This document shows positions 1 to 64,000 of a stretch of DNA of 64,000 bases, piece after piece (position 1 is the stretch's first letter; the number at the start of each line of letters is the position of its first letter). This DNA is from Paenibacillus graminis. GTDB lineage: Bacteria; Bacillota; Bacilli; Paenibacillales; Paenibacillaceae. The notes under the pieces were generated by a model, which worked only from the letters and a program-made list of their open reading frames with translations, did no database searches and was not told the origin of the DNA. The DNA lies in assembly GCF_000758705.1 (NCBI RefSeq), contig NZ_CP009287.1, positions 3,844,001 to 3,908,000 on the forward strand. The letters are read 5' to 3'. The translations under genes and the position numbers were made by a program.

Positions 1-712
1 CGCCTTCAGTCCGGTAATATAAGCAGCAGCGGTTGCGCATCTGCACCGTTTGCTCCGGATCTGCCAGCCCTTCAATTCTGCGGACAACGACATCCAACGG
101 ATTCCGCTTCATCCCAAAAAGTTCTGCCGGCAGACTGTGCTTCAGATAGTCGTAGTCTTCCTGCAAAGTGCCCAGCTGCCTGGAGTCTTGAAGATCTGCT
201 GCGAACAGCTCCATATAGTAGTTAAATTTGGTCGGCAGCTGGCCCCATATTTCACCAAGGCTGAGACCGCTGGCCCGGGACATGCTGCGCAGCAGCGGAG
301 CAGCAGTATCACGGTAGAAGCTGGCCAGCACCTCATGGCGCCAAGCTTCACGCGACTCTTCCTTGGGGACCGCCTGGATCTCCCAGTCCCGCAGTGAAAA
401 GGCAATCCGGCAGTACCCGCTGGACGGAATAAGATGAACGGATAGGCGGGACAAAGCGATTACAGGCACCGCTGAATACATGGAAACCGAATATTGAACA
501 GCAAGCGCCATGCTTGAACACCAGCTGCCGAAATATGCTGCAACTGCCTGATTATCCAACGCCTTCATCAAAGGACGGTAGCAGTCGATGAAGTTGCGCA
601 TTCCCTCTTCATGAACAAGCTCCTGTGCATCAAAGGAATGGAGCGCCTCAGCCGGCGGCGAGGGATGAAGATCAAACTTGCTGATCAATTCTTTACTCAG
701 CGCCTCATTCAT
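1..712 (-). CDS. FhuF-like siderophore-iron reductase (partial, C-terminus off the left edge)
   Basis: Open reading frame read from the sequence; 237 codons are present and the frame is still open at base 1. It starts at ATG 712, just after an AAGGAGG site, 12 bases past the stop of the ATPase gene. The visible end reads RNRCCLYYRTEG, with a Cys-Cys pair at residues 229-230. FhuF-family ferric-siderophore reductases carry a C-terminal CC-x10-C-x2-C motif that binds a [2Fe-2S] cluster; the second CxxC would lie outside the window. Last gene of a siderophore-import operon, so a cytoplasmic role in releasing iron from the imported siderophore is likely. The family is inferred from the Cys motif and context; the rest of the protein is poorly conserved. 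Confidence 0.75.
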   Translation of the reverse strand, partial: MNEALSKELISKFDLHPSPPAEALHSFDAQELVHEEGMRNFIDCYRPLMKALDNQAVAAYFGSWCSSMALAVQYSVSMYSAVPVIALSRLSVHLIPSSGYCRIAFSLRDWEIQAVPKEESREAWRHEVLASFYRDTAAPLLRSMSRASGLSLGEIWGQLPTKFNYYMELFAADLQDSRQLGTLQEDYDYLKHSLPAELFGMKRNPLDVVVRRIEGLADPEQTVQMRNRCCLYYRTEG

Positions 713-724
713 TCTCTTGCCTCC

Positions 725-1531
725 TTACATCCCAACGGCTTTGTAAGCCGCCAATTCATAAGGAAGACAGAGCGGCACACCTGTACGGGGATCAGGAACA
801 ATATCCGCTTCGATACCGAACACCTCACGCAGCACACCAGGCGTCATAACCTCAGACGGAGCACCTTCGCTGATCACACTCCCCGACTTGATCGCCACCA
901 TATGCTGTGCATAGCGGGAAGCATGATTCAAATCATGCACAACCATAATAATCGTGCGGCCTTCTTCCTGATTCAGCTTCTGCAAGAGCTGGAGAACCTC
1001 CAGCTGGTGAGCCATATCGAGAAAAGTTGTCGGTTCGTCCAAGAACAGAATATCGGTCTGCTGAGCCAGAGCCATTGCAATCCAAGCCCGCTGGCGCTGC
1101 CCCCCGGACAGGCGGTCGATCGGGCGGTCGTGGAACTCATCCATTCCCGTTACCGTGATCGCCTTGGCAATAATACTGCGGTCTTCCGGAGTCAGTGTAC
1201 CGAAGCCCTTCTGATGCGGATAACGTCCATAGCCGACCAGCTCGGAGACAGTAAGCCCGTCGGGAGCGGTAGGATTCTGCGGCAAAATGGCCAGCTGCCG
1301 GGCTACTTCTTTGGTAGACAGGTTATGGATCGACTTCCCGTCAAGCATCACGCTGCCGCTCTTGGGCTTCATGATCCGGGCCATCGTCTTGAGAATCGTA
1401 GATTTCCCGGAGCCATTGGCCCCGACAAGCGCTGTGATCTTCCCTGTAGGAAGTGACAGGTTCAGCCCTTTGACAATCATCGCCTCAGCATAGCCTATAC
1501 TTAGCTGTTCTGTATTCAAACGTTCCGACAT
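725..1531 (-). CDS. Iron-siderophore ABC transporter ATP-binding protein
   Basis: 268-residue cytoplasmic ATPase of the FecE/FepC/YusV type that powers ferric-siderophore import. Walker A is GANGSGKST near residue 40, the signature is LSGGQRQR, and Walker B is DILFLDEPT followed by a switch His (VVHDLNHA). I chose ATG 1531 because GAGGAG lies at normal spacing upstream; an in-frame GTG nine bases earlier would overlap that site. It follows two FecCD permease genes after a 123-base gap and precedes the FhuF-like reductase by 12 bases, so it is probably co-transcribed. The siderophore cannot be read from the sequence. Confidence 0.93.
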   Translation of the reverse strand: MSERLNTEQLSIGYAEAMIVKGLNLSLPTGKITALVGANGSGKSTILKTMARIMKPKSGSVMLDGKSIHNLSTKEVARQLAILPQNPTAPDGLTVSELVGYGRYPHQKGFGTLTPEDRSIIAKAITVTGMDEFHDRPIDRLSGGQRQRAWIAMALAQQTDILFLDEPTTFLDMAHQLEVLQLLQKLNQEEGRTIIMVVHDLNHASRYAQHMVAIKSGSVISEGAPSEVMTPGVLREVFGIEADIVPDPRTGVPLCLPYELAAYKAVGM

Positions 1532-1654
1532 GATCTTCACTCCTCAAAAGATTAAAGTTTTTATGAAGCAAACGCTCCACTAGATATATCTTCGTAATAA
1601 AACTTGCTTAGTAAGCATGTGCTTGAGTTCACTCGTGCTTCCACCCGTTAAGAA

Positions 1655-2689
1655 TCAGGCCTTGGATCTGGCCAGCAGATACAAAAAGTACGGTGCCCCA
1701 AGGATAGCCACCACAATTCCTGTCGGAATCTCGGATGGTTGGAGAATCCAGCGGCCTATGGTATCAGCCGTCAACAGCAGCAAGGCACCGGTCAAAGTGC
1801 AGGCAGGCAGCAGAATCTGATGCCTCGGCCCCACAATCCGGCGGGCCAGATGCGGAGCGATCAGTCCCACAAAGCCAATGCCGCCGCTGACAGCGACACA
1901 GGAGCCGGCTAGCGCGACTGCGGCGGCCATCAGCAGAATGCGTTCCCGCTCCACAGCCATGCCCAGTCCTGCCGGTGTTTCTTCTCCCAGATTAAGCACA
2001 TTAAGGACCCGGGCTTTATAGAAGGTAAACGGCAGCAGGATCAAAATCCAGGGCAGGAGCGCCAGGACAAAACGCCAATCGCCGCCCCAGATCTTTCCGG
2101 CCAGCCAGGTGGCAACAAACTGGTAATTTTGCGGATCCAATCTTAAAGACAATATCAGCTGAATTGCGTAGATGCCTGCCCCCACGGCAATCCCGATAAG
2201 AATGAGTCTTGTCGGTGACAGACCGTCTTCACGGCGGTAGGCCAGGAAATAAATCAGCGCTGCGGTAAGACCGGCCCCGGCGAGCGCCAGCAGCGGCAGC
2301 ATGAAGATCGGGGCTGCGGTAGTTGCCGGAACAAAGGAAATAAAGATCAGCACAGCTAAGCCTGCCCCGGCGTTAATCCCGAGTGTAGAGGGCTCCGCCA
2401 GCGCATTTCGCGACAGACTCTGCAGAATGCAGCCTGCAACGGCAAATCCGGCGCCAACGAGCAAGGAAATGACGATCCGCGGCAGACGGAAATCGAAGAG
2501 AATCAGCTTTTGTTGCGGGCTGCCTTCTCCCAGCAGAGTATGTAGAACTTCTATTGGAGACAACCGGATGAGTCCGGTGTTCATACTGATAATGAACACA
2601 AATACTATTAGAACGGCCAGCAGAGATAATATGGCGGCGTCACGGGGTCGGCGCTTTTTCTGTACGGAAGACTGCTGGATACGGCTCAT
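1655..2689 (-). CDS. FecCD-family iron-siderophore permease (second subunit)
   Basis: 344-residue integral membrane protein with about nine or ten hydrophobic segments and FecCD/BtuC family landmarks: RLPRIVISLLVGAGFAVAG near residue 50 and a GxxxPHxxR coupling-loop region (GLIAPHLARRIVG) near residue 280. Its ATG overlaps the stop of the upstream permease gene in an ATGA arrangement, which indicates translational coupling and a heterodimeric channel. The N-terminus is basic (QKKRRPRD), as expected for a cytoplasmic start. It works with the upstream permease, the ATPase and the lipoprotein receptor at 3960-4997. Confidence 0.93.
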   Translation of the reverse strand: MSRIQQSSVQKKRRPRDAAILSLLAVLIVFVFIISMNTGLIRLSPIEVLHTLLGEGSPQQKLILFDFRLPRIVISLLVGAGFAVAGCILQSLSRNALAEPSTLGINAGAGLAVLIFISFVPATTAAPIFMLPLLALAGAGLTAALIYFLAYRREDGLSPTRLILIGIAVGAGIYAIQLILSLRLDPQNYQFVATWLAGKIWGGDWRFVLALLPWILILLPFTFYKARVLNVLNLGEETPAGLGMAVERERILLMAAAVALAGSCVAVSGGIGFVGLIAPHLARRIVGPRHQILLPACTLTGALLLLTADTIGRWILQPSEIPTGIVVAILGAPYFLYLLARSKA

Positions 2690-3744
2690 ATCAGTCCCCC
2701 CTTGCGCTTGCTGGCCAAGTAAATGAAGAACGGTACCCCGATTACCGCAATCAAAGCGCCCAAAGGTGTCTCATAAGGCGCATTGATCAATCTGGCGGCA
2801 ATATCCGCAAAGACAATCAGGACGCTTCCAAGCACGGCTGAGCAGGGAATAATCCAGCGGTAATCGACCCCGACGAGAAATCGTGTGATATGAGGGATAA
2901 TCAATCCGACAAAAGCGATGGGCCCCACTGCGGATACCGCTGCTCCAGCGAGCACTACTACGATAAGTATACCGGTGGTCTGGACCAGCCGGGTTCTCTG
3001 CCCGAGGCCTGCCGCCACGTCCTTACCCAGACTGAGCAGGGTGATGGAACGCGAAATCATCATTGACCCTACAAGAGCTCCAGCAACCCAAGGAAACATG
3101 ACCCCCAGCTGTGTCCAGCTTGTCCCCCCGATTCCTCCCGCCATCCAAAAAGCAATATCCTGCGAGAGATGGAACAAAATCGCAATGCCCTGACTGATGG
3201 CAAGCAGCAATGCGCTCACGGCAGCTCCGGCGAGTGTCAACCGCAGCGGGGTTAGTCCGCTATGCGACAACGAACCAATTCCGAAGACCAGAATTGACGC
3301 TGCTGCGGCACCGAGGAAACAATAGAGCATGATATACATGAAGGACAACGAGGGCGCAAAGGCAAAAGCCAATGCCAATCCCACACTTGCTCCAGCATTA
3401 AGTCCAAGCAATCCCGAATCTGCCAGCGGATTGCGTGTCATTCCCTGCATAATTGCACCGGCTACTGCAAAACAGGCACCGACCACTGCCCCCGCCAATG
3501 CCCGGGGAATCCTGAGTTCCCGGATCACCTGATGCTGCGGCAGCTGGGGATTAAAGCGGAATACCGCCTCCCATACAGAGGCCAGCTTGATATCCGCCGC
3601 ACCAACCGAGACGGAAAGCGCCAGACCCATAAGGATAGCCCCAAGACCTGCCACCAGAATAACTGCAGCTGCAACAGGGCGGGATTTCAGCTGCTTCTCC
3701 CCTTCCGGATGAGCACGGGAGTTTGCGTGTGTGGATGTGACCAT
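2686..3744 (-). CDS. FecCD-family iron-siderophore permease (first subunit)
   Basis: 352-residue membrane permease, first gene of the permease-permease-ATPase-reductase transcript. It has the FecCD signature RIPRALAGAVVGACFAVAG near residue 70 and the ATPase-coupling loop FVGLIIPHITRFLVG near residue 285. The start at ATG 3744 follows AAGGGGA. A Fur-like palindrome lies about 40 bases upstream (3783-3797), so this transcript is probably iron-repressed independently of the receptor gene, from which it is separated by a terminator. The two permeases are paralogous; B. subtilis FeuBC and YfiZ/YfhA are comparable pairs. Confidence 0.93.
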   Translation of the reverse strand: MVTSTHANSRAHPEGEKQLKSRPVAAAVILVAGLGAILMGLALSVSVGAADIKLASVWEAVFRFNPQLPQHQVIRELRIPRALAGAVVGACFAVAGAIMQGMTRNPLADSGLLGLNAGASVGLALAFAFAPSLSFMYIMLYCFLGAAAASILVFGIGSLSHSGLTPLRLTLAGAAVSALLLAISQGIAILFHLSQDIAFWMAGGIGGTSWTQLGVMFPWVAGALVGSMMISRSITLLSLGKDVAAGLGQRTRLVQTTGILIVVVLAGAAVSAVGPIAFVGLIIPHITRFLVGVDYRWIIPCSAVLGSVLIVFADIAARLINAPYETPLGALIAVIGVPFFIYLASKRKGGLI

Positions 3745-3782
3745 AAGTCGTCCCCTTACCAGGATAATTACTGAAATCTAAA

Positions 3783-3808
3783 TGATAACAAATATCATTC
3801 TCATTATC
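3783..3808 (-). promoter_or_regulatory. Fur-like operator upstream of the permease operon
   Basis: TGATAACAAATATCA at 3783-3797 fits the 7-1-7 Fur inverted repeat TGATAATNATTATCA at 12 of 14 defined bases. A second partial unit rich in GATAATGA-type sequence overlaps it up to 3808. It lies just upstream of the first permease gene. The -10/-35 pair here is less clear than for the receptor gene. Confidence 0.7.
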
Positions 3809-3861
3809 GCAAATCTTCTGATGATGCACAAGCGTTCAATTTCCAAGCAGATTCTCTTACA

Positions 3862-3915
3862 TTTTTTAAAAAAGGTGCAGAATCGCGTATCCGTGGATAC
3901 AACGGCCTGCACCTT
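3862..3915 (-). terminator. Intrinsic terminator of the siderophore receptor gene
   Basis: On the minus strand AAGGTGCAG pairs with CTGCACCTT (arms at 3907-3915 and 3872-3880), with a nested GTATCC/GGATAC stem inside and a run of T directly after. It ends the receptor transcript, so the permease operon needs its own promoter. Confidence 0.88.
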
Positions 3916-3959
3916 CAATACGCTTCGAAGGAAGCATGTCAACGAGCGTTTACGGATTT

Positions 3960-4997
3960 TTATTTCACCAGACTGCTCAATACATCGTCTATGGTTTTGG
4001 AGTTGGCGATCGCTCCGCTGTACAGCCAGCTGTGGTTGGAGGCAAATTGATGCACATTTCCAGCCTTAACGGCAGGAATGCCTTTCCAGATTGGACCGTT
4101 CAGAATTTCTGAACCTTCGGTTTTGTCGCTGTTAACCAGGAAGATATGATCTGCAGTGAGCTCTGCCAGTTTCTCAAGAGAAATCGGATTCCAGGTGGCT
4201 CTGGAAGCCGCAGGAATCTCTGTAACAAGATTAGGTAGCTTCAGGCCGAGGTCACCGTAGACTACCGCGCCGCTGCTGCGTGTTTCGTCTACAATATAGA
4301 AGTTCTTTTGAACAAGCCACAGGATCGCTACAGAATCATCTCCAATTACAGCGGAGATTTTGGTTTTGGCAGCGGCAGCTTTTTGATCATAAGCGGCTAT
4401 CACCTGCTCAGCTTCGGCGCTCTTGTTCAGCAGTTCACCAATTTTAAGCAGAGACTTGCGCCAGTCTTTGCTGATCTCGTCGCCCAGCACATACGTAGGT
4501 GCGATCTTGTTCAACTGGTCATAGAGGCCATTCTCCACGCTGGATTCCGATTGAACAATATGAAAATCCGGTGCAAAGCCTGTTACTGCCTCCAGTGGAA
4601 GATCATAGCTGATCGTTGGCACATCCTTCAATTCAGCTGCCAGATAGTCCTGAATCCCGTTGGGCACCGACCATTGTGCAACCGGAGTTACCCCAAGCGC
4701 CACCAGATAATCTTCAAGATACGAAGCAAGCACACGCTGAGGATTAGCCGGAACGGTTACCTCATGCCCCATGGCATCGGTTACCGTTTTCTCTGCGGCT
4801 GGCGCGGCTGTTGCGGAAGGAGTTTCTGAAGCTGGTGCTGTAGCAGCATCCGTTGAAGCTGCGGGCGCATTGGCCGCTCCCCCTGTTGAATTGGTACTGC
4901 TATTATTGCCGCAGGCCGACAATACAAGCATTGCAGCCAACAATCCCGTTGAGACCAGCTTCATACGGCCTGCGCTTTTTAGGTTAACCGAAAACAT
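3960..4997 (-). CDS. Iron-siderophore ABC transporter substrate-binding lipoprotein
   Basis: 345-residue surface lipoprotein of the FecB/FhuD class-III binding-protein fold. A signal peptide ends in the lipobox LVLSAC with the lipidated Cys at residue 29, followed by an Ala/Thr/Ser-rich linker to about residue 75. The mature domain begins around TVTDAMGHEVTVPANPQRV, typical of siderophore receptors. An upstream in-frame ATG at 5051 exists, but ATG 4997 has the GGAGGGG site at good spacing and follows the predicted transcript start, so the shorter form is preferred. It has its own Fur-controlled promoter and its own terminator, separate from the permease operon downstream. Confidence 0.93.
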   Translation of the reverse strand: MFSVNLKSAGRMKLVSTGLLAAMLVLSACGNNSSTNSTGGAANAPAASTDAATAPASETPSATAAPAAEKTVTDAMGHEVTVPANPQRVLASYLEDYLVALGVTPVAQWSVPNGIQDYLAAELKDVPTISYDLPLEAVTGFAPDFHIVQSESSVENGLYDQLNKIAPTYVLGDEISKDWRKSLLKIGELLNKSAEAEQVIAAYDQKAAAAKTKISAVIGDDSVAILWLVQKNFYIVDETRSSGAVVYGDLGLKLPNLVTEIPAASRATWNPISLEKLAELTADHIFLVNSDKTEGSEILNGPIWKGIPAVKAGNVHQFASNHSWLYSGAIANSKTIDDVLSSLVK

Positions 4998-5067
4998 GAA
5001 TACCCCTCCTATATATGTATAATCTGAAATGGTCAAAAGTCTGGTTGCCATCGCCTTATCCCATTAA

Positions 5068-5096
5068 ATGATATTGATTCTCATTCTCTATGTCAA
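5068..5096 (-). promoter_or_regulatory. Fur-controlled sigma-A promoter of the siderophore receptor gene
   Basis: On the minus strand TTGACA (5091-5096) and TATCAT (5068-5073) are separated by exactly 17 bases. The palindrome TGATATTGATTCTCA at 5069-5083 overlaps the -10 and matches the 7-1-7 Fur consensus at 12 of 14 bases. Bound Fur-Fe would block RNA polymerase. The predicted transcript start is near 5061, leaving a leader of about 65 bases. Confidence 0.82.
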
Positions 5097-5154
5097 CATA
5101 AATATTTAAATTTTGCATATTTGCACGTTTTGACAAATGAACTCATTTATATAT

Positions 5155-5190
5155 GTAAAAAGACTGCTCCCGGAATCCGGAAACAGTCTT
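5155..5190 (-). terminator. Intrinsic terminator of kimA
   Basis: Minus-strand hairpin with AAGACTG/CAGTCTT outer arms and a TCCGG/CCGGG inner part, followed by five T. It lies 21 bases past the kimA stop. Confidence 0.85.
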
Positions 5191-5210
5191 AATGGTGGCA
5201 GCTACCCTGT

Positions 5211-7028
5211 CTATTTATGCAAATGATAAGGGACGGTTGCAACGACGATATCTTTTTGATTCATTAGATAAGAACGGATGAACAAGCTGGTCTGATTGTG
5301 CAGAACCGCCTGCCACCAATGCTTGGTGATAAACTGAGGGATGAGTACAGTAATATGGTCGGTTGAAGCAGTCTTCCACTCTACTGTATCTATGAATTTG
5401 ACCAGCGGACGGAGAATACTGCGATAGCGGGAACGGAGAACAATCAGGCGCACGCCCGGATTCCATTCCTCCCATTTCTGCTCCATTTTGTTGATCTCTT
5501 CTTCATCAAAGCCTACATACACAGCCACCACATTATCCGTTAAGGACTTGGCATAGCTGATCGAATGCAGCACTGCGCGTGTTACACCGGCGACAGGTAC
5601 GACCACTGTGCTTCCCTTGATGCAGGGTTTATCCGTTGCCGGACAAATCCGCAGCTGATCCGCAGTATTCAGGTAATGGTGGTGAATCCTGTGGAACACG
5701 AACATTACAATCGGCAGGAAGATAAAGGCCATCCAGACGCTGGAGAATTTGGTGATAATGAAGATTAAGGTAATGGTCAGAGTCGTAAGCATCCCCACCG
5801 TGTTCACGGCAAATTTATTCTGCCATCCTTTAGGTCTGGTTTTGTACCAATGCACCATCATCCCTAGTTGGGACAGCGTAAACGGAATGAAAACACCCAC
5901 CGCATACAATGGAATCAAACTTTCCGTATTTCCGTGAAAGGCCGCGACCAGCAGAGCTGACAATACGCCCAAAAAGATAATGCCGTTCGAGAAGCCCAAG
6001 CGGTCACCGCGGACCATAAATGCATGAGGCAAATATTTGTCTTTGGCAAACATAAACGCCAGCAGCGGGAACGCCGAGTAGGCTGTATTCGCAGCCAGGA
6101 ACAAAATGACAGCTGTGATCCCTTGTATGAAAAAGTACAAACCGCCGCGCCCAAACGTAGATTCGGCAATTTGCGAGACCACCGTAGCTTTTTCATCAGG
6201 CGTAATTCCATACCAGTAAGCCAGCAGCGTGATTCCCGTAAACATAATTCCCAGGATAAGCCCCATCATCATCAGGGTTTTGGCGGCATTTTTCTCCGCA
6301 GGCGCCTTGAAGTTCGGAATGGCGTTCGAGACAGCCTCTACCCCGGTCAGAGCCGAACAGCCCGAGCTGAAGGCCTTAAGCAGCAAAAACAAACTGACAT
6401 TCGACACAGCCGCCCCGATTTCAGGAACATTTGCATGTGCTCCGCCGGTTGCATATTTGAATACCCCCGCAATGATCAATACGAAGATCGATACCACGAA
6501 CAGATACACGGGAATCGCGATGAATGATGCAGATTCTGTTACCCCCCGCAGATTGACGATGGTCAAGAGCAGAATCACAGTAACAGCGATAAGTACGCTA
6601 TGATTATGAAGACTTGGAAAAGCGGAGGTGATCGCATCCGTGCCCGCCGATGCACTGACCGCAACGGTCAAAATATAATCCACCAGCAAAGATCCTCCGG
6701 CGAGGAGTCCGGTTGGAACACCCAGATTGCTTTTGGCTACGATATACGCGCCACCGCCCTGCGGATAAGCAAAGATGGTCTGACGGTAGGATAAAATCAG
6801 TATAGCCAGCAGGCCCAATACGGCTAGTGCGATTGGCAATGAGTACCAGATAGCCGTGAAGCCTGCAGCCACCAGCACAATCAGGATTTGTTCCGTTCCG
6901 TAGGCTACAGACGAGAGCGCATCAGAAGACAGGACAGCCAGTGCTTTCACCTTGGATAACTTTTCATGATCGAGTTCGTTCGACTTCATCGGACGCCCGA
7001 TCAATAGTCGTTTTACCTTGCTTACCAT
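5211..7028 (-). CDS. kimA: KimA-type high-affinity potassium importer (APC superfamily)
   Basis: 605-residue membrane protein with about twelve transmembrane segments and a C-terminal cytoplasmic domain of about 130 residues (from about residue 470), the architecture of B. subtilis KimA (formerly YdaO, 607 residues). The N-terminus, including KALAVLSSDALSSVAYGTE, is typical of the family. KimA is a K+/H+ symporter that c-di-AMP inhibits as a protein and also represses through a riboswitch. A ydaO-type c-di-AMP riboswitch with terminator precedes this gene, which supports the assignment strongly. Start ATG 7028 with GAGGAA upstream. A generic amino-acid permease is the alternative but fits the riboswitch less well. 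Confidence 0.9.
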   Translation of the reverse strand: MVSKVKRLLIGRPMKSNELDHEKLSKVKALAVLSSDALSSVAYGTEQILIVLVAAGFTAIWYSLPIALAVLGLLAILILSYRQTIFAYPQGGGAYIVAKSNLGVPTGLLAGGSLLVDYILTVAVSASAGTDAITSAFPSLHNHSVLIAVTVILLLTIVNLRGVTESASFIAIPVYLFVVSIFVLIIAGVFKYATGGAHANVPEIGAAVSNVSLFLLLKAFSSGCSALTGVEAVSNAIPNFKAPAEKNAAKTLMMMGLILGIMFTGITLLAYWYGITPDEKATVVSQIAESTFGRGGLYFFIQGITAVILFLAANTAYSAFPLLAFMFAKDKYLPHAFMVRGDRLGFSNGIIFLGVLSALLVAAFHGNTESLIPLYAVGVFIPFTLSQLGMMVHWYKTRPKGWQNKFAVNTVGMLTTLTITLIFIITKFSSVWMAFIFLPIVMFVFHRIHHHYLNTADQLRICPATDKPCIKGSTVVVPVAGVTRAVLHSISYAKSLTDNVVAVYVGFDEEEINKMEQKWEEWNPGVRLIVLRSRYRSILRPLVKFIDTVEWKTASTDHITVLIPQFITKHWWQAVLHNQTSLFIRSYLMNQKDIVVATVPYHLHK

Positions 7029-7110
7029 TGTAGTAACAGTTCCTCTCTTTGTTAGGTTGAAACGGTAATACCGTGCGCTGTTTTCATTGGTGGATTTTCA
7101 TAAATGCAGG

Positions 7111-7146
7111 CACAAAAATAAGCATACGGAAATGATCCGCATGCTT
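7111..7146 (-). terminator. Riboswitch expression-platform terminator
   Basis: Minus-strand stem AAGCATGCGG/CCGTATGCTT with a 7-base loop (10 pairs, one G-U), followed by ATTTTTG. It lies between the riboswitch aptamer and the kimA start, as expected for a switch that turns expression off when c-di-AMP is bound. Confidence 0.88.
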
Positions 7147-7168
7147 ACGCATCGTCATTATCCCACCA

Positions 7169-7305
7169 TTGCTTACGAGGTTAGCTGGCGGATTCGGGCT
7201 GTGGTAGCCCTACGGTTGCAGCCCTTGCGGACCGCCCCGATTCACCCCTTTGGCCTTAGGCCAATGTTGGTTCCCCCGTTTTTCCATACGGAAAATTCAG
7301 CGCAT
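7169..7305 (-). promoter_or_regulatory. ydaO-yuaA class c-di-AMP riboswitch
   Basis: The minus strand shows the conserved elements of the ydaO aptamer in order: GGGGGAACC (7269-7277), GGGGTGAATC (7239-7248) and CAGCTAACCTCGTAAGC (7171-7187), with a variable hairpin between. In B. subtilis this RNA class binds two c-di-AMP molecules and causes termination upstream of ydaO (kimA). Aptamer ends are approximate. Confidence 0.93.
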
Positions 7306-7327
7306 ATTCAACTTCTCACAAGGTCTA

Positions 7328-7356
7328 ATGATAGTCTACAATGAGCCTTCCGTAAA
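7328..7356 (-). promoter_or_regulatory. Promoter of the riboswitch-kimA transcript
   Basis: Minus-strand TTTACG (7351-7356), 17-base spacer, TATCAT (7328-7333). The predicted start near 7321 is a short distance before the aptamer. Confidence 0.65.
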
Positions 7357-7540
7357 GCGGTGAAAAAAATGAAAAAAGAATGAAAAAACATCCAAATTAC
7401 GCAAAACAACGATGAGGGAACTCGCGATCTTTCATTCTCTGCGATTATCCCTTTATCACGTGTTTTTTCAAGGTTTTGATCGCTAATTGTGTCAGAAATT
7501 TCAGGATTAATTGAACCTCTTAATCCTGCTGCGATATTCT

Positions 7541-7975
7541 TTATTCTACGTTATCCTCTTTACGCCCGATCCAGAGCAAAATTGCGATTAGCGCAAAGGC
7601 AATTAAGGCTAACAAAGGGATCGTAATAAACCCGAAATAATTCAGATAGTCCTTGTTGCAGGGTACGCCAATTGTGCAGGGAAGCACCTTGCTGAGCGCC
7701 GGTATCTTCTGCTCTGCATAATGATAGATAGAAATGCACCCGCCAATGAGACTTAGGGGCAGCACATAGGGAATGATCTTTTTGTCATTCCGGTAGGTCG
7801 CAATGCCCAGCAGGATAAGCTGCGGGTACATAAAAATCCGCTGGAACCAGCATAACTTGCAGGGCTCGTACTTTAATACCTCACTTAGATACAAACTTCC
7901 CGCTACTGCGATAACAGACACAAACCAGGCCAAATAGAGACAGTGGCGTCTGCAGAATGTAGTGGCCTTCATCAC
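7541..7975 (-). CDS. bdbC: BdbC-like thiol-disulfide oxidoreductase (DsbB family)
   Basis: 144-residue membrane protein with four to five hydrophobic segments. It has the CxxC pair CKLC in the first outer loop and a second cysteine pair (PCTIGVPC) in the second loop, the arrangement of DsbB/BdbC quinone-linked oxidases that reoxidise a DsbA-type partner. Its start overlaps the stop of the bdbD-like gene by four bases (ATGA), giving a coupled redox pair. BdbC family members in Bacillus are 138-145 residues, so this is full length. Confidence 0.93.
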   Translation of the reverse strand: MMKATTFCRRHCLYLAWFVSVIAVAGSLYLSEVLKYEPCKLCWFQRIFMYPQLILLGIATYRNDKKIIPYVLPLSLIGGCISIYHYAEQKIPALSKVLPCTIGVPCNKDYLNYFGFITIPLLALIAFALIAILLWIGRKEDNVE

Positions 7976-8727
7976 TCGGCGCTCACAGCTTCGGAAGCGG
8001 ACTTAATCTGAGCTTTAATAGCTTCCATATTGAAAGGCTCATCCACTTTGTGTCCATTAATGAATACACTAGGTGTAGAGGTTACACCGGTATCCTTGGC
8101 GGTGCTGATATCACTTTGCAGCTCACTTTCATAAGTTCGTTCCTGGATATCTTTGCGTAAAAGATCCAGATCGACAGGCAGCTTTTCCTTCTCCGCAAGA
8201 CTCACCAGGAAGTCCTCCGTGGCCCACTCTGCATTCTCATCCCCCTGATTGGCGTAAAGCGCATCGTAGTAAGTCCAGAAAGCCTCATTGTTCTGATGAT
8301 AGACTGATAATGCCGCCAGCGAAGCTGTTTCGGAATCCGGGCCGATAAAAGCCATATTTACAAAGTAGAAAGCTGCTTTATCCTGATTCACATACTCCTG
8401 CACAATCTGCGGCTTGATTACACCTGTAAACTGGGCGCAGGCCGGGCATTTGAAATCACCGAACTCGACGATTTTGACAGGGGCATCCTCTTTCCCCAGT
8501 CTTGGGAACTCACTGTAATTGAAATCAACCGCTTTGCCTGAATCTGCCGATGAAGAGGAATCCCTCGATGCCAACATGAAAAGTCCGACAAAAATTATCA
8601 CCACAATTGCGACCGTACTAATAATTAGAATTCTCGTTTTCTGTTTCTGCTGCTCCAGCTCAGCCCTGCGTTTCTCAGCTTTACTTAGCCCGGAAACCAT
8701 GACATTGTTTGTTTTAGATTTGCCCAA
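7972..8727 (-). CDS. bdbD: BdbD-like disulfide oxidase (DsbA family)
   Basis: 251 residues: cytoplasmic basic/coiled N-terminus (KAEKRRAELEQQKQK), a single membrane anchor around residues 35-55, then an extracellular thioredoxin-fold domain with active site CPAC (GDFKCPACAQF) and the cis-Pro loop STPSVFING. I chose TTG 8727, preceded by AAAGGA. The in-frame ATG at 8772 sits essentially at the predicted transcript start from TTGCCA-N18-TATAAT and has no ribosome site. It oxidises cysteines in exported proteins and is recharged by BdbC. Confidence 0.9.
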   Translation of the reverse strand: MGKSKTNNVMVSGLSKAEKRRAELEQQKQKTRILIISTVAIVVIIFVGLFMLASRDSSSSADSGKAVDFNYSEFPRLGKEDAPVKIVEFGDFKCPACAQFTGVIKPQIVQEYVNQDKAAFYFVNMAFIGPDSETASLAALSVYHQNNEAFWTYYDALYANQGDENAEWATEDFLVSLAEKEKLPVDLDLLRKDIQERTYESELQSDISTAKDTGVTSTPSVFINGHKVDEPFNMEAIKAQIKSASEAVSAE

Positions 8728-8782
8728 AAGAGAGTTCCTTTCTGTCCTGGAGGGACTGTTGTGAGGAATCATATTCTTTAAA

Positions 8783-8812
8783 ATTATATAATTAAAACTC
8801 TCCGCTTGGCAA
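8783..8812 (-). promoter_or_regulatory. Promoter of bdbDC
   Basis: Minus-strand TTGCCA (8807-8812), 18-base spacer, perfect TATAAT (8783-8788). The predicted transcript start is around 8776-8777, which supports the TTG start at 8727 for bdbD. Confidence 0.65.
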
Positions 8813-8820
8813 ACCTTCGT

Positions 8821-10740
8821 TCAACCCGCTTCCGACTTCTCCCGCTTCTCCCGGATTCCCTGTTCATTGGAATTTCCTACCGCCGGGAAGGTGTCCATAA
8901 GCTGCAGCGGGATCTTAAAAAAGAAGTCCGTCCCCCCGTCCCTTGCCTTTTCCGTCCAGATGCTTCCATCCATAAGCTCAACAAGCTTTTTGCAGATCGC
9001 CAGCCCTAAGCCAGTTCCCTGGTACTTGCGGTTATGCGAAGCATCCACCTGCGAGAAGGGCTGAAACAACAGCTTCAACTTGTCCGGTGCAATCCCGATT
9101 CCTGTGTCACTGACTCTGAACAGCAGTCCCAGGGAAGCCCCCTCTTTGCTGTAGGTTTCAAGAGCAACTGTTATGCCTCCCTCATGAGTAAACTTAACTG
9201 CATTGCCAATCAGATTCACCAGAATCTGGCGGATCCGCGCACTGTCCCCGATTAATTGTTCAGGAATGGACGGGGCGATCTCAAGGGTCAATGCAAGCCC
9301 TTTGTGGCTCGCCGCAACCGTGAACAGATTTATGCATTCCCGCAGCAATGCAGGAAGCTTGAACGGCGATTTTACCAGCAGCATGTTCTCGGCTTCAAGA
9401 CGGGAAATATCGAGCACATCGTTCATCACATTCAGCAATGCAAGACTGCTCGTATTTTGCAGCTTCAACAATTCCTGATGCCCGGGTGCCGTGATTTCCT
9501 CCGCGAGCAGTTGGTTGATGCCAATAATGCCATTAAGCGGTGTCCGGATTTCATGACTCATTGTAGCCAGGAATTCACTTTTCATCCGCGCAGCGCTTTC
9601 GGCCGCATTTTTGGCGATCAGAAGCTCCTGCTGTTGTTCAGCCAGAGCCGTAATGTCTTCAGCGATAATGTACACGTAAGTTTCTTTGTCGTTAACCAGC
9701 GGAAAAACGGTCGTACTGCATATCAGCCTGGCCCCGCTTTTGGTTTTGACGGTCAATTCCAGCTTTCCGGACTGTCCCCGCGCAGCGCGTTTAACGGCTG
9801 CTTTGAGGGCCAGTTCATCCCCGGTGCTGAACAACACATTTTTGTAGTCACTCAGTTCCTCTTGTCCGTAACCTGTTGTCTGCCGGAGTGAGGGATTGGC
9901 GCTGATCACCTTTTTGCGCACAGGGTCGATACACACTACCATATCAGGGCTGAACTCGAATAAAGCCGTGTAGCGCTGCTCATTAAATTGTGCTGTGAAC
10001 AGCACCTGCTTCCTGTCTTTGTACATAAGTCCAAGCACAACGGCCACTACCAGCAGGAACGTGCAGGCAAGAATCATTCCCAGCATTGAATCATTCAGAA
10101 GCGGAGTCCGGCCCATATAAATATAGGGCTCCGTGTCCACATATGAGGCTCCGGCCATAGCTATATAATTCGTTCCCGACAGCACAGCGGTCAGTACAAG
10201 GATGAGCAATAACTTTTTGGCAGAAAACATATTATAGCGTTTCGCTGTCCAATTCGGATGATAGGAAGCTGTGACTGCAGGGATCACCAAAGAGAGTACG
10301 AAGGCCCCCAGAATCGAACCCGTGCTTTGTTCAAAAGCCGCCGTATAGCGAACGCTCATCATCCCGCTGCAATGCATAATCAGAATCCCGCAGCTGAACA
10401 GCAGCCCGCCAAATCCAAGAGTTGCCTTGCTGCTCCGCGTGCGGGGATTATTGAACAGCATCAGCAGCACATAGGAAGCCGAAATGGGCACAAACAGCGA
10501 GAGTAACAACATCGGGATATAATAGGACGCCGTGCTCTCATGCTTCATTGCAATCATGCTGATATAATGCATACTCCACATCCCTATTCCCAGGGCACCG
10601 GAGCTGAATAGGACAAAAACTACATTTCTTTTATGACGTACCATTCTTTCCGCGAGATCCACGGCGATGAAGCTGGATAAACATGCTATAACAATAGAAA
10701 AGAGGACCAGCAAATCCATATAAAGCGGATGATCAGACAT
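8821..10740 (-). CDS. MHYT-PAS sensor histidine kinase (orphan)
   Basis: 639 residues. The N-terminal MHYT sensor (residues about 1-245, seven hydrophobic segments) contains [14 protein letters not shown] and a second MH-containing repeat. A PAS domain follows at about 255-365 ([13 protein letters not shown]), then HisKA with the phospho-acceptor His near residue 400 ([11 protein letters not shown]) and HATPase_c with N, G1 and G2 boxes ([22 protein letters not shown]). MHYT domains are proposed to bind copper and sense O2, CO or NO. No receiver domain is fused and no response regulator lies beside it, so the partner is elsewhere. Start ATG 10740 follows AGGAGAG. Confidence 0.9.
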
Positions 10741-10855
10741 CGGCCTCTCTCCTTTCTTTTTTTGAATGAACTACTGCAGCCAGATACACTCCATTTACCC
10801 GCCATGAAACGCCCCGAATCCGGAATCCTATCCCGACGGCTGAGGTAATCTTTGT

Positions 10856-10893
10856 ATAAAAAAAGACATAGCGCCTAATCTGACGCCATGTCT
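10856..10893 (-). terminator. Intrinsic terminator of the CNNM-family gene
   Basis: Minus-strand AGACATGGCG/CGCTATGTCT stem (ten pairs, one G-T) followed by seven T, starting 23 bases past the stop at 10916. Confidence 0.88.
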
Positions 10894-10915
10894 GAAAACA
10901 TCTCTTATGTTATTG

Positions 10916-12232
10916 TCAGGCTCCCGCCTCTTCAGTCAAAAACTGCACCTTCATCACTTTAATACGGGATATCCGTTTGTTGTCCGTTTCTTCCACCACG
11001 AATAAGTGGCTGTCAAATTCTACAGTCTGGCCTTTTTGCGGGGGATTCACCTCTAATTTGGAGTACAACCAGCCGCCTACTGTATCATAATCATCTGTCT
11101 CCATATTCAATCCAAGCCGGTCGTTGATTTCTTCAATCAGCATCAGACCATCGATGGAGAATTCATCCTCCCCCAGTTTCTCTACGCCTGGCCGCTCTTC
11201 ATCGAATTCGTCCTGAATTTCACCGACGATCTCTTCCATAATATCTTCGAGCGTAACCATACCGGACGTACCCCCATATTCATCGATCAGAATGGCAATC
11301 TGTGTCTTCGCACGCTGCATAACCTTAAGCAGAGCACTAATCTGTATCGACTCTGGAACGGTAAGAATGGGACGAATCAGTTCACTGTATTTGGGCGCAT
11401 TGTCACGGATCAGATCCTTGATATGAATGAAGCCGAGAATATGGTCCTTGTCACCGTCACATACCGGATACCGTGTGCGCATCCCGTCAAACGCAATCTC
11501 CATGTTCTCTTCAACCGTCAGATGATTGTTCAGACAGATCATTTCAGTGCGGGGAATCATGATCTCACGGGCCATGGTGTCGGCAAATTCAAAAATATTG
11601 TCCACCAATGTCATTTCCGTATTGTCGATAAGTCCGCTCTTGTTGCTTTCCTGCATAAGGATGCGGATTTCCTCTTCCGTGTGCGCTGTAGCCAGCTCCG
11701 AAGCAGGCGCTAAGCGGAACAGCCGCAGCAGCCCGCTGGCCAGGCCTTTTACGATCCAGATAATAGGATACATGATCCGAAAAAAAACATTCATCGCACC
11801 CGCGGTTAGCAGAAGTACCGCTTCGGCTTTGTTCACAGCTATCGTCTTGGGAGCAAGCTCTCCGAGTACGATATGCAGAACGGTGATGAACATAAACGCA
11901 ATAACTAGCGAAATTACATAAACCGAGGTTTCGCCAAATCCTAGGCTTGTTACAATCGGCCACACAATCGTTGCGACAGCAGGTTCCCCCAGCCAGCCAA
12001 GTGCCAGTGAAGCAAGGGTGATGCCCAGCTGGCAGGCGGACAGATATCCGTCCAGATTGTGTACGATATTACTTGCTGCTACTGCTCGTTTACTGCCTTC
12101 CTCCATCAGAGAATCTATGCGGCCGCTTCGTACTTTCACCATCGCATATTCAACCGAAACAAAAAAGCCATTCAACAGCACCAGCAAAATAATAAGACCT
12201 ACATGTAATATACCGGGTAAAGGGTCGCTCAA
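10916..12232 (-). CDS. CNNM/CorC-type hemolysin-family transporter
   Basis: 438 residues in the order DUF21 membrane domain (about 1-185, four hydrophobic segments), a pair of CBS domains (about 205-325, with PRTEMICLNNH and DEYGGTSGMVTLEDIMEEIVGE) and a C-terminal CorC_HlyC domain (about 345-430). Bacterial CNNM/CorC proteins export Mg2+; B. subtilis MpfA (YhdP) is a close architectural match. The start is TTG 12232 with TAGGAG upstream. That site lies in the 3' arm of a hairpin (12241-12274), which could modulate translation. Substrate specificity is inferred from the family. Confidence 0.88.
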   Translation of the reverse strand: MSDPLPGILHVGLIILLVLLNGFFVSVEYAMVKVRSGRIDSLMEEGSKRAVAASNIVHNLDGYLSACQLGITLASLALGWLGEPAVATIVWPIVTSLGFGETSVYVISLVIAFMFITVLHIVLGELAPKTIAVNKAEAVLLLTAGAMNVFFRIMYPIIWIVKGLASGLLRLFRLAPASELATAHTEEEIRILMQESNKSGLIDNTEMTLVDNIFEFADTMAREIMIPRTEMICLNNHLTVEENMEIAFDGMRTRYPVCDGDKDHILGFIHIKDLIRDNAPKYSELIRPILTVPESIQISALLKVMQRAKTQIAILIDEYGGTSGMVTLEDIMEEIVGEIQDEFDEERPGVEKLGEDEFSIDGLMLIEEINDRLGLNMETDDYDTVGGWLYSKLEVNPPQKGQTVEFDSHLFVVEETDNKRISRIKVMKVQFLTEEAGA

Positions 12233-12649
12233 TTTATACTCCTATCCACCGTCTCCACGATTCAGGCGGATAGGCCCACCTCCTTCGTTTGTTCAAAATG
12301 TCGGCTTGTGCAGCAGCAATACCTTTCCAAATCAATTTCCCAATGCTTTCATCTCCTGACTGGAATCACGGATATAAATATACACATTATTATAATATTT
12401 CTTCGCATATAAAAACAGATGCGAACAAGCGTAAAAATATGATCTTGGTTATTGCCGAATAAACATTAGAGATGGAAGGAATCTTTTTTCTGTTTATTCC
12501 TGCTTAATAAGGTTAAATCGTAGGCACCCTCTTCGTCAACTTTAGGTGAATTTCGTAATCCGTTGTTAGCGGCATTCCCGTTGGTGCCGCTCCCCGAAAA
12601 CCCAAAAAACCGCCCTGCCAGGGCGGCGATTTTTGGAGAGCCTGCGATT
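12233..12649. other. Leader of the CNNM gene and spacer
   Basis: Non-coding stretch. Next to the TTG start lies an inverted repeat CCTATCC/GGATAGG (12241-12247 and 12268-12274) overlapping the ribosome site, with a second AAGGAGGTG just upstream. Arms GAATAAAC/GTTTATTC (12457-12464 and 12492-12499) surround an AT-rich segment. 12604-12634 is a strong terminator. No known riboswitch consensus was recognised. Confidence 0.55.
12604..12634 (-). terminator. Intrinsic terminator of the 51-residue gene
   Basis: CCGCCCTG/CAGGGCGG stem with six T on the minus strand. The plus strand also ends in a T run, so it may work both ways. Confidence 0.88.
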
Positions 12650-12805
12650 CTATTTCAGCAAAATTTTCACAGCGGCATTCAGCCGTTTTATAGTTTCTGT
12701 GCCAATCCATCCGCCTGCACTGGCCAGGATCACATTATGAAAAACCTTCATAGCCAGAGAGTATGTCATTGTCCCGATTAGGATCTCTACAACAAAGAAC
12801 CGCAT
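12650..12805 (-). CDS. Small hydrophobic protein, unrecognised (51 residues)
   Basis: Start ATG 12805 follows GGAG at five bases and the stop lies 16 bases before a strong terminator, so this is a compact and credible gene unit. The peptide begins MRFFVVEILIG, has one hydrophobic stretch over about residues 3-32 and a basic end (KRLNAAVKILLK). A longer reading from ATG 12856 would start inside an inverted repeat without a ribosome site. No family was recognised. Membrane insertion is inferred from composition; a toxin, bacteriocin-like or membrane-regulator role is possible but unproven. Confidence 0.5.
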   Translation of the reverse strand: MRFFVVEILIGTMTYSLAMKVFHNVILASAGGWIGTETIKRLNAAVKILLK

Positions 12806-12848
12806 AATATCTCCAGTGGTTATAATGTAAACTTTAAACTCCTGATTA

Positions 12849-12904
12849 TGAAGCATGGGCTATATCATCCGCCTTTAAAGGGTTTATATAACCCATATGC
12901 TTCA
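12849..12904. repeat. Long imperfect inverted repeat upstream of the 51-residue gene
   Basis: Left arm at 12849-12865 and right arm at 12886-12904 pair over about 17 bases with a two-base bulge (TGAAGCAT against ATGCTTCA at the ends). The inner sequence holds another palindrome, CCTTTAAAGG. It could be a hairpin in the leader, an operator or a small dispersed repeat. Confidence 0.6.
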
Positions 12905-12975
12905 AGCTGATTGTCCGATGCCAGATGTATTTGGATGGGAAATTTTACGAAATCCGCTCCAATGGTTAGCAGTTA

Positions 12976-13554
12976 TTACCAACAGTTCCGTGTAGTCGGC
13001 GGATTGCCAATGGTGCCGGGATATTGATAAATAAGGGGTTCCTCAAAGGTGGCATAATCGAAGTTAACCATCAACAGCACAATGCGTTGTCCGGTGGCCT
13101 TGTCGCTGATAATTAAGTGGTCGCGGCCTGCAGCTTCCAGCACACCTGTGTAGACTTTGGCATTCCAATCTTTGTTGTTCTCGTATGTGAAGTAAAAGGT
13201 GCCGACTTTGCCAAGATTCAGCCGGAAAATGTTTTCGATGTATGATTGTTCAAATACTGGAGCCGTTGTCGGTACTACACCGCCTGCTGGAGTCATCGGG
13301 CTGCCGCTGGTGACTTGGGGAGGGGTTGCCCCCATGGTACCCATGTTGCCCATACCCATCGGGCTCATGCTGCCCATTCCGGCAGGACTCATACTGCCCA
13401 TACCCGCTGGGCTCATACTGCCCATACTCATGGGGCTCATGCTGTGCATGGCGTTCATATTATTCATGTTGTTCACGTTGTTCATGTTGTTCATTGCACC
13501 TGAAGGATTGCTGCCGATCGTATAGGTTACGGGGCGGTAAGGTTGTGCTATCAT
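12976..13554 (-). CDS. gerQ: Spore coat protein GerQ
   Basis: 192 residues. The N-terminal half (about residues 20-75) is low complexity: NNM/NNV runs followed by repeats of the unit GSMSPAGM. The C-terminal GerQ domain (about 100-180) includes FYFTYENNKDWNAKVYTG and EAAGRDHLIISD. In B. subtilis GerQ (YwdL) is an inner-coat protein, cross-linked by transglutaminase, that holds the cortex hydrolase CwlJ in place for Ca-dipicolinate-triggered germination. Here cwlJ lies directly upstream on the same strand, 173 bases away. The Met/Gly repeat length is probably strain-variable. Confidence 0.93.
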   Translation of the reverse strand: MIAQPYRPVTYTIGSNPSGAMNNMNNVNNMNNMNAMHSMSPMSMGSMSPAGMGSMSPAGMGSMSPMGMGNMGTMGATPPQVTSGSPMTPAGGVVPTTAPVFEQSYIENIFRLNLGKVGTFYFTYENNKDWNAKVYTGVLEAAGRDHLIISDKATGQRIVLLMVNFDYATFEEPLIYQYPGTIGNPPTTRNCW

Positions 13555-13727
13555 CTGTTAAAAACCTCCTGATAATTAGTATGCCGGCTGTTTGGCCAGC
13601 TTAGGCAATGTGACTTGTTCACAACTAAAGTTCGCTGAGAATTTCTGACCGGAGAAGAACTGCAGCGGGCTGTGGAAGCGAATCGCCAGGCTTTTTTGGC
13701 TGCACCCGCATCCGCACCCCTAACGAT

Positions 13728-14150
13728 CTAGTATACTGCTGGACATTCCCCGCTAGCGGGGGCAAAGAAGCAATGCGCTTTATACCTTCCGGTATTTTGC
13801 TGGTCGTACCAGGTTGCCGGACAGTCACCGACCGGCCGGAAGAACCAGAGCGCATTGGTCGCCGGCCTTGTTCTTTCACCCGCGATGGCGCGTCTGGCAA
13901 GGCGAATGTCGGATTCCCTGGCACGCTGGTAGAAATAGCCCTTCTGCGGGGCTTCGAACCCGCCCGGACTTTGAAATACCATGTCGTTGACATTGCGGAT
14001 GTTTCTGAAGTCCAGACAGTTTCCAAGTATCCGGTTGACGCCGACATTGCCGACCATCAGCATGCCGGACTCCCCGTCTTCCTCGGCTTCCGCCCGCATC
14101 AGCCGTGCAAGTGTCCTTACATCTTCCGAATTTGCTTTAATTACGGCCAT
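13728..14150 (-). CDS. cwlJ: Cortex-lytic cell wall hydrolase CwlJ
   Basis: 140-residue protein of the SleB/CwlJ hydrolase family, without a signal peptide, as is usual for CwlJ, which is made in the mother cell and put in the coat. The conserved RLMRAEAEEDGESGM segment carries the likely catalytic Glu at residue 21, and GNVGVNRI and GYFYQR follow as in the family. The full length matches B. subtilis CwlJ (142). ATG 14150 follows AGGAGGAG. A CATACAAT element about 45 bases upstream could be a sigma-E -10. It pairs with gerQ downstream. Confidence 0.93.
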   Translation of the reverse strand: MAVIKANSEDVRTLARLMRAEAEEDGESGMLMVGNVGVNRILGNCLDFRNIRNVNDMVFQSPGGFEAPQKGYFYQRARESDIRLARRAIAGERTRPATNALWFFRPVGDCPATWYDQQNTGRYKAHCFFAPASGECPAVY

Positions 14151-14458
14151 GCTTTCTCCTCCTTAGCCTACACTTTCTCAACTGCTCGCTGTATTGTATG
14201 TGCATTCGCCTAAGAGGTGACAGTCCACGCCCAATTTCTGACCCATCCCGGATAAATCTGATTACGGTTCATAGATCATTTTACGTCCTATTTCAATCTC
14301 CGGTTGTCCCATCCGGTCCGGCAATAAGCACGTTAGCCCCAGATCAATCCCAAGTATAATCAGATTTCTCTTTATACAACTATCCCCTTGTTCCACTGAC
14401 GGGAAACAAGGGGATTGTATAAGATACACAATATATTGTAAACAACATATCATTTGAT
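14151..14458. other. Spacer upstream of cwlJ
   Basis: 308 bases between DUF2500 and cwlJ. On the minus strand CATACAAT (14193-14200) resembles a sigma-E -10, but no convincing -35 was found. A long hairpin lies at 14372-14422. A 63-codon frame (14262-14453, minus) spans that hairpin and has no ribosome site, so I do not call it. Confidence 0.45.
14372..14422 (-). terminator. Long hairpin downstream of the DUF2500 gene
   Basis: Arms at 14372-14392 and 14405-14422 pair over 18 bases (CCCCTTGTT/AACAAGGGG core extended by TTATACAA/TTGTATAA) with a three-base bulge and a 12-base loop. No T run follows, so it may protect the mRNA end rather than terminate strictly. Confidence 0.55.
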
Positions 14459-14857
14459 CTATTCTGCCGTCGAGTAGTGAGGCTGCCTCTGAAAACCGTG
14501 GTATCTTGTACCCTGATACGTAAGAATTCCCCGGTCTCCCTCAGCGCTCATGCCATACTCATTGCCGTCCACTTTGAATTCCATCCTCACCCCACGGTCT
14601 GACTCATACGTTAAATAGTAGGTTGTGCTGGTGCGGCTGTTATTGCTGTCATCCTGCAGCTGCTGCTGCCGGACCTCAGTACGTTTACTGACGATGCGTG
14701 CGGGGATGGTCATGATGGGCGATTTGTTGTTCCGGTTCCACTGCAGCAGCCCCCGGCCTGCAGATACAGCGATTATGCCAATAACAACGGCAAGAAAGAT
14801 CGGTATTACCGTCCCCGTAAAATCAAACATCCAAGATGGATCCGGGCCCATTCCCAT
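14459..14857 (-). CDS. DUF2500 domain-containing membrane protein
   Basis: 132 residues with one transmembrane segment at about 12-33 (TVIPIFLAVVIGIIAVSAG) and a beta-rich cytoplasmic or extracytoplasmic domain holding TIPARIVSKRTEV, TYYLTYE and GDRGILTYQGTRYHGF, the pattern of DUF2500. The function of the family is unknown. It is a monocistronic unit between non-coding regions, followed by a long hairpin. ATG 14857 is preceded by AAGGGGGAAGAG. Confidence 0.82.
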   Translation of the reverse strand: MGMGPDPSWMFDFTGTVIPIFLAVVIGIIAVSAGRGLLQWNRNNKSPIMTIPARIVSKRTEVRQQQLQDDSNNSRTSTTYYLTYESDRGVRMEFKVDGNEYGMSAEGDRGILTYQGTRYHGFQRQPHYSTAE

Positions 14858-14948
14858 GACTCTTCCCCCTTATTTCCCATGTTATCCTGCTTCCTGCAGG
14901 GATACAGGCACTTCTGTACATGTATATGCCCCGGCTATTCCATACAGC

Positions 14949-14992
14949 ACAAGTAGAAACGGCTTTGCCGTCATTCCAAAGACAGTATCGGT
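14949..14992 (+). repeat. Dispersed hairpin repeat, copy C (5' part only)
   Basis: Bases 14949-14972 match the 5' end of the copy at 48850-48873 (opposite strand) exactly over 24 bases, including ACGGC-TTT-GCCGT. The following 20 bases are only loosely similar. See copies A and B. Confidence 0.65.
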
Positions 14993-15007
14993 ATACATTC
15001 TCTTATC

Positions 15008-15049
15008 AAAAAAACCACCCTGTTCTCTGGGGGCAGAGTTCAGGGTGGT
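15008..15049 (-). terminator. Intrinsic terminator of the Cys-rich small gene
   Basis: Minus-strand ACCACCCTG/CAGGGTGGT stem with a nested AACTCTG/CAGAGAA helix, then seven T. It lies 29 bases past the stop. Confidence 0.88.
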
Positions 15050-15077
15050 CCTCATTATCGTCTATACGGGAGTAGTA

Positions 15078-15254
15078 TTATGCGTGCACAAGGTCTAATA
15101 ATTGCTTGGTTTCATCATTTTCTTCAGGCAGCATTCCATTGTCTGCCCAGCAAGCTCTACATTGTTCTTCTGTTTCACAGAGGTGTGCATCATCACAGTT
15201 GTAGCACAGTTGCAACAGGTTTCTGGTCACATAATCCGTTTCGAAAGTTTTCAT
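15078..15254 (-). CDS. Small Cys-rich protein with two CxxC motifs (58 residues)
   Basis: Read directly from the sequence. ATG 15254 is preceded by AGGAGAG at good spacing, and the stop is followed by a strong terminator. The protein starts MKTFETDYVTRNLLQL and has C17-x2-C20, C26 and C32-x2-C35, then an acidic tail (EENDETK). The two CxxC pairs suggest binding of zinc or an Fe-S cluster, or a redox role. No named family was recognised. Its promoter carries a perfect FNR/CRP-type box at the position used by class II activators, so expression is probably controlled by oxygen or redox state through an FNR/CRP-family protein encoded elsewhere. Confidence 0.8.
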   Translation of the reverse strand: MKTFETDYVTRNLLQLCYNCDDAHLCETEEQCRACWADNGMLPEENDETKQLLDLVHA

Positions 15255-15315
15255 TATAATCTCTCCTATTCGGGATGAAAGTTTGTGAAAAAATGAACTT
15301 GTTCTCTATGTGTTA

Positions 15316-15359
15316 AATATATCACAGGGAGATTCGTTTGTCATGTGATTTTTTTCACA
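15316..15359 (-). promoter_or_regulatory. FNR/CRP-type activated promoter of the Cys-rich gene
   Basis: The perfect box TGTGA-N6-TCACA lies at 15344-15359. On the minus strand ATGACA (15339-15344) and TATATT (15316-15321) are spaced by 17 bases. The box is centred about 42 bases before the predicted start near 15309, the class II activation position. Confidence 0.72.
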
Positions 15360-15510
15360 TTTTTAAAGAAAATTTTAAATAAGATTTTATTTTAATTTTA
15401 TTCCCTAATTCCTTTTAAAACTATGTGCCTCCTCCGTCCTACCGGTCCGCTAGCCAGCCAAGTGCCAGACTGGTCAAGCTTCAGACTCTCAACAGAGCAG
15501 TTCTCCAACT

Positions 15511-15562
15511 ATAAAAGGAGGTGTATCCCGCAAACTGTAAATCAGCTTGCCGGACACCTCCT
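15511..15562 (-). terminator. Intrinsic terminator of the beta-propeller lipoprotein gene
   Basis: Minus-strand AGGAGGTGT/ACACCTCCT stem followed by TTTTAT, only three bases past the stop at 15566. Confidence 0.82.
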
Positions 15563-15565
15563 ATG

Positions 15566-16855
15566 TTACATCACCCGCCAGCTTAATCCACCGTTAGTAG
15601 TCTGCAGCAGAATCGACTTGCGGTCTTCTTTTTTCTCGATCAGCAGCCAGCCTACTTCACTGGATATAAACTGCAGCTTCACAATTTCCGGATAATCCAC
15701 TAGCTTGGATTTCAGCACACTGCTGGCCGGAAGCGCCGTCCAGGTCTTGCCCTGGTTGGTAGTCTTATATAACACATCCTGCTTAAGGGCCCAGCCCAGT
15801 CGGGAGTTCAAAAAGGTTGGGGGGATATGGCGGTTGATCCCCGTCAGGGTTCCCAGCCCAAAAGATACAAATTTCCAGTTCTCTCCCCCATTGGCCGTGA
15901 AATAACCATTATAGGTGATACTGCCTTCCTTGTCTTTTTGGCAACCTACTGACATCCAGCCGTTCAAACTGCCTTTATCAAAAAAATCCGGCTCCCCTGT
16001 AATCACCTTGTCACAGCCCCTAAATTGATCATTCACAAGAAATTCCGGTCCCGGATTCCAGGTTGCCGCTCCGTCCTTGGTCATATAAATCTTGGGAAGT
16101 GCACCGGTCTGCATAGTCACAAAGCCATGGCTGATGTCCTTGAAGACCATCCCCGTAATCACACCCGATACCGGGATCGTATTATTCGGTAAATTCGGAT
16201 TATACTGCTCATTTTGCATCACCAGGCTCCAGGTAGCGCCACCATCACTTGTTGCATACAGCGCTTTGCTCTCTTTGGTAGCTTTGGCATCCCAGGAAGT
16301 CATCAGCCAGCCATAATCAGGAGAGTTGAAATAGATTGAAGAAATGGCGTTCGCATCAGGAAAAGACGATACTTTCCAGCTGCTTCCCCCATCTGTTGTA
16401 CGCAATACAACCGTTTCTGTCAGCCCGGAGGCGCTTCGGATAATCCAGCCATTGCTGGGATCGGTGAACAATATGTCCTTTCCATATACAGGGTTCGACA
16501 AAAATTGAACATTTGCTGACGGGGAAATATTGCTCCACGTTTCGCCGTTATCCTTGGTCATGTAGATCCGCAGTTCATTTTTGGTCACGCCCCAAGCCAG
16601 CCCGATGGCATCATTTAACAGTCTGAAATCTGTCAGCCGGGTTTGAATCTGGTATTTCGGGGTATTCTCGTTGTTAACGTTCTTGGCATCCGGTGTAATC
16701 AACGTAATGGTCTGCCCCTCTTCCGGCGCTTCCGTCGGCTGGGGGGGCTGGGAAGGCTCCGGAGGAGGAGAAGAGCAAGCCGAGAATATGAGCAGGGTCA
16801 GGAATACCGTGAATACAGCCCCCAGAACCCTGAAACCTATATGTTTATGTGACAA
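15566..16855 (-). CDS. YCF48/BNR-repeat beta-propeller lipoprotein
   Basis: 429 residues. The signal peptide ends in LIFSAC (lipidated Cys near residue 27), followed by a Pro/Glu-rich linker and then repeats of the type MTKDNGETWS, TTDGGSSWK, TSDGGATWS, MTKDGAATWN, TTNQGKTWT and TTNGGLSW. These D/N-G-G-x-[ST]-W motifs are Asp-box/BNR-like and indicate a six- or seven-bladed propeller on the outer face of the membrane. Plant and cyanobacterial YCF48 proteins help assemble photosystem II, but in Firmicutes the role is unknown. Monocistronic. ATG 16855 follows GAGGAGAG. Confidence 0.85.
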   Translation of the reverse strand: MSHKHIGFRVLGAVFTVFLTLLIFSACSSPPPEPSQPPQPTEAPEEGQTITLITPDAKNVNNENTPKYQIQTRLTDFRLLNDAIGLAWGVTKNELRIYMTKDNGETWSNISPSANVQFLSNPVYGKDILFTDPSNGWIIRSASGLTETVVLRTTDGGSSWKVSSFPDANAISSIYFNSPDYGWLMTSWDAKATKESKALYATSDGGATWSLVMQNEQYNPNLPNNTIPVSGVITGMVFKDISHGFVTMQTGALPKIYMTKDGAATWNPGPEFLVNDQFRGCDKVITGEPDFFDKGSLNGWMSVGCQKDKEGSITYNGYFTANGGENWKFVSFGLGTLTGINRHIPPTFLNSRLGWALKQDVLYKTTNQGKTWTALPASSVLKSKLVDYPEIVKLQFISSEVGWLLIEKKEDRKSILLQTTNGGLSWRVM

Positions 16856-16877
16856 AGCTCTCCTCTTCCTTCATTAA

Positions 16878-18263
16878 TTATTTGTTCTGATTCAGTTTGC
16901 TGCGCTTGTAGCCATATAATCCGTAAATGAGCAAACCGATAACCAGCCAGATCAAGAAGCCAGTCCAAGTATCTCTCCCCAGATTATACATTAAATAGCC
17001 GCAGGCCGCTGCACTTAGCAAGGGAACAACCGGAACCCATGGCACTGTGAAGCCCCGTTTCAGATTCGGATGAGTATACCGGAGTACGATAACACCCAGC
17101 GAAACAACCAGAAAGGCGAACAGTGTACCGATACTGGTTAGGTTGGCCAAACGGTCCAGCGGGACAAAGCCGGTGAGTACGGCAATAATTCCGCCGACCA
17201 ACCAGGTGCTGCGTATGGGAGTATGTGTTTTCTTGCTCACCTTGGACCAGGATTCCGGCAAAAGCCCGTCCCGTGATATTGCGAACAAAAGCCGGGTCTG
17301 ACCAAACAATAAAACGAGCAGAACCGTAGTCATTCCGGCAATAGCACCCACGGAGATCAGCCCGGCGACCATATTCTGATCCACAAACCGCAGCGCAAAG
17401 GAAACCGGATCACTGACATTCAGTCTCTGGTAAGGGACAATCCCGGTAAGCACCAGCGATACAACGATGTAGAGCACCGTACAGATGGCAAGGGAGGAAA
17501 TAATCCCGATCGGCAGATCACGCTGCGGGCGCTTGACTTCTTCTGCCGCAGTGGACAAGGCATCAAATCCGATATAGGCAAAAAATACAGTAGCCGCCCC
17601 ATTGACTACACCATGAAATCCAAAGGGCATAAAGGGTGTCCAATTCTCCGGTTTCACATAAAAAAAGCCAGTAACAATAAAGAGAATAACGACTGACAGC
17701 TTGATTACAACCATAATGGCATTAAAACGTGCTGTTTCCTTGACCCCCCTGGTCAGCAAGTAGGAAATCAGTAAAATGATAATAATCGCAGGGAGGTTGA
17801 TAAACGTTCCTTTGTCCGCATTATACGCCCCCGAGAGTGCTGTGGGCAAATGCAAGCCAAAGCCTTCGAGGAGGCCCTGAAAATAACCGGACCACCCGCT
17901 GCTCACTGCAGCTGCAGCCACCCCGTATTCCAGCACCAGATCCCAGCCCAGAATCCAGGCTAACAGTTCACCAAATGCCACATAGCTGTAAGCATATGCA
18001 CTGCCGGACACCGGTAATGTGGAAGCAAATTCGGAATAACACAGAGCCGACAATACACACGCAATACCTGCCAGCACAAAAGAGAGCACCAGGGCCGGTC
18101 CCGCATGCTCGGCAGCTGCCACTCCCGTCATTACAAATATACCGGTACCGATGATCGCCCCCACACCAAGTAAGGTCAGATCCAGTGCACCAAGTGTCTT
18201 GCTGAGCTTCTCTCCTCCGGCGCTTACTGGAGCGGTCAAAGGCTTCTTGCGGAATACATCCAT
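16878..18263 (-). CDS. Cationic amino-acid transporter-type APC permease (YfnA-like)
   Basis: 461 residues with about twelve transmembrane segments and a CAT-subfamily start (LGALDLTLLGVGAIIGTGIF, residues about 25-44). The unwound TM1 motif GxGIxG(T/A)GIF is typical of APC amino-acid transporters. TM6 contains FFAYIGFDALSTAAEE, as in B. subtilis YfnA. Amino-acid uptake is expected; the substrate cannot be told. It is divergent from ldh with 269 bases between the starts. Confidence 0.88.
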   Translation of the reverse strand: MDVFRKKPLTAPVSAGGEKLSKTLGALDLTLLGVGAIIGTGIFVMTGVAAAEHAGPALVLSFVLAGIACVLSALCYSEFASTLPVSGSAYAYSYVAFGELLAWILGWDLVLEYGVAAAAVSSGWSGYFQGLLEGFGLHLPTALSGAYNADKGTFINLPAIIIILLISYLLTRGVKETARFNAIMVVIKLSVVILFIVTGFFYVKPENWTPFMPFGFHGVVNGAATVFFAYIGFDALSTAAEEVKRPQRDLPIGIISSLAICTVLYIVVSLVLTGIVPYQRLNVSDPVSFALRFVDQNMVAGLISVGAIAGMTTVLLVLLFGQTRLLFAISRDGLLPESWSKVSKKTHTPIRSTWLVGGIIAVLTGFVPLDRLANLTSIGTLFAFLVVSLGVIVLRYTHPNLKRGFTVPWVPVVPLLSAAACGYLMYNLGRDTWTGFLIWLVIGLLIYGLYGYKRSKLNQNK

Positions 18264-18454
18264 TCGTAAATTCTCCCCTGTCTTCTTAATAACTTTTTAA
18301 ATAAATAGATATTATTATTGTGAAGTGGCCGACCTTTTATGACCCGGCGCCGATAATTACAAGAAATGTGGAAATACTAAACATCACTTACTCCGTTCTT
18401 CCAAAATTCTTGTTAACTCGCTTAATTTCGGGTAATGGATTAAAAGCAGACCGC

Positions 18455-18483
18455 TTGAAAACACTAACCTTAGCGATTATGAT
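18455..18483 (+). promoter_or_regulatory. Promoter of ldh
   Basis: TTGAAA (18455-18460), 17-base spacer, TATGAT (18478-18483). It lies about 50 bases before the ATG. A lone TTGTGAA half-site at 18318 recalls the Rex operator, but its partner half is missing. Confidence 0.68.
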
Positions 18484-18532
18484 GGATAAGATTGGACACA
18501 AAAACTTCAAAAACTCAGGAGGAGATGTAGCA

Positions 18533-19459
18533 ATGGCCCCCCCATTCAAACCAAATCGTGTCGTAGTGATCGGCACAGGTGCTGTCGGTACGACAACTGC
18601 CTATACTTTGCTGCTGCGCAGACGCATGCAGGAGCTGGTCCTTATTGACGTCAACCATCAGAAAGCACTTGGTGAAGCACTAGATATGAACCATGGCATG
18701 CCATTTGTCGGTGGTGTGAAGCTCTGGGCAGGAACCTATGAAGATTGCCGCGATGCAGATATCATTATTGTGACCGCCGGCGCCTCCCAGAAACCGGGTG
18801 AAACCCGGATTGATCTGCTGCGCAAAAACATTTCCATTTTTAAAGACATCATCCAAAAAATCACGAAATACAACCAGCATGCTATTCTGCTGATCGCGAC
18901 CAATCCGGTGGACATTCTGGCCTATGCCACCCTGAAGATCAGCGGTTTCGACCGCAGACGTGTCATCGGCTCGGGTACGGTGCTTGACAGTGCCAGATTC
19001 CGTTACCTGATCGGCCTGCACAAAGAAATCGACCCGCGCAGCATTCACGGTCAGATTATCGGTGAGCATGGAGATTCCGAGCTTCCGGTATGGAGTCTCG
19101 CCAATGTTGCCGGAATTGATCTTGGCTTTGACGATGCGGAACGTAAGGAAATCTTCGAGGATACCAAAAATGCCGCTTACGAAATCATTGATGCCAAAGG
19201 TTCAACTTCTTATGCGATCGCACTTGCACTGGACCGGATCGTGGTCTCCATTCTGAATAATGAAGGTTCTGTGCTGAATGTCTCCACTTTGCTGAACAAC
19301 TATAATGGAGTATCCGATGTATTCCTGGGTGCCCCATGCGTAGTTGACCGTTCCGGTGTACGTGAAGTGCTGGATCTTCCGCTCAGCGAAGATGAGAAAA
19401 CCTTGTTCCAGCAATCCGCTGAGAAGCTGAAAAGTGAAATCTCTAAGCTGGAGCTGTAG
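18533..19459 (+). CDS. ldh: L-lactate dehydrogenase
   Basis: 308-residue NAD-dependent enzyme interconverting pyruvate and L-lactate, which reoxidises NADH in fermentation. The Rossmann motif is GTGAVG near residue 16. The substrate loop is KPGETRIDLL, NP(V)DI gives the substrate-binding Asn region, and GEHGDSELP holds the catalytic His. I chose ATG 18533, which follows AGGAGGAG and the promoter at 18455-18483; the in-frame codons upstream lie before the transcript start. LDH rather than malate dehydrogenase is supported by the loop sequence DLNHG-like DMNHGMPF and the spacing of the Arg residues. Confidence 0.92.
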   Translation: MAPPFKPNRVVVIGTGAVGTTTAYTLLLRRRMQELVLIDVNHQKALGEALDMNHGMPFVGGVKLWAGTYEDCRDADIIIVTAGASQKPGETRIDLLRKNISIFKDIIQKITKYNQHAILLIATNPVDILAYATLKISGFDRRRVIGSGTVLDSARFRYLIGLHKEIDPRSIHGQIIGEHGDSELPVWSLANVAGIDLGFDDAERKEIFEDTKNAAYEIIDAKGSTSYAIALALDRIVVSILNNEGSVLNVSTLLNNYNGVSDVFLGAPCVVDRSGVREVLDLPLSEDEKTLFQQSAEKLKSEISKLEL

Positions 19460-19480
19460 GACAAGCTCACCCCATAACAG

Positions 19481-19523
19481 AGACTATCTCCCCCTCACAT
19501 CGAGGGCGGGGATAGTCTTTTTG
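19481..19523 (+). terminator. Intrinsic terminator of ldh
   Basis: AGACTATC(T)CCCC pairs with GGGGATAGTCT and is followed by five T, 21 bases past the stop. Confidence 0.9.
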
Positions 19524-19741
19524 TCGGGCTGCTGAAAAGCGGCAAACAAAGAAAACGCCCTTCAAGTCATGGAGAATAACCCCCATACTGAAAGGACGGA
19601 GCTTCTGAACTCAACAAATATAACATGAATCGTCATGCCTGCCAATGAAATAGGTCCTTGCCCATTTAAAGCTTTCCGGCTTTATGCTGTCCCCGCATTA
19701 AAGTTTGTGCCGGACGGCCTGCCGCATTTAGAATGTAGCCA

Positions 19742-20653
19742 TTACTTCAGCATGCCGATCTGCAGCCTGGCCATGGCTTCTTCCTTCTCCCGGCTGGTAA
19801 TATGGGTATACACGGTAGTGGTCTGGATGGACGAGTGGCCCAGCAGCTCCTGTACGGTCCGCAAGTCTGCCCCTTTGCGCAGCAGCATGGTGGCGAAAGA
19901 ATGGCGCAGCTTATGGCTGGAGTATGGCCTGCGGCGGGCAGCGGGAACTTCCGCTTGGAAACGGCCAAAGGTGTCGGCAGCAATACCCTGGATGGCACGA
20001 ATCGAGAGCCTGCGCCCTTTTTGCGAAATGAACATCGCTTCCTCCTTGCTGCGCCAAGGCTCCAGCCGCTCAGACAGGGCCTGCTCCAAAAGAGGAGCCA
20101 GCTCCGCAGGCACCGGAATATTCCGCCATTTGCGGCCTTTTCCGAAAACACGGAGCGTAAGGCGTTCCGCATTATAATCGCTTAAGTTCAGGGTGTGCAC
20201 CTCCCCTACCCGCAATCCCATGTAGGACATAAGCAGAAAAACCGCCAGATTCCTGCTTCTGTACTTGCCTTCAACCGCAGACAAAAACCGCTGCAGTTCA
20301 TGTTCTTCCAGGTAGACGGGCTCACGGTTTTTTTCAGTCTTGGATTTCTTGATTCCCGCTGCAGGATTGGCGGTTAGCAGCTCCAGCTCCATCAGCGCCT
20401 TGAACAGGCAATTGACTGAAGCATGCTTGCGGTTACGCGTAGCATCACTGACCCCCCGTTCACGGACCGAGGTTAAATAGGAGATGATATGCAGCTTCTT
20501 GACATTCTCCAGGCTTTTGCCGTTCAGACTCCCCAGGAACTCCCGCACATCGGCAAGATAGGACTTCTGGGTATAAGAAGTGAACCCGGCATCCTTCATC
20601 CAGATGAGAAAAGCCTCCAGTTCTTCTTCATAGTCGGGCTCAGAATCATTCAT
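19742..20653 (-). CDS. XerC/XerD-like tyrosine recombinase
   Basis: 303-residue site-specific recombinase with an N-terminal SAM-like core-binding domain (about 10-100) and a C-terminal catalytic domain. Catalytic residues are visible: Arg in [13 protein letters not shown], the HxLRH box [10 protein letters not shown], a His in LGHSSIQTT and the nucleophile Tyr in TVYTHI. Its length fits XerC/XerD or CodV. No integrated element, direct repeats or tRNA target is visible around it, so a housekeeping or unlinked role is more likely than a prophage integrase. A 7-bp inverted repeat lies upstream at 20686-20702. Confidence 0.88.
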
Positions 20654-20685
20654 GTCCTATCTCCTCTCCGAGTTCAGTAACAATC

Positions 20686-20702
20686 TATTCTACCATAGAA
20701 TA
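20686..20702. repeat. Perfect inverted repeat before the recombinase gene
   Basis: TATTCTA-CCA-TAGAATA, 33 bases upstream of the recombinase start. It is shorter than a dif site; it could be an operator or part of the promoter. Confidence 0.5.
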
Positions 20703-20713
20703 ACTTCATGGAA

Positions 20714-21646
20714 TCAAGTAGAGAATAAGCTCGGTTTCGTGTCCGCTATCCCATTTCTCCACTCTGCCGCGTGTTTTTGAACAGTGGACAGGAACTCCGC
20801 AAGCGCCGGCGATTTCCACTTTTTGTGGTGGTAAGCGATTTGGGTAGCTACCCGCTGCGATTCGTCATTCCAATGGAGCCGGGCAAGCTTGCCCTCGGCC
20901 AGCTCACTCTGGACCGTAATCATCGGTATAAACGAAAGGCCCAGACCGGCCATCACGCACTGCTTGATCGCTTCAATACTCCAGAATTCCAGTTTTGGAT
21001 CGGGGAATACGCCGTGACTGTTCAAATGGCGCTCGAACAAGGTCCGGTAGGTGCAGCCGGTTTCGGTGTGCAGAATAGTCTCATCTTTTAGGTGAAGCGG
21101 CAGTACTTCTGCGAGCTCCAGAAGCGGATGTCCAAGCGGAGCAACCAGCGTCATCGCCTCGTGGATGAGCGTCTCCGTGTGTAGGTCCTTATACTCCGTC
21201 TCCGGCTGCAGCAGAAATACCAGATCCAGCTCTCCGGAACGGACAGATTCGGTTAGTTCCCAGCAGGCACCCGGCTTCAGGGTGATTTGCACCTGAGGAT
21301 AGCGCCCGCGGAATTCCTTAATAATGCCCGGCAGCCTGAACGCGGCCAGCGACTCCGGTGCGCCAATGCGCAGTGCTCCGGCCAGCTCAGTCTCCGAACG
21401 CAGCGCAACCTCAGCCATGGTGTGCATCCGGGAGATTTCCTGGGCGTAAGGGAGCAGACGGCGTCCGGCGTCGGTAAGAATGATCTTTTTGCTGATGCGG
21501 TCAAACAGCGGCTGGCCCAGCTCTGCTTCAAGCGCCTGAATCTGGGCGGTAATGCTGGACTGCGCATAATCCAGCTTCTGGGCGGCACGCGTAAAGCTGC
21601 CGGTTTCTACTACGACTAGAAACGTGAACAGGTGACGCGATTCCAC
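20714..21646 (-). CDS. LysR-family transcriptional regulator
   Basis: 310 residues with an N-terminal winged helix-turn-helix (residues about 5-62, FTRAAQKLDYAQSSITAQIQ) and a C-terminal effector domain of two periplasmic-binding-like lobes. I chose GTG 21646, preceded by AAAGGGGGAAG. The ATG at 21676 lies before that site and would add ten unconserved residues. It is divergent from a YjeH-like amino-acid exporter with tandem repeat boxes in the 130-base gap, so it probably controls that exporter in response to an amino acid. Confidence 0.9.
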   Translation of the reverse strand: MESRHLFTFLVVVETGSFTRAAQKLDYAQSSITAQIQALEAELGQPLFDRISKKIILTDAGRRLLPYAQEISRMHTMAEVALRSETELAGALRIGAPESLAAFRLPGIIKEFRGRYPQVQITLKPGACWELTESVRSGELDLVFLLQPETEYKDLHTETLIHEAMTLVAPLGHPLLELAEVLPLHLKDETILHTETGCTYRTLFERHLNSHGVFPDPKLEFWSIEAIKQCVMAGLGLSFIPMITVQSELAEGKLARLHWNDESQRVATQIAYHHKKWKSPALAEFLSTVQKHAAEWRNGIADTKPSLFST

Positions 21647-21686
21647 TGGACTTCCCCCTTTGCTGAATTGTATCATCGGTTTTTTG

Positions 21687-21738
21687 AATGGATATTATCT
21701 GATAATTCCGTTTTTCCAATGGATCTATTATCTGATAC
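21687..21738. promoter_or_regulatory. Tandem LysR-type operator repeats
   Basis: ATTATCTGATAAT (perfect palindrome, 21694-21706) recurs as ATTATCTGATAC at 21727-21738, exactly 33 bases (three helical turns) away, each preceded by AATGGAT. The position between lysR and its divergent target fits LysR binding. Confidence 0.65.
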
Positions 21739-21776
21739 TCTATACATAAATACAAGGAAAGCGGGCCATATTCATT

Positions 21777-23087
21777 ATGAAAGAAACTTTACAACGCAAT
21801 ATCGGAATGCCGCAGGCCATCGCCCTGTACATTGGCGCCGTGCTGGGGTCAGGGGTCCTGATCGTCCCCGGACTTGCGGCCGAGATGGCCGGTCCGGCTT
21901 CCCTGCTCGCTTGGGGATTTATGACCCTCCTGATTCTTCCCCTTGCTCTTTCGATGGGTCTTCTCTCTGCCCGGTTTCCGAATGCGGGAGGCGTCTCCCA
22001 CTTTGTCACGCTGGCTTTTGGCCCCAAGGCCGGAGCGCTGGTCGGCTGGTTCTTCCTGATGTCGGTGCCGATTGGCGGTCCCGTCGCCGCACTAACCGGT
22101 GCCGGCTACATGACCGCAGCTATGGGCTGGGGGGACAACGCCAGAATCGCCTTGGCTGCAGCCATGCTGGGAATTGGTCTGGTTACGAACTGGATTGGAA
22201 TGCAGGTAGCCGGGAAAGTACAGATTGCTGTAGTAATTGCCATCGTCGCCGTATTGGTCTTCTCTTTCGCTGCCGCGCTTCCCCGGATGGAAAGTGTGCA
22301 CTTCACGCCTTTCGCTCCGCATGGCTGGATGAGCGTCGGCCAGGCAGCGGCAATATTATTTTGGTGTTTTATCGGCTGGGAAGCCGTCTCCCACCTGTCT
22401 GAAGAATTCAAAGACCCGCAGCGGGCCGCAGTCCGGGGCGTTACCATTGCCGCCATTATTGTAGGTGTCCTGTACTTCCTGTCCGCCCTCGCCACCGTCG
22501 GTACCCAGAGCTATCTGCGGGGAGGAGCGGATTCCTCCCTCGTCTGGATCATCAGCCAGCCGCTGGGCTCCTGGGGCGGATTCATTGCCGGCCTGACCGG
22601 GCTGTTCATCTGCACCGCGACCATTATCGCGTATAGCGGAGCAGCATCACGGGTAGCGTTCGCTTTATCCCGACAGGGCTATGCCCCAAAATGGATGGGC
22701 CGCTTGTCTAACCGCTATCAGACACCGACAGGTGCCATCGGCTTTCTGCTGATGTGTTTTACCGCCGTACTGTTTCTGTATGGAAGCGGCTTGCTGTCGA
22801 TCACAACCTTGATCCAGTTTCCCAATGCCACCTTCATTTTGACATATATCGGGGGCTGTGCGGCAGGAATCCGGCTTCTGAAAGGCAGCCGGCTGGGCGT
22901 TGGAATCAGTTGGATTTCGTTTGCCGCAACAATGGCAGTGTTTCCTTTTACCGGCTGGGCAATTGGCTATCCGCTGCTGATTACCGCTCTCTTTTTCCTG
23001 ATTGTGTATTTCAGAGGCAGCCGCAAACACATTCATCCTGAGCTTTCACCACACGATCCGCAAGAGGCTGAGCGCCAAGCACTTTAA
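21777..23087 (+). CDS. YjeH-like amino-acid exporter (APC superfamily)
   Basis: 436 residues with about twelve hydrophobic segments. The start (GMPQAIALYIGAVLGSGVLI) and the block PNAGGVSHFVTLAFGPKAG resemble E. coli YjeH, an exporter of methionine and branched-chain amino acids. A charged C-terminal tail of about 25 residues follows the last helix. The AAGGAAAG upstream of ATG 21777 is farther away than usual, so the start may be inefficient or slightly different. It is divergently paired with a LysR regulator, an arrangement common for amino-acid efflux pumps. Confidence 0.85.
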   Translation: MKETLQRNIGMPQAIALYIGAVLGSGVLIVPGLAAEMAGPASLLAWGFMTLLILPLALSMGLLSARFPNAGGVSHFVTLAFGPKAGALVGWFFLMSVPIGGPVAALTGAGYMTAAMGWGDNARIALAAAMLGIGLVTNWIGMQVAGKVQIAVVIAIVAVLVFSFAAALPRMESVHFTPFAPHGWMSVGQAAAILFWCFIGWEAVSHLSEEFKDPQRAAVRGVTIAAIIVGVLYFLSALATVGTQSYLRGGADSSLVWIISQPLGSWGGFIAGLTGLFICTATIIAYSGAASRVAFALSRQGYAPKWMGRLSNRYQTPTGAIGFLLMCFTAVLFLYGSGLLSITTLIQFPNATFILTYIGGCAAGIRLLKGSRLGVGISWISFAATMAVFPFTGWAIGYPLLITALFFLIVYFRGSRKHIHPELSPHDPQEAERQAL

Positions 23088-23140
23088 CTTTATCGCAGCG
23101 TACGTATCATAATGACTATCTTTATAGCCATCTCGCACCA

Positions 23141-23195
23141 AACAGCAGGCCGCAACCGTCCTTGTTCCCAAGGTCGCAGCGGCCTGCTGTTTTTA
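23141..23195. terminator. Bidirectional terminator between exporter and DUF4179 gene
   Basis: Perfect 13-base arms (AACAGCAGGCCGC/GCGGCCTGCTGTT) with a 25-base loop and T runs on both strands, between convergent genes. The plus-strand T run is stronger. Confidence 0.9.
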
Positions 23196-24293
23196 CAATT
23201 TCACTTCATCTTTATCCCACTCCAAAGGAATTTTAAATTTGAACATCTGCACTTTATCGGAAAGGGTAATGGGCATACTAGCCTCTTTACCTGCATGCTC
23301 AGTCAAGGTTAATGTTACATATTTGGGATGGGGATTCAGTTCATTGAACGGCGGCAGGTTAAAATAATAATAGTCCCGGGTAGATCCACTCCCTCCATAG
23401 TTCCTGTATAAGTTACCCATATCATCCTCCATCGTCAAATCAAACGGATAATAGGGCATAACATTTCCAATGACTACTTGAGTGGTTACCGGACCAAGCA
23501 CCAGCTTATCGATAGTATATTTGGTGTTTTTGTAGGTGAATTCCAGATTTTTAGGATAGACGATTTTCGTCAGTTCATCACTTTTTTGCTTGTTTAGAGG
23601 GATGGAGACATCCCACTTCCCCTTTGTGGTGCCGATACAATCCACCGCCATATTAAGCTGCAATTGCGCAGGCATATCCTTATCACCAATACTCATGCGG
23701 GTCGTTCCCACAAAAGTATGCTCGCCGGTAATCGTAAAATCATGAGTCGAGATCGCTTGAGGCTCAATTCCTGAAAAACTAAGATTGTAGTACACCACGG
23801 CTTCTTTTTCGGTCAACTTGGGAGTAGATTCAGGATAGTTCACTTCATAGTTCAACACCAACTGAATGCCATCATAAAAAACATTAACCACATTAAATTC
23901 TATTCCTTGGTCTATTGCTGTTGCGTTCGCCAGTGTACTGAGATTTTTCTCTTCAATCTGCTTCAGATCACCAGTATCCACCCCTTTTGCATACAGATAA
24001 TCAAAAAAAGGAATACTGCGCAAAGCCTCGGCTACTTGTGGTGATACTGCCCCAATGCCGATTAACACTCCTGAAGCTGCGACCAATGAGACTGCAATAC
24101 CTGTCCCCCATTTCAGGCATCTAGAAATAAACTTCCGGTTGGTCCTTGTCAGATTGGCCTGCTCGTATTTCGTCCATACTTCCTCAAATTCAAAAGATGG
24201 CTTGTACTGTTCCGCCAGCCTTTTACCCTCACGCTGCAAGTCAGCGGCCAGTATCTCATGCCCGGCAGGCTCCCGACGGTTATGAAATTTCAT
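23193..24293 (-). CDS. DUF4179 protein, likely anti-sigma partner
   Basis: 366 residues: cytoplasmic N-terminus of about 45 residues, a transmembrane helix at about 46-68 (GTGIAVSLVAASGVLIGIGAV), and a large extracellular beta-rich DUF4179 region. Its start overlaps the stop of the ECF sigma gene (ATGA), the usual layout of a sigma factor followed by a membrane anti-sigma factor. It lacks an obvious zinc-binding ZAS motif (HxxxCxxC), so the mechanism would differ from that class. An anti-sigma role is inferred from coupling and topology. Confidence 0.8.
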   Translation of the reverse strand: MKFHNRREPAGHEILAADLQREGKRLAEQYKPSFEFEEVWTKYEQANLTRTNRKFISRCLKWGTGIAVSLVAASGVLIGIGAVSPQVAEALRSIPFFDYLYAKGVDTGDLKQIEEKNLSTLANATAIDQGIEFNVVNVFYDGIQLVLNYEVNYPESTPKLTEKEAVVYYNLSFSGIEPQAISTHDFTITGEHTFVGTTRMSIGDKDMPAQLQLNMAVDCIGTTKGKWDVSIPLNKQKSDELTKIVYPKNLEFTYKNTKYTIDKLVLGPVTTQVVIGNVMPYYPFDLTMEDDMGNLYRNYGGSGSTRDYYYFNLPPFNELNPHPKYVTLTLTEHAGKEASMPITLSDKVQMFKFKIPLEWDKDEVKL

Positions 24294-24826
24294 TTCAACC
24301 CCTCCTTCAGTGTCTGAAGCTCCGGTTCTTTTTCGTAGTACAGCCGCAATTTCTCCAGTGCAGCATGCAGGCGTGATTTGCAGGTTCCAAGCGGTATGCC
24401 CAAAGCCGAGGCCGTCTCTGGCAGGGGCAGTCCCGCATAATAATGAAGCGTAATTACTTCACGCTGTTTTAAGCTTAGCCGGCTTACCGCATGCCATAAT
24501 ATTTGTCTATCTTCGCCCTGCATCGCCTTGTATTCAGCAGAATCCTCTGCAGCCATTGCTGGTATTCCCATGAACAGCTGCTTCCAGCTTTTTTTACGCA
24601 GCATATTTCGCGCCGTATTGACGGTGATCCGGTACAGCCAAGGTCTTAATGGTTTGGCGTCGTCATAAAGATCAAACTTGGCAAAAGCGCGAAGAAACGT
24701 TTCCTGCGTAATATCATCTGCCAGCACCCGCTGGCGGGTGAGCATCAAGGCAACTCCGTAGATATAGGAAGAATGCTCTTTGAACACCTCCCTGGCCCTC
24801 TCCTCTGCAATAGGATAATCCTTCAC
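24290..24826 (-). CDS. ECF-type RNA polymerase sigma factor
   Basis: 178 residues with sigma region 2 at about 12-80 (QETFLRAFAKFDLYDDAKPLRPWLYRI split over 2.3-2.4) and region 4 at about 112-165 (LSLKQREVITLHYYAGLPLPETA). The linker is short and there is no region 1 or 3, as in group IV sigma factors. The start is GTG 24826 after GGGGGAGAG. It is translationally coupled to a DUF4179 membrane protein. It probably responds to envelope stress. No convincing autoregulatory promoter (TGAAAC with a CGTA/CGTC -10) was found directly upstream. Confidence 0.9.
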   Translation of the reverse strand: MKDYPIAEERAREVFKEHSSYIYGVALMLTRQRVLADDITQETFLRAFAKFDLYDDAKPLRPWLYRITVNTARNMLRKKSWKQLFMGIPAMAAEDSAEYKAMQGEDRQILWHAVSRLSLKQREVITLHYYAGLPLPETASALGIPLGTCKSRLHAALEKLRLYYEKEPELQTLKEGLK

Positions 24827-25006
24827 ACACTCTCCCCCTTATCTTTCAATGACTATACACCTCCATCAAGCCAAACCGTTCGCTTTTCATTCAATAAAAG
24901 CTCATAACACCTCCAAGGGGCGGCAGCCTCTGACGTTTCAGAGAAGACAAACCTGGTTATGAATGAAGGGAGACTGCCCAAATGGGAGAGAAGGAGACGA
25001 TTGACC

Positions 25007-25955
25007 ATGTCAAAAGATAATAAAATCATTCTTGAAGCGGCAGCCCGGAAATTTGCAGACGATAATGCCGAACCTCCATTTCTGCCTGACCTGGGACCTG
25101 AAAAAGGACGCGAAACGGTGAACACCGTACAGTCCGGTGAGATTTACAAACCGGAAGCGGATCTTCAGGATCTCACGGTTCCTGGCGGACCAGGCGGAGG
25201 TTCGGGTGCGGATTATCCGCCCGGTGAACACTTCAGGCGAAACTCTGCCTGTCATTCTGTATATCCACGGTGCAGGTTGGGTGTTTGGCAACAGCCACAC
25301 CCATGACCGGCTGATCCGTGAACTGGCGACAGGTGCCCGAGCAGCAGTCGTATTCCCGGAATACAGCCTCTCGCCGGAAGCCAAATACCCTACAGCCATT
25401 GAAGAAATTTATGCGGTCCTGACATGGATAGCTGAGCATGGCTCCGAATATGGCTTCGACACAAGCAAATTAACCGTTGCCGGTGACAGTGTCGGCGGCA
25501 ACATGACTGCTGCCATTACCTTGATGGCCAAGGAACGGGGCGGCCCGGCGATTGCCAAGCAGCTATTGTTCTATCCGGTAACGGACGCTTCTTTTGATAC
25601 CGAATCCTACCATCTCTTTGCAGAAGGCTACTTCCTGCAGCGGACCGGAATGAAATGGTTCTGGGATCAATATACGACCAGCGAGGAAGAGCGTGCCCAG
25701 GTCACTGCCTCCCCGCTGCGGGCCAGTCTGGAGCAGCTTAGCGGGCTTCCCGAAGCGCTGATCATCACCGGCGAAGCCGATGTCCTCCGGGATGAAGGTG
25801 AGGCCTACGCCAATAAACTGCGTGAAGCCGGAGTTTCCGTAACCGCAGTCCGGTTCCAGGGGATTATTCATGACTTTGTGATGCTGAATGCCCTGGCAGA
25901 GACTAACGCCAAAAAAGGCGCTTTGCTGCTGGCTGCCAGTTGGCTGCGGCAATAG
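25007..25955 (+). pseudogene. Alpha/beta hydrolase (HSL-type esterase) interrupted by a frameshift
   Basis: Two frames make one esterase. The first starts at ATG 25007 (AAGGAG upstream) and runs through ADLQDLTVPGGPGG; the second carries EVRVRIIRP onward to the stop at 25955. Frame changes by +1 near 25185-25200 in a G-rich tract. The downstream part keeps the HSL-family features: oxyanion motif HGAGW (HGGGW variant), nucleophile elbow GDSVGGN, and acid and base residues in GEADVLRDEG and IIHDF. The disruption is therefore recent, a sequencing error, or suppressed by frameshifting. Expected product about 315 residues. Confidence 0.82.
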
Positions 25956-25993
25956 GTCCGGTTTAGCATTTACTTCATTTAATATACAACAGT

Positions 25994-26037
25994 AAACAGG
26001 CCTGCATTGGATATTCTCCGGCGCGGGCCTGTTTGTT
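25994..26037 (+). terminator. Intrinsic terminator after the esterase
   Basis: AAACAGGCC/GGCCTGTTT arms at 25994-26002 and 26026-26034 with a 23-base loop and a short T-rich tail. Confidence 0.75.
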
Positions 26038-26060
26038 AATGGGGTTACATGTTATTAAGT

Positions 26061-26086
26061 TTACATATTTATTATTATGTTAATTA
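26061..26086. repeat. AT-rich palindrome family, copy 1
   Basis: TTTACATA, eight-base spacer, TATGTTAATT. It matches copy 4 at 24 of 28 aligned bases and lies about 115 bases upstream of the hydrolase at 26202. Confidence 0.65.
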
Positions 26087-26201
26087 AATTTGACAGTAAA
26101 GATTCCTGACCATAACAGCAAATCCATATCATACGAAACCAGCATCTAACACCTTCGTATTACTCCATTATGCCTAGATTCCAAGGTTGAGGTGAGATGA
26201 A

Positions 26202-26960
26202 TTGACTCTAAAGTTATTAAACCTGAATACATCGCGCGGGAAGCTGCAATACAATATAAGCGGGAACCAAAAACCCAATGTTGTATTAATCAACGGCGGT
26301 TCTGGGCCTATAGAAGGTTGGATGAAGATCGTGCCGGAAATTTCAGGATTCTGCTCTGTTTTTTCCTATAACCGTTTTGGCGTTGCAGGCAGTGATAAAC
26401 CGCGGGAACCCCAAGATGGGCTAACGATTGTCGAAACATTACGGGAGGCATTAAAAACCGTTGGTTTTGAGCCTCCATACTTGCTGGTTGGACATTCATT
26501 AGGCGGATTATATGCAAATCTATATGCCCGGCGTTACCCAAGCGAAGCAGCGGGTGTTGTATTTTTGGAATCCAGCCACCCGAAAGACTTAAGTCTTGGT
26601 GACGATCAAGGTAAAGCCGTAAAAACCATTAATAAAATGTTAACGGTATTTGATTTCTTATCTCCACATAAAAAATTCAATGAAGACAAATATGTGAAAG
26701 AAACAGTGGAGCAAATCGAGGCAGAAGGCCAGTTTCCCGACATCCCTGTATATGTGATCACCGGCGGGAAAGAACATCGCATGATCCCCGAAATTGTCCA
26801 AAAAAAACGGATGCAGCACCAAATGGAGCTGCTCTCATTGTCCAGGTACAGCAAACATATCTCCGCTCCTAAAAGCGGGCATTTCCCTCAGTTTTCCGAG
26901 CCGAAAATTGTCATTGATACAATTAAAGAGGGTCTCGAACAAATCAAACGCAACTATTAA
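26202..26960 (+). CDS. Alpha/beta hydrolase
   Basis: 252-residue alpha/beta-hydrolase-fold protein. The oxyanion region is INGGSGP near residue 31, the nucleophile elbow is LLVGHSLGGLYANLYA with Ser near residue 98, and a late SGHFPQFSEP gives the catalytic His. No signal peptide is present. TTG 26202 follows GAGGTGAG; no ATG is suitable nearby. Its substrate is unknown. It stands alone between terminators, downstream of AT-rich palindrome copy 1. Confidence 0.85.
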   Translation: MTLKLLNLNTSRGKLQYNISGNQKPNVVLINGGSGPIEGWMKIVPEISGFCSVFSYNRFGVAGSDKPREPQDGLTIVETLREALKTVGFEPPYLLVGHSLGGLYANLYARRYPSEAAGVVFLESSHPKDLSLGDDQGKAVKTINKMLTVFDFLSPHKKFNEDKYVKETVEQIEAEGQFPDIPVYVITGGKEHRMIPEIVQKKRMQHQMELLSLSRYSKHISAPKSGHFPQFSEPKIVIDTIKEGLEQIKRNY

Positions 26961-27011
26961 CCTCCTCCTGCTGCACAAATCTGTCCATAAGTTCTATGCT
27001 CGTTGTAAAAT

Positions 27012-27039
27012 CCCTGCCGATCCGGCAGGGTTATTTTTA
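27012..27039 (+). terminator. Intrinsic terminator of the hydrolase gene
   Basis: CCCTGCCG/CGGCAGGG stem with a three-base loop, then TTATTTTTAT, about 50 bases past the stop. Confidence 0.88.
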
Positions 27040-27106
27040 TGGAAAATTTTCTAGGACCCTTCCCTTCTATTTCTCTCTGAAACAAAATGCCGTTTAATTT
27101 TTCGAA

Positions 27107-27130
27107 TAACATAATAATTATTATGTTAAC
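27107..27130. repeat. AT-rich palindrome family, copy 2
   Basis: Perfect palindrome with 11-base arms: TAACATAATAA followed by its complement, at 27107-27128. It lies about 80 bases upstream of the PQQ-type propeller gene. Confidence 0.68.
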
Positions 27131-27211
27131 TTGATTAACTTACTTATTTTAGCAACTAAATACCGGTTCATGCGTCTAACAATTTAGAATAATCTCAAGG
27201 AGTGGAAACCA

Positions 27212-28546
27212 TTGCCACAACTCAAAACCATTAAACCTGTACTATCTGCCTTTCTCTCCATTTCCCTATTGTCTACCGGTATCGGCCTTTCATTACAAGC
27301 CATCCATGCAGGTACAGCACACGCAGCATCCGTTAACAGCACTGCCGCCACAGTCTCCAAAGATACTCTATTACCTCTCAAGTGGAAAGTTGCAACGGAC
27401 GGCATCGGTATGTATGACATCAAACAATCCGTTAGGAATGGAATTCTCTACTTCTCTGCCAAAAATACACTTTATGCCAAAAATATTGCTTCCGGCCAAA
27501 TCCGGTGGTCGTATAAAACCGGTGAACATCCGCAAATTGTTACGAAGAATTCCGTCTTCTTCATTGATAATAATGAACAACTTGTAAAAGTCTCCGCTTC
27601 GGCCGGAAAGCTGCTCTGGAAGGTAAAAGTATCGGAGCGCCCCATGGAGATTGGCGGACAAGCCTGCCTCATGAACGGCAAAGTCTATTTCGCCAATGAG
27701 AGCGGCGGCGTGGCTGCCTACGATCCGGGAACCGGCAAGAAATTATGGGAGAATAAAAAAATCCCCATGTACGTCGGCACCCTGCATGGAGAATACAAGG
27801 GCGTACTTGTTGTTTCCAGTACAGTCGATAATATTCGCAGGCAATTTTTTGGCCTTGACCCCGCTACCGGCAAGCAGCTCTGGAGAACCGAAGGAATCTA
27901 CAGCATGATTGCTTATCAGGAGGGGCAATTGGTGCTGCGGGAGCAAGCTAAGGCAGCATATGCAAATGTAAAAGCTCCTGTACCGGGCCATCTATTGACA
28001 CTGGTGAGCATGAATCCCGTTACAGGCACAGTGACCACCAAGGAGAACTACCAGGCTCTGGACGACATCTCCAGACAGGGGAATTTCTTCACTTTCATTC
28101 AGAAACCTTATGTTTATTCAGTAGACGGTAATTTCGATAAAGATGAATATACTCTAACCCGCTTTACACGTGGAGCGAATGCCGGCTCTGCCCCAAAAAG
28201 CTATGAAAGCTTCGGAAAATGGCTGGCCGGCCCTGCCGATGGAATGGCCTTTTTTCAAAAAGGCGCTCAAATTACCGGCGTTCATCTCGACGGCGACAGC
28301 GTGGTTACATTCGACAATCCGGCAAGCAAGGTAGAACATCTGCAGCGGGTTGGCAAGGCTGTATTCGCAATTTACGAGAACGGGTACATTTCCATTAATC
28401 ATTCTGATACCGGAGCATTGCTGGGAATGATTAAGAGCGGAGCCGCCACCCCCTATTTTGGTGATATCACCATCGTCAATGGAACAGCGCTTATTACAAC
28501 AGAACATAATATACTTGCGGTAAGCTTGCCAAAGGGATGGCAATAA
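27212..28546 (+). CDS. Secreted PQQ-like beta-propeller protein
   Basis: 444 residues. The signal peptide ends near AHAA (about residue 37). The mature part has repeats of the type LYAKNIASGQIRWSYK, LVKVSASAGKLLWKVK, VAAYDPGTGKKLWENK and FGLDPATGKQLWRTE. These WxxxxGxxLW-like motifs mark a PQQ/YVTN-type propeller as in BamB and quinoprotein dehydrogenases. No quinone-binding or metal site was recognised, so it is probably a structural or binding protein outside the membrane. Start TTG 27212 follows AAGGAGTGG. Confidence 0.85.
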   Translation: MPQLKTIKPVLSAFLSISLLSTGIGLSLQAIHAGTAHAASVNSTAATVSKDTLLPLKWKVATDGIGMYDIKQSVRNGILYFSAKNTLYAKNIASGQIRWSYKTGEHPQIVTKNSVFFIDNNEQLVKVSASAGKLLWKVKVSERPMEIGGQACLMNGKVYFANESGGVAAYDPGTGKKLWENKKIPMYVGTLHGEYKGVLVVSSTVDNIRRQFFGLDPATGKQLWRTEGIYSMIAYQEGQLVLREQAKAAYANVKAPVPGHLLTLVSMNPVTGTVTTKENYQALDDISRQGNFFTFIQKPYVYSVDGNFDKDEYTLTRFTRGANAGSAPKSYESFGKWLAGPADGMAFFQKGAQITGVHLDGDSVVTFDNPASKVEHLQRVGKAVFAIYENGYISINHSDTGALLGMIKSGAATPYFGDITIVNGTALITTEHNILAVSLPKGWQ

Positions 28547-28558
28547 GGCTTCAGAAGG

Positions 28559-29779
28559 TTAACCTATTCTACGCAGGTACTCCCCTATTCTACGGGCGGC
28601 TTCCAAGAGCCGCCTTTCTTCTTCTACCAGCGCAATGCGGACAAATCCGTTCCCTTGTTCTCCAAAAGCGTCTCCAGGAATGACTGCTACTCCTGTCTTC
28701 AGTAAAAGGTCACGTGCGAAGCTGCGTGAGCTTCCCTCTTCTTGTCCGGCACCGTAAGCGTCAGGCAGTGGCGCCCAGATAAACATTGTCGCTTTGGGAT
28801 TCGGAACCGCCCAACCTTGCTGAGCCAATGCCGCAATGAACACGTCCCGGCGCCGTTCATACAGCGGGGCAACGCCCTGGTTCTCCCCGGCTTTCATCGC
28901 CAGCTCCAGGGCAGCAACCGCCGCCTCCTGGATCGGGTCAAATACGCCATAATCCACATTGCTCTTAAGTTCTCTCAGCGCTCCAACTGCCTCACGGTTG
29001 CCGGTCATGAAGCCAATCCGGCAGCCGGCCATGTTGAAGCTTTTGGAGAAGGAATGGAACTCAACCGCGGTATCCAAGGCGCCCGGGCCCTGCAATATAC
29101 TTACAGGCTTATACCCGTCAAAACCCATTTCCGAATAAGCCAGGTCGTGAATGACCAGCACATTCCATTTGCGGGCCAGCGTAATTAATTTCTCCATATA
29201 GGCCAGATCCACCGTTGTTGAGATGGGATTGCCGGGGAAACTGAGCAGAATAAATACCGCCTCTTGCCATACCCCGTCCGGAATGCTGTCCAAATCAGGG
29301 ACGAAGGCGTTCTGCTCCAGCAGAGGCAGCGTCCACGCCTTCACACCGGCTATTGCGAGTGAACCGGCGTAAATCGGATAACCAGGGTCAGGTACGATCG
29401 CCAGATCACCCGGATTGCAGACGGCAAGCGCCAAATGTGCGAGCCCATCCTGCGAGCCCATGAGTGCCACGACCTCATCGTCGGAATCCACCTTTACACC
29501 AAACCTTGCTTCCATCCAGGCCGCTGCCTGCCTGCGGAAAGCCGGGCTTCCTTTGGACGACGGATAGGAATAGCTATTCTCTCTGAGTACGGCTTCACTT
29601 AAAACCCGCCGGATTTCCGGAGCGGGCGCCTGGTCCGGACTGCCGATCCCCAGATCGATCACGTCCAGTCCTGATTTGGCCGCCTCCCCTTTCCATGCTG
29701 CCACTTCCGCAAATATCGAGGAACCGAGACGGGACAACTTCTCCGATCTCCAGCTTCGTTTGGAACTGCTATACGTCAA
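28559..29779 (-). CDS. Class I/II PLP-dependent aminotransferase
   Basis: 406 residues, fold-type I aminotransferase. The PLP Lys is in FHSFSKSFNMAGCRIGF, the phosphate and substrate Arg region is in GFVRIALVEEERRL, and the N-terminal part has IDLGIGSPDQAP and YSYPSSKGSPAFRRQ, typical of DapL/aspartate-type enzymes. The specific amino donor cannot be named; LL-diaminopimelate aminotransferase-like proteins are the nearest group. I chose TTG 29779 with AGGTGG upstream; a GTG nine bases earlier (29788) overlaps that site. Convergent with the propeller gene, with 12 bases between stops. Confidence 0.87.
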   Translation of the reverse strand: MTYSSSKRSWRSEKLSRLGSSIFAEVAAWKGEAAKSGLDVIDLGIGSPDQAPAPEIRRVLSEAVLRENSYSYPSSKGSPAFRRQAAAWMEARFGVKVDSDDEVVALMGSQDGLAHLALAVCNPGDLAIVPDPGYPIYAGSLAIAGVKAWTLPLLEQNAFVPDLDSIPDGVWQEAVFILLSFPGNPISTTVDLAYMEKLITLARKWNVLVIHDLAYSEMGFDGYKPVSILQGPGALDTAVEFHSFSKSFNMAGCRIGFMTGNREAVGALRELKSNVDYGVFDPIQEAAVAALELAMKAGENQGVAPLYERRRDVFIAALAQQGWAVPNPKATMFIWAPLPDAYGAGQEEGSSRSFARDLLLKTGVAVIPGDAFGEQGNGFVRIALVEEERRLLEAARRIGEYLRRIG

Positions 29780-30116
29780 CGAGTCCACCTACTTGTTTTT
29801 TTGAATAATTATAGCACGGTGCAGCAGTTGTTGATTTCGAAACTTTAGGCGGAAGCCGATTAGTTTAATTCAATAGTTAAATATAAACGAAAATATTATA
29901 ATTTTCCTTTTTGATTCATGGATTAGCGTCGTACAAGTGCCCTATTTCTAAAATAAAATCGCCCTCATCCAAAACAGCGTATAATTTATGTTATACGCTG
30001 TTTTTTCGGCCTTAAATGGACTATTTGCACATACTCTCTAAGTCTCCAATCGCCGGCAATCATTTGGATTTCTCTGACCCTAATTCACAATGCGTAAAAT
30101 AAATGCAGATCGTTAT
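29780..30116. other. Spacer between TetR and aminotransferase genes
   Basis: About 337 bases holding the TetR-gene terminator (29971-30006) and AT-rich sequence that should contain the aminotransferase promoter. No -35/-10 pair was clear enough to report. Confidence 0.5.
29971..30006. terminator. Terminator of the TetR-family gene
   Basis: AAAACAGCGTATAA/TTATACGCTGTTTT perfect arms with a six-base loop and T runs on both strands. It lies about 110 bases past the tetR stop. Confidence 0.85.
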
Positions 30117-30689
30117 TTAATCGGAAATAGCACCCTGTTGGTGTCCTTCGACACCTTGATTCAGCAAATTCCAAATCTGTTCCACCATGACCGGTGCCGG
30201 ATATGGCATCGCACGGATAATCCACCATTCCAATACACCCACTGCCGCTGAAGTTAAAAATTGCACCGTAATGTCCCTGTTCAGTTCCCCATCGAGGTTG
30301 ATCGAATCCAGATGCTCGCTCAGTCTTTGCCGGAACATTGTCTCCACTTGGTTTCGAAAAACCGTGCTTCCCTTGCTCGTCAGCATTAAGGAATAGAACG
30401 AAGCATGCTGCTCCAAATATTCAAACGTGCGTAATAGTGTGGTTTTGGAAGGGAGATGAACCATATTATCTTCAGACATACAATGATGTAGCAACTGGTT
30501 AATTTGAGCTTCCAAGTGTTGATCGCGCAGATCGTACTTGTCTTTGAAATGCAGATACACCGTTCCCCGGTTGACATTCGCTTCCTCAGCAATTTGATTG
30601 ATCGTTATGCTCTCGAATTCCTTTTCTGACATCAGCCTCATAAAAGCATCAATAATCGCTTGCCTCGATTTTTGAATACGCCTGTCCAT
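30117..30689 (-). CDS. TetR-family transcriptional regulator
   Basis: 190 residues with an N-terminal TetR helix-turn-helix (residues about 8-55, ITINQIAEEANVNRGTVYLHFKDKYDL divided over the recognition helix) and a helical C-terminal ligand domain. It resembles regulators with a TetR_C_7-type C-terminus. Divergent from an SDR gene, with an inverted repeat (TATGTT/AACATA) next to that promoter, so it probably represses both. Start ATG 30689 follows GGGGAGAAGG. Confidence 0.9.
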   Translation of the reverse strand: MDRRIQKSRQAIIDAFMRLMSEKEFESITINQIAEEANVNRGTVYLHFKDKYDLRDQHLEAQINQLLHHCMSEDNMVHLPSKTTLLRTFEYLEQHASFYSLMLTSKGSTVFRNQVETMFRQRLSEHLDSINLDGELNRDITVQFLTSAAVGVLEWWIIRAMPYPAPVMVEQIWNLLNQGVEGHQQGAISD

Positions 30690-30811
30690 ATCCTTCTCCC
30701 CTTTATCCCATATAGAATGAACACATCGAAGCCCTCTGTTGAAAAATCAACAACGGAGCTTGCTTTAACCATTGAACACCATTTTTCGCTCTGGTACATT
30801 CACTATATAAA

Positions 30812-30837
30812 ACGTATGTTATTTATTCAACATATGT
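30812..30837. promoter_or_regulatory. Probable TetR operator
   Basis: ACGTATGTT and AACATATGT flank an eight-base spacer (30812-30820 and 30829-30837), with one mismatch between arms. It lies just past a TATATAA-like -10 and 25 bases before the SDR start. Confidence 0.6.
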
Positions 30838-30861
30838 TTAATTTAAGAGGAGGTATACAAA

Positions 30862-31611
30862 ATGAAACTAACAGGAAACACGATTTTCATTACAGGCGGC
30901 GGTTCGGGAATTGGACGTGCGTTAGCAGAAGCTCTTCACAATCTTGGGAATAAAGTTATTATCTCCGGCCGGAGTAAAGAGCGTCTGGAGGAGACAATCA
31001 ACGCGAATCCCGGCATATCCGCAGTGGAATTGAATGTACAAGATCCTGCCAGCATAGAGGCGGCCGCTAAGCAGTTAATCGAAGAACACCCGGATTTAAA
31101 TGTCTTGATTAACAACGCCGGCATCATCCACTCCGATGACGCGGCGGGTGTGATTGATGAGGATGTTTTGGTTTCGACAGTCAAGACAAACTTGCTTGGA
31201 CCAATTCGTATGACTTCTGCATTGATCGAGCATTTGAAGTCCAAAGAAGAAGCGGTTGTCATCAACACGACTTCGATACTTGGATTTATGCCATTAGCGG
31301 CGACTGCTGTATATTCCGCGACGAAGGCAGCACTTCATACCTATACACTGTCCCAACGGTACATGCTTAAAGACACACCGGTAAAAGTATTAGAAATTGT
31401 GCCGCCATGGGTTCAAAGCAACAACAATGAACCGCGTGCGATGCCCCTTGCGTCATTCATTGAAGCAGCGATAAAGGTACTTGGTACGGATACAGACGAA
31501 GTGCTGGTTGAAGAAGCAAAAATGTTTCGAAATAACCCTGGCCCGAACGAAGGTGTTTTGGTGACCCAGTTTAACGATTCGATGAAGTCCCAACCTCCAA
31601 AGATTCATTGA
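30862..31611 (+). CDS. Short-chain dehydrogenase/reductase (DltE-like)
   Basis: 249-residue NAD(P)-dependent classical SDR. The cofactor motif is TGGGSGIG near residue 11, NNAG near 88, catalytic Ser in INTTSIL near 140, and YSATK near 153. NADPH preference is suggested by the basic SGRSKERL after beta-2. It resembles DltE/YvaG-type oxidoreductases; the substrate is unknown. It is controlled by the divergent TetR gene, so it is likely induced by a small molecule. ATG 30862 follows AGAGGAGG. Confidence 0.9.
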   Translation: MKLTGNTIFITGGGSGIGRALAEALHNLGNKVIISGRSKERLEETINANPGISAVELNVQDPASIEAAAKQLIEEHPDLNVLINNAGIIHSDDAAGVIDEDVLVSTVKTNLLGPIRMTSALIEHLKSKEEAVVINTTSILGFMPLAATAVYSATKAALHTYTLSQRYMLKDTPVKVLEIVPPWVQSNNNEPRAMPLASFIEAAIKVLGTDTDEVLVEEAKMFRNNPGPNEGVLVTQFNDSMKSQPPKIH

Positions 31612-31710
31612 TCCACCAATTAGACACCTCCCATTCTCCTTTCGTCTCCTTTCACGCTGCCGTCAATTTGGGCATATGATAGGATATCAAGCGTGAAGGT
31701 GGAACAGAAT

Positions 31711-31878
31711 ATGTCTAAGAACAAACGCGGCAAAGCCTTATGGCGGACTCCCTCCCGGAGCAGAGGCACCTGCCCGATCTGTGGCAGCACAAGAATCAAG
31801 CTTTTATTTTTTGGCAAAGATCCCTCCGGCGACAAACTTGCGGTCTGCAAAAAATGCGATGGGAAACAAGCAGGATAA
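31711..31878 (+). CDS. Small zinc-ribbon protein (55 residues)
   Basis: Starts MSKNKRGKALWRTPSRSRG and has two CxxC knuckles, CPIC near residue 22 and CKKC near 47, about 22 residues apart, the layout of a rubredoxin-like zinc ribbon. It is strongly basic, so nucleic-acid or ribosome binding is plausible. ATG 31711 follows AAGGTGG; a GTG at 31693 overlaps that site and is not preferred. Dispersed repeat copy A lies just downstream in the same direction. No named family was recognised. Confidence 0.72.
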   Translation: MSKNKRGKALWRTPSRSRGTCPICGSTRIKLLFFGKDPSGDKLAVCKKCDGKQAG

Positions 31879-31940
31879 GGGCTGACTAAAGGACCCAGTG
31901 CGGTGAGAGGACGGCCCTCGGCCCTTTCTCTCGTCAAACC

Positions 31941-32036
31941 AAGCAGAAACGACTGCGCCGTCCTTAAAAGGACGGTACCCGTTCTAGCAAAAAATATAGG
32001 ATAAGGTATAGCGCAAAGCATATAAATTCTTATATT
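31941..32036 (+). repeat. Dispersed hairpin repeat, copy A
   Basis: About 96 bases. The first part forms a GCCGTCC/GGACGG hairpin bordered by AAACG/CGTT arms. The last 30 bases (32007-32036) match copy B (48775-48804, opposite strand) with two differences. Lies between the zinc-ribbon gene and a terminator. Confidence 0.8.
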
Positions 32037-32037
32037 C

Positions 32038-32077
32038 AAAAAAGGGGAATGCCGCTTTCGCAGCACTCCCCTTTTTT
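32038..32077. terminator. Bidirectional terminator after copy A and the CDF gene
   Basis: AAAAGGGGA(A)TGC pairs with GCA(C)TCCCCTTTT; T or A runs on both sides let it act on both strands. It ends the CDF transporter gene (stop at 32107) and the zinc-ribbon transcript. Confidence 0.88.
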
Positions 32078-32106
32078 GTTTATTCCAGTAGTACCTATTG
32101 AAAAAG

Positions 32107-33090
32107 TTAACCTTCCGTCTGCGGCTCCCAGTTGCGGATGCCATTATCCTCCAGAATTCCGAGTGTCACATCCGAGATATGCGGATCAGCCAGCAGTTTG
32201 TCTCTGACCTTGAATTTGATATCATCCGCATCAGCCAGGGTCATCCCCTTCTTCAGCTCAATCAGACCTTCGACGTGATAATACCGCCCCTCCTGCAAAA
32301 TACGCATCTGGTAAATATCCGTCACCTGCGGATCGTCGAAGATGATCCGGGCAACCCGGTCTTCAATCTCCGGAGGGGCAGCTACACCGATAAGCCCGAC
32401 CATATTGTCATATCCCACGCGAAAAGCAACTCCGATCATCATAAAGGCAATCAGAATGCTGGACACGCCGTCAAGCAGCTTGAAACTGGTAAAGGCGGTC
32501 ACCAGCACGGCGAGCATCGCCAGTGCCCCACCGCTTGTGGCCACCAGATCTTCATAAAAAACCAGGCGGGTCGGAGGTGCGGCTCTTTTTACATTTTTAA
32601 GCGATGCGGTGAATTTCCTAAATCCTTTGGCTTCGATTCTGGATTCATGCAACACTTCATTCATCGCCTTCACCCAGACAAATCCATCTGCACCGATGGA
32701 AAGCAGCAGTACGATCACATTGATCCAATAGCCACCCGATTCCTCCGCCGGATGCTTCAGCAAATGGAAGCCTTCCAGCATCGTTTCATAAGCCATAATG
32801 GTCACGACAATCACGGCTACCATACAGAACAGGTTAATGACACGGCCGAAGCCGTCCGGGAAACGGCGGGTCGGCCTTTTCTCAGCGAGTACACTTCCGG
32901 TAAACACGAACATCTGGTTCACTGCATCGGCGATTGAATGCATCATCGTGGCGAACATTGAGCCACTGCCGGTGAGCGCGAACGCGGCGGCTTTGACGAC
33001 GGCAATGCAGGTATTGCCGATCGCGGCCGAGCCCGACGATTTGTTGCCTTTGCGGATTAAGCTTCCAAGCGATTCACTGGTTTGTTCCAT
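32107..33090 (-). CDS. Cation diffusion facilitator (CDF) transporter, ZnT9-like
   Basis: 327 residues with six predicted membrane segments in about 1-215 and a cytoplasmic C-terminal domain. TM2 carries HSIADAVNQ, matching the HxxxD metal site of CDF proteins, and TM5 carries YEDLVATSGG in place of the usual HxxxD. This E/D-based site and the sequence AEKRPTRRFPDGFGR are typical of the SLC30A9-like branch. Metal export (Zn, Mn or another divalent cation) is inferred from the family. ATG 33090 follows AAGGAGG. Confidence 0.86.
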   Translation of the reverse strand: MEQTSESLGSLIRKGNKSSGSAAIGNTCIAVVKAAAFALTGSGSMFATMMHSIADAVNQMFVFTGSVLAEKRPTRRFPDGFGRVINLFCMVAVIVVTIMAYETMLEGFHLLKHPAEESGGYWINVIVLLLSIGADGFVWVKAMNEVLHESRIEAKGFRKFTASLKNVKRAAPPTRLVFYEDLVATSGGALAMLAVLVTAFTSFKLLDGVSSILIAFMMIGVAFRVGYDNMVGLIGVAAPPEIEDRVARIIFDDPQVTDIYQMRILQEGRYYHVEGLIELKKGMTLADADDIKFKVRDKLLADPHISDVTLGILEDNGIRNWEPQTEG

Positions 33091-33201
33091 TGCTATGAAT
33101 GCCTCCTTACGCTGCGATTAGCCACTGCTGCGGGTCCATGTATGTATTTACCCTTTGCAGCCGGTTTCTATCACTCGCGGGGATTGGAGGCACCTGTTAA
33201 T

Positions 33202-33615
33202 TTACTCCGGGTCCGGCAGGTTGAGCTGCCAGGTTACGCCGAACCGGTCGGCCACCCATCCGAATTTGCGGCTGAAGGGGTATTCGCCTAAAGGCATCAG
33301 AACATTGCCCCCTTGAGATAGTTGTTCAAAAACAGTATCAAGCTCTGCTTCACTCGCACAATTGACATACAGTGAAATAGAAGGTGTGAAAGAGAAGCCG
33401 TGCTTCACATGGCTATCAATGCACATGAAGGAAGCTCCCTTAATCGTAAATGAAGCATGCATCACCGTTCCCTCTGCTCCGGCTTCACCTGGGCCATAAC
33501 GCTTAATGCTGGTTACTTCTGAACGGTCGAACAATGAAATATAGAAATTCATCGCCTCTTCAGCCTGTCCTTCAAACATCAGAAATGTGCTGATCCCTGG
33601 TTGTGCATGGGTCAT
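33202..33615 (-). CDS. VOC-family protein (PhnB-like)
   Basis: 137 residues forming two beta-alpha-beta-beta-beta units of the vicinal oxygen chelate fold, with FLMFEGQAEEAMNFYISLF at residues about 11-29 and GWVADRFGVTWQL at the end. These features mark the PhnB/3-demethylubiquinone-methyltransferase-like subgroup, whose functions are mostly unknown. Single gene; ATG 33615 follows GGGAG. Confidence 0.85.
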   Translation of the reverse strand: MTHAQPGISTFLMFEGQAEEAMNFYISLFDRSEVTSIKRYGPGEAGAEGTVMHASFTIKGASFMCIDSHVKHGFSFTPSISLYVNCASEAELDTVFEQLSQGGNVLMPLGEYPFSRKFGWVADRFGVTWQLNLPDPE

Positions 33616-33654
33616 GTACTCACAGCTCCCTCGTATAATTTGGCTTGTCCTATC

Positions 33655-35484
33655 TTATTCTACCGTATTGGAATTGGACATGCCATGGTCCGCCCCTTGC
33701 TCTGTTTCCGCAAATCCTGTTTTGATCCACAGCCGGGAGATGTCAAGAAAACCAAACGAACCGGTATGCAGGCCGAACAGGCTCTGGTTGAGCTGCGCCC
33801 TTTTGTTCAAATGGGAGCCGTATAATACCCAGCAGTTGTCACGGATCAAGGATTCCGCACGCTCCAACAGCAGAATTCTTGCTGCCTCCGGCACTTCGGC
33901 AAACTCCTGCAGCTGCGCTTCGATTTCGTCCCGCTGACTCTGCTGCAGCAGAGAATAAAAATGATTGGACTGATTGACGAAATAGTTAATCATTCCCCAT
34001 TGCCAGTCGTCCTCCAGCACCTCTTCCGCAAGCAGCAGATCGGCCTGCAGCAGAAGCTCCGCAATATTTAAATTTGAATAGGGTGCAAGACGGAGGTTCA
34101 GACCGATTCGTGCTCCACGCTGCTGCAGCCACTCCGCTTCTTCCCGCTCTTCTTCCCGTCTGGATGCATAGGCAAGCGTGATTTCTTCTCCCTGATACCC
34201 GCTGGAACGCAGCAGCTTCTCTGCTTCTTCAAAAGAAGGCCGTTGCCAAAGGGTGCGGCGGCTTTTCCAGGGCAAAAAACTGTCGGCCGGTGTAATGCGG
34301 TGGCCTCCCAATTCACTGACCAGCGTTTCCGGGTGGTACAGCATCCGCAGCACCTGCCGGAACAACGGGTGATGCTGTCGCCCTTCCCGTTGAAAGTTCA
34401 TCATAATATATCTGCAGCCCAGAGCCGGATAATCAATACTGTGATTGGCACACCCCCCACCGTTATCCGCTCCAAGTTCCGTATCCGGCAGCTGATACAT
34501 ACGGTCATTATAGCCCAGCTCCGGCACATACCAGATTTCAACCCGGTCCAAAAGCGGGCGTATAGCATAGTAATCATCGAACGCCGCCAGCACCAGCACA
34601 TCCTCATTGTAATCCAGCAGACGGTAAGGGCCGGTTCCAACCGGTTCATGGATGAAATCCACATCATAAGGCAGAATGGACATGTGCACACAGCTGAATA
34701 AATGCAGAAAAAACAGGTTGGGCCGCGCCAGATCGATGCGGATACGGTGATCCCCTTGAAGCTCTATCCGCACTATATCACGGTAATGCCACAAGACTGG
34801 ACTATGCAAATCGGTCAGCCGCTGCAGTGTCTCTTTCACATCTCTTGAGGTCAGAAACCTGCCGTGATGAAAACGCACTCCCTTACGCAGATAAAAAATA
34901 TAGCTGGTGTGCTCCGGGTTGGTCTCCCACATATGGGCTAATCCTGGCAAAAAGCTGTTGCTCTGCGCATCATAGGTTACGAGCGTGCTGCAAATCTGTT
35001 CGATCAGGTAGGATTCAAAGGCCGTATACACGGATGCCGGGTCCAGCTTCTCCATCCGCCGGTTGCGTGTGATGCGCAGAATATCAAGCCCGGCCGTGGA
35101 TTCAGCCTCACTGTGATAGCCCATGTGCTTATTCAAAAGCGATAACAGACGCTCCTGCAGCGCACCGTTCACCTCAGGCAAACCAATCAGCTCGATCCCC
35201 TGTTTGATTTTCCCCTTGCCGGTGAGCTCCTGAAGATGCTCCTCCAATATCTCCTCCACGCTCCGCATAAAGGCCATCCCGGACTTATGTCCCCGCCCCC
35301 GTCCAGGCTGCCATTGTATGAAGCCCTTCTCTTCCAGCTTGCGCAGGATGAATTTCACATTGCGGGGAGTACAGCACAGGACCGAAGCCAGCAGTTCTAT
35401 CGTCACCGGAATCGGCTCCTGGAGCTTGAAGGGGGTATTCAAGGCCGAAGTTAGCCGCAGAAAATGCACGACATTGTTATCCAT
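33655..35484 (-). CDS. SgrR-like regulator (HTH plus SBP_bac_5 domain)
   Basis: 609 residues. The N-terminal SgrR_N winged helix (about 1-115, LASVLCCTPRNVKFILRKLEEKGFI) is followed by a solute-binding-protein-type domain of family 5 (about 165-590, VRFHHGRFLTSRDVKETLQRL). No signal peptide is present, so it is a cytoplasmic one-component regulator that senses a small solute, as E. coli SgrR does for sugar-phosphate stress. Divergent from an MFS transporter, as sgrR is next to the sugar exporter setA in E. coli. ATG 35484 follows AAAGGAG. Confidence 0.88.
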   Translation of the reverse strand: MDNNVVHFLRLTSALNTPFKLQEPIPVTIELLASVLCCTPRNVKFILRKLEEKGFIQWQPGRGRGHKSGMAFMRSVEEILEEHLQELTGKGKIKQGIELIGLPEVNGALQERLLSLLNKHMGYHSEAESTAGLDILRITRNRRMEKLDPASVYTAFESYLIEQICSTLVTYDAQSNSFLPGLAHMWETNPEHTSYIFYLRKGVRFHHGRFLTSRDVKETLQRLTDLHSPVLWHYRDIVRIELQGDHRIRIDLARPNLFFLHLFSCVHMSILPYDVDFIHEPVGTGPYRLLDYNEDVLVLAAFDDYYAIRPLLDRVEIWYVPELGYNDRMYQLPDTELGADNGGGCANHSIDYPALGCRYIMMNFQREGRQHHPLFRQVLRMLYHPETLVSELGGHRITPADSFLPWKSRRTLWQRPSFEEAEKLLRSSGYQGEEITLAYASRREEEREEAEWLQQRGARIGLNLRLAPYSNLNIAELLLQADLLLAEEVLEDDWQWGMINYFVNQSNHFYSLLQQSQRDEIEAQLQEFAEVPEAARILLLERAESLIRDNCWVLYGSHLNKRAQLNQSLFGLHTGSFGFLDISRLWIKTGFAETEQGADHGMSNSNTVE

Positions 35485-35570
35485 ATCGAGTGCTCCTTTA
35501 AAGGTGAAAGAGAGGAGATAAAGCTTACACTTTTATTTCCCCCTTTTATCTATACAATTATACACATGCA

Positions 35571-35584
35571 GACACGGTTGTGTC
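35571..35584. promoter_or_regulatory. Short inverted repeat in the sgrR-like/MFS intergenic region
   Basis: GACAC-GGTT-GTGTC in the middle of the divergent 181-base gap. Possible operator; too short to be certain. Confidence 0.35.
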
Positions 35585-35665
35585 CTATCTATCCGTATAT
35601 TTTTGAACAGCACCAGTAAGGTTTCCCCAAAAATTCAGCAATCAGATTAGGAGATCCACGATTAC

Positions 35666-36904
35666 ATGAAACAGCATTTGCAGCAAATCCATCCTTTGGC
35701 CTGGACGATTATTATCGGCACCATGTTCGGCCGCCTGGTAACCTCGATGAGTATTCCCTTTTTATCCATTTATTTGACGCAGGTCCTTGGCGCATCACAT
35801 TCACAAACAGGCATCACTGTAGCTGTCAGCTCATTGGCAGGCGTGCTGGTCAGCTTCTATGGCGGATATATTTCCGATGTCTTCGGCCGCAAGATCGTCA
35901 TGCTGGTCTCTGTATTCGGCTGGGCATGTGTCTTTTTCGGCTTCTCGTCAGCCCAGCACATCTGGGTCTTTTTCCTGGTGAATACGCTGAATGGCCTGTG
36001 CCGTGCCGTATTCGAGCCCACTTCGCGTGCACTGCTCTCGGATATTACCCCTCCGGATCATAAACTGCTGGTTTTCAATCTGCGGTATGCGGCAGTTAAT
36101 CTGGGTGTTGTGTTTGGCCCAATAATCGGTTTACAGCTGGGTTCGGCAAAATCCACCTTCCCGTTCGTAATCGCAGGAGTTGTATATATTGCTTACGGAA
36201 TCGTACTCTTTATGCAATTCTCGGCCCATCGCGCCAGTCTGCCTGTGCGTTCGGAAGCCCGTGCTCCCCAGCTGCGTGAAGCGCTGGCAGTGACCGGGCG
36301 GGACCGTGTCTTTCTGCCGGTGCTGGTGGGGACTATCTTTTGTGTACTGGGTTATGGGCATTTCAGTTCCACGCTGGCTCAGTATCTGGCGGTTGACACT
36401 CATTTCTCGAATGGCAGCCAGGTCTTTTCCTACATGCTGTCACTTAACGCAGTCACCGTACTGGTGGTCCAATACCCGATCGTCCGTACAGCCAGTAAAT
36501 TTCCGCCGCTTGTTCCGTTAATTCTGGGGAATATTTGCGTGGCGCTCAGTCTGGTCCTGTTCGGAGTTGCTGGCGGGGTAGCCCTATTGATGTTCAGCGT
36601 GGTGCTCTTTACCGTAGGCGAGGTCCTTCTCTTCACCATGATGGATATGCTGATTGACCGGATTGCTAAGCCGGAATGGAAAGGCACGTATTTTGGCACG
36701 ATAGGCTTTAATAATCTGGGTAACGTGATGGCACCGGTTCTCGGGGGGCTGCTGCTTGATGAATTTGGCGCCACGAATGGCCCGGCTGTATTTGTACCGC
36801 TGGCTCTAAGCACAGCACTGGGTCTCCCGTTCCTCATTACCGCACATAAACGGCTGCATGCCAGAGAACGCACTGAAGCAGCAGGCACCTCTCAAAGCGC
36901 CTGA
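35666..36904 (+). CDS. MFS transporter (efflux-type)
   Basis: 412 residues with twelve predicted helices. The loop 2-3 motif GGYISDVFGRKIVML is an MFS A-motif, and LLSDITPPDHK follows helix 4 as in drug and sugar efflux members (SetA/YttB-like). It is divergently transcribed from an SgrR-like sensor, which suggests it exports the solute that the sensor detects. ATG 35666 follows TAGGAG at slightly long spacing. A strong terminator follows. Confidence 0.88.
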   Translation: MKQHLQQIHPLAWTIIIGTMFGRLVTSMSIPFLSIYLTQVLGASHSQTGITVAVSSLAGVLVSFYGGYISDVFGRKIVMLVSVFGWACVFFGFSSAQHIWVFFLVNTLNGLCRAVFEPTSRALLSDITPPDHKLLVFNLRYAAVNLGVVFGPIIGLQLGSAKSTFPFVIAGVVYIAYGIVLFMQFSAHRASLPVRSEARAPQLREALAVTGRDRVFLPVLVGTIFCVLGYGHFSSTLAQYLAVDTHFSNGSQVFSYMLSLNAVTVLVVQYPIVRTASKFPPLVPLILGNICVALSLVLFGVAGGVALLMFSVVLFTVGEVLLFTMMDMLIDRIAKPEWKGTYFGTIGFNNLGNVMAPVLGGLLLDEFGATNGPAVFVPLALSTALGLPFLITAHKRLHARERTEAAGTSQSA

Positions 36905-36938
36905 TCCAGTAAGTGTTCTAGCACGAACCTCACTATTA

Positions 36939-36974
36939 AGACCCGCCAGCAGCCGAAGCGCTTGGCGGGTCTTT
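36939..36974 (+). terminator. Intrinsic terminator of the MFS gene
   Basis: AGACCCGCCA/TGGCGGGTCT stem with a 14-base loop and TTTG tail. Confidence 0.86.
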
Positions 36975-37006
36975 GTTAGGCAGGATTTTGCCTTAAGTAG
37001 TTTCTA

Positions 37007-37031
37007 GTTAACATAATATTTAATATGTTAC
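37007..37031. repeat. AT-rich palindrome family, copy 3
   Basis: GTTAACATA, seven-base spacer, ATATGTTAC. It lies between the convergent MFS and WYL-regulator genes, just past the MFS terminator. Confidence 0.6.
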
Positions 37032-37049
37032 CTTATTTCATGAACTTGG

Positions 37050-38006
37050 TTAAACATATACCTTTTGCAGGATTAGAAGCTGCTCTTTAATGTAATTTCT
37101 GATCTCAGGAGGCTGCATGATTTCCGTTTCATCCAGCAGATTCATTACCTTCCTGCACGCCGATTCATAGCTGTACAGATTCAGTGTAAACTCCAGGTGT
37201 TCCCCGGTTCCTTTTACTTCGACGATCTCATACTGTCTCAACCCCTGCTGCCGCTCCTTAACGGTTCGCACAACTACAGGATAGAACTCGTCTTGCCTGC
37301 AGGTTTGCTTAAAAACGTCATTCCCGCGCAGCCAATATTCCTCCAAGGAGAAATCCGCCGGAACTGTATATTGCCCATCCATCGATTCAATTGCTGCAAT
37401 CCGCTCACATTTGAACGTACGAAGCTCTTCCGCTGCCTCGCAGTAAGCTGCCAGGTACCACTCCCCCTGCTTCACGATCATTCCATAGGGATGCAGAATG
37501 CGGGAGGTCAGTTCCCCATTAACCTTACGGTACTGAATGCGGATCATCCGGCATCTCCAGACGGCCGAGCGAAGCTGCTCCAGGCAAGGAAGCTCTGCCC
37601 GTTCCTCCCACCAGGGTGCGTTATCATAATAGAACCGGGTTTTGGCTTTACGGATATCCTCCTGATAGGCAGCGGGCAAGGTATTTTCAAGCTTCAGCAG
37701 CGCATTCTTAAGCTTCAATCCTGATTCGGTCTGAGCGTCAAAAGGAATACCCATCCCCGTCAAATACAGATTGATCACTTCTTCACCGTGCAGCTTCTGA
37801 AGATTGACCGTATACCCTTCCATCAGCGAGATTCCGCCCCCCGGCCCTGGGGTTGTGACCATGGGAATTCCCGATTCGGCTAAAACATCAATGTCTCTGT
37901 ATATAGAGCGAACTGAGGTTTCAAGCGCCTCTGCCAGCTCGTTGGCTTTCATTTTCCCTCTGGATTCAATCAGTAAAAGGATTGCAATTAAGCGGTGCAG
38001 CCTCAT
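37050..38006 (-). CDS. YafY-type WYL-domain transcriptional regulator
   Basis: 318 residues: N-terminal HTH_11 winged helix (about 1-60, ALETSVRSIYRDIDVLAESG), a WYL domain (about 140-220, IRIQYRKVNGELTSRILHPYG and WYLAAYCEA) and a WCX extension (about 240-318). WYL regulators bind nucleotides or other ligands. Divergent from a Gfo/Idh/MocA oxidoreductase across 114 bases, so control of that gene is likely. ATG 38006 follows AGGGGG. Confidence 0.9.
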   Translation of the reverse strand: MRLHRLIAILLLIESRGKMKANELAEALETSVRSIYRDIDVLAESGIPMVTTPGPGGGISLMEGYTVNLQKLHGEEVINLYLTGMGIPFDAQTESGLKLKNALLKLENTLPAAYQEDIRKAKTRFYYDNAPWWEERAELPCLEQLRSAVWRCRMIRIQYRKVNGELTSRILHPYGMIVKQGEWYLAAYCEAAEELRTFKCERIAAIESMDGQYTVPADFSLEEYWLRGNDVFKQTCRQDEFYPVVVRTVKERQQGLRQYEIVEVKGTGEHLEFTLNLYSYESACRKVMNLLDETEIMQPPEIRNYIKEQLLILQKVYV

Positions 38007-38120
38007 TTTAAGCCCCCTAGCATGATAGTAAAAAATCTGCAGTTACCACATTATTCTCGCCACTCTGTTGTCAACAATACATGTGTATGCTGAATGTATC
38101 AGAGAGAGGAGCTGCTGTAA

Positions 38121-39056
38121 ATGAATATTGGCATACTGGGAACAGGCTTTGGAGCTTATCACGCAAAACTATTTGCAGAAATGGAAGGCGTCAAACGGAT
38201 CGTTATCTTTGGCAGAAATGAAGCCAAGCTGGACAAGCTGAAGGAAGAACTGGGGGTTGAAATTACAACCTCGATTGAAGAGATTTTAACCGATCCCTCA
38301 CTGGATCTGATCGACATTTGCCTGCCATCCGATCTGCACAGCACATATGCCATCCAGGCTTTGAAATCCGGAAAACATGTTTTTTGCGAAACTCCGGTTT
38401 GCCTGAATCATGAGGATGCATGGGCTATGCGGCGAGCTGAAGATTGCTCCGGGAAGCGGATCATGGTCAATCAGTTTATCAAATTTGATCATGCATATAC
38501 CTATTTGTACGAATCAGTACACAGTGGGCAATACGGTAAGCTCCTGCATGTATCCTTAAAAAGAGAAACCGCACCATTATGGGGCGATCTGGGTTTAGGT
38601 AAGATTGCTGCTAACCTAATGATCCACGAATTGGATATGATCACCTGGCTGCTGGGTAATCCTCCGCTATCCTCTGTCTGGGGAAGCAGCAGCGGTAAGG
38701 ATGGGCAAGCACTGGTCCATGCGGATTTTGACACCTCACAGGTCTCTGCTGAGATTATCGTTTCCTCACAAATGCCTGAATCTTATCCGTTCACAGTGGG
38801 GTATGAAGCCTATTTCGAACAAGCTAAGCTTGTGTTCCATGAAGTAGATTATCCGGACGGCAAAGTGGAAGCCACGTTGTACGAATATGGACCGGCCGGT
38901 AAACAGGAGATTGTACTGGATCAAGGCAATCCTTATGAAAAAAGCTTGCGCTACGCGCTCCAAAGCTTCACCGATGGCACCCCCTCCATTATTTCACTGG
39001 AGCATGCCGCAAACGCCGCTGAAGCTGCTTTTGAGATTACCCGAAAATTGTCTTGA
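38121..39056 (+). CDS. Gfo/Idh/MocA-family oxidoreductase
   Basis: 311 residues. The N-terminal Rossmann fold has GILGTGFGAYHAKLF at the start, and the family motif EKP appears as ETPVCLN (CETPVC) near residue 95. The C-terminal alpha/beta domain has MIHELDMITWLLG with the conserved His/Asp. Sugar or inositol dehydrogenation with NAD(P) is the usual activity; the substrate is unknown. Probably regulated by the divergent WYL protein. ATG 38121 follows GAGGAG. Confidence 0.9.
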   Translation: MNIGILGTGFGAYHAKLFAEMEGVKRIVIFGRNEAKLDKLKEELGVEITTSIEEILTDPSLDLIDICLPSDLHSTYAIQALKSGKHVFCETPVCLNHEDAWAMRRAEDCSGKRIMVNQFIKFDHAYTYLYESVHSGQYGKLLHVSLKRETAPLWGDLGLGKIAANLMIHELDMITWLLGNPPLSSVWGSSSGKDGQALVHADFDTSQVSAEIIVSSQMPESYPFTVGYEAYFEQAKLVFHEVDYPDGKVEATLYEYGPAGKQEIVLDQGNPYEKSLRYALQSFTDGTPSIISLEHAANAAEAAFEITRKLS

Positions 39057-39263
39057 CACACATAGCAGCTTGAATAGCCGGGCACCCCCACCTTTTTCTT
39101 TGTTTTAGTATGTAAGGACCGTTATATGGTGCATTCAGGCGGTGTTGGCGGGGGCTGCCGGGTTTTTGTTTTATTATTATGAATTTTTCATATGATGTAA
39201 TATTCATTGTATGCTATTTCGAGTTCGAATTCACGTCAGGTTAGGCATAAGTTCTAACTTAAA

Positions 39264-39297
39264 ATAAGTTAACATATTTATTGTTATGTTAACTTAT
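39264..39297. repeat. AT-rich palindrome family, copy 4
   Basis: Perfect 13-base arms (ATAAGTTAACATA and its complement) around the spacer TTTATTGT. The most complete member of the family; about 180 bases upstream of the gene at 39475. Confidence 0.72.
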
Positions 39298-39434
39298 AAT
39301 ATTTTATAAATGTAAAATGCCAATTATTAGGTATCGTTATTAAAATTTTGCGTTTCATCCACATAAGAACATATGTTTTTATTTCTGGTTTGCTTATCTA
39401 AAGGGTATTCACGTAGAATCCAAGCCCGTTTTTT

Positions 39435-39443
39435 TGCTATAAT
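39435..39443 (+). promoter_or_regulatory. Extended -10 promoter of the 128-residue gene
   Basis: TGCTATAAT, a perfect -10 with a TGN extension, 32 bases before the ATG. No good -35 is visible, as is common for extended -10 promoters. Confidence 0.55.
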
Positions 39444-39474
39444 AAGGTAATTACAGGGTTGGGAGGTATGTAGC

Positions 39475-39861
39475 ATGAAAAAGGATAATAGTTTTAAGGA
39501 ATTCATAAAAAGTCCAGATCCTAATATGGCAGAACTCCCCTACTCTCGCCACGCTATAGAGCCGGAAAATATCGTCTGGCATAAGGAAACCATGAGCGTC
39601 GACAGTCTTCATGAAGCATATGAATGGATCACAAGCGGTCCTCTTTTGGAGATTCGCTACCTCTATTCCGGCTATCAGACATCCGACTGGATGCTGGCTC
39701 ATGTTCTGGTGTTTGAACTCACTCGGCTGAATACAATTTCCGATCCTCAGTTTCTTGTCCATGCGAATTATGATTTCACGAGTGAAGGCCTATGCTACAA
39801 AATCTGGGTAACGCCATTGACTCCGCTGCCCGCCTATAGTGACGACGAAAAGCCTGAATAA
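39475..39861 (+). CDS. Hypothetical protein (128 residues)
   Basis: Not recognised. ATG 39475 follows GGGAGG and an extended -10 promoter, so it is a real gene. Soluble, acidic, with no signal peptide and no cysteine motif. Contains WITSGPLLEIRYLYSGYQTS and ends with an acidic tail (SDDEKPE). AT-rich palindrome copy 4 lies upstream. It is convergent with the lipoprotein gene at 39905. Confidence 0.72.
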   Translation: MKKDNSFKEFIKSPDPNMAELPYSRHAIEPENIVWHKETMSVDSLHEAYEWITSGPLLEIRYLYSGYQTSDWMLAHVLVFELTRLNTISDPQFLVHANYDFTSEGLCYKIWVTPLTPLPAYSDDEKPE

Positions 39862-39904
39862 CCCTCATATTTGATGGGGTTATCCAAGCTTATCCATTGA
39901 TTCA

Positions 39905-40936
39905 TTAATCAATATTGGCTACCTTCCATTCCCCTTGCTTGTTGCGCAGCAAATAGATTCCATAACTCTGATCCGCCTGATAACCTTCATCCGTCATGAA
40001 CTTATAGCTTACATTAAAGCTTGCCCTCTGCGTGCCTTCCGCAGAAATTCCCTCATACGTCAACTCCGTAAAACGGTAAGCCGTTGAATTCTCAACGAAA
40101 AACATCAAGTACTCTCCGGTTTCAGGTGATTGCATTGTGCTGAGAAACTTCTGTTTGTCATGCGCAACAATAGCTTCGAGGCAGTTCATTACCTCCCTCA
40201 GCATCTGCCTGCCCTCTTTGCTATTCCCGACATCGGGCTCCTGAACAAAAACTCCGGCCACCAGCGCTGGCTGCTTCTTCATATACTGCACTTCTCTCAA
40301 GACATCAACGAACAGGGGCAAAAGCTCTTTCCGCTGCTCTGCAGTGGTCCGGATTTCTGCCTGGTAGACTTGTCCTTTGGCTTGAAACTTGAACACGTCC
40401 ACTCTGCTGTTTCCATCGGAATAACCGCCTTGGTATTCCTTATATTGTTGCAGGGCTGCATCACTGCCGGCTATTTCAGGCTTGTCCTCCCCGGCTTGGG
40501 CGGAATCGCCTTCACTTGAAACATGAAATGATATCCAATTTCCTTTGTCGCTAGTCCCCCATGCAGTTCGGCCATTCTGTTCAAAACGGTTCATATTCTC
40601 CGGCATAAAAACGGCCAGCGGCAAGCTCTGGTCAGCAGAATATTTCGCCTGCAGCTCCGTGCCTGTAGTCAGATACGACCGACCGCTTCCATCGTATTCG
40701 GGGACTTCACCTTGAAACAACCCGACAGACTTTGCAGCAGGCAAAGGGGATGATTCAGTAGTAGGTGAAGCTGCCGGGGCAGTTGTTGTTGGAGCTGCGG
40801 CAGGGACAGTTGTCGGCTGTGCCGGACTGGCTTTTGCTTCCGGAACATTAGAATCTGTAACGTTGCTGCAGCCTGCGCTAAAGGCGGCCATTGCTGATAA
40901 ACAACCAATCCAGACGATTTTTTGGATGTGGGACAT
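39905..40936 (-). CDS. Hypothetical lipoprotein (343 residues)
   Basis: Signal peptide with the lipobox FSAGC (Cys near residue 23), then a Thr/Pro/Ala-rich linker to about residue 70 (TTTAPAASPTTE), as expected for a wall-spanning spacer. The C-terminal domain of about 270 residues has no family I recognise. Its last part (RFTELTYEG, YGIYLLRNKQGEWKVAN) resembles NTF2-like lipoprotein domains. I chose ATG 40936 with GAGGTG eight bases before; a TTG two codons earlier overlaps the spacer. It is downstream of the two-component operon on the same strand but 76 bases away. Confidence 0.78.
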   Translation of the reverse strand: MSHIQKIVWIGCLSAMAAFSAGCSNVTDSNVPEAKASPAQPTTVPAAAPTTTAPAASPTTESSPLPAAKSVGLFQGEVPEYDGSGRSYLTTGTELQAKYSADQSLPLAVFMPENMNRFEQNGRTAWGTSDKGNWISFHVSSEGDSAQAGEDKPEIAGSDAALQQYKEYQGGYSDGNSRVDVFKFQAKGQVYQAEIRTTAEQRKELLPLFVDVLREVQYMKKQPALVAGVFVQEPDVGNSKEGRQMLREVMNCLEAIVAHDKQKFLSTMQSPETGEYLMFFVENSTAYRFTELTYEGISAEGTQRASFNVSYKFMTDEGYQADQSYGIYLLRNKQGEWKVANID

Positions 40937-41011
40937 GATCAATCACCTCAAAAGAAAGACGCTGGAAATCTCTAGAAGTTGCACTATCTTCATGCCCGCT
41001 GTTAATTAGCC

Positions 41012-42541
41012 CTAAAAAAGTTCGATAATCATTCCCAGGCGTTCTCCTTCGATCTGCGCTTCCAGCCTGCCTCCATGCAGCCTGATGATCTCCGCAGCAA
41101 TGGACAGACCCAACCCCGCGCCTTCACCAGTCCGCGAGGAATCCCGTTTGTAGAACCGGTCAAACAGCCGGTGCAGCTCCCCGCCCTCTACCGTTTGGGC
41201 CGGGGTGCTCCACAATTCCAGACGCACCGGGCATTGACGGCGGCTCTCTACCACAGATTCCCGGAGGCGGATGATAAGCTCCGTATCCGCACGGCTGTAT
41301 TTGAAGGCGTTGGAGAGCAGATTTTCCAGCACCCGGACGAAAAGGTCAGCGTCAATCTCCACATGGACCGACTGATCCGGAAGCAGCAGAACCGTATCAA
41401 TCTGCCTGTCCCTGCTTTGGGGATGATACCCATCCACAACCTGGCGCAGCAGCTCCTGCATATTCACCCTGCTCTTGTTCATCACGGTGGGTTTCCATTT
41501 CAGCTGCGAAATCTCAAAAAACTCATCAAGCAGCTTCTTTAAATAACCTGTCCGTTCCTCCAAAACCTCAATATACCGCTCCCTTTCCGGCTCACTGTCA
41601 TACGATTTTTCTTTGAGCAGACTGAGAAAGCCCATGATGGATGTTAACGGCGTGCGCAGATCATGGGAAATATTGAGCAGAAAATCCTTCTCCTTGCTCC
41701 GGCTTGTGACGATTTGCTCCGCCATATCATTCAGTGCTGCTGCCATCGTGGTAAGCTCGTTGTTGTATTTTAGCGGGATACGGGCCTGAAATTCAGTCGC
41801 GTACAGCGTATGCGTGCCCCGTTCGAGAGTACGCATATACCGGATTCTCCCCCGGACACCGAGATAAAAAAACAGCAAAAACACAACAATACCCAGCAGA
41901 GACACAGGATTCTCGGTATACGTAATCGTGCTTGCAGCCACCAGATAGAGTCCGTTCCCCAGCTTTCGCGTTTCCTGCATTTTTGTGCCGGAGCTATTGT
42001 TATAGCTGATGTCGATGCCTTCTTTGGGTGTAAAGAAAAGGATATTGTAGACTTGTTCCTCCTCCGGATTGCCGATCACGAAACTTCCAGCTTCGAGCGC
42101 AGGGGAAACATCTGCGGTAGACCGCAGTGCCTTGCCCCCCGGCAATGTCTCCCCGGAGCGGACAATGACAACGTGTGAATTGGCTTGCAGCAGTTCCCCC
42201 TGCACGTTAACCACAGACACAACAATTTCCTCTGCAGCCCTAAAGCCTTTGCTGTAATCCAAAGGAAACTTCTCCCGCAGCTCCTGCTCCAGCTGGTGGG
42301 GAATAGCCGCCTCGCCTGCCCGGGCATCCAGCCAGGCCGCCAGCGGATTGCCGACCTTCTCCCTGTAGTTCATAATCCGCTCTGCATCGGTCTGCACCGG
42401 ATAAAATAACGCGGAGCCCTTCAGAAAATGAGCTGTCAATGAAACTGCGGCCAGCGTGGCGGCCAGCGACAGAATAAAAATCAGGACCAGTTCCCCGACC
42501 AGTCCTGTTTTAAGCTTCTTTGTCCACTTTATAACCAACAC
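41012..42541 (-). CDS. Sensor histidine kinase of a two-component system
   Basis: 509 residues: transmembrane helix at about 10-35, extracellular sensor of about 150 residues, second helix near 195-215, HAMP-like linker, HisKA (LNISHDLRTPLTSIMGF, phospho-acceptor His about residue 283) and HATPase_c (NLLSNAFKYS, GAGLGLSI). The reading frame begins inside the end of the response-regulator gene: the GTG at 42541 overlaps that gene by 32 bases, so the two are coupled. An upstream ATG would put 61 low-quality residues before the first helix. Third gene of an operon with a serine hydrolase and the regulator. Confidence 0.88.
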   Translation of the reverse strand: MLVIKWTKKLKTGLVGELVLIFILSLAATLAAVSLTAHFLKGSALFYPVQTDAERIMNYREKVGNPLAAWLDARAGEAAIPHQLEQELREKFPLDYSKGFRAAEEIVVSVVNVQGELLQANSHVVIVRSGETLPGGKALRSTADVSPALEAGSFVIGNPEEEQVYNILFFTPKEGIDISYNNSSGTKMQETRKLGNGLYLVAASTITYTENPVSLLGIVVFLLFFYLGVRGRIRYMRTLERGTHTLYATEFQARIPLKYNNELTTMAAALNDMAEQIVTSRSKEKDFLLNISHDLRTPLTSIMGFLSLLKEKSYDSEPERERYIEVLEERTGYLKKLLDEFFEISQLKWKPTVMNKSRVNMQELLRQVVDGYHPQSRDRQIDTVLLLPDQSVHVEIDADLFVRVLENLLSNAFKYSRADTELIIRLRESVVESRRQCPVRLELWSTPAQTVEGGELHRLFDRFYKRDSSRTGEGAGLGLSIAAEIIRLHGGRLEAQIEGERLGMIIELF

Positions 42542-43208
42542 CCCAGACCGTTCTGATGTACTTGGAGTTTTTGACGGTATCACCCAGCTTTTCCCGCAGA
42601 TTGCGGATATGGGTAAGCACGGTGTTGTCGCTCTCCAGATAGGTATCTTCCCATACCAGCTCATAAATATCGCGTGAGGTAAACACCCGGCCCTTGTTCC
42701 TGGCCAGCAGCAGCAATATCCCATATTCTTTGGGCGTCATGTTGATCTCTACGCCATTTTTGGACACGGCATGTTCCTCCGGCAACAGAGTGACATCCTT
42801 AATCTGCAGCTCTCCCGGTGCTTCCGCCGACTTTTCTGCGGCTGCCGGCCTGCGTTTTAGAATCGCTGAGATTCGCAAAGACAGCTCTGTCAGATCAAAG
42901 GGCTTCGTCACATAATCATCGCAGCCGGCAATGAATCCCCTGATTTTATCCTCCTGCTGGTCCTTGGCGGTCAGGAAAATCACCGGAACCTCCGAGATTT
43001 CCCTAATCCGGCCAATCAGATCAAAACCATTCATGACCGGCATCATTATATCCAGTAAAATGAGCTGAAAAACCCCGGTCCGAATGTGGTCCAGCGCCGT
43101 CTCCCCATCATAGCAGGTCGAAATGCTGTACCCTTCCCGCTCCAAATATATGGATAAAAATTCCACAATCGTCCGGTCGTCATCCACAATTAAAATCCGG
43201 GCACACAT
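42510..43208 (-). CDS. OmpR-family response regulator
   Basis: 232 residues: receiver domain (about 1-118, ILIVDDDRT acidic pocket, phospho-acceptor Asp in LILLDIMMPVMNGFD near residue 50, switch Lys in KPFDL) and an OmpR winged-helix DNA-binding domain (about 135-230, TPKEYGILLLLARNKGRVFT). I chose ATG 43208 with AAAGGCGG upstream; the frame extends to ATG 43247, where it would overlap the hydrolase gene. Followed without a gap by its kinase. Confidence 0.92.
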   Translation of the reverse strand: MCARILIVDDDRTIVEFLSIYLEREGYSISTCYDGETALDHIRTGVFQLILLDIMMPVMNGFDLIGRIREISEVPVIFLTAKDQQEDKIRGFIAGCDDYVTKPFDLTELSLRISAILKRRPAAAEKSAEAPGELQIKDVTLLPEEHAVSKNGVEINMTPKEYGILLLLARNKGRVFTSRDIYELVWEDTYLESDNTVLTHIRNLREKLGDTVKNSKYIRTVWGVGYKVDKEA

Positions 43209-43239
43209 CTCGTCCAGCCGCCTTTCGTCCCTGTCTCCT

Positions 43240-45273
43240 CTAAACAAAAAGCAGCAGCTTCATCAGATACATGTAAAAGATCGCGCTTGCTCCGGCCAGT
43301 CCCAATCCCAGGATGACCGCTGCGTCAAGGAGATGCAGTTTTTTGCTTCGTCCATATTTTACCGTAAACCCTACCGAACACGCTATGCCTGCTGCGACCC
43401 CGGCTGCAAGAATGTTGGCTGCAAGCAGCCAATGGCCCTGTACCGCCCGGCTTTCGGAGAAAACACCAAGCAGGATCGCTGCCGCCGCACCAAGAATAAG
43501 CGGAGCAATAAGATAGGCAGGAAGCCTGTGCCGCAGACGCATTCTCGCCGCTCCCGGTTTTTTGCGCCTGCAAATGGCAATCACTCCCGCTATAAGACCC
43601 GGCAGTGCACCGGCCAGCGCTATTTTCCAAGCCAATCCTCCGGCCCCTGCTTCCCACGAATCCAGCTTCACAAACGCCTGGTAGGGTACTGTAGTGTCCA
43701 GCACGAGATATTTGCTCCCGCTCTCCCCTTCTTTTAGCACAAGATATTTATTGACCCTTTTATTGTAAAAAATCCGCTTGCCAACCGGTGTGTATGGCCC
43801 GTTCAGCTCCTCACCCGCGGATTTCAGGGTAACCTCCCCCTGATCACTGACGGTCACTCCGGGTGTCATCATCCGGTACCGCAGCTTGGAAACCCCTGGG
43901 CCGAGTCCCTCGCTGATCACCATGGCATATGTACCGGCGTAGGATTGAATGCTTGCAGCGGGTTCCGGTGCCTCACCGGTGGATGTGGTCAGCGGCTGAT
44001 CCATACTTACCCCGAAGAAGGAGTAGAACTGTTTCTCAAAGGCATCCCGCAAGGTCCCGTCGTCTCCTTCGTATTGGGAGTTGCAGCCGATGAAAAACCC
44101 GATTCCTCTGGAGGGCATGATCGATACCAGGCTGGAAAAAGCCTCCGTATCTCCGGGGTGAACCAGAATGGCGGGGTTTTTATAGTTTTGAAAAAAGCCA
44201 TAGGCATAACCGGGCATTAGGGGATGCGCGGAATATTGCAGCGAGTGCATCTGCTTGGCGGTATCTTGTTGTAAAATCGCGCTTTTCCCTTGCCCTCCAC
44301 CCTGCAGATGGGCCAAAAGAAACTTGCCCATATCGTCAGCGGTTGACCAGATGGAGCCGGCGGGGTAGGTCAGAACCTCCCCCTGCTTCATTTTGACAAA
44401 CCCTTTATCGTAAGAATATCCCTGGGCCAATTGCCGGTTCAAACGCTCCGGCGTAAGATAGGTCAAGCTGTTGTCCATATGCAGTGGAGCAAAAATATGC
44501 TGGCGTATATACTCATCGTAAGACAGGCCGCTTGCTCTTTCCACAATATATCCGGCGAGTGTAAATCCTTCATTGCTATACTGCACCGCATCTCCCGGTG
44601 CCCTCACCAGCGGCGGCAGCAGCTTCTGCAGGGTCTGCTCAAGCGGAACCCGCTGCTCCGGCACTGTGTCCGACCAGGCCCCTTCGCGTTGTTCGGCATT
44701 GGCGAAGCCTCCGGTATTTGTCAGCAAACGTTTCATGGTCAGCGGAGTTTTATACGGGTTGGCCACTTGCAGCGAATCCGGCAAATAGCGGTTCACATCC
44801 GCATCCAGGTCCAGTTTTCCCTGCTCCGCCAGCTGCATGGCAGCTGTAGCCGTAAAGACTTTGGACACTGAAGCGATGCTGAAGCGGGTCTTGTGCGGAT
44901 CTACCGGCACCTTGGCTTCCACATCCGCATACCCGTAGCCCTTCTCCAGCAGGACTGCACCATCCTTGACCACCGCCAAAGTTACGCCCGGCACATGGTA
45001 CTTGTCCATCGCTGTCTTCATAAATTCGTCGGTCTGCTGCTCCAGCCGCTCACGTTCCCTCACTGCGGCTGCTTCTGCGTGCTTCTCCGGCGGGGCGTAC
45101 GCTGTGTGCGGCGCCGATTGCACCGTCTTTGGCTGAAGCTTCGCTGCCTGCACCTCCGCCTGCTCCGGCTGTATCTTCACCGCTTGTGCCTGTGCCGACG
45201 CTGGCTGCATCCCTGCCGCTTGCGCCACAATCGCCGCTGCCAGCCCTATTTTCATCCATTGTCTCATTCTCAT
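43240..45273 (-). CDS. Secreted serine hydrolase / class C beta-lactamase-like protein
   Basis: 677 residues. A signal peptide ends near ASA (residue 28). The beta-lactamase-family domain (about 80-400) has the SxxK nucleophile in IASVSKVFT, the second motif YSN in QYSNEGFTLAG and the third motif HPG in ILVHPGDTEAF. A beta-rich linker follows, and the last about 130 residues hold three to four membrane helices. This layout matches DAC/esterase-like penicillin-recognising enzymes of the FmtA/PBP4* type. First gene of the operon with the two-component system, so it may be the system's output or a sensor of cell-wall damage. Confidence 0.86.
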   Translation of the reverse strand: MRMRQWMKIGLAAAIVAQAAGMQPASAQAQAVKIQPEQAEVQAAKLQPKTVQSAPHTAYAPPEKHAEAAAVRERERLEQQTDEFMKTAMDKYHVPGVTLAVVKDGAVLLEKGYGYADVEAKVPVDPHKTRFSIASVSKVFTATAAMQLAEQGKLDLDADVNRYLPDSLQVANPYKTPLTMKRLLTNTGGFANAEQREGAWSDTVPEQRVPLEQTLQKLLPPLVRAPGDAVQYSNEGFTLAGYIVERASGLSYDEYIRQHIFAPLHMDNSLTYLTPERLNRQLAQGYSYDKGFVKMKQGEVLTYPAGSIWSTADDMGKFLLAHLQGGGQGKSAILQQDTAKQMHSLQYSAHPLMPGYAYGFFQNYKNPAILVHPGDTEAFSSLVSIMPSRGIGFFIGCNSQYEGDDGTLRDAFEKQFYSFFGVSMDQPLTTSTGEAPEPAASIQSYAGTYAMVISEGLGPGVSKLRYRMMTPGVTVSDQGEVTLKSAGEELNGPYTPVGKRIFYNKRVNKYLVLKEGESGSKYLVLDTTVPYQAFVKLDSWEAGAGGLAWKIALAGALPGLIAGVIAICRRKKPGAARMRLRHRLPAYLIAPLILGAAAAILLGVFSESRAVQGHWLLAANILAAGVAAGIACSVGFTVKYGRSKKLHLLDAAVILGLGLAGASAIFYMYLMKLLLFV

Positions 45274-45395
45274 GCTCCCACTCCTGTCTCTATCAACATC
45301 TTATGGGTTCATGATACAGCGGCAATATGGAGAAAAAAGCGGCATAAATCTAAAGAAAAAATAAAGCCCTGTCCCATGATTGAACTGTAAGTTTT

Positions 45396-45905
45396 TTATT
45401 TGTTCACTCTATTAATACTTAATGTACTGAAATATTGGCTGGGATTACCTTGCTTGGGATTAAAGCGTTCTTTGAATTCCCCTCCAGTATACGAGCCGAT
45501 GACACGATGCCAAAAATTGCGTGCAGGGGTGTTGGCCCGGATCTGCGAAACCTTCCAGTCGCCGGGAAACATATCGAACAGCCGGTGTGCCGCCCATGTG
45601 CCTACTCCGCTGCGGCGGTATTTTTGCATCACAAAAAACTCGGTCATATAGAATTGCCCCTCTGCACTGCGAAGCAGCCTGTCCACTAGCGCAAATCCGG
45701 CAATATTATCGTCCACCGTGAACAAATAGGCGAATTTATTAGTTCCGCTGTTCCAGTAAGCCTCCAAACCGGGATAGGCCGGAAACGCGCCGTCACGGTC
45801 TACCTCAAGCTCCAGGTAGCGGGTAAAGTCATATAAATAAAACTGCATCAGCCTGCTGATGGTATGGCGCTGCTCTTTGGGAACCAGCTCAATTCCAAGT
45901 TCCAT
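45396..45905 (-). CDS. GNAT-family N-acetyltransferase
   Basis: 169 residues of the GCN5-related fold. The acetyl-CoA-binding segment VMQKYRRSGVGTWAAHRLF (about residues 98-116) has the Q/R-x-x-G-x-G/A pattern. The C-terminal part ends in ANTPARNFWHRVIG, typical of small-molecule or peptide acetyltransferases. ATG 45905 with GAGGTG upstream is preferred over the ATG at 45926. The substrate is unknown; single gene. Confidence 0.86.
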   Translation of the reverse strand: MELGIELVPKEQRHTISRLMQFYLYDFTRYLELEVDRDGAFPAYPGLEAYWNSGTNKFAYLFTVDDNIAGFALVDRLLRSAEGQFYMTEFFVMQKYRRSGVGTWAAHRLFDMFPGDWKVSQIRANTPARNFWHRVIGSYTGGEFKERFNPKQGNPSQYFSTLSINRVNK

Positions 45906-46083
45906 TAGGTCACCTCTGGGATTCACTTTTATTACACATTCTATAACTTTGCCATCTCAGGAGCAAGGCACCCCCTGGACCAGCTGTAAAATCCGGCCAA
46001 ACGCCATGAAACATGATAAAATAGGAAGAAACAAGGAAGACAACTCCGCAGTTGATCAGCAACCATGAGGCAGGTGAACAATT

Positions 46084-47166
46084 TTGAGCATTCAAAAAAA
46101 CAGCGACCGCAAACATTTAGACGAAAAAGTGCTGCATATGCCCTGGTTTGTACAGCAGTTCATTGACTTCAAACGTCCAGACCTCTCCCCCTCTACACTG
46201 CTGGAGTACATCCGCGATTATGAATCGTTCTTCGGCTGGCTGCGTGCAGAGGGGCTTACCCAGGCAACCCGTCTGGCGGAGATTACTTTACTGGATCTGG
46301 AGACGCTGCATATGGACAGCATTGTCGGTTACCGCCTGTACCTGACCACCCGTGCCGAGGGAACAAATACCAGAGTTACGGTCTCCCGCAAGCTTTCGGC
46401 CCTGCGTTCGTTATTCCACTATTTAAGCCAGATTGCTGAAGACGAAAATTTCTATCCTTTGCTCAAACGCAACATCATGGCCAAGGTGGAGATCAAACGC
46501 ATTCATAAGCCCAAAGACACCGCTGCCAAGCTTAAAGGCAAAATTCTGGAGGACGAGGAACTGCTGGAGTTCGTAGGATACATTTACGACGGATATGGGC
46601 GGGATGTTGAAGCGAACAAGCAGGCCTACTACTCTTTCCAGCTCAACCGTGAACGCGACGCGTGCATTGCGAGCCTCATTCTGAACTCCGGTCTGCGTGT
46701 CTCTGAAGTGGTCAACCTGAACGTGGATGATCTGGATGTGAACAATAAGCTGCTGTATGTCTACCGCAAGGGGAATAACGATGAGACGTTCAAAACTCCG
46801 GTCTACTTCAGGGAGCAGGCCAAGGATGACCTCTTGCTCTACCTGAGCCTGCGGCAGTCCCGCTACAAAACGCCCAAGAAAGAAAAAGCCCTGTTCATTG
46901 CACTGCCGAACGGCAGCCATGAAGGCAAACGGATGACCAAGCGGGCGATCCAGGAGATGATTATCAAATACGCCAAGCGGTTTGGCAAACCCTATCTTAC
47001 CGTGCATAAGCTGCGGCATTCTTTTGCTACAGACTATTATCTGCAAAATGATATCTACAAAACGAAGGAACAGCTCGGACACGCTTCAACGGAAACTACC
47101 GAAGTATATGCGCATCTTACAGACAAAACGATGTCTGAGGCTATTGAGCGGCGTCTGGAGAGCTGA
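46084..47166 (+). CDS. xerS: XerS-like tyrosine recombinase
   Basis: 360 residues, longer than XerC/D and close to streptococcal XerS (356), the single recombinase acting at difSL sites to resolve chromosome dimers. N-terminal core-binding domain to about residue 165. Catalytic residues: Arg in LNSGLRVSEVVNL, Lys in YRKGNN, HxLRH in [12 protein letters not shown], His in LGHASTETT and Tyr in EVYAHL. Start TTG 46084 with AGGTGA. No XerS target site was recognised nearby. The XerC/D-like gene at 19742 is a second recombinase. The call rests on length and alignment to memory. Confidence 0.82.
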   Translation: MSIQKNSDRKHLDEKVLHMPWFVQQFIDFKRPDLSPSTLLEYIRDYESFFGWLRAEGLTQATRLAEITLLDLETLHMDSIVGYRLYLTTRAEGTNTRVTVSRKLSALRSLFHYLSQIAEDENFYPLLKRNIMAKVEIKRIHKPKDTAAKLKGKILEDEELLEFVGYIYDGYGRDVEANKQAYYSFQLNRERDACIASLILNSGLRVSEVVNLNVDDLDVNNKLLYVYRKGNNDETFKTPVYFREQAKDDLLLYLSLRQSRYKTPKKEKALFIALPNGSHEGKRMTKRAIQEMIIKYAKRFGKPYLTVHKLRHSFATDYYLQNDIYKTKEQLGHASTETTEVYAHLTDKTMSEAIERRLES

Positions 47167-47199
47167 TAACCTTATTATCGAAAGGAGTTATTGTCTTAA

Positions 47200-48069
47200 A
47201 TGTCATACCCTCAAGAATTGCTGTCTGCTTCACCCGACCAAAAACACATCCATTTACAATCCAATTGCGAAAGCTGCTTTGGCCTATGCTGTGCCGCACT
47301 GCCTTTTGCCGTATCATCGGACTTTGCCATCGATAAAAATGCCGGGCAGCCTTGTCCTAACCTAAGGAATGACTTCCGCTGCGGGATTCATACCGGACTG
47401 AGAGCCAAGGGATTCAGAGGTTGTACTGTATATGAATGCTTTGGTGCAGGTCCAAAAGTTTCCCATATTACCTTCAACGGCAGGGATTGGCGCGAGGCTC
47501 CGGAAACCGCCGCTCAAATGTTCGAGGTCTTCCCGGTGATGCGTCATCTTCATGAGCTGCTGTGTTATCTGACCGAAGCACTGCTGCTGCCGGCTGCCCA
47601 GCCGATCCGCAGCCAGCTCCATTCCGCTCTTGAGCAGACGGAGCGGCTCACCCTGCTGCCGGCTGAAGCCCTGCTCAAGGTGGATGTGTACACTCACCGT
47701 GCAGAGATCAATGAGCTGCTGCTGCGGACCAGCGAACTGGCACGCGAAGCTTCACGGCGCCAGCTGCACAATGCCCCCAAACGTCCCAAAATCTATCGGG
47801 GCGCTGATCTGATCGGCGCCAAGCTCAAGAAGGCAGATCTGCGCTGTGTCAGTCTGCGTGGAGCTTATCTGATTGCTGCAGACCTTAGCGGTGCAGATCT
47901 GAGGGGAGCCGATCTGATCGGCGCTGATTTCCGCGACACCAATCTTTGCGGCGCTGACCTTAGAGACACGCTGTTTCTAACCCAATCGCAGCTAAATGCC
48001 GCTAAGGGGGATATTTTAACCCAGCTTCCCGATAGATTTGTACATCCTGAACACTGGACTATGGTGTAG
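47200..48069 (+). CDS. Pentapeptide-repeat protein with N-terminal Cys cluster
   Basis: 289 residues. The N-terminus has CESCFGLCC (CxxCxxxCC, residues about 24-32), then single cysteines in [24 protein letters not shown], a cluster that should bind zinc or an Fe-S centre. The middle is helical. The C-terminal part (about 195-260) has consecutive A(D/N)LxX pentapeptide repeats ([31 protein letters not shown]), forming a right-handed beta-helix. Similar Cys-plus-pentapeptide proteins occur in Actinobacteria and Firmicutes without known function. It follows the XerS-like gene by 33 bases and precedes a strong terminator. Confidence 0.88.
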
Positions 48070-48117
48070 AAGCGATGCTGCAAATGCTGGCTCTTTATTT
48101 CCCAAAGTCCATATAGC

Positions 48118-48167
48118 AGAACAGCGGCCCCGCACTCCATCGGCTGGAGAGCGGGCCGCTGTTCTTT
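48118..48167 (+). terminator. Intrinsic terminator of the pentapeptide-repeat gene
   Basis: AGAACAGCGGCCC/GGGCCGCTGTTCT perfect 13-base stem with a TTTG tail, about 50 bases past the stop. Confidence 0.9.
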
Positions 48168-48237
48168 GTAACAGGGTTTATAAGGAATTAACATCTACGG
48201 GAGTTGTTGTACTACTGAGATTTCTATTGTGAATTTT

Positions 48238-48747
48238 TCATATATTGAAATTTTGAAAATAAGATCGTTGCTGCCACAAAAAGTTAGCTATTTCCAGGCT
48301 ATCGTTAATGGCAAACCGGTGAATGCCTTGGATCTCCGGAAATTCCATATCCCGTATTGAGTCCCAGACGGCCATTCCGGCTATATTGCTTGCCTCTCCC
48401 AGCAGCGGGATATCCTCTTCACGGCGGATCAGGACGATTTTGGGGTAATGTTCCTGTTTGAAGCCCTCTACCAGCACATAATCATAGCCGGCAAAAGCTT
48501 CAACCAGTTCCGCCAGACGGCTTCCCCGTTCCTGAATCACCGATGTCCGGGCAGCGCTGGTGATGGCAACCGCTGAAGCTCCGGCCTGCCGCTGCTTCCA
48601 GGTATCCGTTCCCTCGTGGTCCATCTCAAAGTCATGTCCGTCATGCTTGATGACCGCCACTGTACAGCCTCTCTTTCGCAACAGCGGAATCAATTCGCAG
48701 AGCAGGGTTGTTTTGCCGCTGTTTTTATAACCAACGATCTGGCACAC
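48238..48747 (-). CDS. mobB: Molybdopterin-guanine dinucleotide biosynthesis adaptor MobB
   Basis: 169 residues with GTG 48747 as start. MobB GTPase features: P-loop GYKNSGKTTLL near the N-terminus (residues about 6-16), KHDGHDFEMDHEGTDTWK switch region, and VEGFKQEHYPKI. The frame is open for another 51 codons upstream to ATG 48900, but those codons are the dispersed repeat copy B (48775-48873), not MobB sequence, and MobB proteins of about 160-175 residues begin just before the P-loop. Downstream of moeA on the same strand; together they support molybdenum-cofactor maturation. Confidence 0.83.
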   Translation of the reverse strand: MCQIVGYKNSGKTTLLCELIPLLRKRGCTVAVIKHDGHDFEMDHEGTDTWKQRQAGASAVAITSAARTSVIQERGSRLAELVEAFAGYDYVLVEGFKQEHYPKIVLIRREEDIPLLGEASNIAGMAVWDSIRDMEFPEIQGIHRFAINDSLEIANFLWQQRSYFQNFNI

Positions 48748-48774
48748 GGCAGGTCTGCTGCTCCCTTTTTTCAA

Positions 48775-48873
48775 AATATAAGAATTTATATGCTTCACGC
48801 TATAAATTTTCCTTCTATTTCTCGCTGAAACGGTACCGTCCTTAAAAAGGACGGCAAAGCCGTTTCTACTTGT
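48775..48873 (-). repeat. Dispersed hairpin repeat, copy B, between moeA and mobB
   Basis: About 99 bases on the minus strand, with the GCCGTCC/GGACGG hairpin inside AAACGG/CCGTTT arms. Its last 30 bases (48775-48804) match copy A with two differences, and its first 24 (48850-48873) match copy C exactly. It sits in the moeA-mobB gap and extends the mobB frame artificially. Confidence 0.8.
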
Positions 48874-48941
48874 CTTCTTTTGAAGTCTGCGCCGCCTCAT
48901 TCCAGCAGCCTCCCATTCCGCATTGCCTGGCTCAGGCCTTT

Positions 48942-50222
48942 TCAGCCCCGAATTTCACCAGGCAGCTTGAGTACTTTCACAGAATCTCCCGCAGATACCC
49001 CCCGTTCCTCCGGCGGGATCACGATCAGGCAGTCGCTATCCTTAATCGTTACCATCACTGAGGATTCATCAATGCTGGCCGGATAGGCATAAAGCTGCCC
49101 TTCATGAATCTCCAGCCGGGCACGGACAAAGCGGGTGTAATTATTCACTTTGTTATAATCTGCTCCCAGCACTGCTGTCCATTCCGGCAGGAATGGCTGG
49201 TCAGCCCCTTGCATTTGCAGGATGACAGGCCGGGCGAACAAATGAAATCCAACAAAACAGGCACCCGGATTGCCCGACAGCGCCAGTAAAAGCGTCCCTC
49301 CCCGGACAGCGGCCGTTGTCACACTTCCGGGACGCATCGTCACCTTATTGAACAGCATGTCCCCGCTGTTCTCGCGGATCAGATCGCCCATGATGTCATA
49401 ATCCCCGACAGACACCCCGCCAGTGGTGATCACCACATCATAACTTTCAAGGGCGATCTGCACCTTGCTTCGCGCCTGCTCAATATCATCTACAATCGCC
49501 CCAAGCATCACCGGCTCCCCGCCACTCTCACGCACCAGCGCTTCCAGCATGGGAGAATTGCTGTTTCTGATCTTGCCTGGAACAAGCGGTTCATGAATGT
49601 CCAACAGCTCGGTTCCGGTTGCAAATATGCCCACCTTGGGTCTGCGTATGACTTTTACCAAAGGAATGCCGAAAGCTGCCAGAACTGCAATATCGCCAGC
49701 TTTAATCATCCTTCCGGCGGGAAGCACAAGCTCACCCTCCCTGAGCTCATAGCCGCGCAGCGTCACATTCTTGCCAGCTGCCTGCGGCTTGCGGATGCCC
49801 ACCTGAAGTCTTCCGCCTTCTTCCCGGCTCTCGGCAGCTTCCAGCATTACGACCGTATCTGCCCCTGCCGGCACCTGGGCTCCTGTCATAATGCGGGCAG
49901 CCGTCCCTCTCCGGATATCGGCAGCAGGTACGGCTCCGCATGGAATATTGTCCACTACGTCCAGCCAGACCCATTTTCCTTCCCCCGTCTCCTCCGTGTC
50001 AGCGGCAATCAGCGCATAGCCGTCCATTCCTGAACGGTTAAAGGCTGGAAACGGGTGAGGAGCATAAACGGGCTCCGCCAAATAACGTCCCGCACTCTGC
50101 TCCAGAGGCACCTCTTCCATCTGGAGCAGCTTCCCATATTCAATGATCCGCGACTGGGCTTCTGCAACCTGCAGTGCTTTTCGGTGAAACTTCGAATCTT
50201 TTGCTTCCTCTTTACTGTTCAT
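48942..50222 (-). CDS. moeA: Molybdopterin molybdenumtransferase MoeA
   Basis: 426 residues. MoeA signature blocks: FPAFNRSGMDGYA near residue 57, RIMTGAQVPAGAD near 107, KVGIFATGTEL near 200, and TTGGVSVGDYDIMGDL near 265. MoeA inserts molybdate into molybdopterin-AMP; no other cofactor-synthesis genes (moaA-E) are in the window. ATG 50222 follows AAGAGG at ten bases; an upstream TTG (50231) overlaps that site. It is followed by mobB after about 190 bases that contain the dispersed repeat. Confidence 0.92.
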   Translation of the reverse strand: MNSKEEAKDSKFHRKALQVAEAQSRIIEYGKLLQMEEVPLEQSAGRYLAEPVYAPHPFPAFNRSGMDGYALIAADTEETGEGKWVWLDVVDNIPCGAVPAADIRRGTAARIMTGAQVPAGADTVVMLEAAESREEGGRLQVGIRKPQAAGKNVTLRGYELREGELVLPAGRMIKAGDIAVLAAFGIPLVKVIRRPKVGIFATGTELLDIHEPLVPGKIRNSNSPMLEALVRESGGEPVMLGAIVDDIEQARSKVQIALESYDVVITTGGVSVGDYDIMGDLIRENSGDMLFNKVTMRPGSVTTAAVRGGTLLLALSGNPGACFVGFHLFARPVILQMQGADQPFLPEWTAVLGADYNKVNNYTRFVRARLEIHEGQLYAYPASIDESSVMVTIKDSDCLIVIPPEERGVSAGDSVKVLKLPGEIRG

Positions 50223-50324
50223 ATGCACCAAACCTCTTCATCTCGTTTTGTCATATATAACTTACCCTGAGTTGATCCACTGTCCATACAGAACTATTTT
50301 AACATGGCAGACCTTAAAGAGTTC

Positions 50325-50360
50325 AAAAAAAAGATGCCCCGCAATGAAGCGAAAGCATCT
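50325..50360 (-). terminator. Intrinsic terminator of the 76-residue gene
   Basis: Minus-strand AGATGC/GCATCT stem with an inner TCGC/GCGG extension and eight T, about 30 bases past the stop. Confidence 0.85.
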
Positions 50361-50387
50361 GTCATGATAGAGATCCTCAAGGCTGGT

Positions 50388-50618
50388 TCAAACGAAACGG
50401 CAGTATTTGGCAGCACGTTGTGCCTGCTGACTCTCCGGTGCAGACAACCTCTGTTTGCCTGATACATGCTCCAATAGCTGCTTGGCTGAGAATTCAGGAG
50501 TGCCTGCGGCTTTTTTCTCCGTCATGTCCGGGTCAAAAACTGAACTGGAGAGGAACCCCTTAAGGACGCTGCCGCAAAATGCTATGACTTCTACAGACTT
50601 TCCGTTCTTGTCTTTCAT
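50388..50618 (-). CDS. Small hypothetical protein (76 residues)
   Basis: ATG 50618 follows AAGGAGGAG and the stop precedes a terminator. It starts [21 protein letters not shown] and is soluble, with cysteines near residues 15 and 73. No family recognised. It lies 82 bases past the DUF4178 gene in the same direction and may be the last gene of the PspA-associated cluster. Confidence 0.65.
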
Positions 50619-50700
50619 AACATGCTCCTCCTTCTAACGTCTTCTCACCGGTATACATCCTTTAAAGGCCATACAGCTGTATTGCAAATCTCTTGTACTT

Positions 50701-51213
50701 TTAGGCACGGATGACTTTTACGTCTCCCGGAATGACTTTTTCACCTTCATACAGCATAAAACGGCCATTCTGCCACTCTACACGAAGCAGCCGGGACTCA
50801 TCGGACTGGTACTGCCAGACATGCTGCTGCCCGCCGTTCATATAAGGAGTCTGTCCGGTGACCGAAGCATAACCTTCATATTCCTCTTCCAGATGATACG
50901 TGTAATCATCCAGCTCCAAAGTAGCCGGCACCTCGGCAGGATTATCCAGACGCCCGTCAATCGGCTGATACAATGCGTACTGAAGCTGCTCTCTTTGTTC
51001 TATATAGAGGTACCCGATACGGCTGCCGTCACGCAAAGTCAGTACCACAGCATTGCGGCCGCTGGTTTGCGTCCGCCCAGTTACCTCGTAGGTGACTAAG
51101 GACACCTCGCAAATATCGCCTGGCGACAGGTCCAGCATACTTTTGGGCGCAGCCGGAGCCTCAGGTTTGGAGAAAATATTACCAATACGTTTCCAAATAC
51201 TCAAACTCATCAT
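50701..51213 (-). CDS. DUF4178 protein of the PspA-associated cluster
   Basis: 170 residues. After a short basic start (WKRIGNIFSKPEA) comes a DUF4178-type beta domain, LDLSPGDICEVSLVTYEVTG at about residues 27-46, then LYIEQRE and YEGYASVTGQTPYMNG. DUF4178 proteins recur beside PspA and DUF350 genes in bacteria and are linked to envelope stress. The exact start among ATG 51213, ATG 51210 and TTG 51204 cannot be settled; all share the AAAAGGA upstream. Its neighbour DUF350 is 48 bases upstream. Confidence 0.82.
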   Translation of the reverse strand: MMSLSIWKRIGNIFSKPEAPAAPKSMLDLSPGDICEVSLVTYEVTGRTQTSGRNAVVLTLRDGSRIGYLYIEQREQLQYALYQPIDGRLDNPAEVPATLELDDYTYHLEEEYEGYASVTGQTPYMNGGQQHVWQYQSDESRLLRVEWQNGRFMLYEGEKVIPGDVKVIRA

Positions 51214-51261
51214 TCCTTTTAAAGGTTTTGTCCAAAAGCATAGACCGGAGGTAATACGCTG

Positions 51262-51672
51262 CTAACCTCGAATAAAAGCTGCAATAATCAATGCCCCGGT
51301 CACATGAAGTGAGCCTGCCAGTACCCCGTAGCCGATTTTACCCAGTTGGGTCCCATGGTCCAGATCCAGTTTCGCCCAGCTGAACAGGAGCAGACGCACT
51401 ATTTTTTCCAGGAAGAACAAAAGAACAAAGGAAACTATGGAGACCACAAGTGCATCCCCCAAACTGTTGGAAGAAGCAATGGAGGACGATAGAATATAGG
51501 CTTGTGCCAGCAGCTTAAGCACAAACCGCATAGTGACCGCCATATTGCCTGCTTTGATCTCTTCCAAATCGTTATAACGGGTAAAAAGCGAATCCACGTA
51601 CATCAGCACACATAGCAGTACCGAGCCGCTCACCGTCCATACCACCATGGACACCAGAATATGGAAATCCAT
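51262..51672 (-). CDS. DUF350 membrane protein
   Basis: 136 residues with four hydrophobic segments (about 5-28, 45-68, 74-95, 110-132), the size and topology of DUF350 proteins. It is placed between pspA and a DUF4178 gene, a recurrent association in PspA-linked clusters. E. coli YjfL, in the yjfIJKLMC operon with a PspA homologue, is a DUF350 protein. A GC-rich palindrome (CTGCCCGC/GCGGGCAG) just upstream at about 51695-51712 may be a hairpin that reduces read-through from pspA. Function unknown. Confidence 0.82.
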   Translation of the reverse strand: MDFHILVSMVVWTVSGSVLLCVLMYVDSLFTRYNDLEEIKAGNMAVTMRFVLKLLAQAYILSSSIASSNSLGDALVVSIVSFVLLFFLEKIVRLLLFSWAKLDLDHGTQLGKIGYGVLAGSLHVTGALIIAAFIRG

Positions 51673-51801
51673 TGCTTAGCCCCCGATAATCAGTTTGCCT
51701 GCCCGCAGCGGGCAGCATAGAGAAGGCGAAGAAGAAACGTTCAATCTGTCTCCCCTTCGCCTGTGGACATTAGCCTTGAAGCCCGGGCCTATGCCAATAT
51801 G

Positions 51802-52470
51802 TTATTGTTTGTCGTATTGCTTCATCAGTGCGGCCAATTCATCCTCTACCGCTTGATCCTTGCCCAGCTTCTCAAATTCGTCATCCAGCGATTTGTTGCC
51901 GGAGCTCATCTCGTTGCTGGCTTCAGCCTGTGCTTCCGCGGCCAGCATTTTGTCTTCCATCCGTTTCAGTCCTGCGGAGGCAGAATCGGAGCTGAATCCG
52001 CTCATGGCTTTGTTAATTTCCGTCTGGGCCTTGGCGGCATTGTAACGGGCAACCAGCGTCTCACGTTTGTTCTTCATCTGGGTAAGCTGTTTGCGCATTT
52101 CCTCCAGCTTGCCGCGCAGATTATCCGCAGATGCCTTATTCTGGTCAAAGCTTGCCTTGTATTCCACCAGCTTGGCTTCTGCAGCCTTCTTCTCTTCCAG
52201 AGCACGGCGTGCCAGATCGGCATTGCCTGCCTGAGCAGCGGTATGCGCCTGCTGATTGCGTTTGCTTACCAGCGCTTCCTGTTCTTCATAGAGCTGCTTG
52301 AATTTTTTCTCAATGGCGATTTGGGCGGCAACAGCTTTTTCCGCATCCTCCAAATCTTCAGTCATATCACGAATGTATTGGTCCGTCATTTTGACCGGGT
52401 CTTCAGCTTTGTCGATAATTGCATTCACATTGGACATGGTCAAATCACGCAATCTTTTAAAAATAGACAT
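51802..52470 (-). CDS. pspA: PspA/IM30-family envelope stress protein
   Basis: 222 residues, almost entirely helical. The N-terminal amphipathic helix (MSIFKRLRDLTMSNVNAII) and the following PVKMTDQYIRDMTEDLEDAE are the PspA/LiaH/Vipp1 hallmark, followed by a long coiled coil and a C-terminal region typical of the ESCRT-III-like family. It binds stressed membrane and oligomerises. No cognate liaSR/LiaF genes are nearby. It follows a LpdD-like gene by 63 bases and precedes DUF350 and DUF4178 genes. ATG 52470 with TGGAGG. Confidence 0.92.
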   Translation of the reverse strand: MSIFKRLRDLTMSNVNAIIDKAEDPVKMTDQYIRDMTEDLEDAEKAVAAQIAIEKKFKQLYEEQEALVSKRNQQAHTAAQAGNADLARRALEEKKAAEAKLVEYKASFDQNKASADNLRGKLEEMRKQLTQMKNKRETLVARYNAAKAQTEINKAMSGFSSDSASAGLKRMEDKMLAAEAQAEASNEMSSGNKSLDDEFEKLGKDQAVEDELAALMKQYDKQ

Positions 52471-52533
52471 TGGTTCATTCCTCCAAAATAAAAGTGAGTT
52501 GCTTATTTGTTATCTTCTACGCAGGGAGTGGCA

Positions 52534-52881
52534 TTATCGTTTCAAATTTTGCCCAAATAAATATTGGTCCACTTTGAGATTCACAACTTCCACAACCCGG
52601 ACTATGCCTTCCTTGCTTAAATTGTCGTAATGAATGCCCATCACCACGGTAACCGTCCGGTCAAGCGCAGCGGCAACCCGCGCGGCAATAGACTCGCAGA
52701 CCATATGCTCCTTATGATGAGGAACCGCCGACGTTGATACCTTGACGTTCCCTTCCTCCATATAAGCAGTGCTGGCGGCGCCAATGTGCCTTGCTCCTCC
52801 GCCAATCAGCAGCAGCAGGTCCCGGCCAACCTCGATAGCTGACAGTTCAATGTCACCCGGATGAAGCTGTAAAGAAGACAT
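52534..52881 (-). CDS. LpdD-like (prenylated-flavin chaperone domain) protein
   Basis: 115 residues. The blocks GRDLLLLIGGGARHIGAAS (about 19-37) and VVMGIHYDNLSKEGI (about 79-93) resemble the LpdD-like domain, found in chaperones of prenylated-FMN gallate decarboxylases and in stand-alone proteins of unknown role. No UbiD/UbiX-type decarboxylase genes are near, so its role here is probably different and linked to the PspA cluster. First gene of that cluster; ATG 52881 follows AAGGGGAG. Family assignment is from remembered motifs. Confidence 0.6.
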   Translation of the reverse strand: MSSLQLHPGDIELSAIEVGRDLLLLIGGGARHIGAASTAYMEEGNVKVSTSAVPHHKEHMVCESIAARVAAALDRTVTVVMGIHYDNLSKEGIVRVVEVVNLKVDQYLFGQNLKR

Positions 52882-52967
52882 CAGTTGCTCCCCTTTCCCA
52901 TTATATTAACCATAGTACACGAAGATATCTCAGGAAGAGAAGACTTAACCCTAAATCCTTCATTATT

Positions 52968-53900
52968 TTAGATGATGCCGCGGATTTCCTCCAGCGACGA
53001 TATGTTCTCCTCGATCATGAACTCCTGCAGCTCTTCGACAAGCGTGCTGCCAGCCCGCAAATTCATGAAGTTATAGGTGCCTACCTGAATCACTGTTGCT
53101 CCGGCCATAATGAATTCGATGATATCTGTAGCGGAGGTAATTCCCCCCATGCCAATCACCGGTATAGATACCCGCTTCGCCACCTGGTGCACCATCCGGA
53201 GCGCCACCGGTTTGATTGCAGGACCGGATAATCCGGCATACAAATTATTAAATACACTGCGGCGGCGGCGGACATCGATCTTCATGCCGGAGATCGTATT
53301 GATCAGCGAAATGGCGTCAGCGCCTTCCTCCTGGCACATTTCGGCCATTTCCGCGATATCCTCGGCGTTCGGGGACAGCTTCACAGCGAGCGGAAGCTTG
53401 GTTGCCGCTCTAACAGCACGCACTACCTCCTGTGCAGCAGGCGTTTTCACACCAAAGGCTATGCCGCCTTCCTTGACGTTGGGACAGGAAATATTCAGCT
53501 CAATCATATCCACTGCAGGTTTGCCGGCAGCGCTGCGCGCATCGGCATCCCGCTGAATCAGTTCAGCCCCCAGCACATAATCAGGCAGTGTGTTCCCGCC
53601 GAGATTCACCAAACGTGCGGTATCCAGCGTCTCCCAATAAGGAAGCTCCTTGACAATGAACGCTTCTACCCCAGGATTCTCCAGCCCTACACTATTCAGC
53701 ATGCCGGAAGCTGTCTCATAGACACGCACACCGGGATTGCCTGCCTTGGGGTTAAGGGTAAGGCCTTTGCCGGAGATGCCCCCCAGCAGGGATACATCGT
53801 ACAGCTTGCTGTATTCACGGCCGAAACCAAAGGTTCCGGAGGCCATGATGATCGGGTTCTTGAAATGAACACCCGCTATATTGGCAGTCATATTAATCAT
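52968..53900 (-). CDS. pyrD: Dihydroorotate dehydrogenase B, catalytic subunit PyrD
   Basis: 310-residue TIM-barrel flavoprotein oxidising dihydroorotate to orotate in pyrimidine synthesis. Class 1B features: [13 protein letters not shown] near residue 15, the catalytic Cys in [13 protein letters not shown] near 137, KLSPN near 170, and [10 protein letters not shown] and VGTYNF near the end. Its start lies in the end of pyrK (8-base overlap) with GAGGTG inside pyrK. Only the pyrK-pyrD part of the pathway is here; in B. subtilis these lie inside the pyr operon. Confidence 0.94.
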
Positions 53901-54597
53901 GGAAGATCACCTCATCCGCGAGGAATACCGGACCGTCTGCGCAAGCTTTGCGCTGTCCGTCACGGCAGGAGACGCTGCACACGAGACAGGCGCCGATTCC
54001 GCAAGCCATGCGGTTCTCCAGGGACAGATACACCTTGGGTCCCTTGCCAGCCGCTTGTGCAGCTCTACCCTTCAGTTGGGCTGCTTTCAGCATCGGATGC
54101 GGCCCGCAGACAAAGATATGGTCGTAGCTGGAAAAATCCACACTGTCGAGCACCAGGCCGCCCACGTTGACTGTCAATTCAGCGGCCAGTGGGCGAAAAG
54201 CCTCGGTGCGGAACGCCTCACGGCTGAAGCCCAGATAAATATCGCTGCCCGGCAGCTCCTGTGCACAGTAGTACAGAGGGGCGATCCCGATTCCGCCGCC
54301 CACCAATGCCACTTTGCCATCGACAGCCGGAAATCCGCTGCCAAAAGGCCCTTCAAGCTCCAGGGAATCTCCAGGTTCCAGTTCAGCCAGGATTTTGGTC
54401 CCCTCACCCACCACATGATACAAAAATTCCACACCGTCGTCGTTCACCTGATGTATGCTTAGCGGTCTTGACAGCAGCGGAAAGGCTCCCCATGCCCGCA
54501 ACATGTAGAATTGCCCCATTGCACCGCCGTAATCCCCCTCTACCCGAAGGTGATACACTCCATCTGCCAGCCGCTCGTTACTAATCACCGTCGCCAC
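53893..54597 (-). CDS. pyrK: Dihydroorotate dehydrogenase electron-transfer subunit PyrK
   Basis: 234 residues: FAD-binding domain (about 1-95, SRPLSIHQV), NAD-binding domain (about 100-195, [17 protein letters not shown]) and the [2Fe-2S] cluster region [13 protein letters not shown] with a further Cys near residue 224. It passes electrons from the PyrD FMN to NAD+. GTG 54597 follows AAGGAG. A perfect FNR/CRP-like box lies 60-75 bases upstream (54657-54672). NamA is the next gene upstream on the same strand. Confidence 0.93.
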
Positions 54598-54656
54598 GTT
54601 ATCAAGCTCCTTAAAATTTAATCTTATTAACCATGCCTTAGAAGGAACTTAAAATC

Positions 54657-54672
54657 TGTGACAAAGATCACA
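54657..54672. promoter_or_regulatory. FNR/CRP-like box upstream of pyrK-pyrD
   Basis: Perfect TGTGA-N6-TCACA, in the 96-base gap between namA and pyrK. No -10 sits at the exact class II distance; TAATAA and TAAGAT lie somewhat closer to pyrK. Confidence 0.5.
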
Positions 54673-54693
54673 TTTCCAAGGGCCGATTAGTGT

Positions 54694-55740
54694 CTATTTC
54701 CGCTTCCAGATCCCGCGTTCATAGGGCTTGGGCACATTCGACTTATCCACACCGCCAAGCGCCTCCTGGGCGTGGAGCGCCCAATAAGGATCGCTCAGCA
54801 TTCCCCGGCCTACCGCGACAAGCTCCGCCTTCTCTTCGGTGACAATCGACTGCGCCTCCGCATAGGATTCCAGGCGTCCAACTGCAATTACGGGAACTTG
54901 AAGTCCGCTGCGGATGTACTCAGCAAGATTGACCTGGTAAGCCGGTCCTGCATTAGGACCGCCATTTGATCCGATGGGTCCTTCGCCTCCTGAAGACACA
55001 TGGAACATATCCACTCCCGCAGCTTTGTAGCGGCGGCAGAACTCAAGAGCATAGGCTTCATCATATCCGCCTTCGACGTATTCTTTGGCGGATACTCTCA
55101 TAAGCAGCGGCATTTCAACAGGAAGCACTTCACGTACGGTACGGGCCACCTGTTCTCCGAACAGAAACGGGTCTGCCCCATATTCGTCTTCTCTGACATT
55201 GGTCAGCGGAGAGTGGAACTGGTGTATCAGGTACCCGTGTGCCCCGTGAAGTTCAACAGTATCAAAGCCAGCTTCTGCTGCCCGCCGCGCGCCTTCACGG
55301 TAAGCCTCAACCAGCTCTGCTATTTCTTCTGCGCTGAGCGCCCGAGGTGTCTTGGACTTGGCGTCGAATGGAATCGCTGACGGTGCAACGGGAGGCTCCG
55401 CATCCTGGGCCTTGCGGCCGGCATGACCAAGCTGGATGGCAATCTTGGCGCCTTGAGTATGTACCGCATCGGTCAGTCTCCGGTAAGCATCAATGTGCTC
55501 ATCGCTCCAGATCCCCGTATCTTGATTGGTGATCCGGCCATCCGGATGAACTCCGGTCATTTCTACAATAATGAATCCGGTACCGCCCACGGCGCGGCTT
55601 ACATAATGAACAAAATGCCATTCATTTGGGATTCCATCCTGCCGGGATACTGCGTATTGGCACATAGGGGGCATTACAACCCGATTTTTTAAGGTCAAGG
55701 CTTTTAACTCATAGGGTGCAAATAAATCCGGCATTTCCAT
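54694..55740 (-). CDS. namA: NADPH dehydrogenase NamA (Old Yellow Enzyme, YqjM-type)
   Basis: 348-residue FMN enzyme that reduces activated C=C bonds and some nitro compounds. YqjM-type markers: KNRVVMPPMCQYAV at about residues 18-31, including the redox-tuning Cys, IQLGHAGRK near 100, GFDTVELHGAHGYLIHQF with the His/His substrate pair near 164-167, and VAVGRGMLSDPYWA near 307. Full length for the class. Upstream of pyrK on the same strand but separated by 96 bases with its own regulatory box. Confidence 0.93.
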   Translation of the reverse strand: MEMPDLFAPYELKALTLKNRVVMPPMCQYAVSRQDGIPNEWHFVHYVSRAVGGTGFIIVEMTGVHPDGRITNQDTGIWSDEHIDAYRRLTDAVHTQGAKIAIQLGHAGRKAQDAEPPVAPSAIPFDAKSKTPRALSAEEIAELVEAYREGARRAAEAGFDTVELHGAHGYLIHQFHSPLTNVREDEYGADPFLFGEQVARTVREVLPVEMPLLMRVSAKEYVEGGYDEAYALEFCRRYKAAGVDMFHVSSGGEGPIGSNGGPNAGPAYQVNLAEYIRSGLQVPVIAVGRLESYAEAQSIVTEEKAELVAVGRGMLSDPYWALHAQEALGGVDKSNVPKPYERGIWKRK

Positions 55741-55916
55741 TCCTTCCTTCCCGCTGCGTTCTCATAATAGACAGGGCTTTTCCCCGTCAAATGTAGTATA
55801 CACGTATTTTCAGCATTGGAGGCATGGAGATTCAGCATAATTCTGCCTGCGGCAGGGGATAACAAGACAAGTTAGAAGTCAGCGGAGGAATTCAGTTTAA
55901 AAGGAGGCGAGACTTG

Positions 55917-56801
55917 ATGAAATGTCTGCAGATGAGCCTAAGACTGCTCATTCTGGGGAGTATCTGTCTAACACTGTACATTCCTGTGTCCCCCACTCAG
56001 CCTGCCGCCGCCTCTTCGGAGATTCGCGGGCCGATTCACCGACTGGTCAGCGGCCAGAACACTGAGGCTAATCCCAAGGATGATCAAGCCATCCCCGCAG
56101 GTTCTTCTTCCCGCAGTGCGGCACCATTGCAAAAACGCTCCAAAACACTTACCCTCAGCCAATTGCTGCGCAAATATCCTGAAACGATCAAGACCCGGGG
56201 GCCACACCGGAAACAAATCGCTCTCACGTTCGATGATGTGCCGGACCCCCGGTTCACCCCGCAGGTGCTGGACGTGCTGCGCAGGTACCATGTACATGCC
56301 ACATTTTTTGTTGTAGGCAGCCGGGCAGCGAAGCACCCGGAGCTTGTGGCAAGAATCATCAGGGAAGGCCACACCGTCGGCAATCATTCCTACAACCATC
56401 CGGAGTTCAGCAAAATCAGCGTAAATGCGTTCCGTACACAGATTATCCGCACTGAAAATATCCTCAAGACAACGGCCGGCTATAAACCTCGGCTGATCCG
56501 TCCTCCCTATGGGGACATCAGCGAACCGCAGCTGAAATGGGCTAAAGCCCACGGCTACAAGCTGGTGAACTGGAATGTGGACTCACTCGACTGGAAGGGG
56601 CTGCCTAAATCACAGGTGCGGAATAATATCATTGCGAACGCCGGCAAAGGTGCCATCATTCTTCAGCATGGCGGAGGAGGCAGGGGCAGCGATTTGCGGG
56701 GAACCATACAAGCACTGCCGGAAGTGATCAGTATCATGCGCAAAAGAGGTTATACCTTCGTTACCGTCCCGCAGATGCTTCAGATCAGCCAGGAAAAATA
56801 A
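55917..56801 (+). CDS. Polysaccharide deacetylase (NodB-domain) family protein
   Basis: 294 residues. A signal peptide or uncleaved membrane anchor spans about residues 5-32, then a linker, then the NodB domain (about 98-290). Motifs: TFDDVPD (metal Asp), HSYNHP (metal His pair), RPPYGD, WNVDSLDW and ILQHGG. These correspond to NodB motifs 1-5, so it should be active. The substrate could be peptidoglycan or another polymer. ATG 55917 follows AAGGAGGCG; the TTG three bases earlier is less likely. Confidence 0.92.
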   Translation: MKCLQMSLRLLILGSICLTLYIPVSPTQPAAASSEIRGPIHRLVSGQNTEANPKDDQAIPAGSSSRSAAPLQKRSKTLTLSQLLRKYPETIKTRGPHRKQIALTFDDVPDPRFTPQVLDVLRRYHVHATFFVVGSRAAKHPELVARIIREGHTVGNHSYNHPEFSKISVNAFRTQIIRTENILKTTAGYKPRLIRPPYGDISEPQLKWAKAHGYKLVNWNVDSLDWKGLPKSQVRNNIIANAGKGAIILQHGGGGRGSDLRGTIQALPEVISIMRKRGYTFVTVPQMLQISQEK

Positions 56802-56813
56802 ATAACAGCATAC

Positions 56814-56865
56814 AAAAAAAGGAAACGGAGACTGCCGGGCTCCGGCATGCTTCGTTTCCTTTTCG
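56814..56865. terminator. Bidirectional terminator between deacetylase and 3D-domain genes
   Basis: AAAAGGAAACG/CGTTTCCTTTT arms with a nested TGCCGG/CCGGCA stem; A and T runs at both ends serve both convergent genes. Confidence 0.9.
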
Positions 56866-56874
56866 GTCTAGAGC

Positions 56875-57543
56875 CTATTCGATCATGTACAGCTGCACAT
56901 ATTGGAAACCAAAGTCCGCAACATAGCTTTGGCTGCCGGGGATAAAGATGTCAATGCGGTTTCCCTTAATCGCGCTGCCCATGTCGGCTGCTGTAGCGAT
57001 AAACGCCTGCTTGGGCAAACCCGGATGGGAATAGCCGGTTACCAGCACCTTCGTGCCAAGCGGTATCACACTGGGATCGACTGCAATGGTGCCCAGCTTC
57101 AGCGGGTTGCCAAAATAGTCCACTGCTCCCCATTTGCCGTTCTCGCTGAGTGCGGAAGAATACGCCGATGCTTTGACCTGAAGCACTTTGTCATAGCTGT
57201 ATTCCTTACCCCAAGCCTGAACGGTGTTGGTCTGCGGTTCTACACTTAAAAGGGAGGCTTCCCCGGATTCCTTGGCTGCGGGTTCGGCAGCAGCTACGGC
57301 CTGTGTCTTTACAATGCCCGGAATAGCCAGCTTCAGGCCCGGATAAATATTATTGGCTGCAATATTGGGATTGGCGTTCATAATCTTATCCATGCTTATG
57401 CCATAATGATTGGATAAGGTATAATAGGTAGTAGCTTTTCCTGCGATATGTACGCTGTCTGCCTGTACAGGTGCTGCCTGCACCCATGTGCTGATTCCTA
57501 GCGCTGCAGCGAGTGCTGCAACCGCTCTAAATTTGATTTTCAT
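56875..57543 (-). CDS. LysM-3D-domain secreted protein (YocH-like)
   Basis: 222 residues: signal peptide to about residue 29 (VQADS), one LysM repeat (about 34-75, TYYTLSNHYGISMDKIM), a linker, and a C-terminal 3D domain (about 125-222). The 3D part has VDPSVIPLGTKVLV, and the three conserved Asp residues appear in AVDPS, ATAADMG and NRIDIFI. B. subtilis YocH has this architecture with two LysM repeats and is a WalR-controlled muralytic protein. ATG 57543 follows AAGGAGG. Three GTWACCAA boxes lie upstream. Confidence 0.9.
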   Translation of the reverse strand: MKIKFRAVAALAAALGISTWVQAAPVQADSVHIAGKATTYYTLSNHYGISMDKIMNANPNIAANNIYPGLKLAIPGIVKTQAVAAAEPAAKESGEASLLSVEPQTNTVQAWGKEYSYDKVLQVKASAYSSALSENGKWGAVDYFGNPLKLGTIAVDPSVIPLGTKVLVTGYSHPGLPKQAFIATAADMGSAIKGNRIDIFIPGSQSYVADFGFQYVQLYMIE

Positions 57544-57683
57544 AATATCCTCCTTCATTATTAGCGCAGTCCGATGGGGGTGTCCCGCTCTTCCTGCTTC
57601 ACAGTAACTCCGGACGTATGTACCTTGTATTTGCCCTGATGTGTTGTTTTGTAAAACTAACAGTTATGAATATATCACAATTT

Positions 57684-57748
57684 TGTAACCAATGCCTATG
57701 AAATTGTTACCAAACTGACAGAAATGGCATTTTGAAGCGTTACCAAAC
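57684..57748 (-). promoter_or_regulatory. Triple GTWACCAA direct repeats
   Basis: TGTAACCAA at 57684-57692, TGTTACCAA at 57705-57713 and CGTTACCAA at 57738-57746, spaced 21 and 33 bases (two and three helical turns). They lie upstream of the 3D-domain gene. TGTWA halves resemble WalR/PhoP recognition units, but spacing differs from the 11-base WalR arrangement. Confidence 0.5.
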
Positions 57749-57829
57749 GAACAATAGTTTACATATTTTTAATGAATATTTTCAATAATTCATCATTTTG
57801 AAAAAATCGAGTACAAATTCCCCGCAGAT

Positions 57830-57872
57830 TTTACACAGATTTAACATTTCTCCCTTTAGCAAATAGTAGAAT
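57830..57872 (+). promoter_or_regulatory. PHO-box promoter of ppk
   Basis: TTTACA-N5-TTAACA (57830-57846) fits a PhoP dyad of hexamers 11 bases apart, and TAGAAT (57867-57872) serves as -10, so the box occupies the -35 region. The predicted start is near 57879. Confidence 0.58.
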
Positions 57873-57912
57873 GATAGAAGAACACAAAGACATTGAAGCA
57901 CTTGGAGGGTCC

Positions 57913-60033
57913 ATGAACGTGAACGAAGAAGAAAAAAAGAATAACCATACCAGTCCGGCAACCGCTTATCTGAACCGTGATTTAAGCTGGATCGAATTTA
58001 ACCGCCGCGTTCTCCAGGAGGCGCAGGACCCGGACAATCCGCTGATGGAGCGGGCCAAATTCCTGGCGATTGTGTCCAGCAATCTGGATGAATTCATCAG
58101 TGTACGCGTGGCAGGGATTCAGGATCAGATCCGGGCCGGCTATACGAAAAAGGATTTTACCGGCTATACCCCCTCCGGTCTTTATAAACGCCTCATCAAG
58201 CGGGTCAGCAAAATTATTGCCGATCAATACCGGACATTCCGCGACATCTCCCGCAGTCTGCACAAGGAAGGCATCGTGTTCGTGAATTATGAGGACCTGA
58301 CACCGGCACAGGAACTGTCCATTGAACAGTATTACCGGGACATTATATTCCCTGTCCTGACACCCATGGCGGTCGATCAGAGCCGTCCCTTTCCGCTGGT
58401 GCACAGCCAGTTCATCTATCTTGCCGTCGTGCTGACACGCAAGGACAGCCAGGAGGAAGAGCCTTATTTTGCGATTCTGCAGATTCCATCCAATCTGCCG
58501 AGATGCATTCCCCTTCCCCACCGTTCCAACAGCAAAAAACGGCAGTTTGTTTTTATAGAAGATGTTATCCGCCATCATATCCAGACTCTGTTCAGCGGCT
58601 ACGATCCCGTTGCCGTAAGTGAATTCCGCTTAACCCGCAACTCCGACCTGACGATTGACGAGGAAGGTGCGGAGGACCTGCTTGAGGAAATTGAAAAAGA
58701 GCTGCGCAAACGGCGGCGGGGCGTCCCTGCCCGTCTGGAGGTCCAAAAGGGAATTCACCCCTATGCGCTGGAGCAGCTGCAGGCTGAATTCGAGCTTGAG
58801 GATTTTGTCTTTGAGATTGACGGGCCGCTGGATCTTGGTTTCCTGCGCGGCTTCGCCGGCAGCCTGAAGGGCTTCAGCTACCTGCATGATGCGCCGATTG
58901 AACCGCTCTATCCTGCGGAGTTTGATGAGAATGAGGATTTCTTCGAGGTGCTGCGCGAACGCGATGTGCTGGTGTACCATCCTTATGAATCCTTTGATGC
59001 GATGACCGACTTCATCACACAGGCCTCTGAAGACGAGCAGGTCATGGCGATAAAAATGACGCTGTACCGTGTCAGCGGAAATTCTCCGCTAATCAGTGCC
59101 CTCGCACTCGCCGCCGAATCCGGCAAACAGGTCACCGTAGTTGTCGAGCTGAAGGCCCGCTTCGACGAAGAGCGCAATATCGCCTGGGCGCGCAAGCTGG
59201 AGCAGTCCGGCTGCCATGTCGTGTACGGCCTGGTTGGCCTGAAGACCCATGCGAAGATCACGCTTATTGTCCGCCAGGAAGGGCTTGAACTGCGCCGCTA
59301 TGTGCATGTGGGAACAGGCAACTATAACGACAGCACGGCCAAAGCCTACACGGACCTCAGTCTGTTCACAGCGAACAACGAGATTGGCCTGGATGCTTCT
59401 GAGCTGTTCAACCAGATGACAGGCTATTCGGCCAATTATGACTGGAATGCCTTCGTTGTGGCCCCAACCAACATGAGCCTTTCGCTGCAAAAGCTGATTC
59501 TGCGCGAAGCCGAGCATGCCGCTGCCGGGCGTCCATCCCGGATCATCGCCAAAATGAACTCTCTGTCGAACCAGGAGGTCATTGACAATCTGTACAGCGC
59601 CGCCCAGGCGGGAGTGCCTATTGATCTGATTGTGCGCGGGGTCTGCTGCCTGCGGCCGGGGATAGAAGGCCTTAGTGAGCGGATTACTGTACGCAGCATT
59701 GTAGACCGTTTTCTTGAGCATTCCCGGATCTATTATTTTGAGAATGGCGGCGATCCTGAGGTCTACCTGTCCAGCGCCGATTGGATGACGCGCAATCTGA
59801 CGCGGCGCATTGAACTGATGTGCCCGGTAAAGGACCCTGTAATCCGCAAGCAGATTGTGAAAATACTTGATCTCACCCTTAAGGATAATGTGAAATCGAG
59901 CTTTCTGCAGCCAAACGGATATTACGAACGCGCAGACGACAAAAAGGCCCCTTTCCGGAGCCAGTTCGCTGCTATGGAGGTTACGCGTTGGAAGGGAAGC
60001 CGAGCTTTACCTTCAGCCCCCAAACATTCCTGA
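57913..60033 (+). CDS. ppk1: Polyphosphate kinase Ppk1
   Basis: 706 residues: N-terminal PPK_N (about 15-115, YLNRDLSWIEFNRRVLQEA), middle domain (about 120-300) and two PLD-like C-terminal catalytic domains. The autophosphorylated His is in RRYVHVGTGNYND near residue 436; Arg/His residues of the second site are in VRGVCCLRPG. The enzyme makes polyphosphate from ATP. I chose ATG 57913, preceded by GGAGGG; the in-frame ATG at 57871 lies inside the -10 box and before the predicted transcript start. The 3' end overlaps the ppx gene by 53 bases on the opposite strand. Confidence 0.94.
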   Translation: MNVNEEEKKNNHTSPATAYLNRDLSWIEFNRRVLQEAQDPDNPLMERAKFLAIVSSNLDEFISVRVAGIQDQIRAGYTKKDFTGYTPSGLYKRLIKRVSKIIADQYRTFRDISRSLHKEGIVFVNYEDLTPAQELSIEQYYRDIIFPVLTPMAVDQSRPFPLVHSQFIYLAVVLTRKDSQEEEPYFAILQIPSNLPRCIPLPHRSNSKKRQFVFIEDVIRHHIQTLFSGYDPVAVSEFRLTRNSDLTIDEEGAEDLLEEIEKELRKRRRGVPARLEVQKGIHPYALEQLQAEFELEDFVFEIDGPLDLGFLRGFAGSLKGFSYLHDAPIEPLYPAEFDENEDFFEVLRERDVLVYHPYESFDAMTDFITQASEDEQVMAIKMTLYRVSGNSPLISALALAAESGKQVTVVVELKARFDEERNIAWARKLEQSGCHVVYGLVGLKTHAKITLIVRQEGLELRRYVHVGTGNYNDSTAKAYTDLSLFTANNEIGLDASELFNQMTGYSANYDWNAFVVAPTNMSLSLQKLILREAEHAAAGRPSRIIAKMNSLSNQEVIDNLYSAAQAGVPIDLIVRGVCCLRPGIEGLSERITVRSIVDRFLEHSRIYYFENGGDPEVYLSSADWMTRNLTRRIELMCPVKDPVIRKQIVKILDLTLKDNVKSSFLQPNGYYERADDKKAPFRSQFAAMEVTRWKGSRALPSAPKHS

Positions 60034-61510
60034 ACGCTTTGAGGGCGTTCTCGATGTCCTCCAGCCCAATAAGGAGCTCACCTGCGCCCTGCAGCTCCAG
60101 ATCAAGCGTATTCCCGTGCAGGCGGGCTTCCAGCCCGCTTACAATGCCAATCTCGGTACTGTCCAGAGCAATGCTCAGTTGTACCAGAGTACCGAGCTTA
60201 TGAATCCATTCCTCGTCGGAAGCCAGCAAAATGTCCTTGTGTGTCTGGGACAATTTCTGCTTCCGGCTTTTCGTGCTGTAAGAGGCAATTAAAGCGCCCA
60301 GAATCAGCTGGCGGTGTGTAAGCCCGCGGATCGGGGAATTCATGAGCCAGTACCGCGTATGCCGTTTGGATTGATAATAATTGATATTGGAGCCGGTCCG
60401 GTGCAGCATGATTGACACATAGATCAGCATACGCTGCTCGTCCCGGTCCCCCTCGGTATCAAATGCCTCAAAAAGGCTCAGCGCCAGCTTGTAGATGTGG
60501 TCCAGATGCCGCTTCGAGGTGCGGATATCAAAGCGGATAATCGTGTTCAGACTGAATGCCAGGGCACTGTCGCGCACAGGCTGTCCGGGATCGAGCAGGT
60601 CATGCAGCATGCCTTCCCGCAGGCCTTCTCCGCTGATTACGGCCCGGCTGGCGCCGATATACCGGTACACCGTGTGAAATATAATCAGCCCGGAGACGAT
60701 GATATCCCCCCGGCTCTTGGAGAGCCCGTCCAAATCTTTGCGTTTCTCATACGGAATGGAAGGCAGCGTCTCCATAAATTTATCTATAGTCTCACTGAAA
60801 AGAGTGTAGCCGTGTGAATTCTGCAGTGAATAATCCCGCGTCTTCTGGTCCAGCTTCCCGAGGGAGCGCAGTGTTCCGCCAAGCCCAAAGAGCGGCAATC
60901 CCGGCCCGCTGTTCAGCCAATCATGCTCCACCAGCCTCCCGGTCACATAGGCCTGGAGCTTGCGCACCTGATCACTGTTCCAATTGCCATGGTGGCTGAA
61001 CATCAGATTCGTATTTACCGCACCGAACGGGAAAGAGATACTCTGCTGGTAGCGCCGTCCCCGGAACAATGTGATCTCCGTGCTTCCGCCCCCAATATCA
61101 ATAACAAAGCCGTCCTGGACATCAAAGGCGTTGATGACGCCCAAAAATCCAAAGTAGGCTTCCTGGTGGCCGCTGATTACCTCAATATGGATCTCCGATG
61201 CCTCCGATAGGTAGGAGACGATCTCCGTTGAATTCGCCGCGTTGCGTATAGCAGCAGTGGCGCCGGCTCGGATGTTGTCGACCTCAAATTCGCTGCAAAT
61301 CTCCTTGAACTGATGCAGGACAGGCACAATCGTATCCATGTCCTTCCGCTCCAGCCTGCCGTCCTTGGTAATCTTCTCACTCAGACGAGCAGAGTATTTG
61401 CACTCCTTGATGATTTTGTAGCCTCCTTCCGGCGTCGTATCATAGATCACAAGGCGAATGGAGTTGGAACCAATATCAATGATGCCAATCCGGCAAAGAT
61501 CATCTCTCAT
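59981..61510 (-). CDS. ppx: Exopolyphosphatase, Ppx/GppA family
   Basis: 509 residues. Ppx/GppA ASKHA fold: phosphate-1 motif GIIDIGSNSIRLVIYD at about residues 8-23, catalytic Glu in SGHQEAYFGFLG, phosphate-2 loop DIGGGSTE near 135, and a C-terminal HD-like helical domain (about 310-500). It hydrolyses polyphosphate or pppGpp. ATG 61510 with AAGGAG is preferred over ATG 61543. Convergent with ppk1 with a 53-base 3' overlap, so the opposing enzymes of polyphosphate turnover could interfere at the RNA level. Confidence 0.93.
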   Translation of the reverse strand: MRDDLCRIGIIDIGSNSIRLVIYDTTPEGGYKIIKECKYSARLSEKITKDGRLERKDMDTIVPVLHQFKEICSEFEVDNIRAGATAAIRNAANSTEIVSYLSEASEIHIEVISGHQEAYFGFLGVINAFDVQDGFVIDIGGGSTEITLFRGRRYQQSISFPFGAVNTNLMFSHHGNWNSDQVRKLQAYVTGRLVEHDWLNSGPGLPLFGLGGTLRSLGKLDQKTRDYSLQNSHGYTLFSETIDKFMETLPSIPYEKRKDLDGLSKSRGDIIVSGLIIFHTVYRYIGASRAVISGEGLREGMLHDLLDPGQPVRDSALAFSLNTIIRFDIRTSKRHLDHIYKLALSLFEAFDTEGDRDEQRMLIYVSIMLHRTGSNINYYQSKRHTRYWLMNSPIRGLTHRQLILGALIASYSTKSRKQKLSQTHKDILLASDEEWIHKLGTLVQLSIALDSTEIGIVSGLEARLHGNTLDLELQGAGELLIGLEDIENALKAFRNVWGLKVKLGFPSNA

Positions 61511-61574
61511 CTGTATGTACTCCTTTTTAAGTTGATTGGCCATCTATATACTATATCACCCATTTCTCCCCAGG

Positions 61575-61611
61575 CAAAAGCAAAACGGCCGCCGGATAGG
61601 TCCGGGGCCGT
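61575..61611 (-). terminator. Terminator of the amino-acid ABC operon
   Basis: Minus-strand ACGGCC/GGCCGT stem with an inner CCGG/CCGG pair, then TTTTGCTTTT. It separates the transporter operon from ppx. Confidence 0.78.
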
Positions 61612-61623
61612 AAAAGGGCTGTT

Positions 61624-62346
61624 CTATAGGACTTTGCTTAAAAAATCCTTGGTCCGCGCATGCTTCGGATTGCCGAACACCTGTGAAGGATTGCCTTCCT
61701 CCACGATAACGCCGCCGTCCATGAACAGAATGCGGTCGCCCACTTCGCGGGCAAAGCCCATTTCATGGGTAACAATGACCATCGTCATGCCGTCTTCCGC
61801 CAGCTTCTTCATGACCTCCAGAACCTCACCGACCATTTCCGGGTCAAGCGCTGAAGTGGGCTCGTCGAACAGCATCACATGCGGCTGCATGGCAAGCGCC
61901 CGCGCAATGGCAATCCGCTGCTTCTGTCCGCCGGAGAGCTGGGCCGGATAAGCATCGCGTTTGTCTGCAAGACCGACGGTCTGCAGCAGCTCAAGCGCGA
62001 TTTTTTCCGCTTCGGATGCCTGCTGCTTTTTCACTTTCAGCGGAGCCAGCATAATATTCTGCAGCACGGTTTTGTGCGGGAACAGATTGAACTGCTGGAA
62101 AACCATACCCATTTTTTCCCGGGTCACGTTGATATCATGCTTCTTGCCCGTAATGGACTCCCCTTCGAAGGTGATTTCGCCGCCTGTAGGCTGCTCCAGC
62201 AGATTGAGGCAGCGCAGGAAGGTGCTTTTGCCGGAGCCGCTGGGGCCGATGACAACGACAACTTCCCCTTTGTGAATCTGCAGATCAATCCCCTTCAGAA
62301 TGTCCAGTTTCCCAAAACTTTTGTGCAGGTTGTTAACGGCGATCAT
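61624..62346 (-). CDS. Polar amino-acid ABC transporter ATP-binding protein (GlnQ-type)
   Basis: 240 residues. Walker [10 protein letters not shown] near residue 32, Q-loop [10 protein letters not shown], signature [16 protein letters not shown], Walker [15 protein letters not shown] and switch His VTHEM, the last two typical of GlnQ/HisP-like importers. The start ATG 62346 overlaps the permease stop by 14 bases, with AAAGGAGG inside the permease gene. Last gene of a three-gene operon: receptor, permease, ATPase. Confidence 0.94.
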
Positions 62347-62992
62347 CCGTATTCAGCCTCCTTTCCAATATGCCCAAGATCTTCGACAAGGTGAATGTAA
62401 GGACAAAGTACATCACAGCGATCACAATTAAGGGATTCAATCCCTCATAGGTTATAGTTGTTACGGATCTTGCCTCGAAGAGCAGATCTGCCACCCCGAT
62501 CATGGAGACGATCGAAGATTCTTTGATGATCGTAATGAACTCATTGCCGATGGCGGGAAGCACGTTTTTGATCGCTTGGGGAAGAACAATATAACGCATC
62601 GTCATCCCCTGCCGCATGCCGAGCGAACGCGCCGCTTCCACCTGTCCACGGTCCACCCCTTGGATGCCGGCACGGAAGATCTCAGCCAGATAGGCGGAGC
62701 TGTTAATGGTCAGTGTGATGGCCCCGGATTGGATCGGCGAAAATTCCAGGCCAAACTCCGGCAGCCCGTAATGGATTAAGAACAGCTGCACCAGCATAGG
62801 TGTGCCGCGCAGGAATTCTACCCAAGCCGTTGCGATAAAACGCAGAATCCACCATTTGGACATCCGAAGCAGAGAAACTATGATCCCCAGCACAAAACCG
62901 AAGAATACCCCCAGCACAGCCAACAGCAATGTGTACTTCAAACCGGAAAGAAAAAAATTGCGGTACTCATAAGCGATATCGAATACATTCAT
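62333..62992 (-). CDS. Polar amino-acid ABC transporter permease
   Basis: 219 residues with five predicted helices and the HisM/GlnP family signature [21 protein letters not shown], split over the EAA loop near residue 125. Start ATG 62992 follows AGGAGG at about eleven bases; ATG 63001 is only two bases from it, and the frame continues to 63046. A homodimer is expected as the operon has one permease. Coupled by overlap to the ATPase gene. Substrate (cystine, arginine or another polar amino acid) is not decided. Confidence 0.92.
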
Positions 62993-63077
62993 TTTTGGCA
63001 TAACCTCCTGTCTGCAAAAAAATAGAAAACAGCGGAACACCGCCATTTTCAGATCATTCCCAACTATTTTATACCTT

Positions 63078-63100
63078 CCCTGCAGCAGCGGCTGCAGGGG
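63078..63100 (-). other. Hairpin between receptor and permease genes
   Basis: CCCTGCAG/CTGCAGGG perfect eight-base arms with a six-base loop and no T run. Such hairpins after the receptor gene often stabilise its mRNA, giving more receptor than permease. Confidence 0.55.
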
Positions 63101-63136
63101 TTAAACTGCTTGAGATCACTTCAAGCGCATGAAGAA

Positions 63137-63955
63137 TTATTTCTCTGCCAGCTCGCTTGCAGCCGCAACATACTCATCGATTTTGCCTTCGGAGTTCAGA
63201 CGGGTCAGGGTCTTGTTCACCTGAGCCAGCAATTCGTCGTTGCCCTTCTTCACACCGATCACATAACCATCATCCTCCACCTCAGGTTTGGCATCAGTGA
63301 TGGCCAGTCCCTTGACGTTCTTTACGAAGGATTTGGCTACCGGACCTTCCATGATCGAGGCATCTACACGGTTCGATTGCAGCTGCAGCACGATTTCGGA
63401 AATTTTGCCCAGTGAAGTCAGTTGCGCGCCTTCAATCCCCTTGGCGATGTCTTCCTGAATCGATCCGGTCTGCACGCCCAGCTTCATGCCCTTCAGGGAA
63501 TCCATTGTCGCAAACTTATCTTTGTCGGCTTCACGCACAACAACCGCTTGTTCGGCTTTGTAGTAAATATCAGACAGCCCTACCGCTTTTGCCCGTTCCG
63601 GTGTTGGACTCAGGCCCGAAATCACAATATCGACTCTGCCGCTTGAGAGCTCATTCAGCAGGGAATCGAAAGCCAGATCCTTGATCTTCAGCTCGGCTCC
63701 CATATCCGCAGCGATTTGCTTGGCGATCTCGATGTCAAAGCCCACGATGGTATCCTTGCCGTCCACCACTTTGTGGAATTCATATGGAGGAAAATCGGCG
63801 CTGGTTCCCAGTGTAAGCGTCTTAGACGCAGTACTGCTATTCGTATTCGCACTGCTGCCGGTAGCTGCGTTATTTTCTTTGTTATTATTACCACACCCGG
63901 TCATAAGGCCAGCTACGAGCAGCATCCCTAATGAAAGTTTACCCCATTTGTTCAT
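63137..63955 (-). CDS. Polar amino-acid ABC transporter substrate-binding lipoprotein
   Basis: 272 residues, family-3 binding protein. Signal peptide with the lipobox GLMTGC (Cys near residue 21), a Ser/Asn/Thr linker, then the bilobal domain beginning KTLTLGTSADFPPYEF (about 45-60). VGFDIEIAKQIAADMG and DIVISGLSPTPERAK are typical of amino-acid receptors. First gene of the operon; ATG 63955 follows AGGGGAG. The ligand is not determined; arginine- or cystine-type receptors are closest in pattern. Confidence 0.93.
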   Translation of the reverse strand: MNKWGKLSLGMLLVAGLMTGCGNNNKENNAATGSSANTNSSTASKTLTLGTSADFPPYEFHKVVDGKDTIVGFDIEIAKQIAADMGAELKIKDLAFDSLLNELSSGRVDIVISGLSPTPERAKAVGLSDIYYKAEQAVVVREADKDKFATMDSLKGMKLGVQTGSIQEDIAKGIEGAQLTSLGKISEIVLQLQSNRVDASIMEGPVAKSFVKNVKGLAITDAKPEVEDDGYVIGVKKGNDELLAQVNKTLTRLNSEGKIDEYVAAASELAEK

Positions 63956-64000
63956 CTGTATATCTCCCCTATTCTCTTCAAATTCTCTAGTTGTGCCATT

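Follow-up and report, generated by a model that had tools for sequence, protein, structure and literature searches.

A hairpin-bearing mobile repeat of Paenibacillus graminis inserted beside intrinsic terminators

Bacterial genomes commonly contain short dispersed repeats, but the movement of orphan families is mostly unexplained. Class C group II introns are placed directly behind terminators, with a strong lagging-strand preference (PMC8919778), and the hairpin is the recognition determinant (PMC3898094). IS200/IS605 elements target the lagging-strand template, so that their orientation mirrors replication (PMC5371812). Among short repeats, BOX and RUP carry inverted repeats at their termini and duplicate their target, and the orientation of BOX, RUP and SPRITE mirrors coding bias only, at 60.8–63.3% (PMC3049150). 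Among the families described in the accessible part of a review of MITEs (PMC10969869), none is a terminator-adjacent family like the one presented here.

The window is a stretch of 64,000 nucleotides from the P. graminis genome, which is a single contig of 7.17 Mb (genome G000; other genomes are given by comparable numbers). The original prediction described a dispersed structured repeat of about 100 bp at three places in the window. The features concerned are as follows, with the copies given by the element's own boundaries.

31940..32036, plus strand: copy A, full element (CAAG ... TTATATT), by covariance model (64.1 bits) and fold
32038..32078, minus strand: intrinsic terminator (-28.0 kcal/mol) of the opposing gene 32107–33090, reading towards copy A
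32107..33090, minus strand: open reading frame of 327 aa (ORF list) whose terminator is abutted by copy A; presumably a cation-efflux-type protein
48774..48872, minus strand: copy B, full element (126.9 bits, fold), within the open 5′ part of the mobB-like open reading frame
48238..48900, minus strand: open reading frame of 220 aa, which we take by name to be mobB-like; uninterrupted by copy B in G000, G015 and G043 and out of frame in G048
14950..15006 (approximate), plus strand: copy C, internally deleted, hairpin 1 and a decayed 3′ end (15.6 bits, 5′-end pattern)
15013..15050, minus strand: intrinsic terminator (-26.6 kcal/mol) reading towards copy C, downstream of a 58 aa open reading frame at 15078–15254 (minus)

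Copies A and B are present where predicted. Their hairpin and the pairing of their differing arms are real, with folding z values of -5.18 for A and -5.40 for B. Copy C also exists, but an internal deletion describes it better than a truncation does. Against the full covariance model it is not significant (E = 0.41); its 25-base 5′ end is among 54 genome matches of the 5′-end pattern, where the reversed pattern used as control gave 0. All three places are thus occupied, but three is an undercount. BLASTN of copy B against the genome, in which 40 of 102 candidates were scored, gives at least 43 matches. A covariance model, R1, was built from ten copies and gives at least 77 matches at E ≤ 1, at least 71 tabulated at 33 bits or more and at least 62 at 40 bits or more; these counts are lower bounds since 150 of 5384 first-look candidates were scored.

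Judged by the neighbours of its copies, placement of the family is mostly intergenic. Copies A and B do lie downstream of a gene of the same direction, as had been noted, but A abuts the terminator of an opposing gene and B is inside the mobB-like open reading frame. In G050, which is without the element, the corresponding upstream ATG runs straight into mobB (alignment read by eye). Copy B may add roughly 33 residues to the mobB-like open reading frame, if translated.

The element is about 100 bp long and consists of CAAG, two imperfect hairpins (hairpin 1 and hairpin 2) and TATATTT. Its ends, CAAGTAGAAACGG and, reversed, AAATATAAGAAT, are unlike, and it is thus without terminal inverted repeats. 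In the direction used in the original prediction, hairpin 1 has the form CAA-GYRG-AAACGG ... CCGTTTC-AGC with an inner stem GCCGTCC/GGACGGT, and it is followed by hairpin 2, GAAATANAAGGATAATTTATAGCG-TGAA-GCATATAAATTCTTATATTT. The GYRG that stands before hairpin 1 may be structural, because its G and Y pair with the GC after the stem. An extra arm in hairpin 1 is found in 9 of the 71 tabulated copies; eight of these span 144–147 bp and one was matched only partly (by eye).

Among 105 distinct copies, drawn from P. graminis and related genomes, base pairing is present in 89.4% of cells. Two-sided changes occur at 30 of 38 pairs, in both hairpins, and amount to 108 cells, compared with a mean of 26.5 in shuffles and 30–45 in slid structures; because the alignment had been fitted to the model, these figures lean somewhat towards the structure. 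Neither outcome that the original prediction named as refuting it, a total of two or three copies or stems without compensatory changes, was thus observed, and the differing yet pairing arms of A and B, from which selection on structure had been suggested, are part of a family-wide covariation pattern.

For 18 high-scoring copies the 3′ flank was used to look for the site in the close relatives G015, G043 and G048, and the site alignments were read by eye. An uninterrupted empty allele, with no target duplication, occurs in one or more of these relatives at 11 of the 18 orthologous sites; the other 7 show only filled alleles, partial deletion or rearrangement. The insert is exactly CAAG...TATATTT at sites 2202916 and 1332303. 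Sites 2270943 and 4670251 agree with this insert except for one substitution and the length of an A-tract, and the other empty sites show 1–2 nt gained or lost. At two sites (864039 and 3727224) other repeats occupy the same spot in a relative. The points of insertion vary in sequence and have an A-rich tract only, with no fixed target tetranucleotide. The clean empty alleles at orthologous sites show that the element moves: it is dispersed, conserved in structure and polymorphic in presence. The proposal of a non-autonomous mobile repeat is thus supported by the number of copies, their presence or absence at orthologous sites and the compensatory changes; the alternative wording of that proposal, a REP-like element, is taken up below.

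The element inserts a few bases beyond the hairpin of pre-existing intrinsic terminators. The sequence next to each insertion point was scanned for a hairpin ending 4–14 nt away, with a T-rich tail and reading towards the element, at a threshold of -10 kcal/mol or lower. Such a terminator reads towards the 3′ end of 40 of 62 copies in P. graminis. The corresponding counts are 2 of 62 for the 5′ end and 8 of 248 for random places in the same loci. The hairpin is 5–7 nt away in 26 of 41 copies at -8 kcal/mol or lower, a figure limited by the scan range. Of the 54 matches in other genomes 52 were used and 2 of these were skipped; at the resulting 50 loci a terminator is found at 35 3′ ends and 2 5′ ends, and at 4 of 200 random places. 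Twenty-two of the 62 P. graminis copies, B included, have no terminator hairpin at the threshold used. The empty alleles already hold a terminator-like hairpin (by eye), which at 3727224 is weak by the scan. Sites 2202916 and 2270943 have GGTACCACC beside them, and the targets bearing it look like T-box attenuators. In G001, and also in G007, a single terminator has a copy on either side, the two facing each other. A-tracts are frequent in the terminators of low-GC firmicutes, which may function bidirectionally (PMC1590033).

These same properties could belong to a structured RNA, or its DNA form, that the host keeps for a function at gene ends such as stabilisation of transcripts or a block to read-through, with placement and orientation resulting from selection; a possible function in RNA had also been raised in the original prediction. 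The strong covariation, the stable folds and the position beside terminators all favour such a function. However presence varies among close relatives at 11 of 18 sites, and copy B lies within a reading frame. In addition the element diverges about as its flanks do at shared sites: 590 of 645 columns are identical in the element and 1246 of 1382 in the flanks, in a small and weak test of six ortholog pairs at five sites. There is no sign of selection at each single site in these six pairs. In one pair, at 2579110, the element is far more diverged than the flanks (95/108 vs 226/229), and shared copies show no consistent direction of change in folding energy. A host function of this type is considered unlikely.

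Orientation relative to replication was analyzed in five single-contig genomes. Each chromosome was divided into replication arms at half its length. GC skew supports this division apart from a single sampled point close to the origin in each of G012, G010 and G043. The gene baseline is open reading frames of 150 aa or more at the retrieved loci for G000 and sampled open reading frames for the other genomes. Of the 62 sites in G000, 52 have the element opposed to the leading strand, while 167 of 256 open reading frames are on the leading strand (p = 0.004). The opposition persists both at sites whose right-hand gene is directed away from the element (16/20) and at those whose right-hand gene is directed towards it (35/41); one site has no such gene. 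An excess over genes is also found in G043 (64/71 vs 44/78, p = 3e-6), which has copies in common with G000 and is thus not independent of it, and in G022 (25/25 vs 50/66, p = 0.005). No excess over genes is seen in G010 (22/26 vs 51/71, p = 0.29), nor in G012 among the matches listed (29/43 vs 172/230, p = 0.35). An effect of gene orientation is therefore insufficient to explain the bias in G000, G043 and G022 and is sufficient in G010 and G012. The coupling of orientation with replication, seen in three of five genomes, is thus likely to be real, though it is not general. Neither this coupling nor the terminator at the 3′ end had been noticed in the original prediction.

Read on the strand that carries the terminator as hairpin-TTTTT, the element comes next as AAATATAAG...CTTG. 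We infer that this is the mobile strand, and it would be mostly on the lagging-strand template, which makes insertion into single-stranded DNA at the replication fork probable. A terminator hairpin could fold out in the single-stranded DNA of the fork, the hairpin-bearing single strand would be pasted in beside it, and an enzyme acting in trans would recognise the element's own hairpins. Our preferred explanation, held with moderate confidence, is thus a non-autonomous element of about 100 bp that is inserted as a hairpin-bearing single strand into the lagging-strand template beside terminators by a trans-acting enzyme.

Several known enzymes could be considered for this role. The element could be a derivative of the REP or IS200/IS605 type, moved by a Y1 transposase that has since been lost from several carriers. 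Its lack of target duplication, its subterminal hairpins and the GYRG before hairpin 1 fit such a derivation, as does its polarity (PMC5371812). However the Y1_Tnp domain, matched in 11 of 24 genomes, is absent from the carriers G001, G008, G011 and G012, and no fixed target tetranucleotide is present at the insertion point. The sole Y1 transposase found in G000 looks like that of an ordinary IS200 element; the repeat does not flank it and has no ends in common with it. A resident RAYT or IS200 mobiliser is therefore unsupported, as is the REP-like designation in its strict sense of a REP with its RAYT transposase. A Y1 derivation of this type is judged about as unlikely as the host function discussed above.

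The element may instead be a passenger of class C group II intron machinery, with whose target and polarity it agrees (PMC8919778 and PMC3898094). The group II maturase domain GIIM is matched in 12 of 24 genomes, with 4 matches in G000 and 17 in G012. However a search covering GIIM-domain reverse transcriptases found none in the carriers G001, G007, G008 and G011, which counts against a group II maturase as the mobiliser. No Rfam family of any kind is matched by the window or by copy B. Group II introns have the ends GUGYG...AY, and the ends of the element differ from these on both strands. This passenger relationship is regarded as improbable.

Movement in trans by an IS110-family transposase is very improbable. 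In its favour, Transposase_20 is matched in 6 of 6 carriers and 0 of 4 genomes without the element (10 same-genus genomes), and a composite insertion found in G043 at one site of the element includes an IS110-like open reading frame. Against it, this distribution may follow clade alone, the ends of the element are absent from all 20 IS110 loci retrieved, six inspected loci have unlike flanks, and G029 has 6 matches and no element.

An autonomous copy with the same ends was also sought. The end patterns have 103 and 54 matches in G000, with the 3′-end pattern compared only among the matches listed, and on inspection by eye no orphan 5′ end had a partner orphan 3′ end on its strand within a few kb. 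The nineteen orphan ends that were read are half copies, decayed copies or other repeats, and no full-length carrier with both ends was found by these patterns in G000. CAAG/CTTG is an IS91-like target; an IS91-like origin from the terminal CAAG/CTTG was rejected since the empty sites are without CAAG.

Two other repeats are associated with the element (by eye). R2 starts with a terminator-like hairpin and is found directly after the 3′ end of several copies. R3 is longer, uses the same sites and has the element's 3′ end, ATAAATTCTTATATTT, in common with it. Common ends with unlike bodies suggest that one machinery may serve several passenger repeats. An extension of our preferred explanation, put forward tentatively, is that an undescribed single-strand insertion machine of Paenibacillus reads terminator hairpins at the fork and serves several unlike repeat families, including this element and R3. 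Such a machine could be something other than a Y1 transposase or group II reverse transcriptase.

The element is matched at E ≤ 0.01 in 17 of 24 sampled same-genus genomes and in 4 of 15 other genomes of the order, with 1–6 matches in each of the latter. Exact pattern matches are found in 27 stretches, and the named records include P. jilunlii, P. phytohabitans, P. silagei, P. agri, P. ihuae, P. helianthi and P. albidus. Plasmid and phage collections contain no match, and carriage by either was set aside on that ground. Searches of open-licence papers gave no description of this repeat family.

The significance of the family is that it gives direct clues to movement, i.e. empty sites, a structural target in the form of terminators and a replication-tied polarity in some genomes, which make the mechanism testable. 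It also suggests how a genomic parasite can reach dozens of copies with little cost to genes.

In comparison with known systems, the element is similar to group IIC introns in that it inserts after intrinsic terminators. Unlike these introns, which have a ribozyme core (domain V) and a reverse transcriptase, it is about 100 bp in length with no open reading frame and no Rfam intron match, and GIIM is absent in several carriers. It is similar to IS200/IS605 elements in having hairpins near both ends and no target duplication; its orientation exceeds that of genes in G000, G043 and G022 but not in G010 and G012, it has no fixed short target sequence beside its left end and four carriers have no Y1. 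REP sequences have GTAG or GTGG before a short palindrome, and the element has GYRG before hairpin 1, with G and Y paired with the GC after the stem; no repeat-flanked RAYT is present in G000. It is not a MITE in the strict sense, as it has neither terminal inverted repeats nor a target site duplication, and in this it also differs from BOX and RUP. It resembles the pneumococcal BOX, RUP and SPRITE in being a short structured repeat that clusters with other repeat families and favours the 3′ ends of genes; SPRITE resembles a terminator, whereas the element sits beside one. Rickettsia palindromic elements are found in-frame in genes (PMC10969869), as is copy B, but this family is mostly intergenic and copy B, the sole copy compared, is out of frame in G048. 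The element works like group IIC introns and IS200/IS605 elements but misses defining features of each, and it is thus filed with the dispersed non-autonomous mobile repeats.

The element at site 3126874 of P. graminis is a full copy, and the aligned orthologous sites of three close relatives, G048, G043 and G015, have solely hairpin 1 (sequence stretches L202, L208 and L213). The hairpin-1 pieces may be remnants of the element or independent units. Hairpin 1 also occurs with an additional hairpin arm, GCTTCCGAAGCAGCGATAC...GTATCGCTTTCAGG. This long variant of the element is found on the P. graminis contig (G000:C1) at 608796, 4021880, 4132066, 4529737, 4564841, 5753445, 6554165, 6718996 and 7158748.

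A second repeat family, R2, adjoins the 3′ end of several element copies with no gap. It displays a terminator-like hairpin (AACGGCTACGCCGTCC...GTAGCCGTT), followed by GTTTAGCGTTGCCTGGAGAACCC and then by the arms AAGTGGAAAAAGG/CCTTTTTCCACTT, and is present in L010, L021, L024, L025, L028, L029, L220, L256 and L257. The L256 repeat is part of a composite insert of approximately 2.2 kb; the same site is occupied by an element copy in P. graminis and is empty in G048. Transposase-related genes, and the sole Rfam match at the gathering threshold when the whole window was searched, are as follows:

L256:8383–9345, IS110-like open reading frame, within the R2 repeat of the composite insert
L031:1468–1941, IS200-type Y1 transposase, the only one of the P. 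graminis genome; a terminator-like hairpin is immediately upstream
Window 7155–7312, minus strand, c-di-AMP riboswitch (RF00379, 80 bits)

A third repeat family, R3 (L241, L242, L256 and L257), is several hundred bases long. Its body is unlike that of the element, but the 3′ end, ACATATAAATTCTTATATTT, is common to both and R3, like the element, adjoins terminators.
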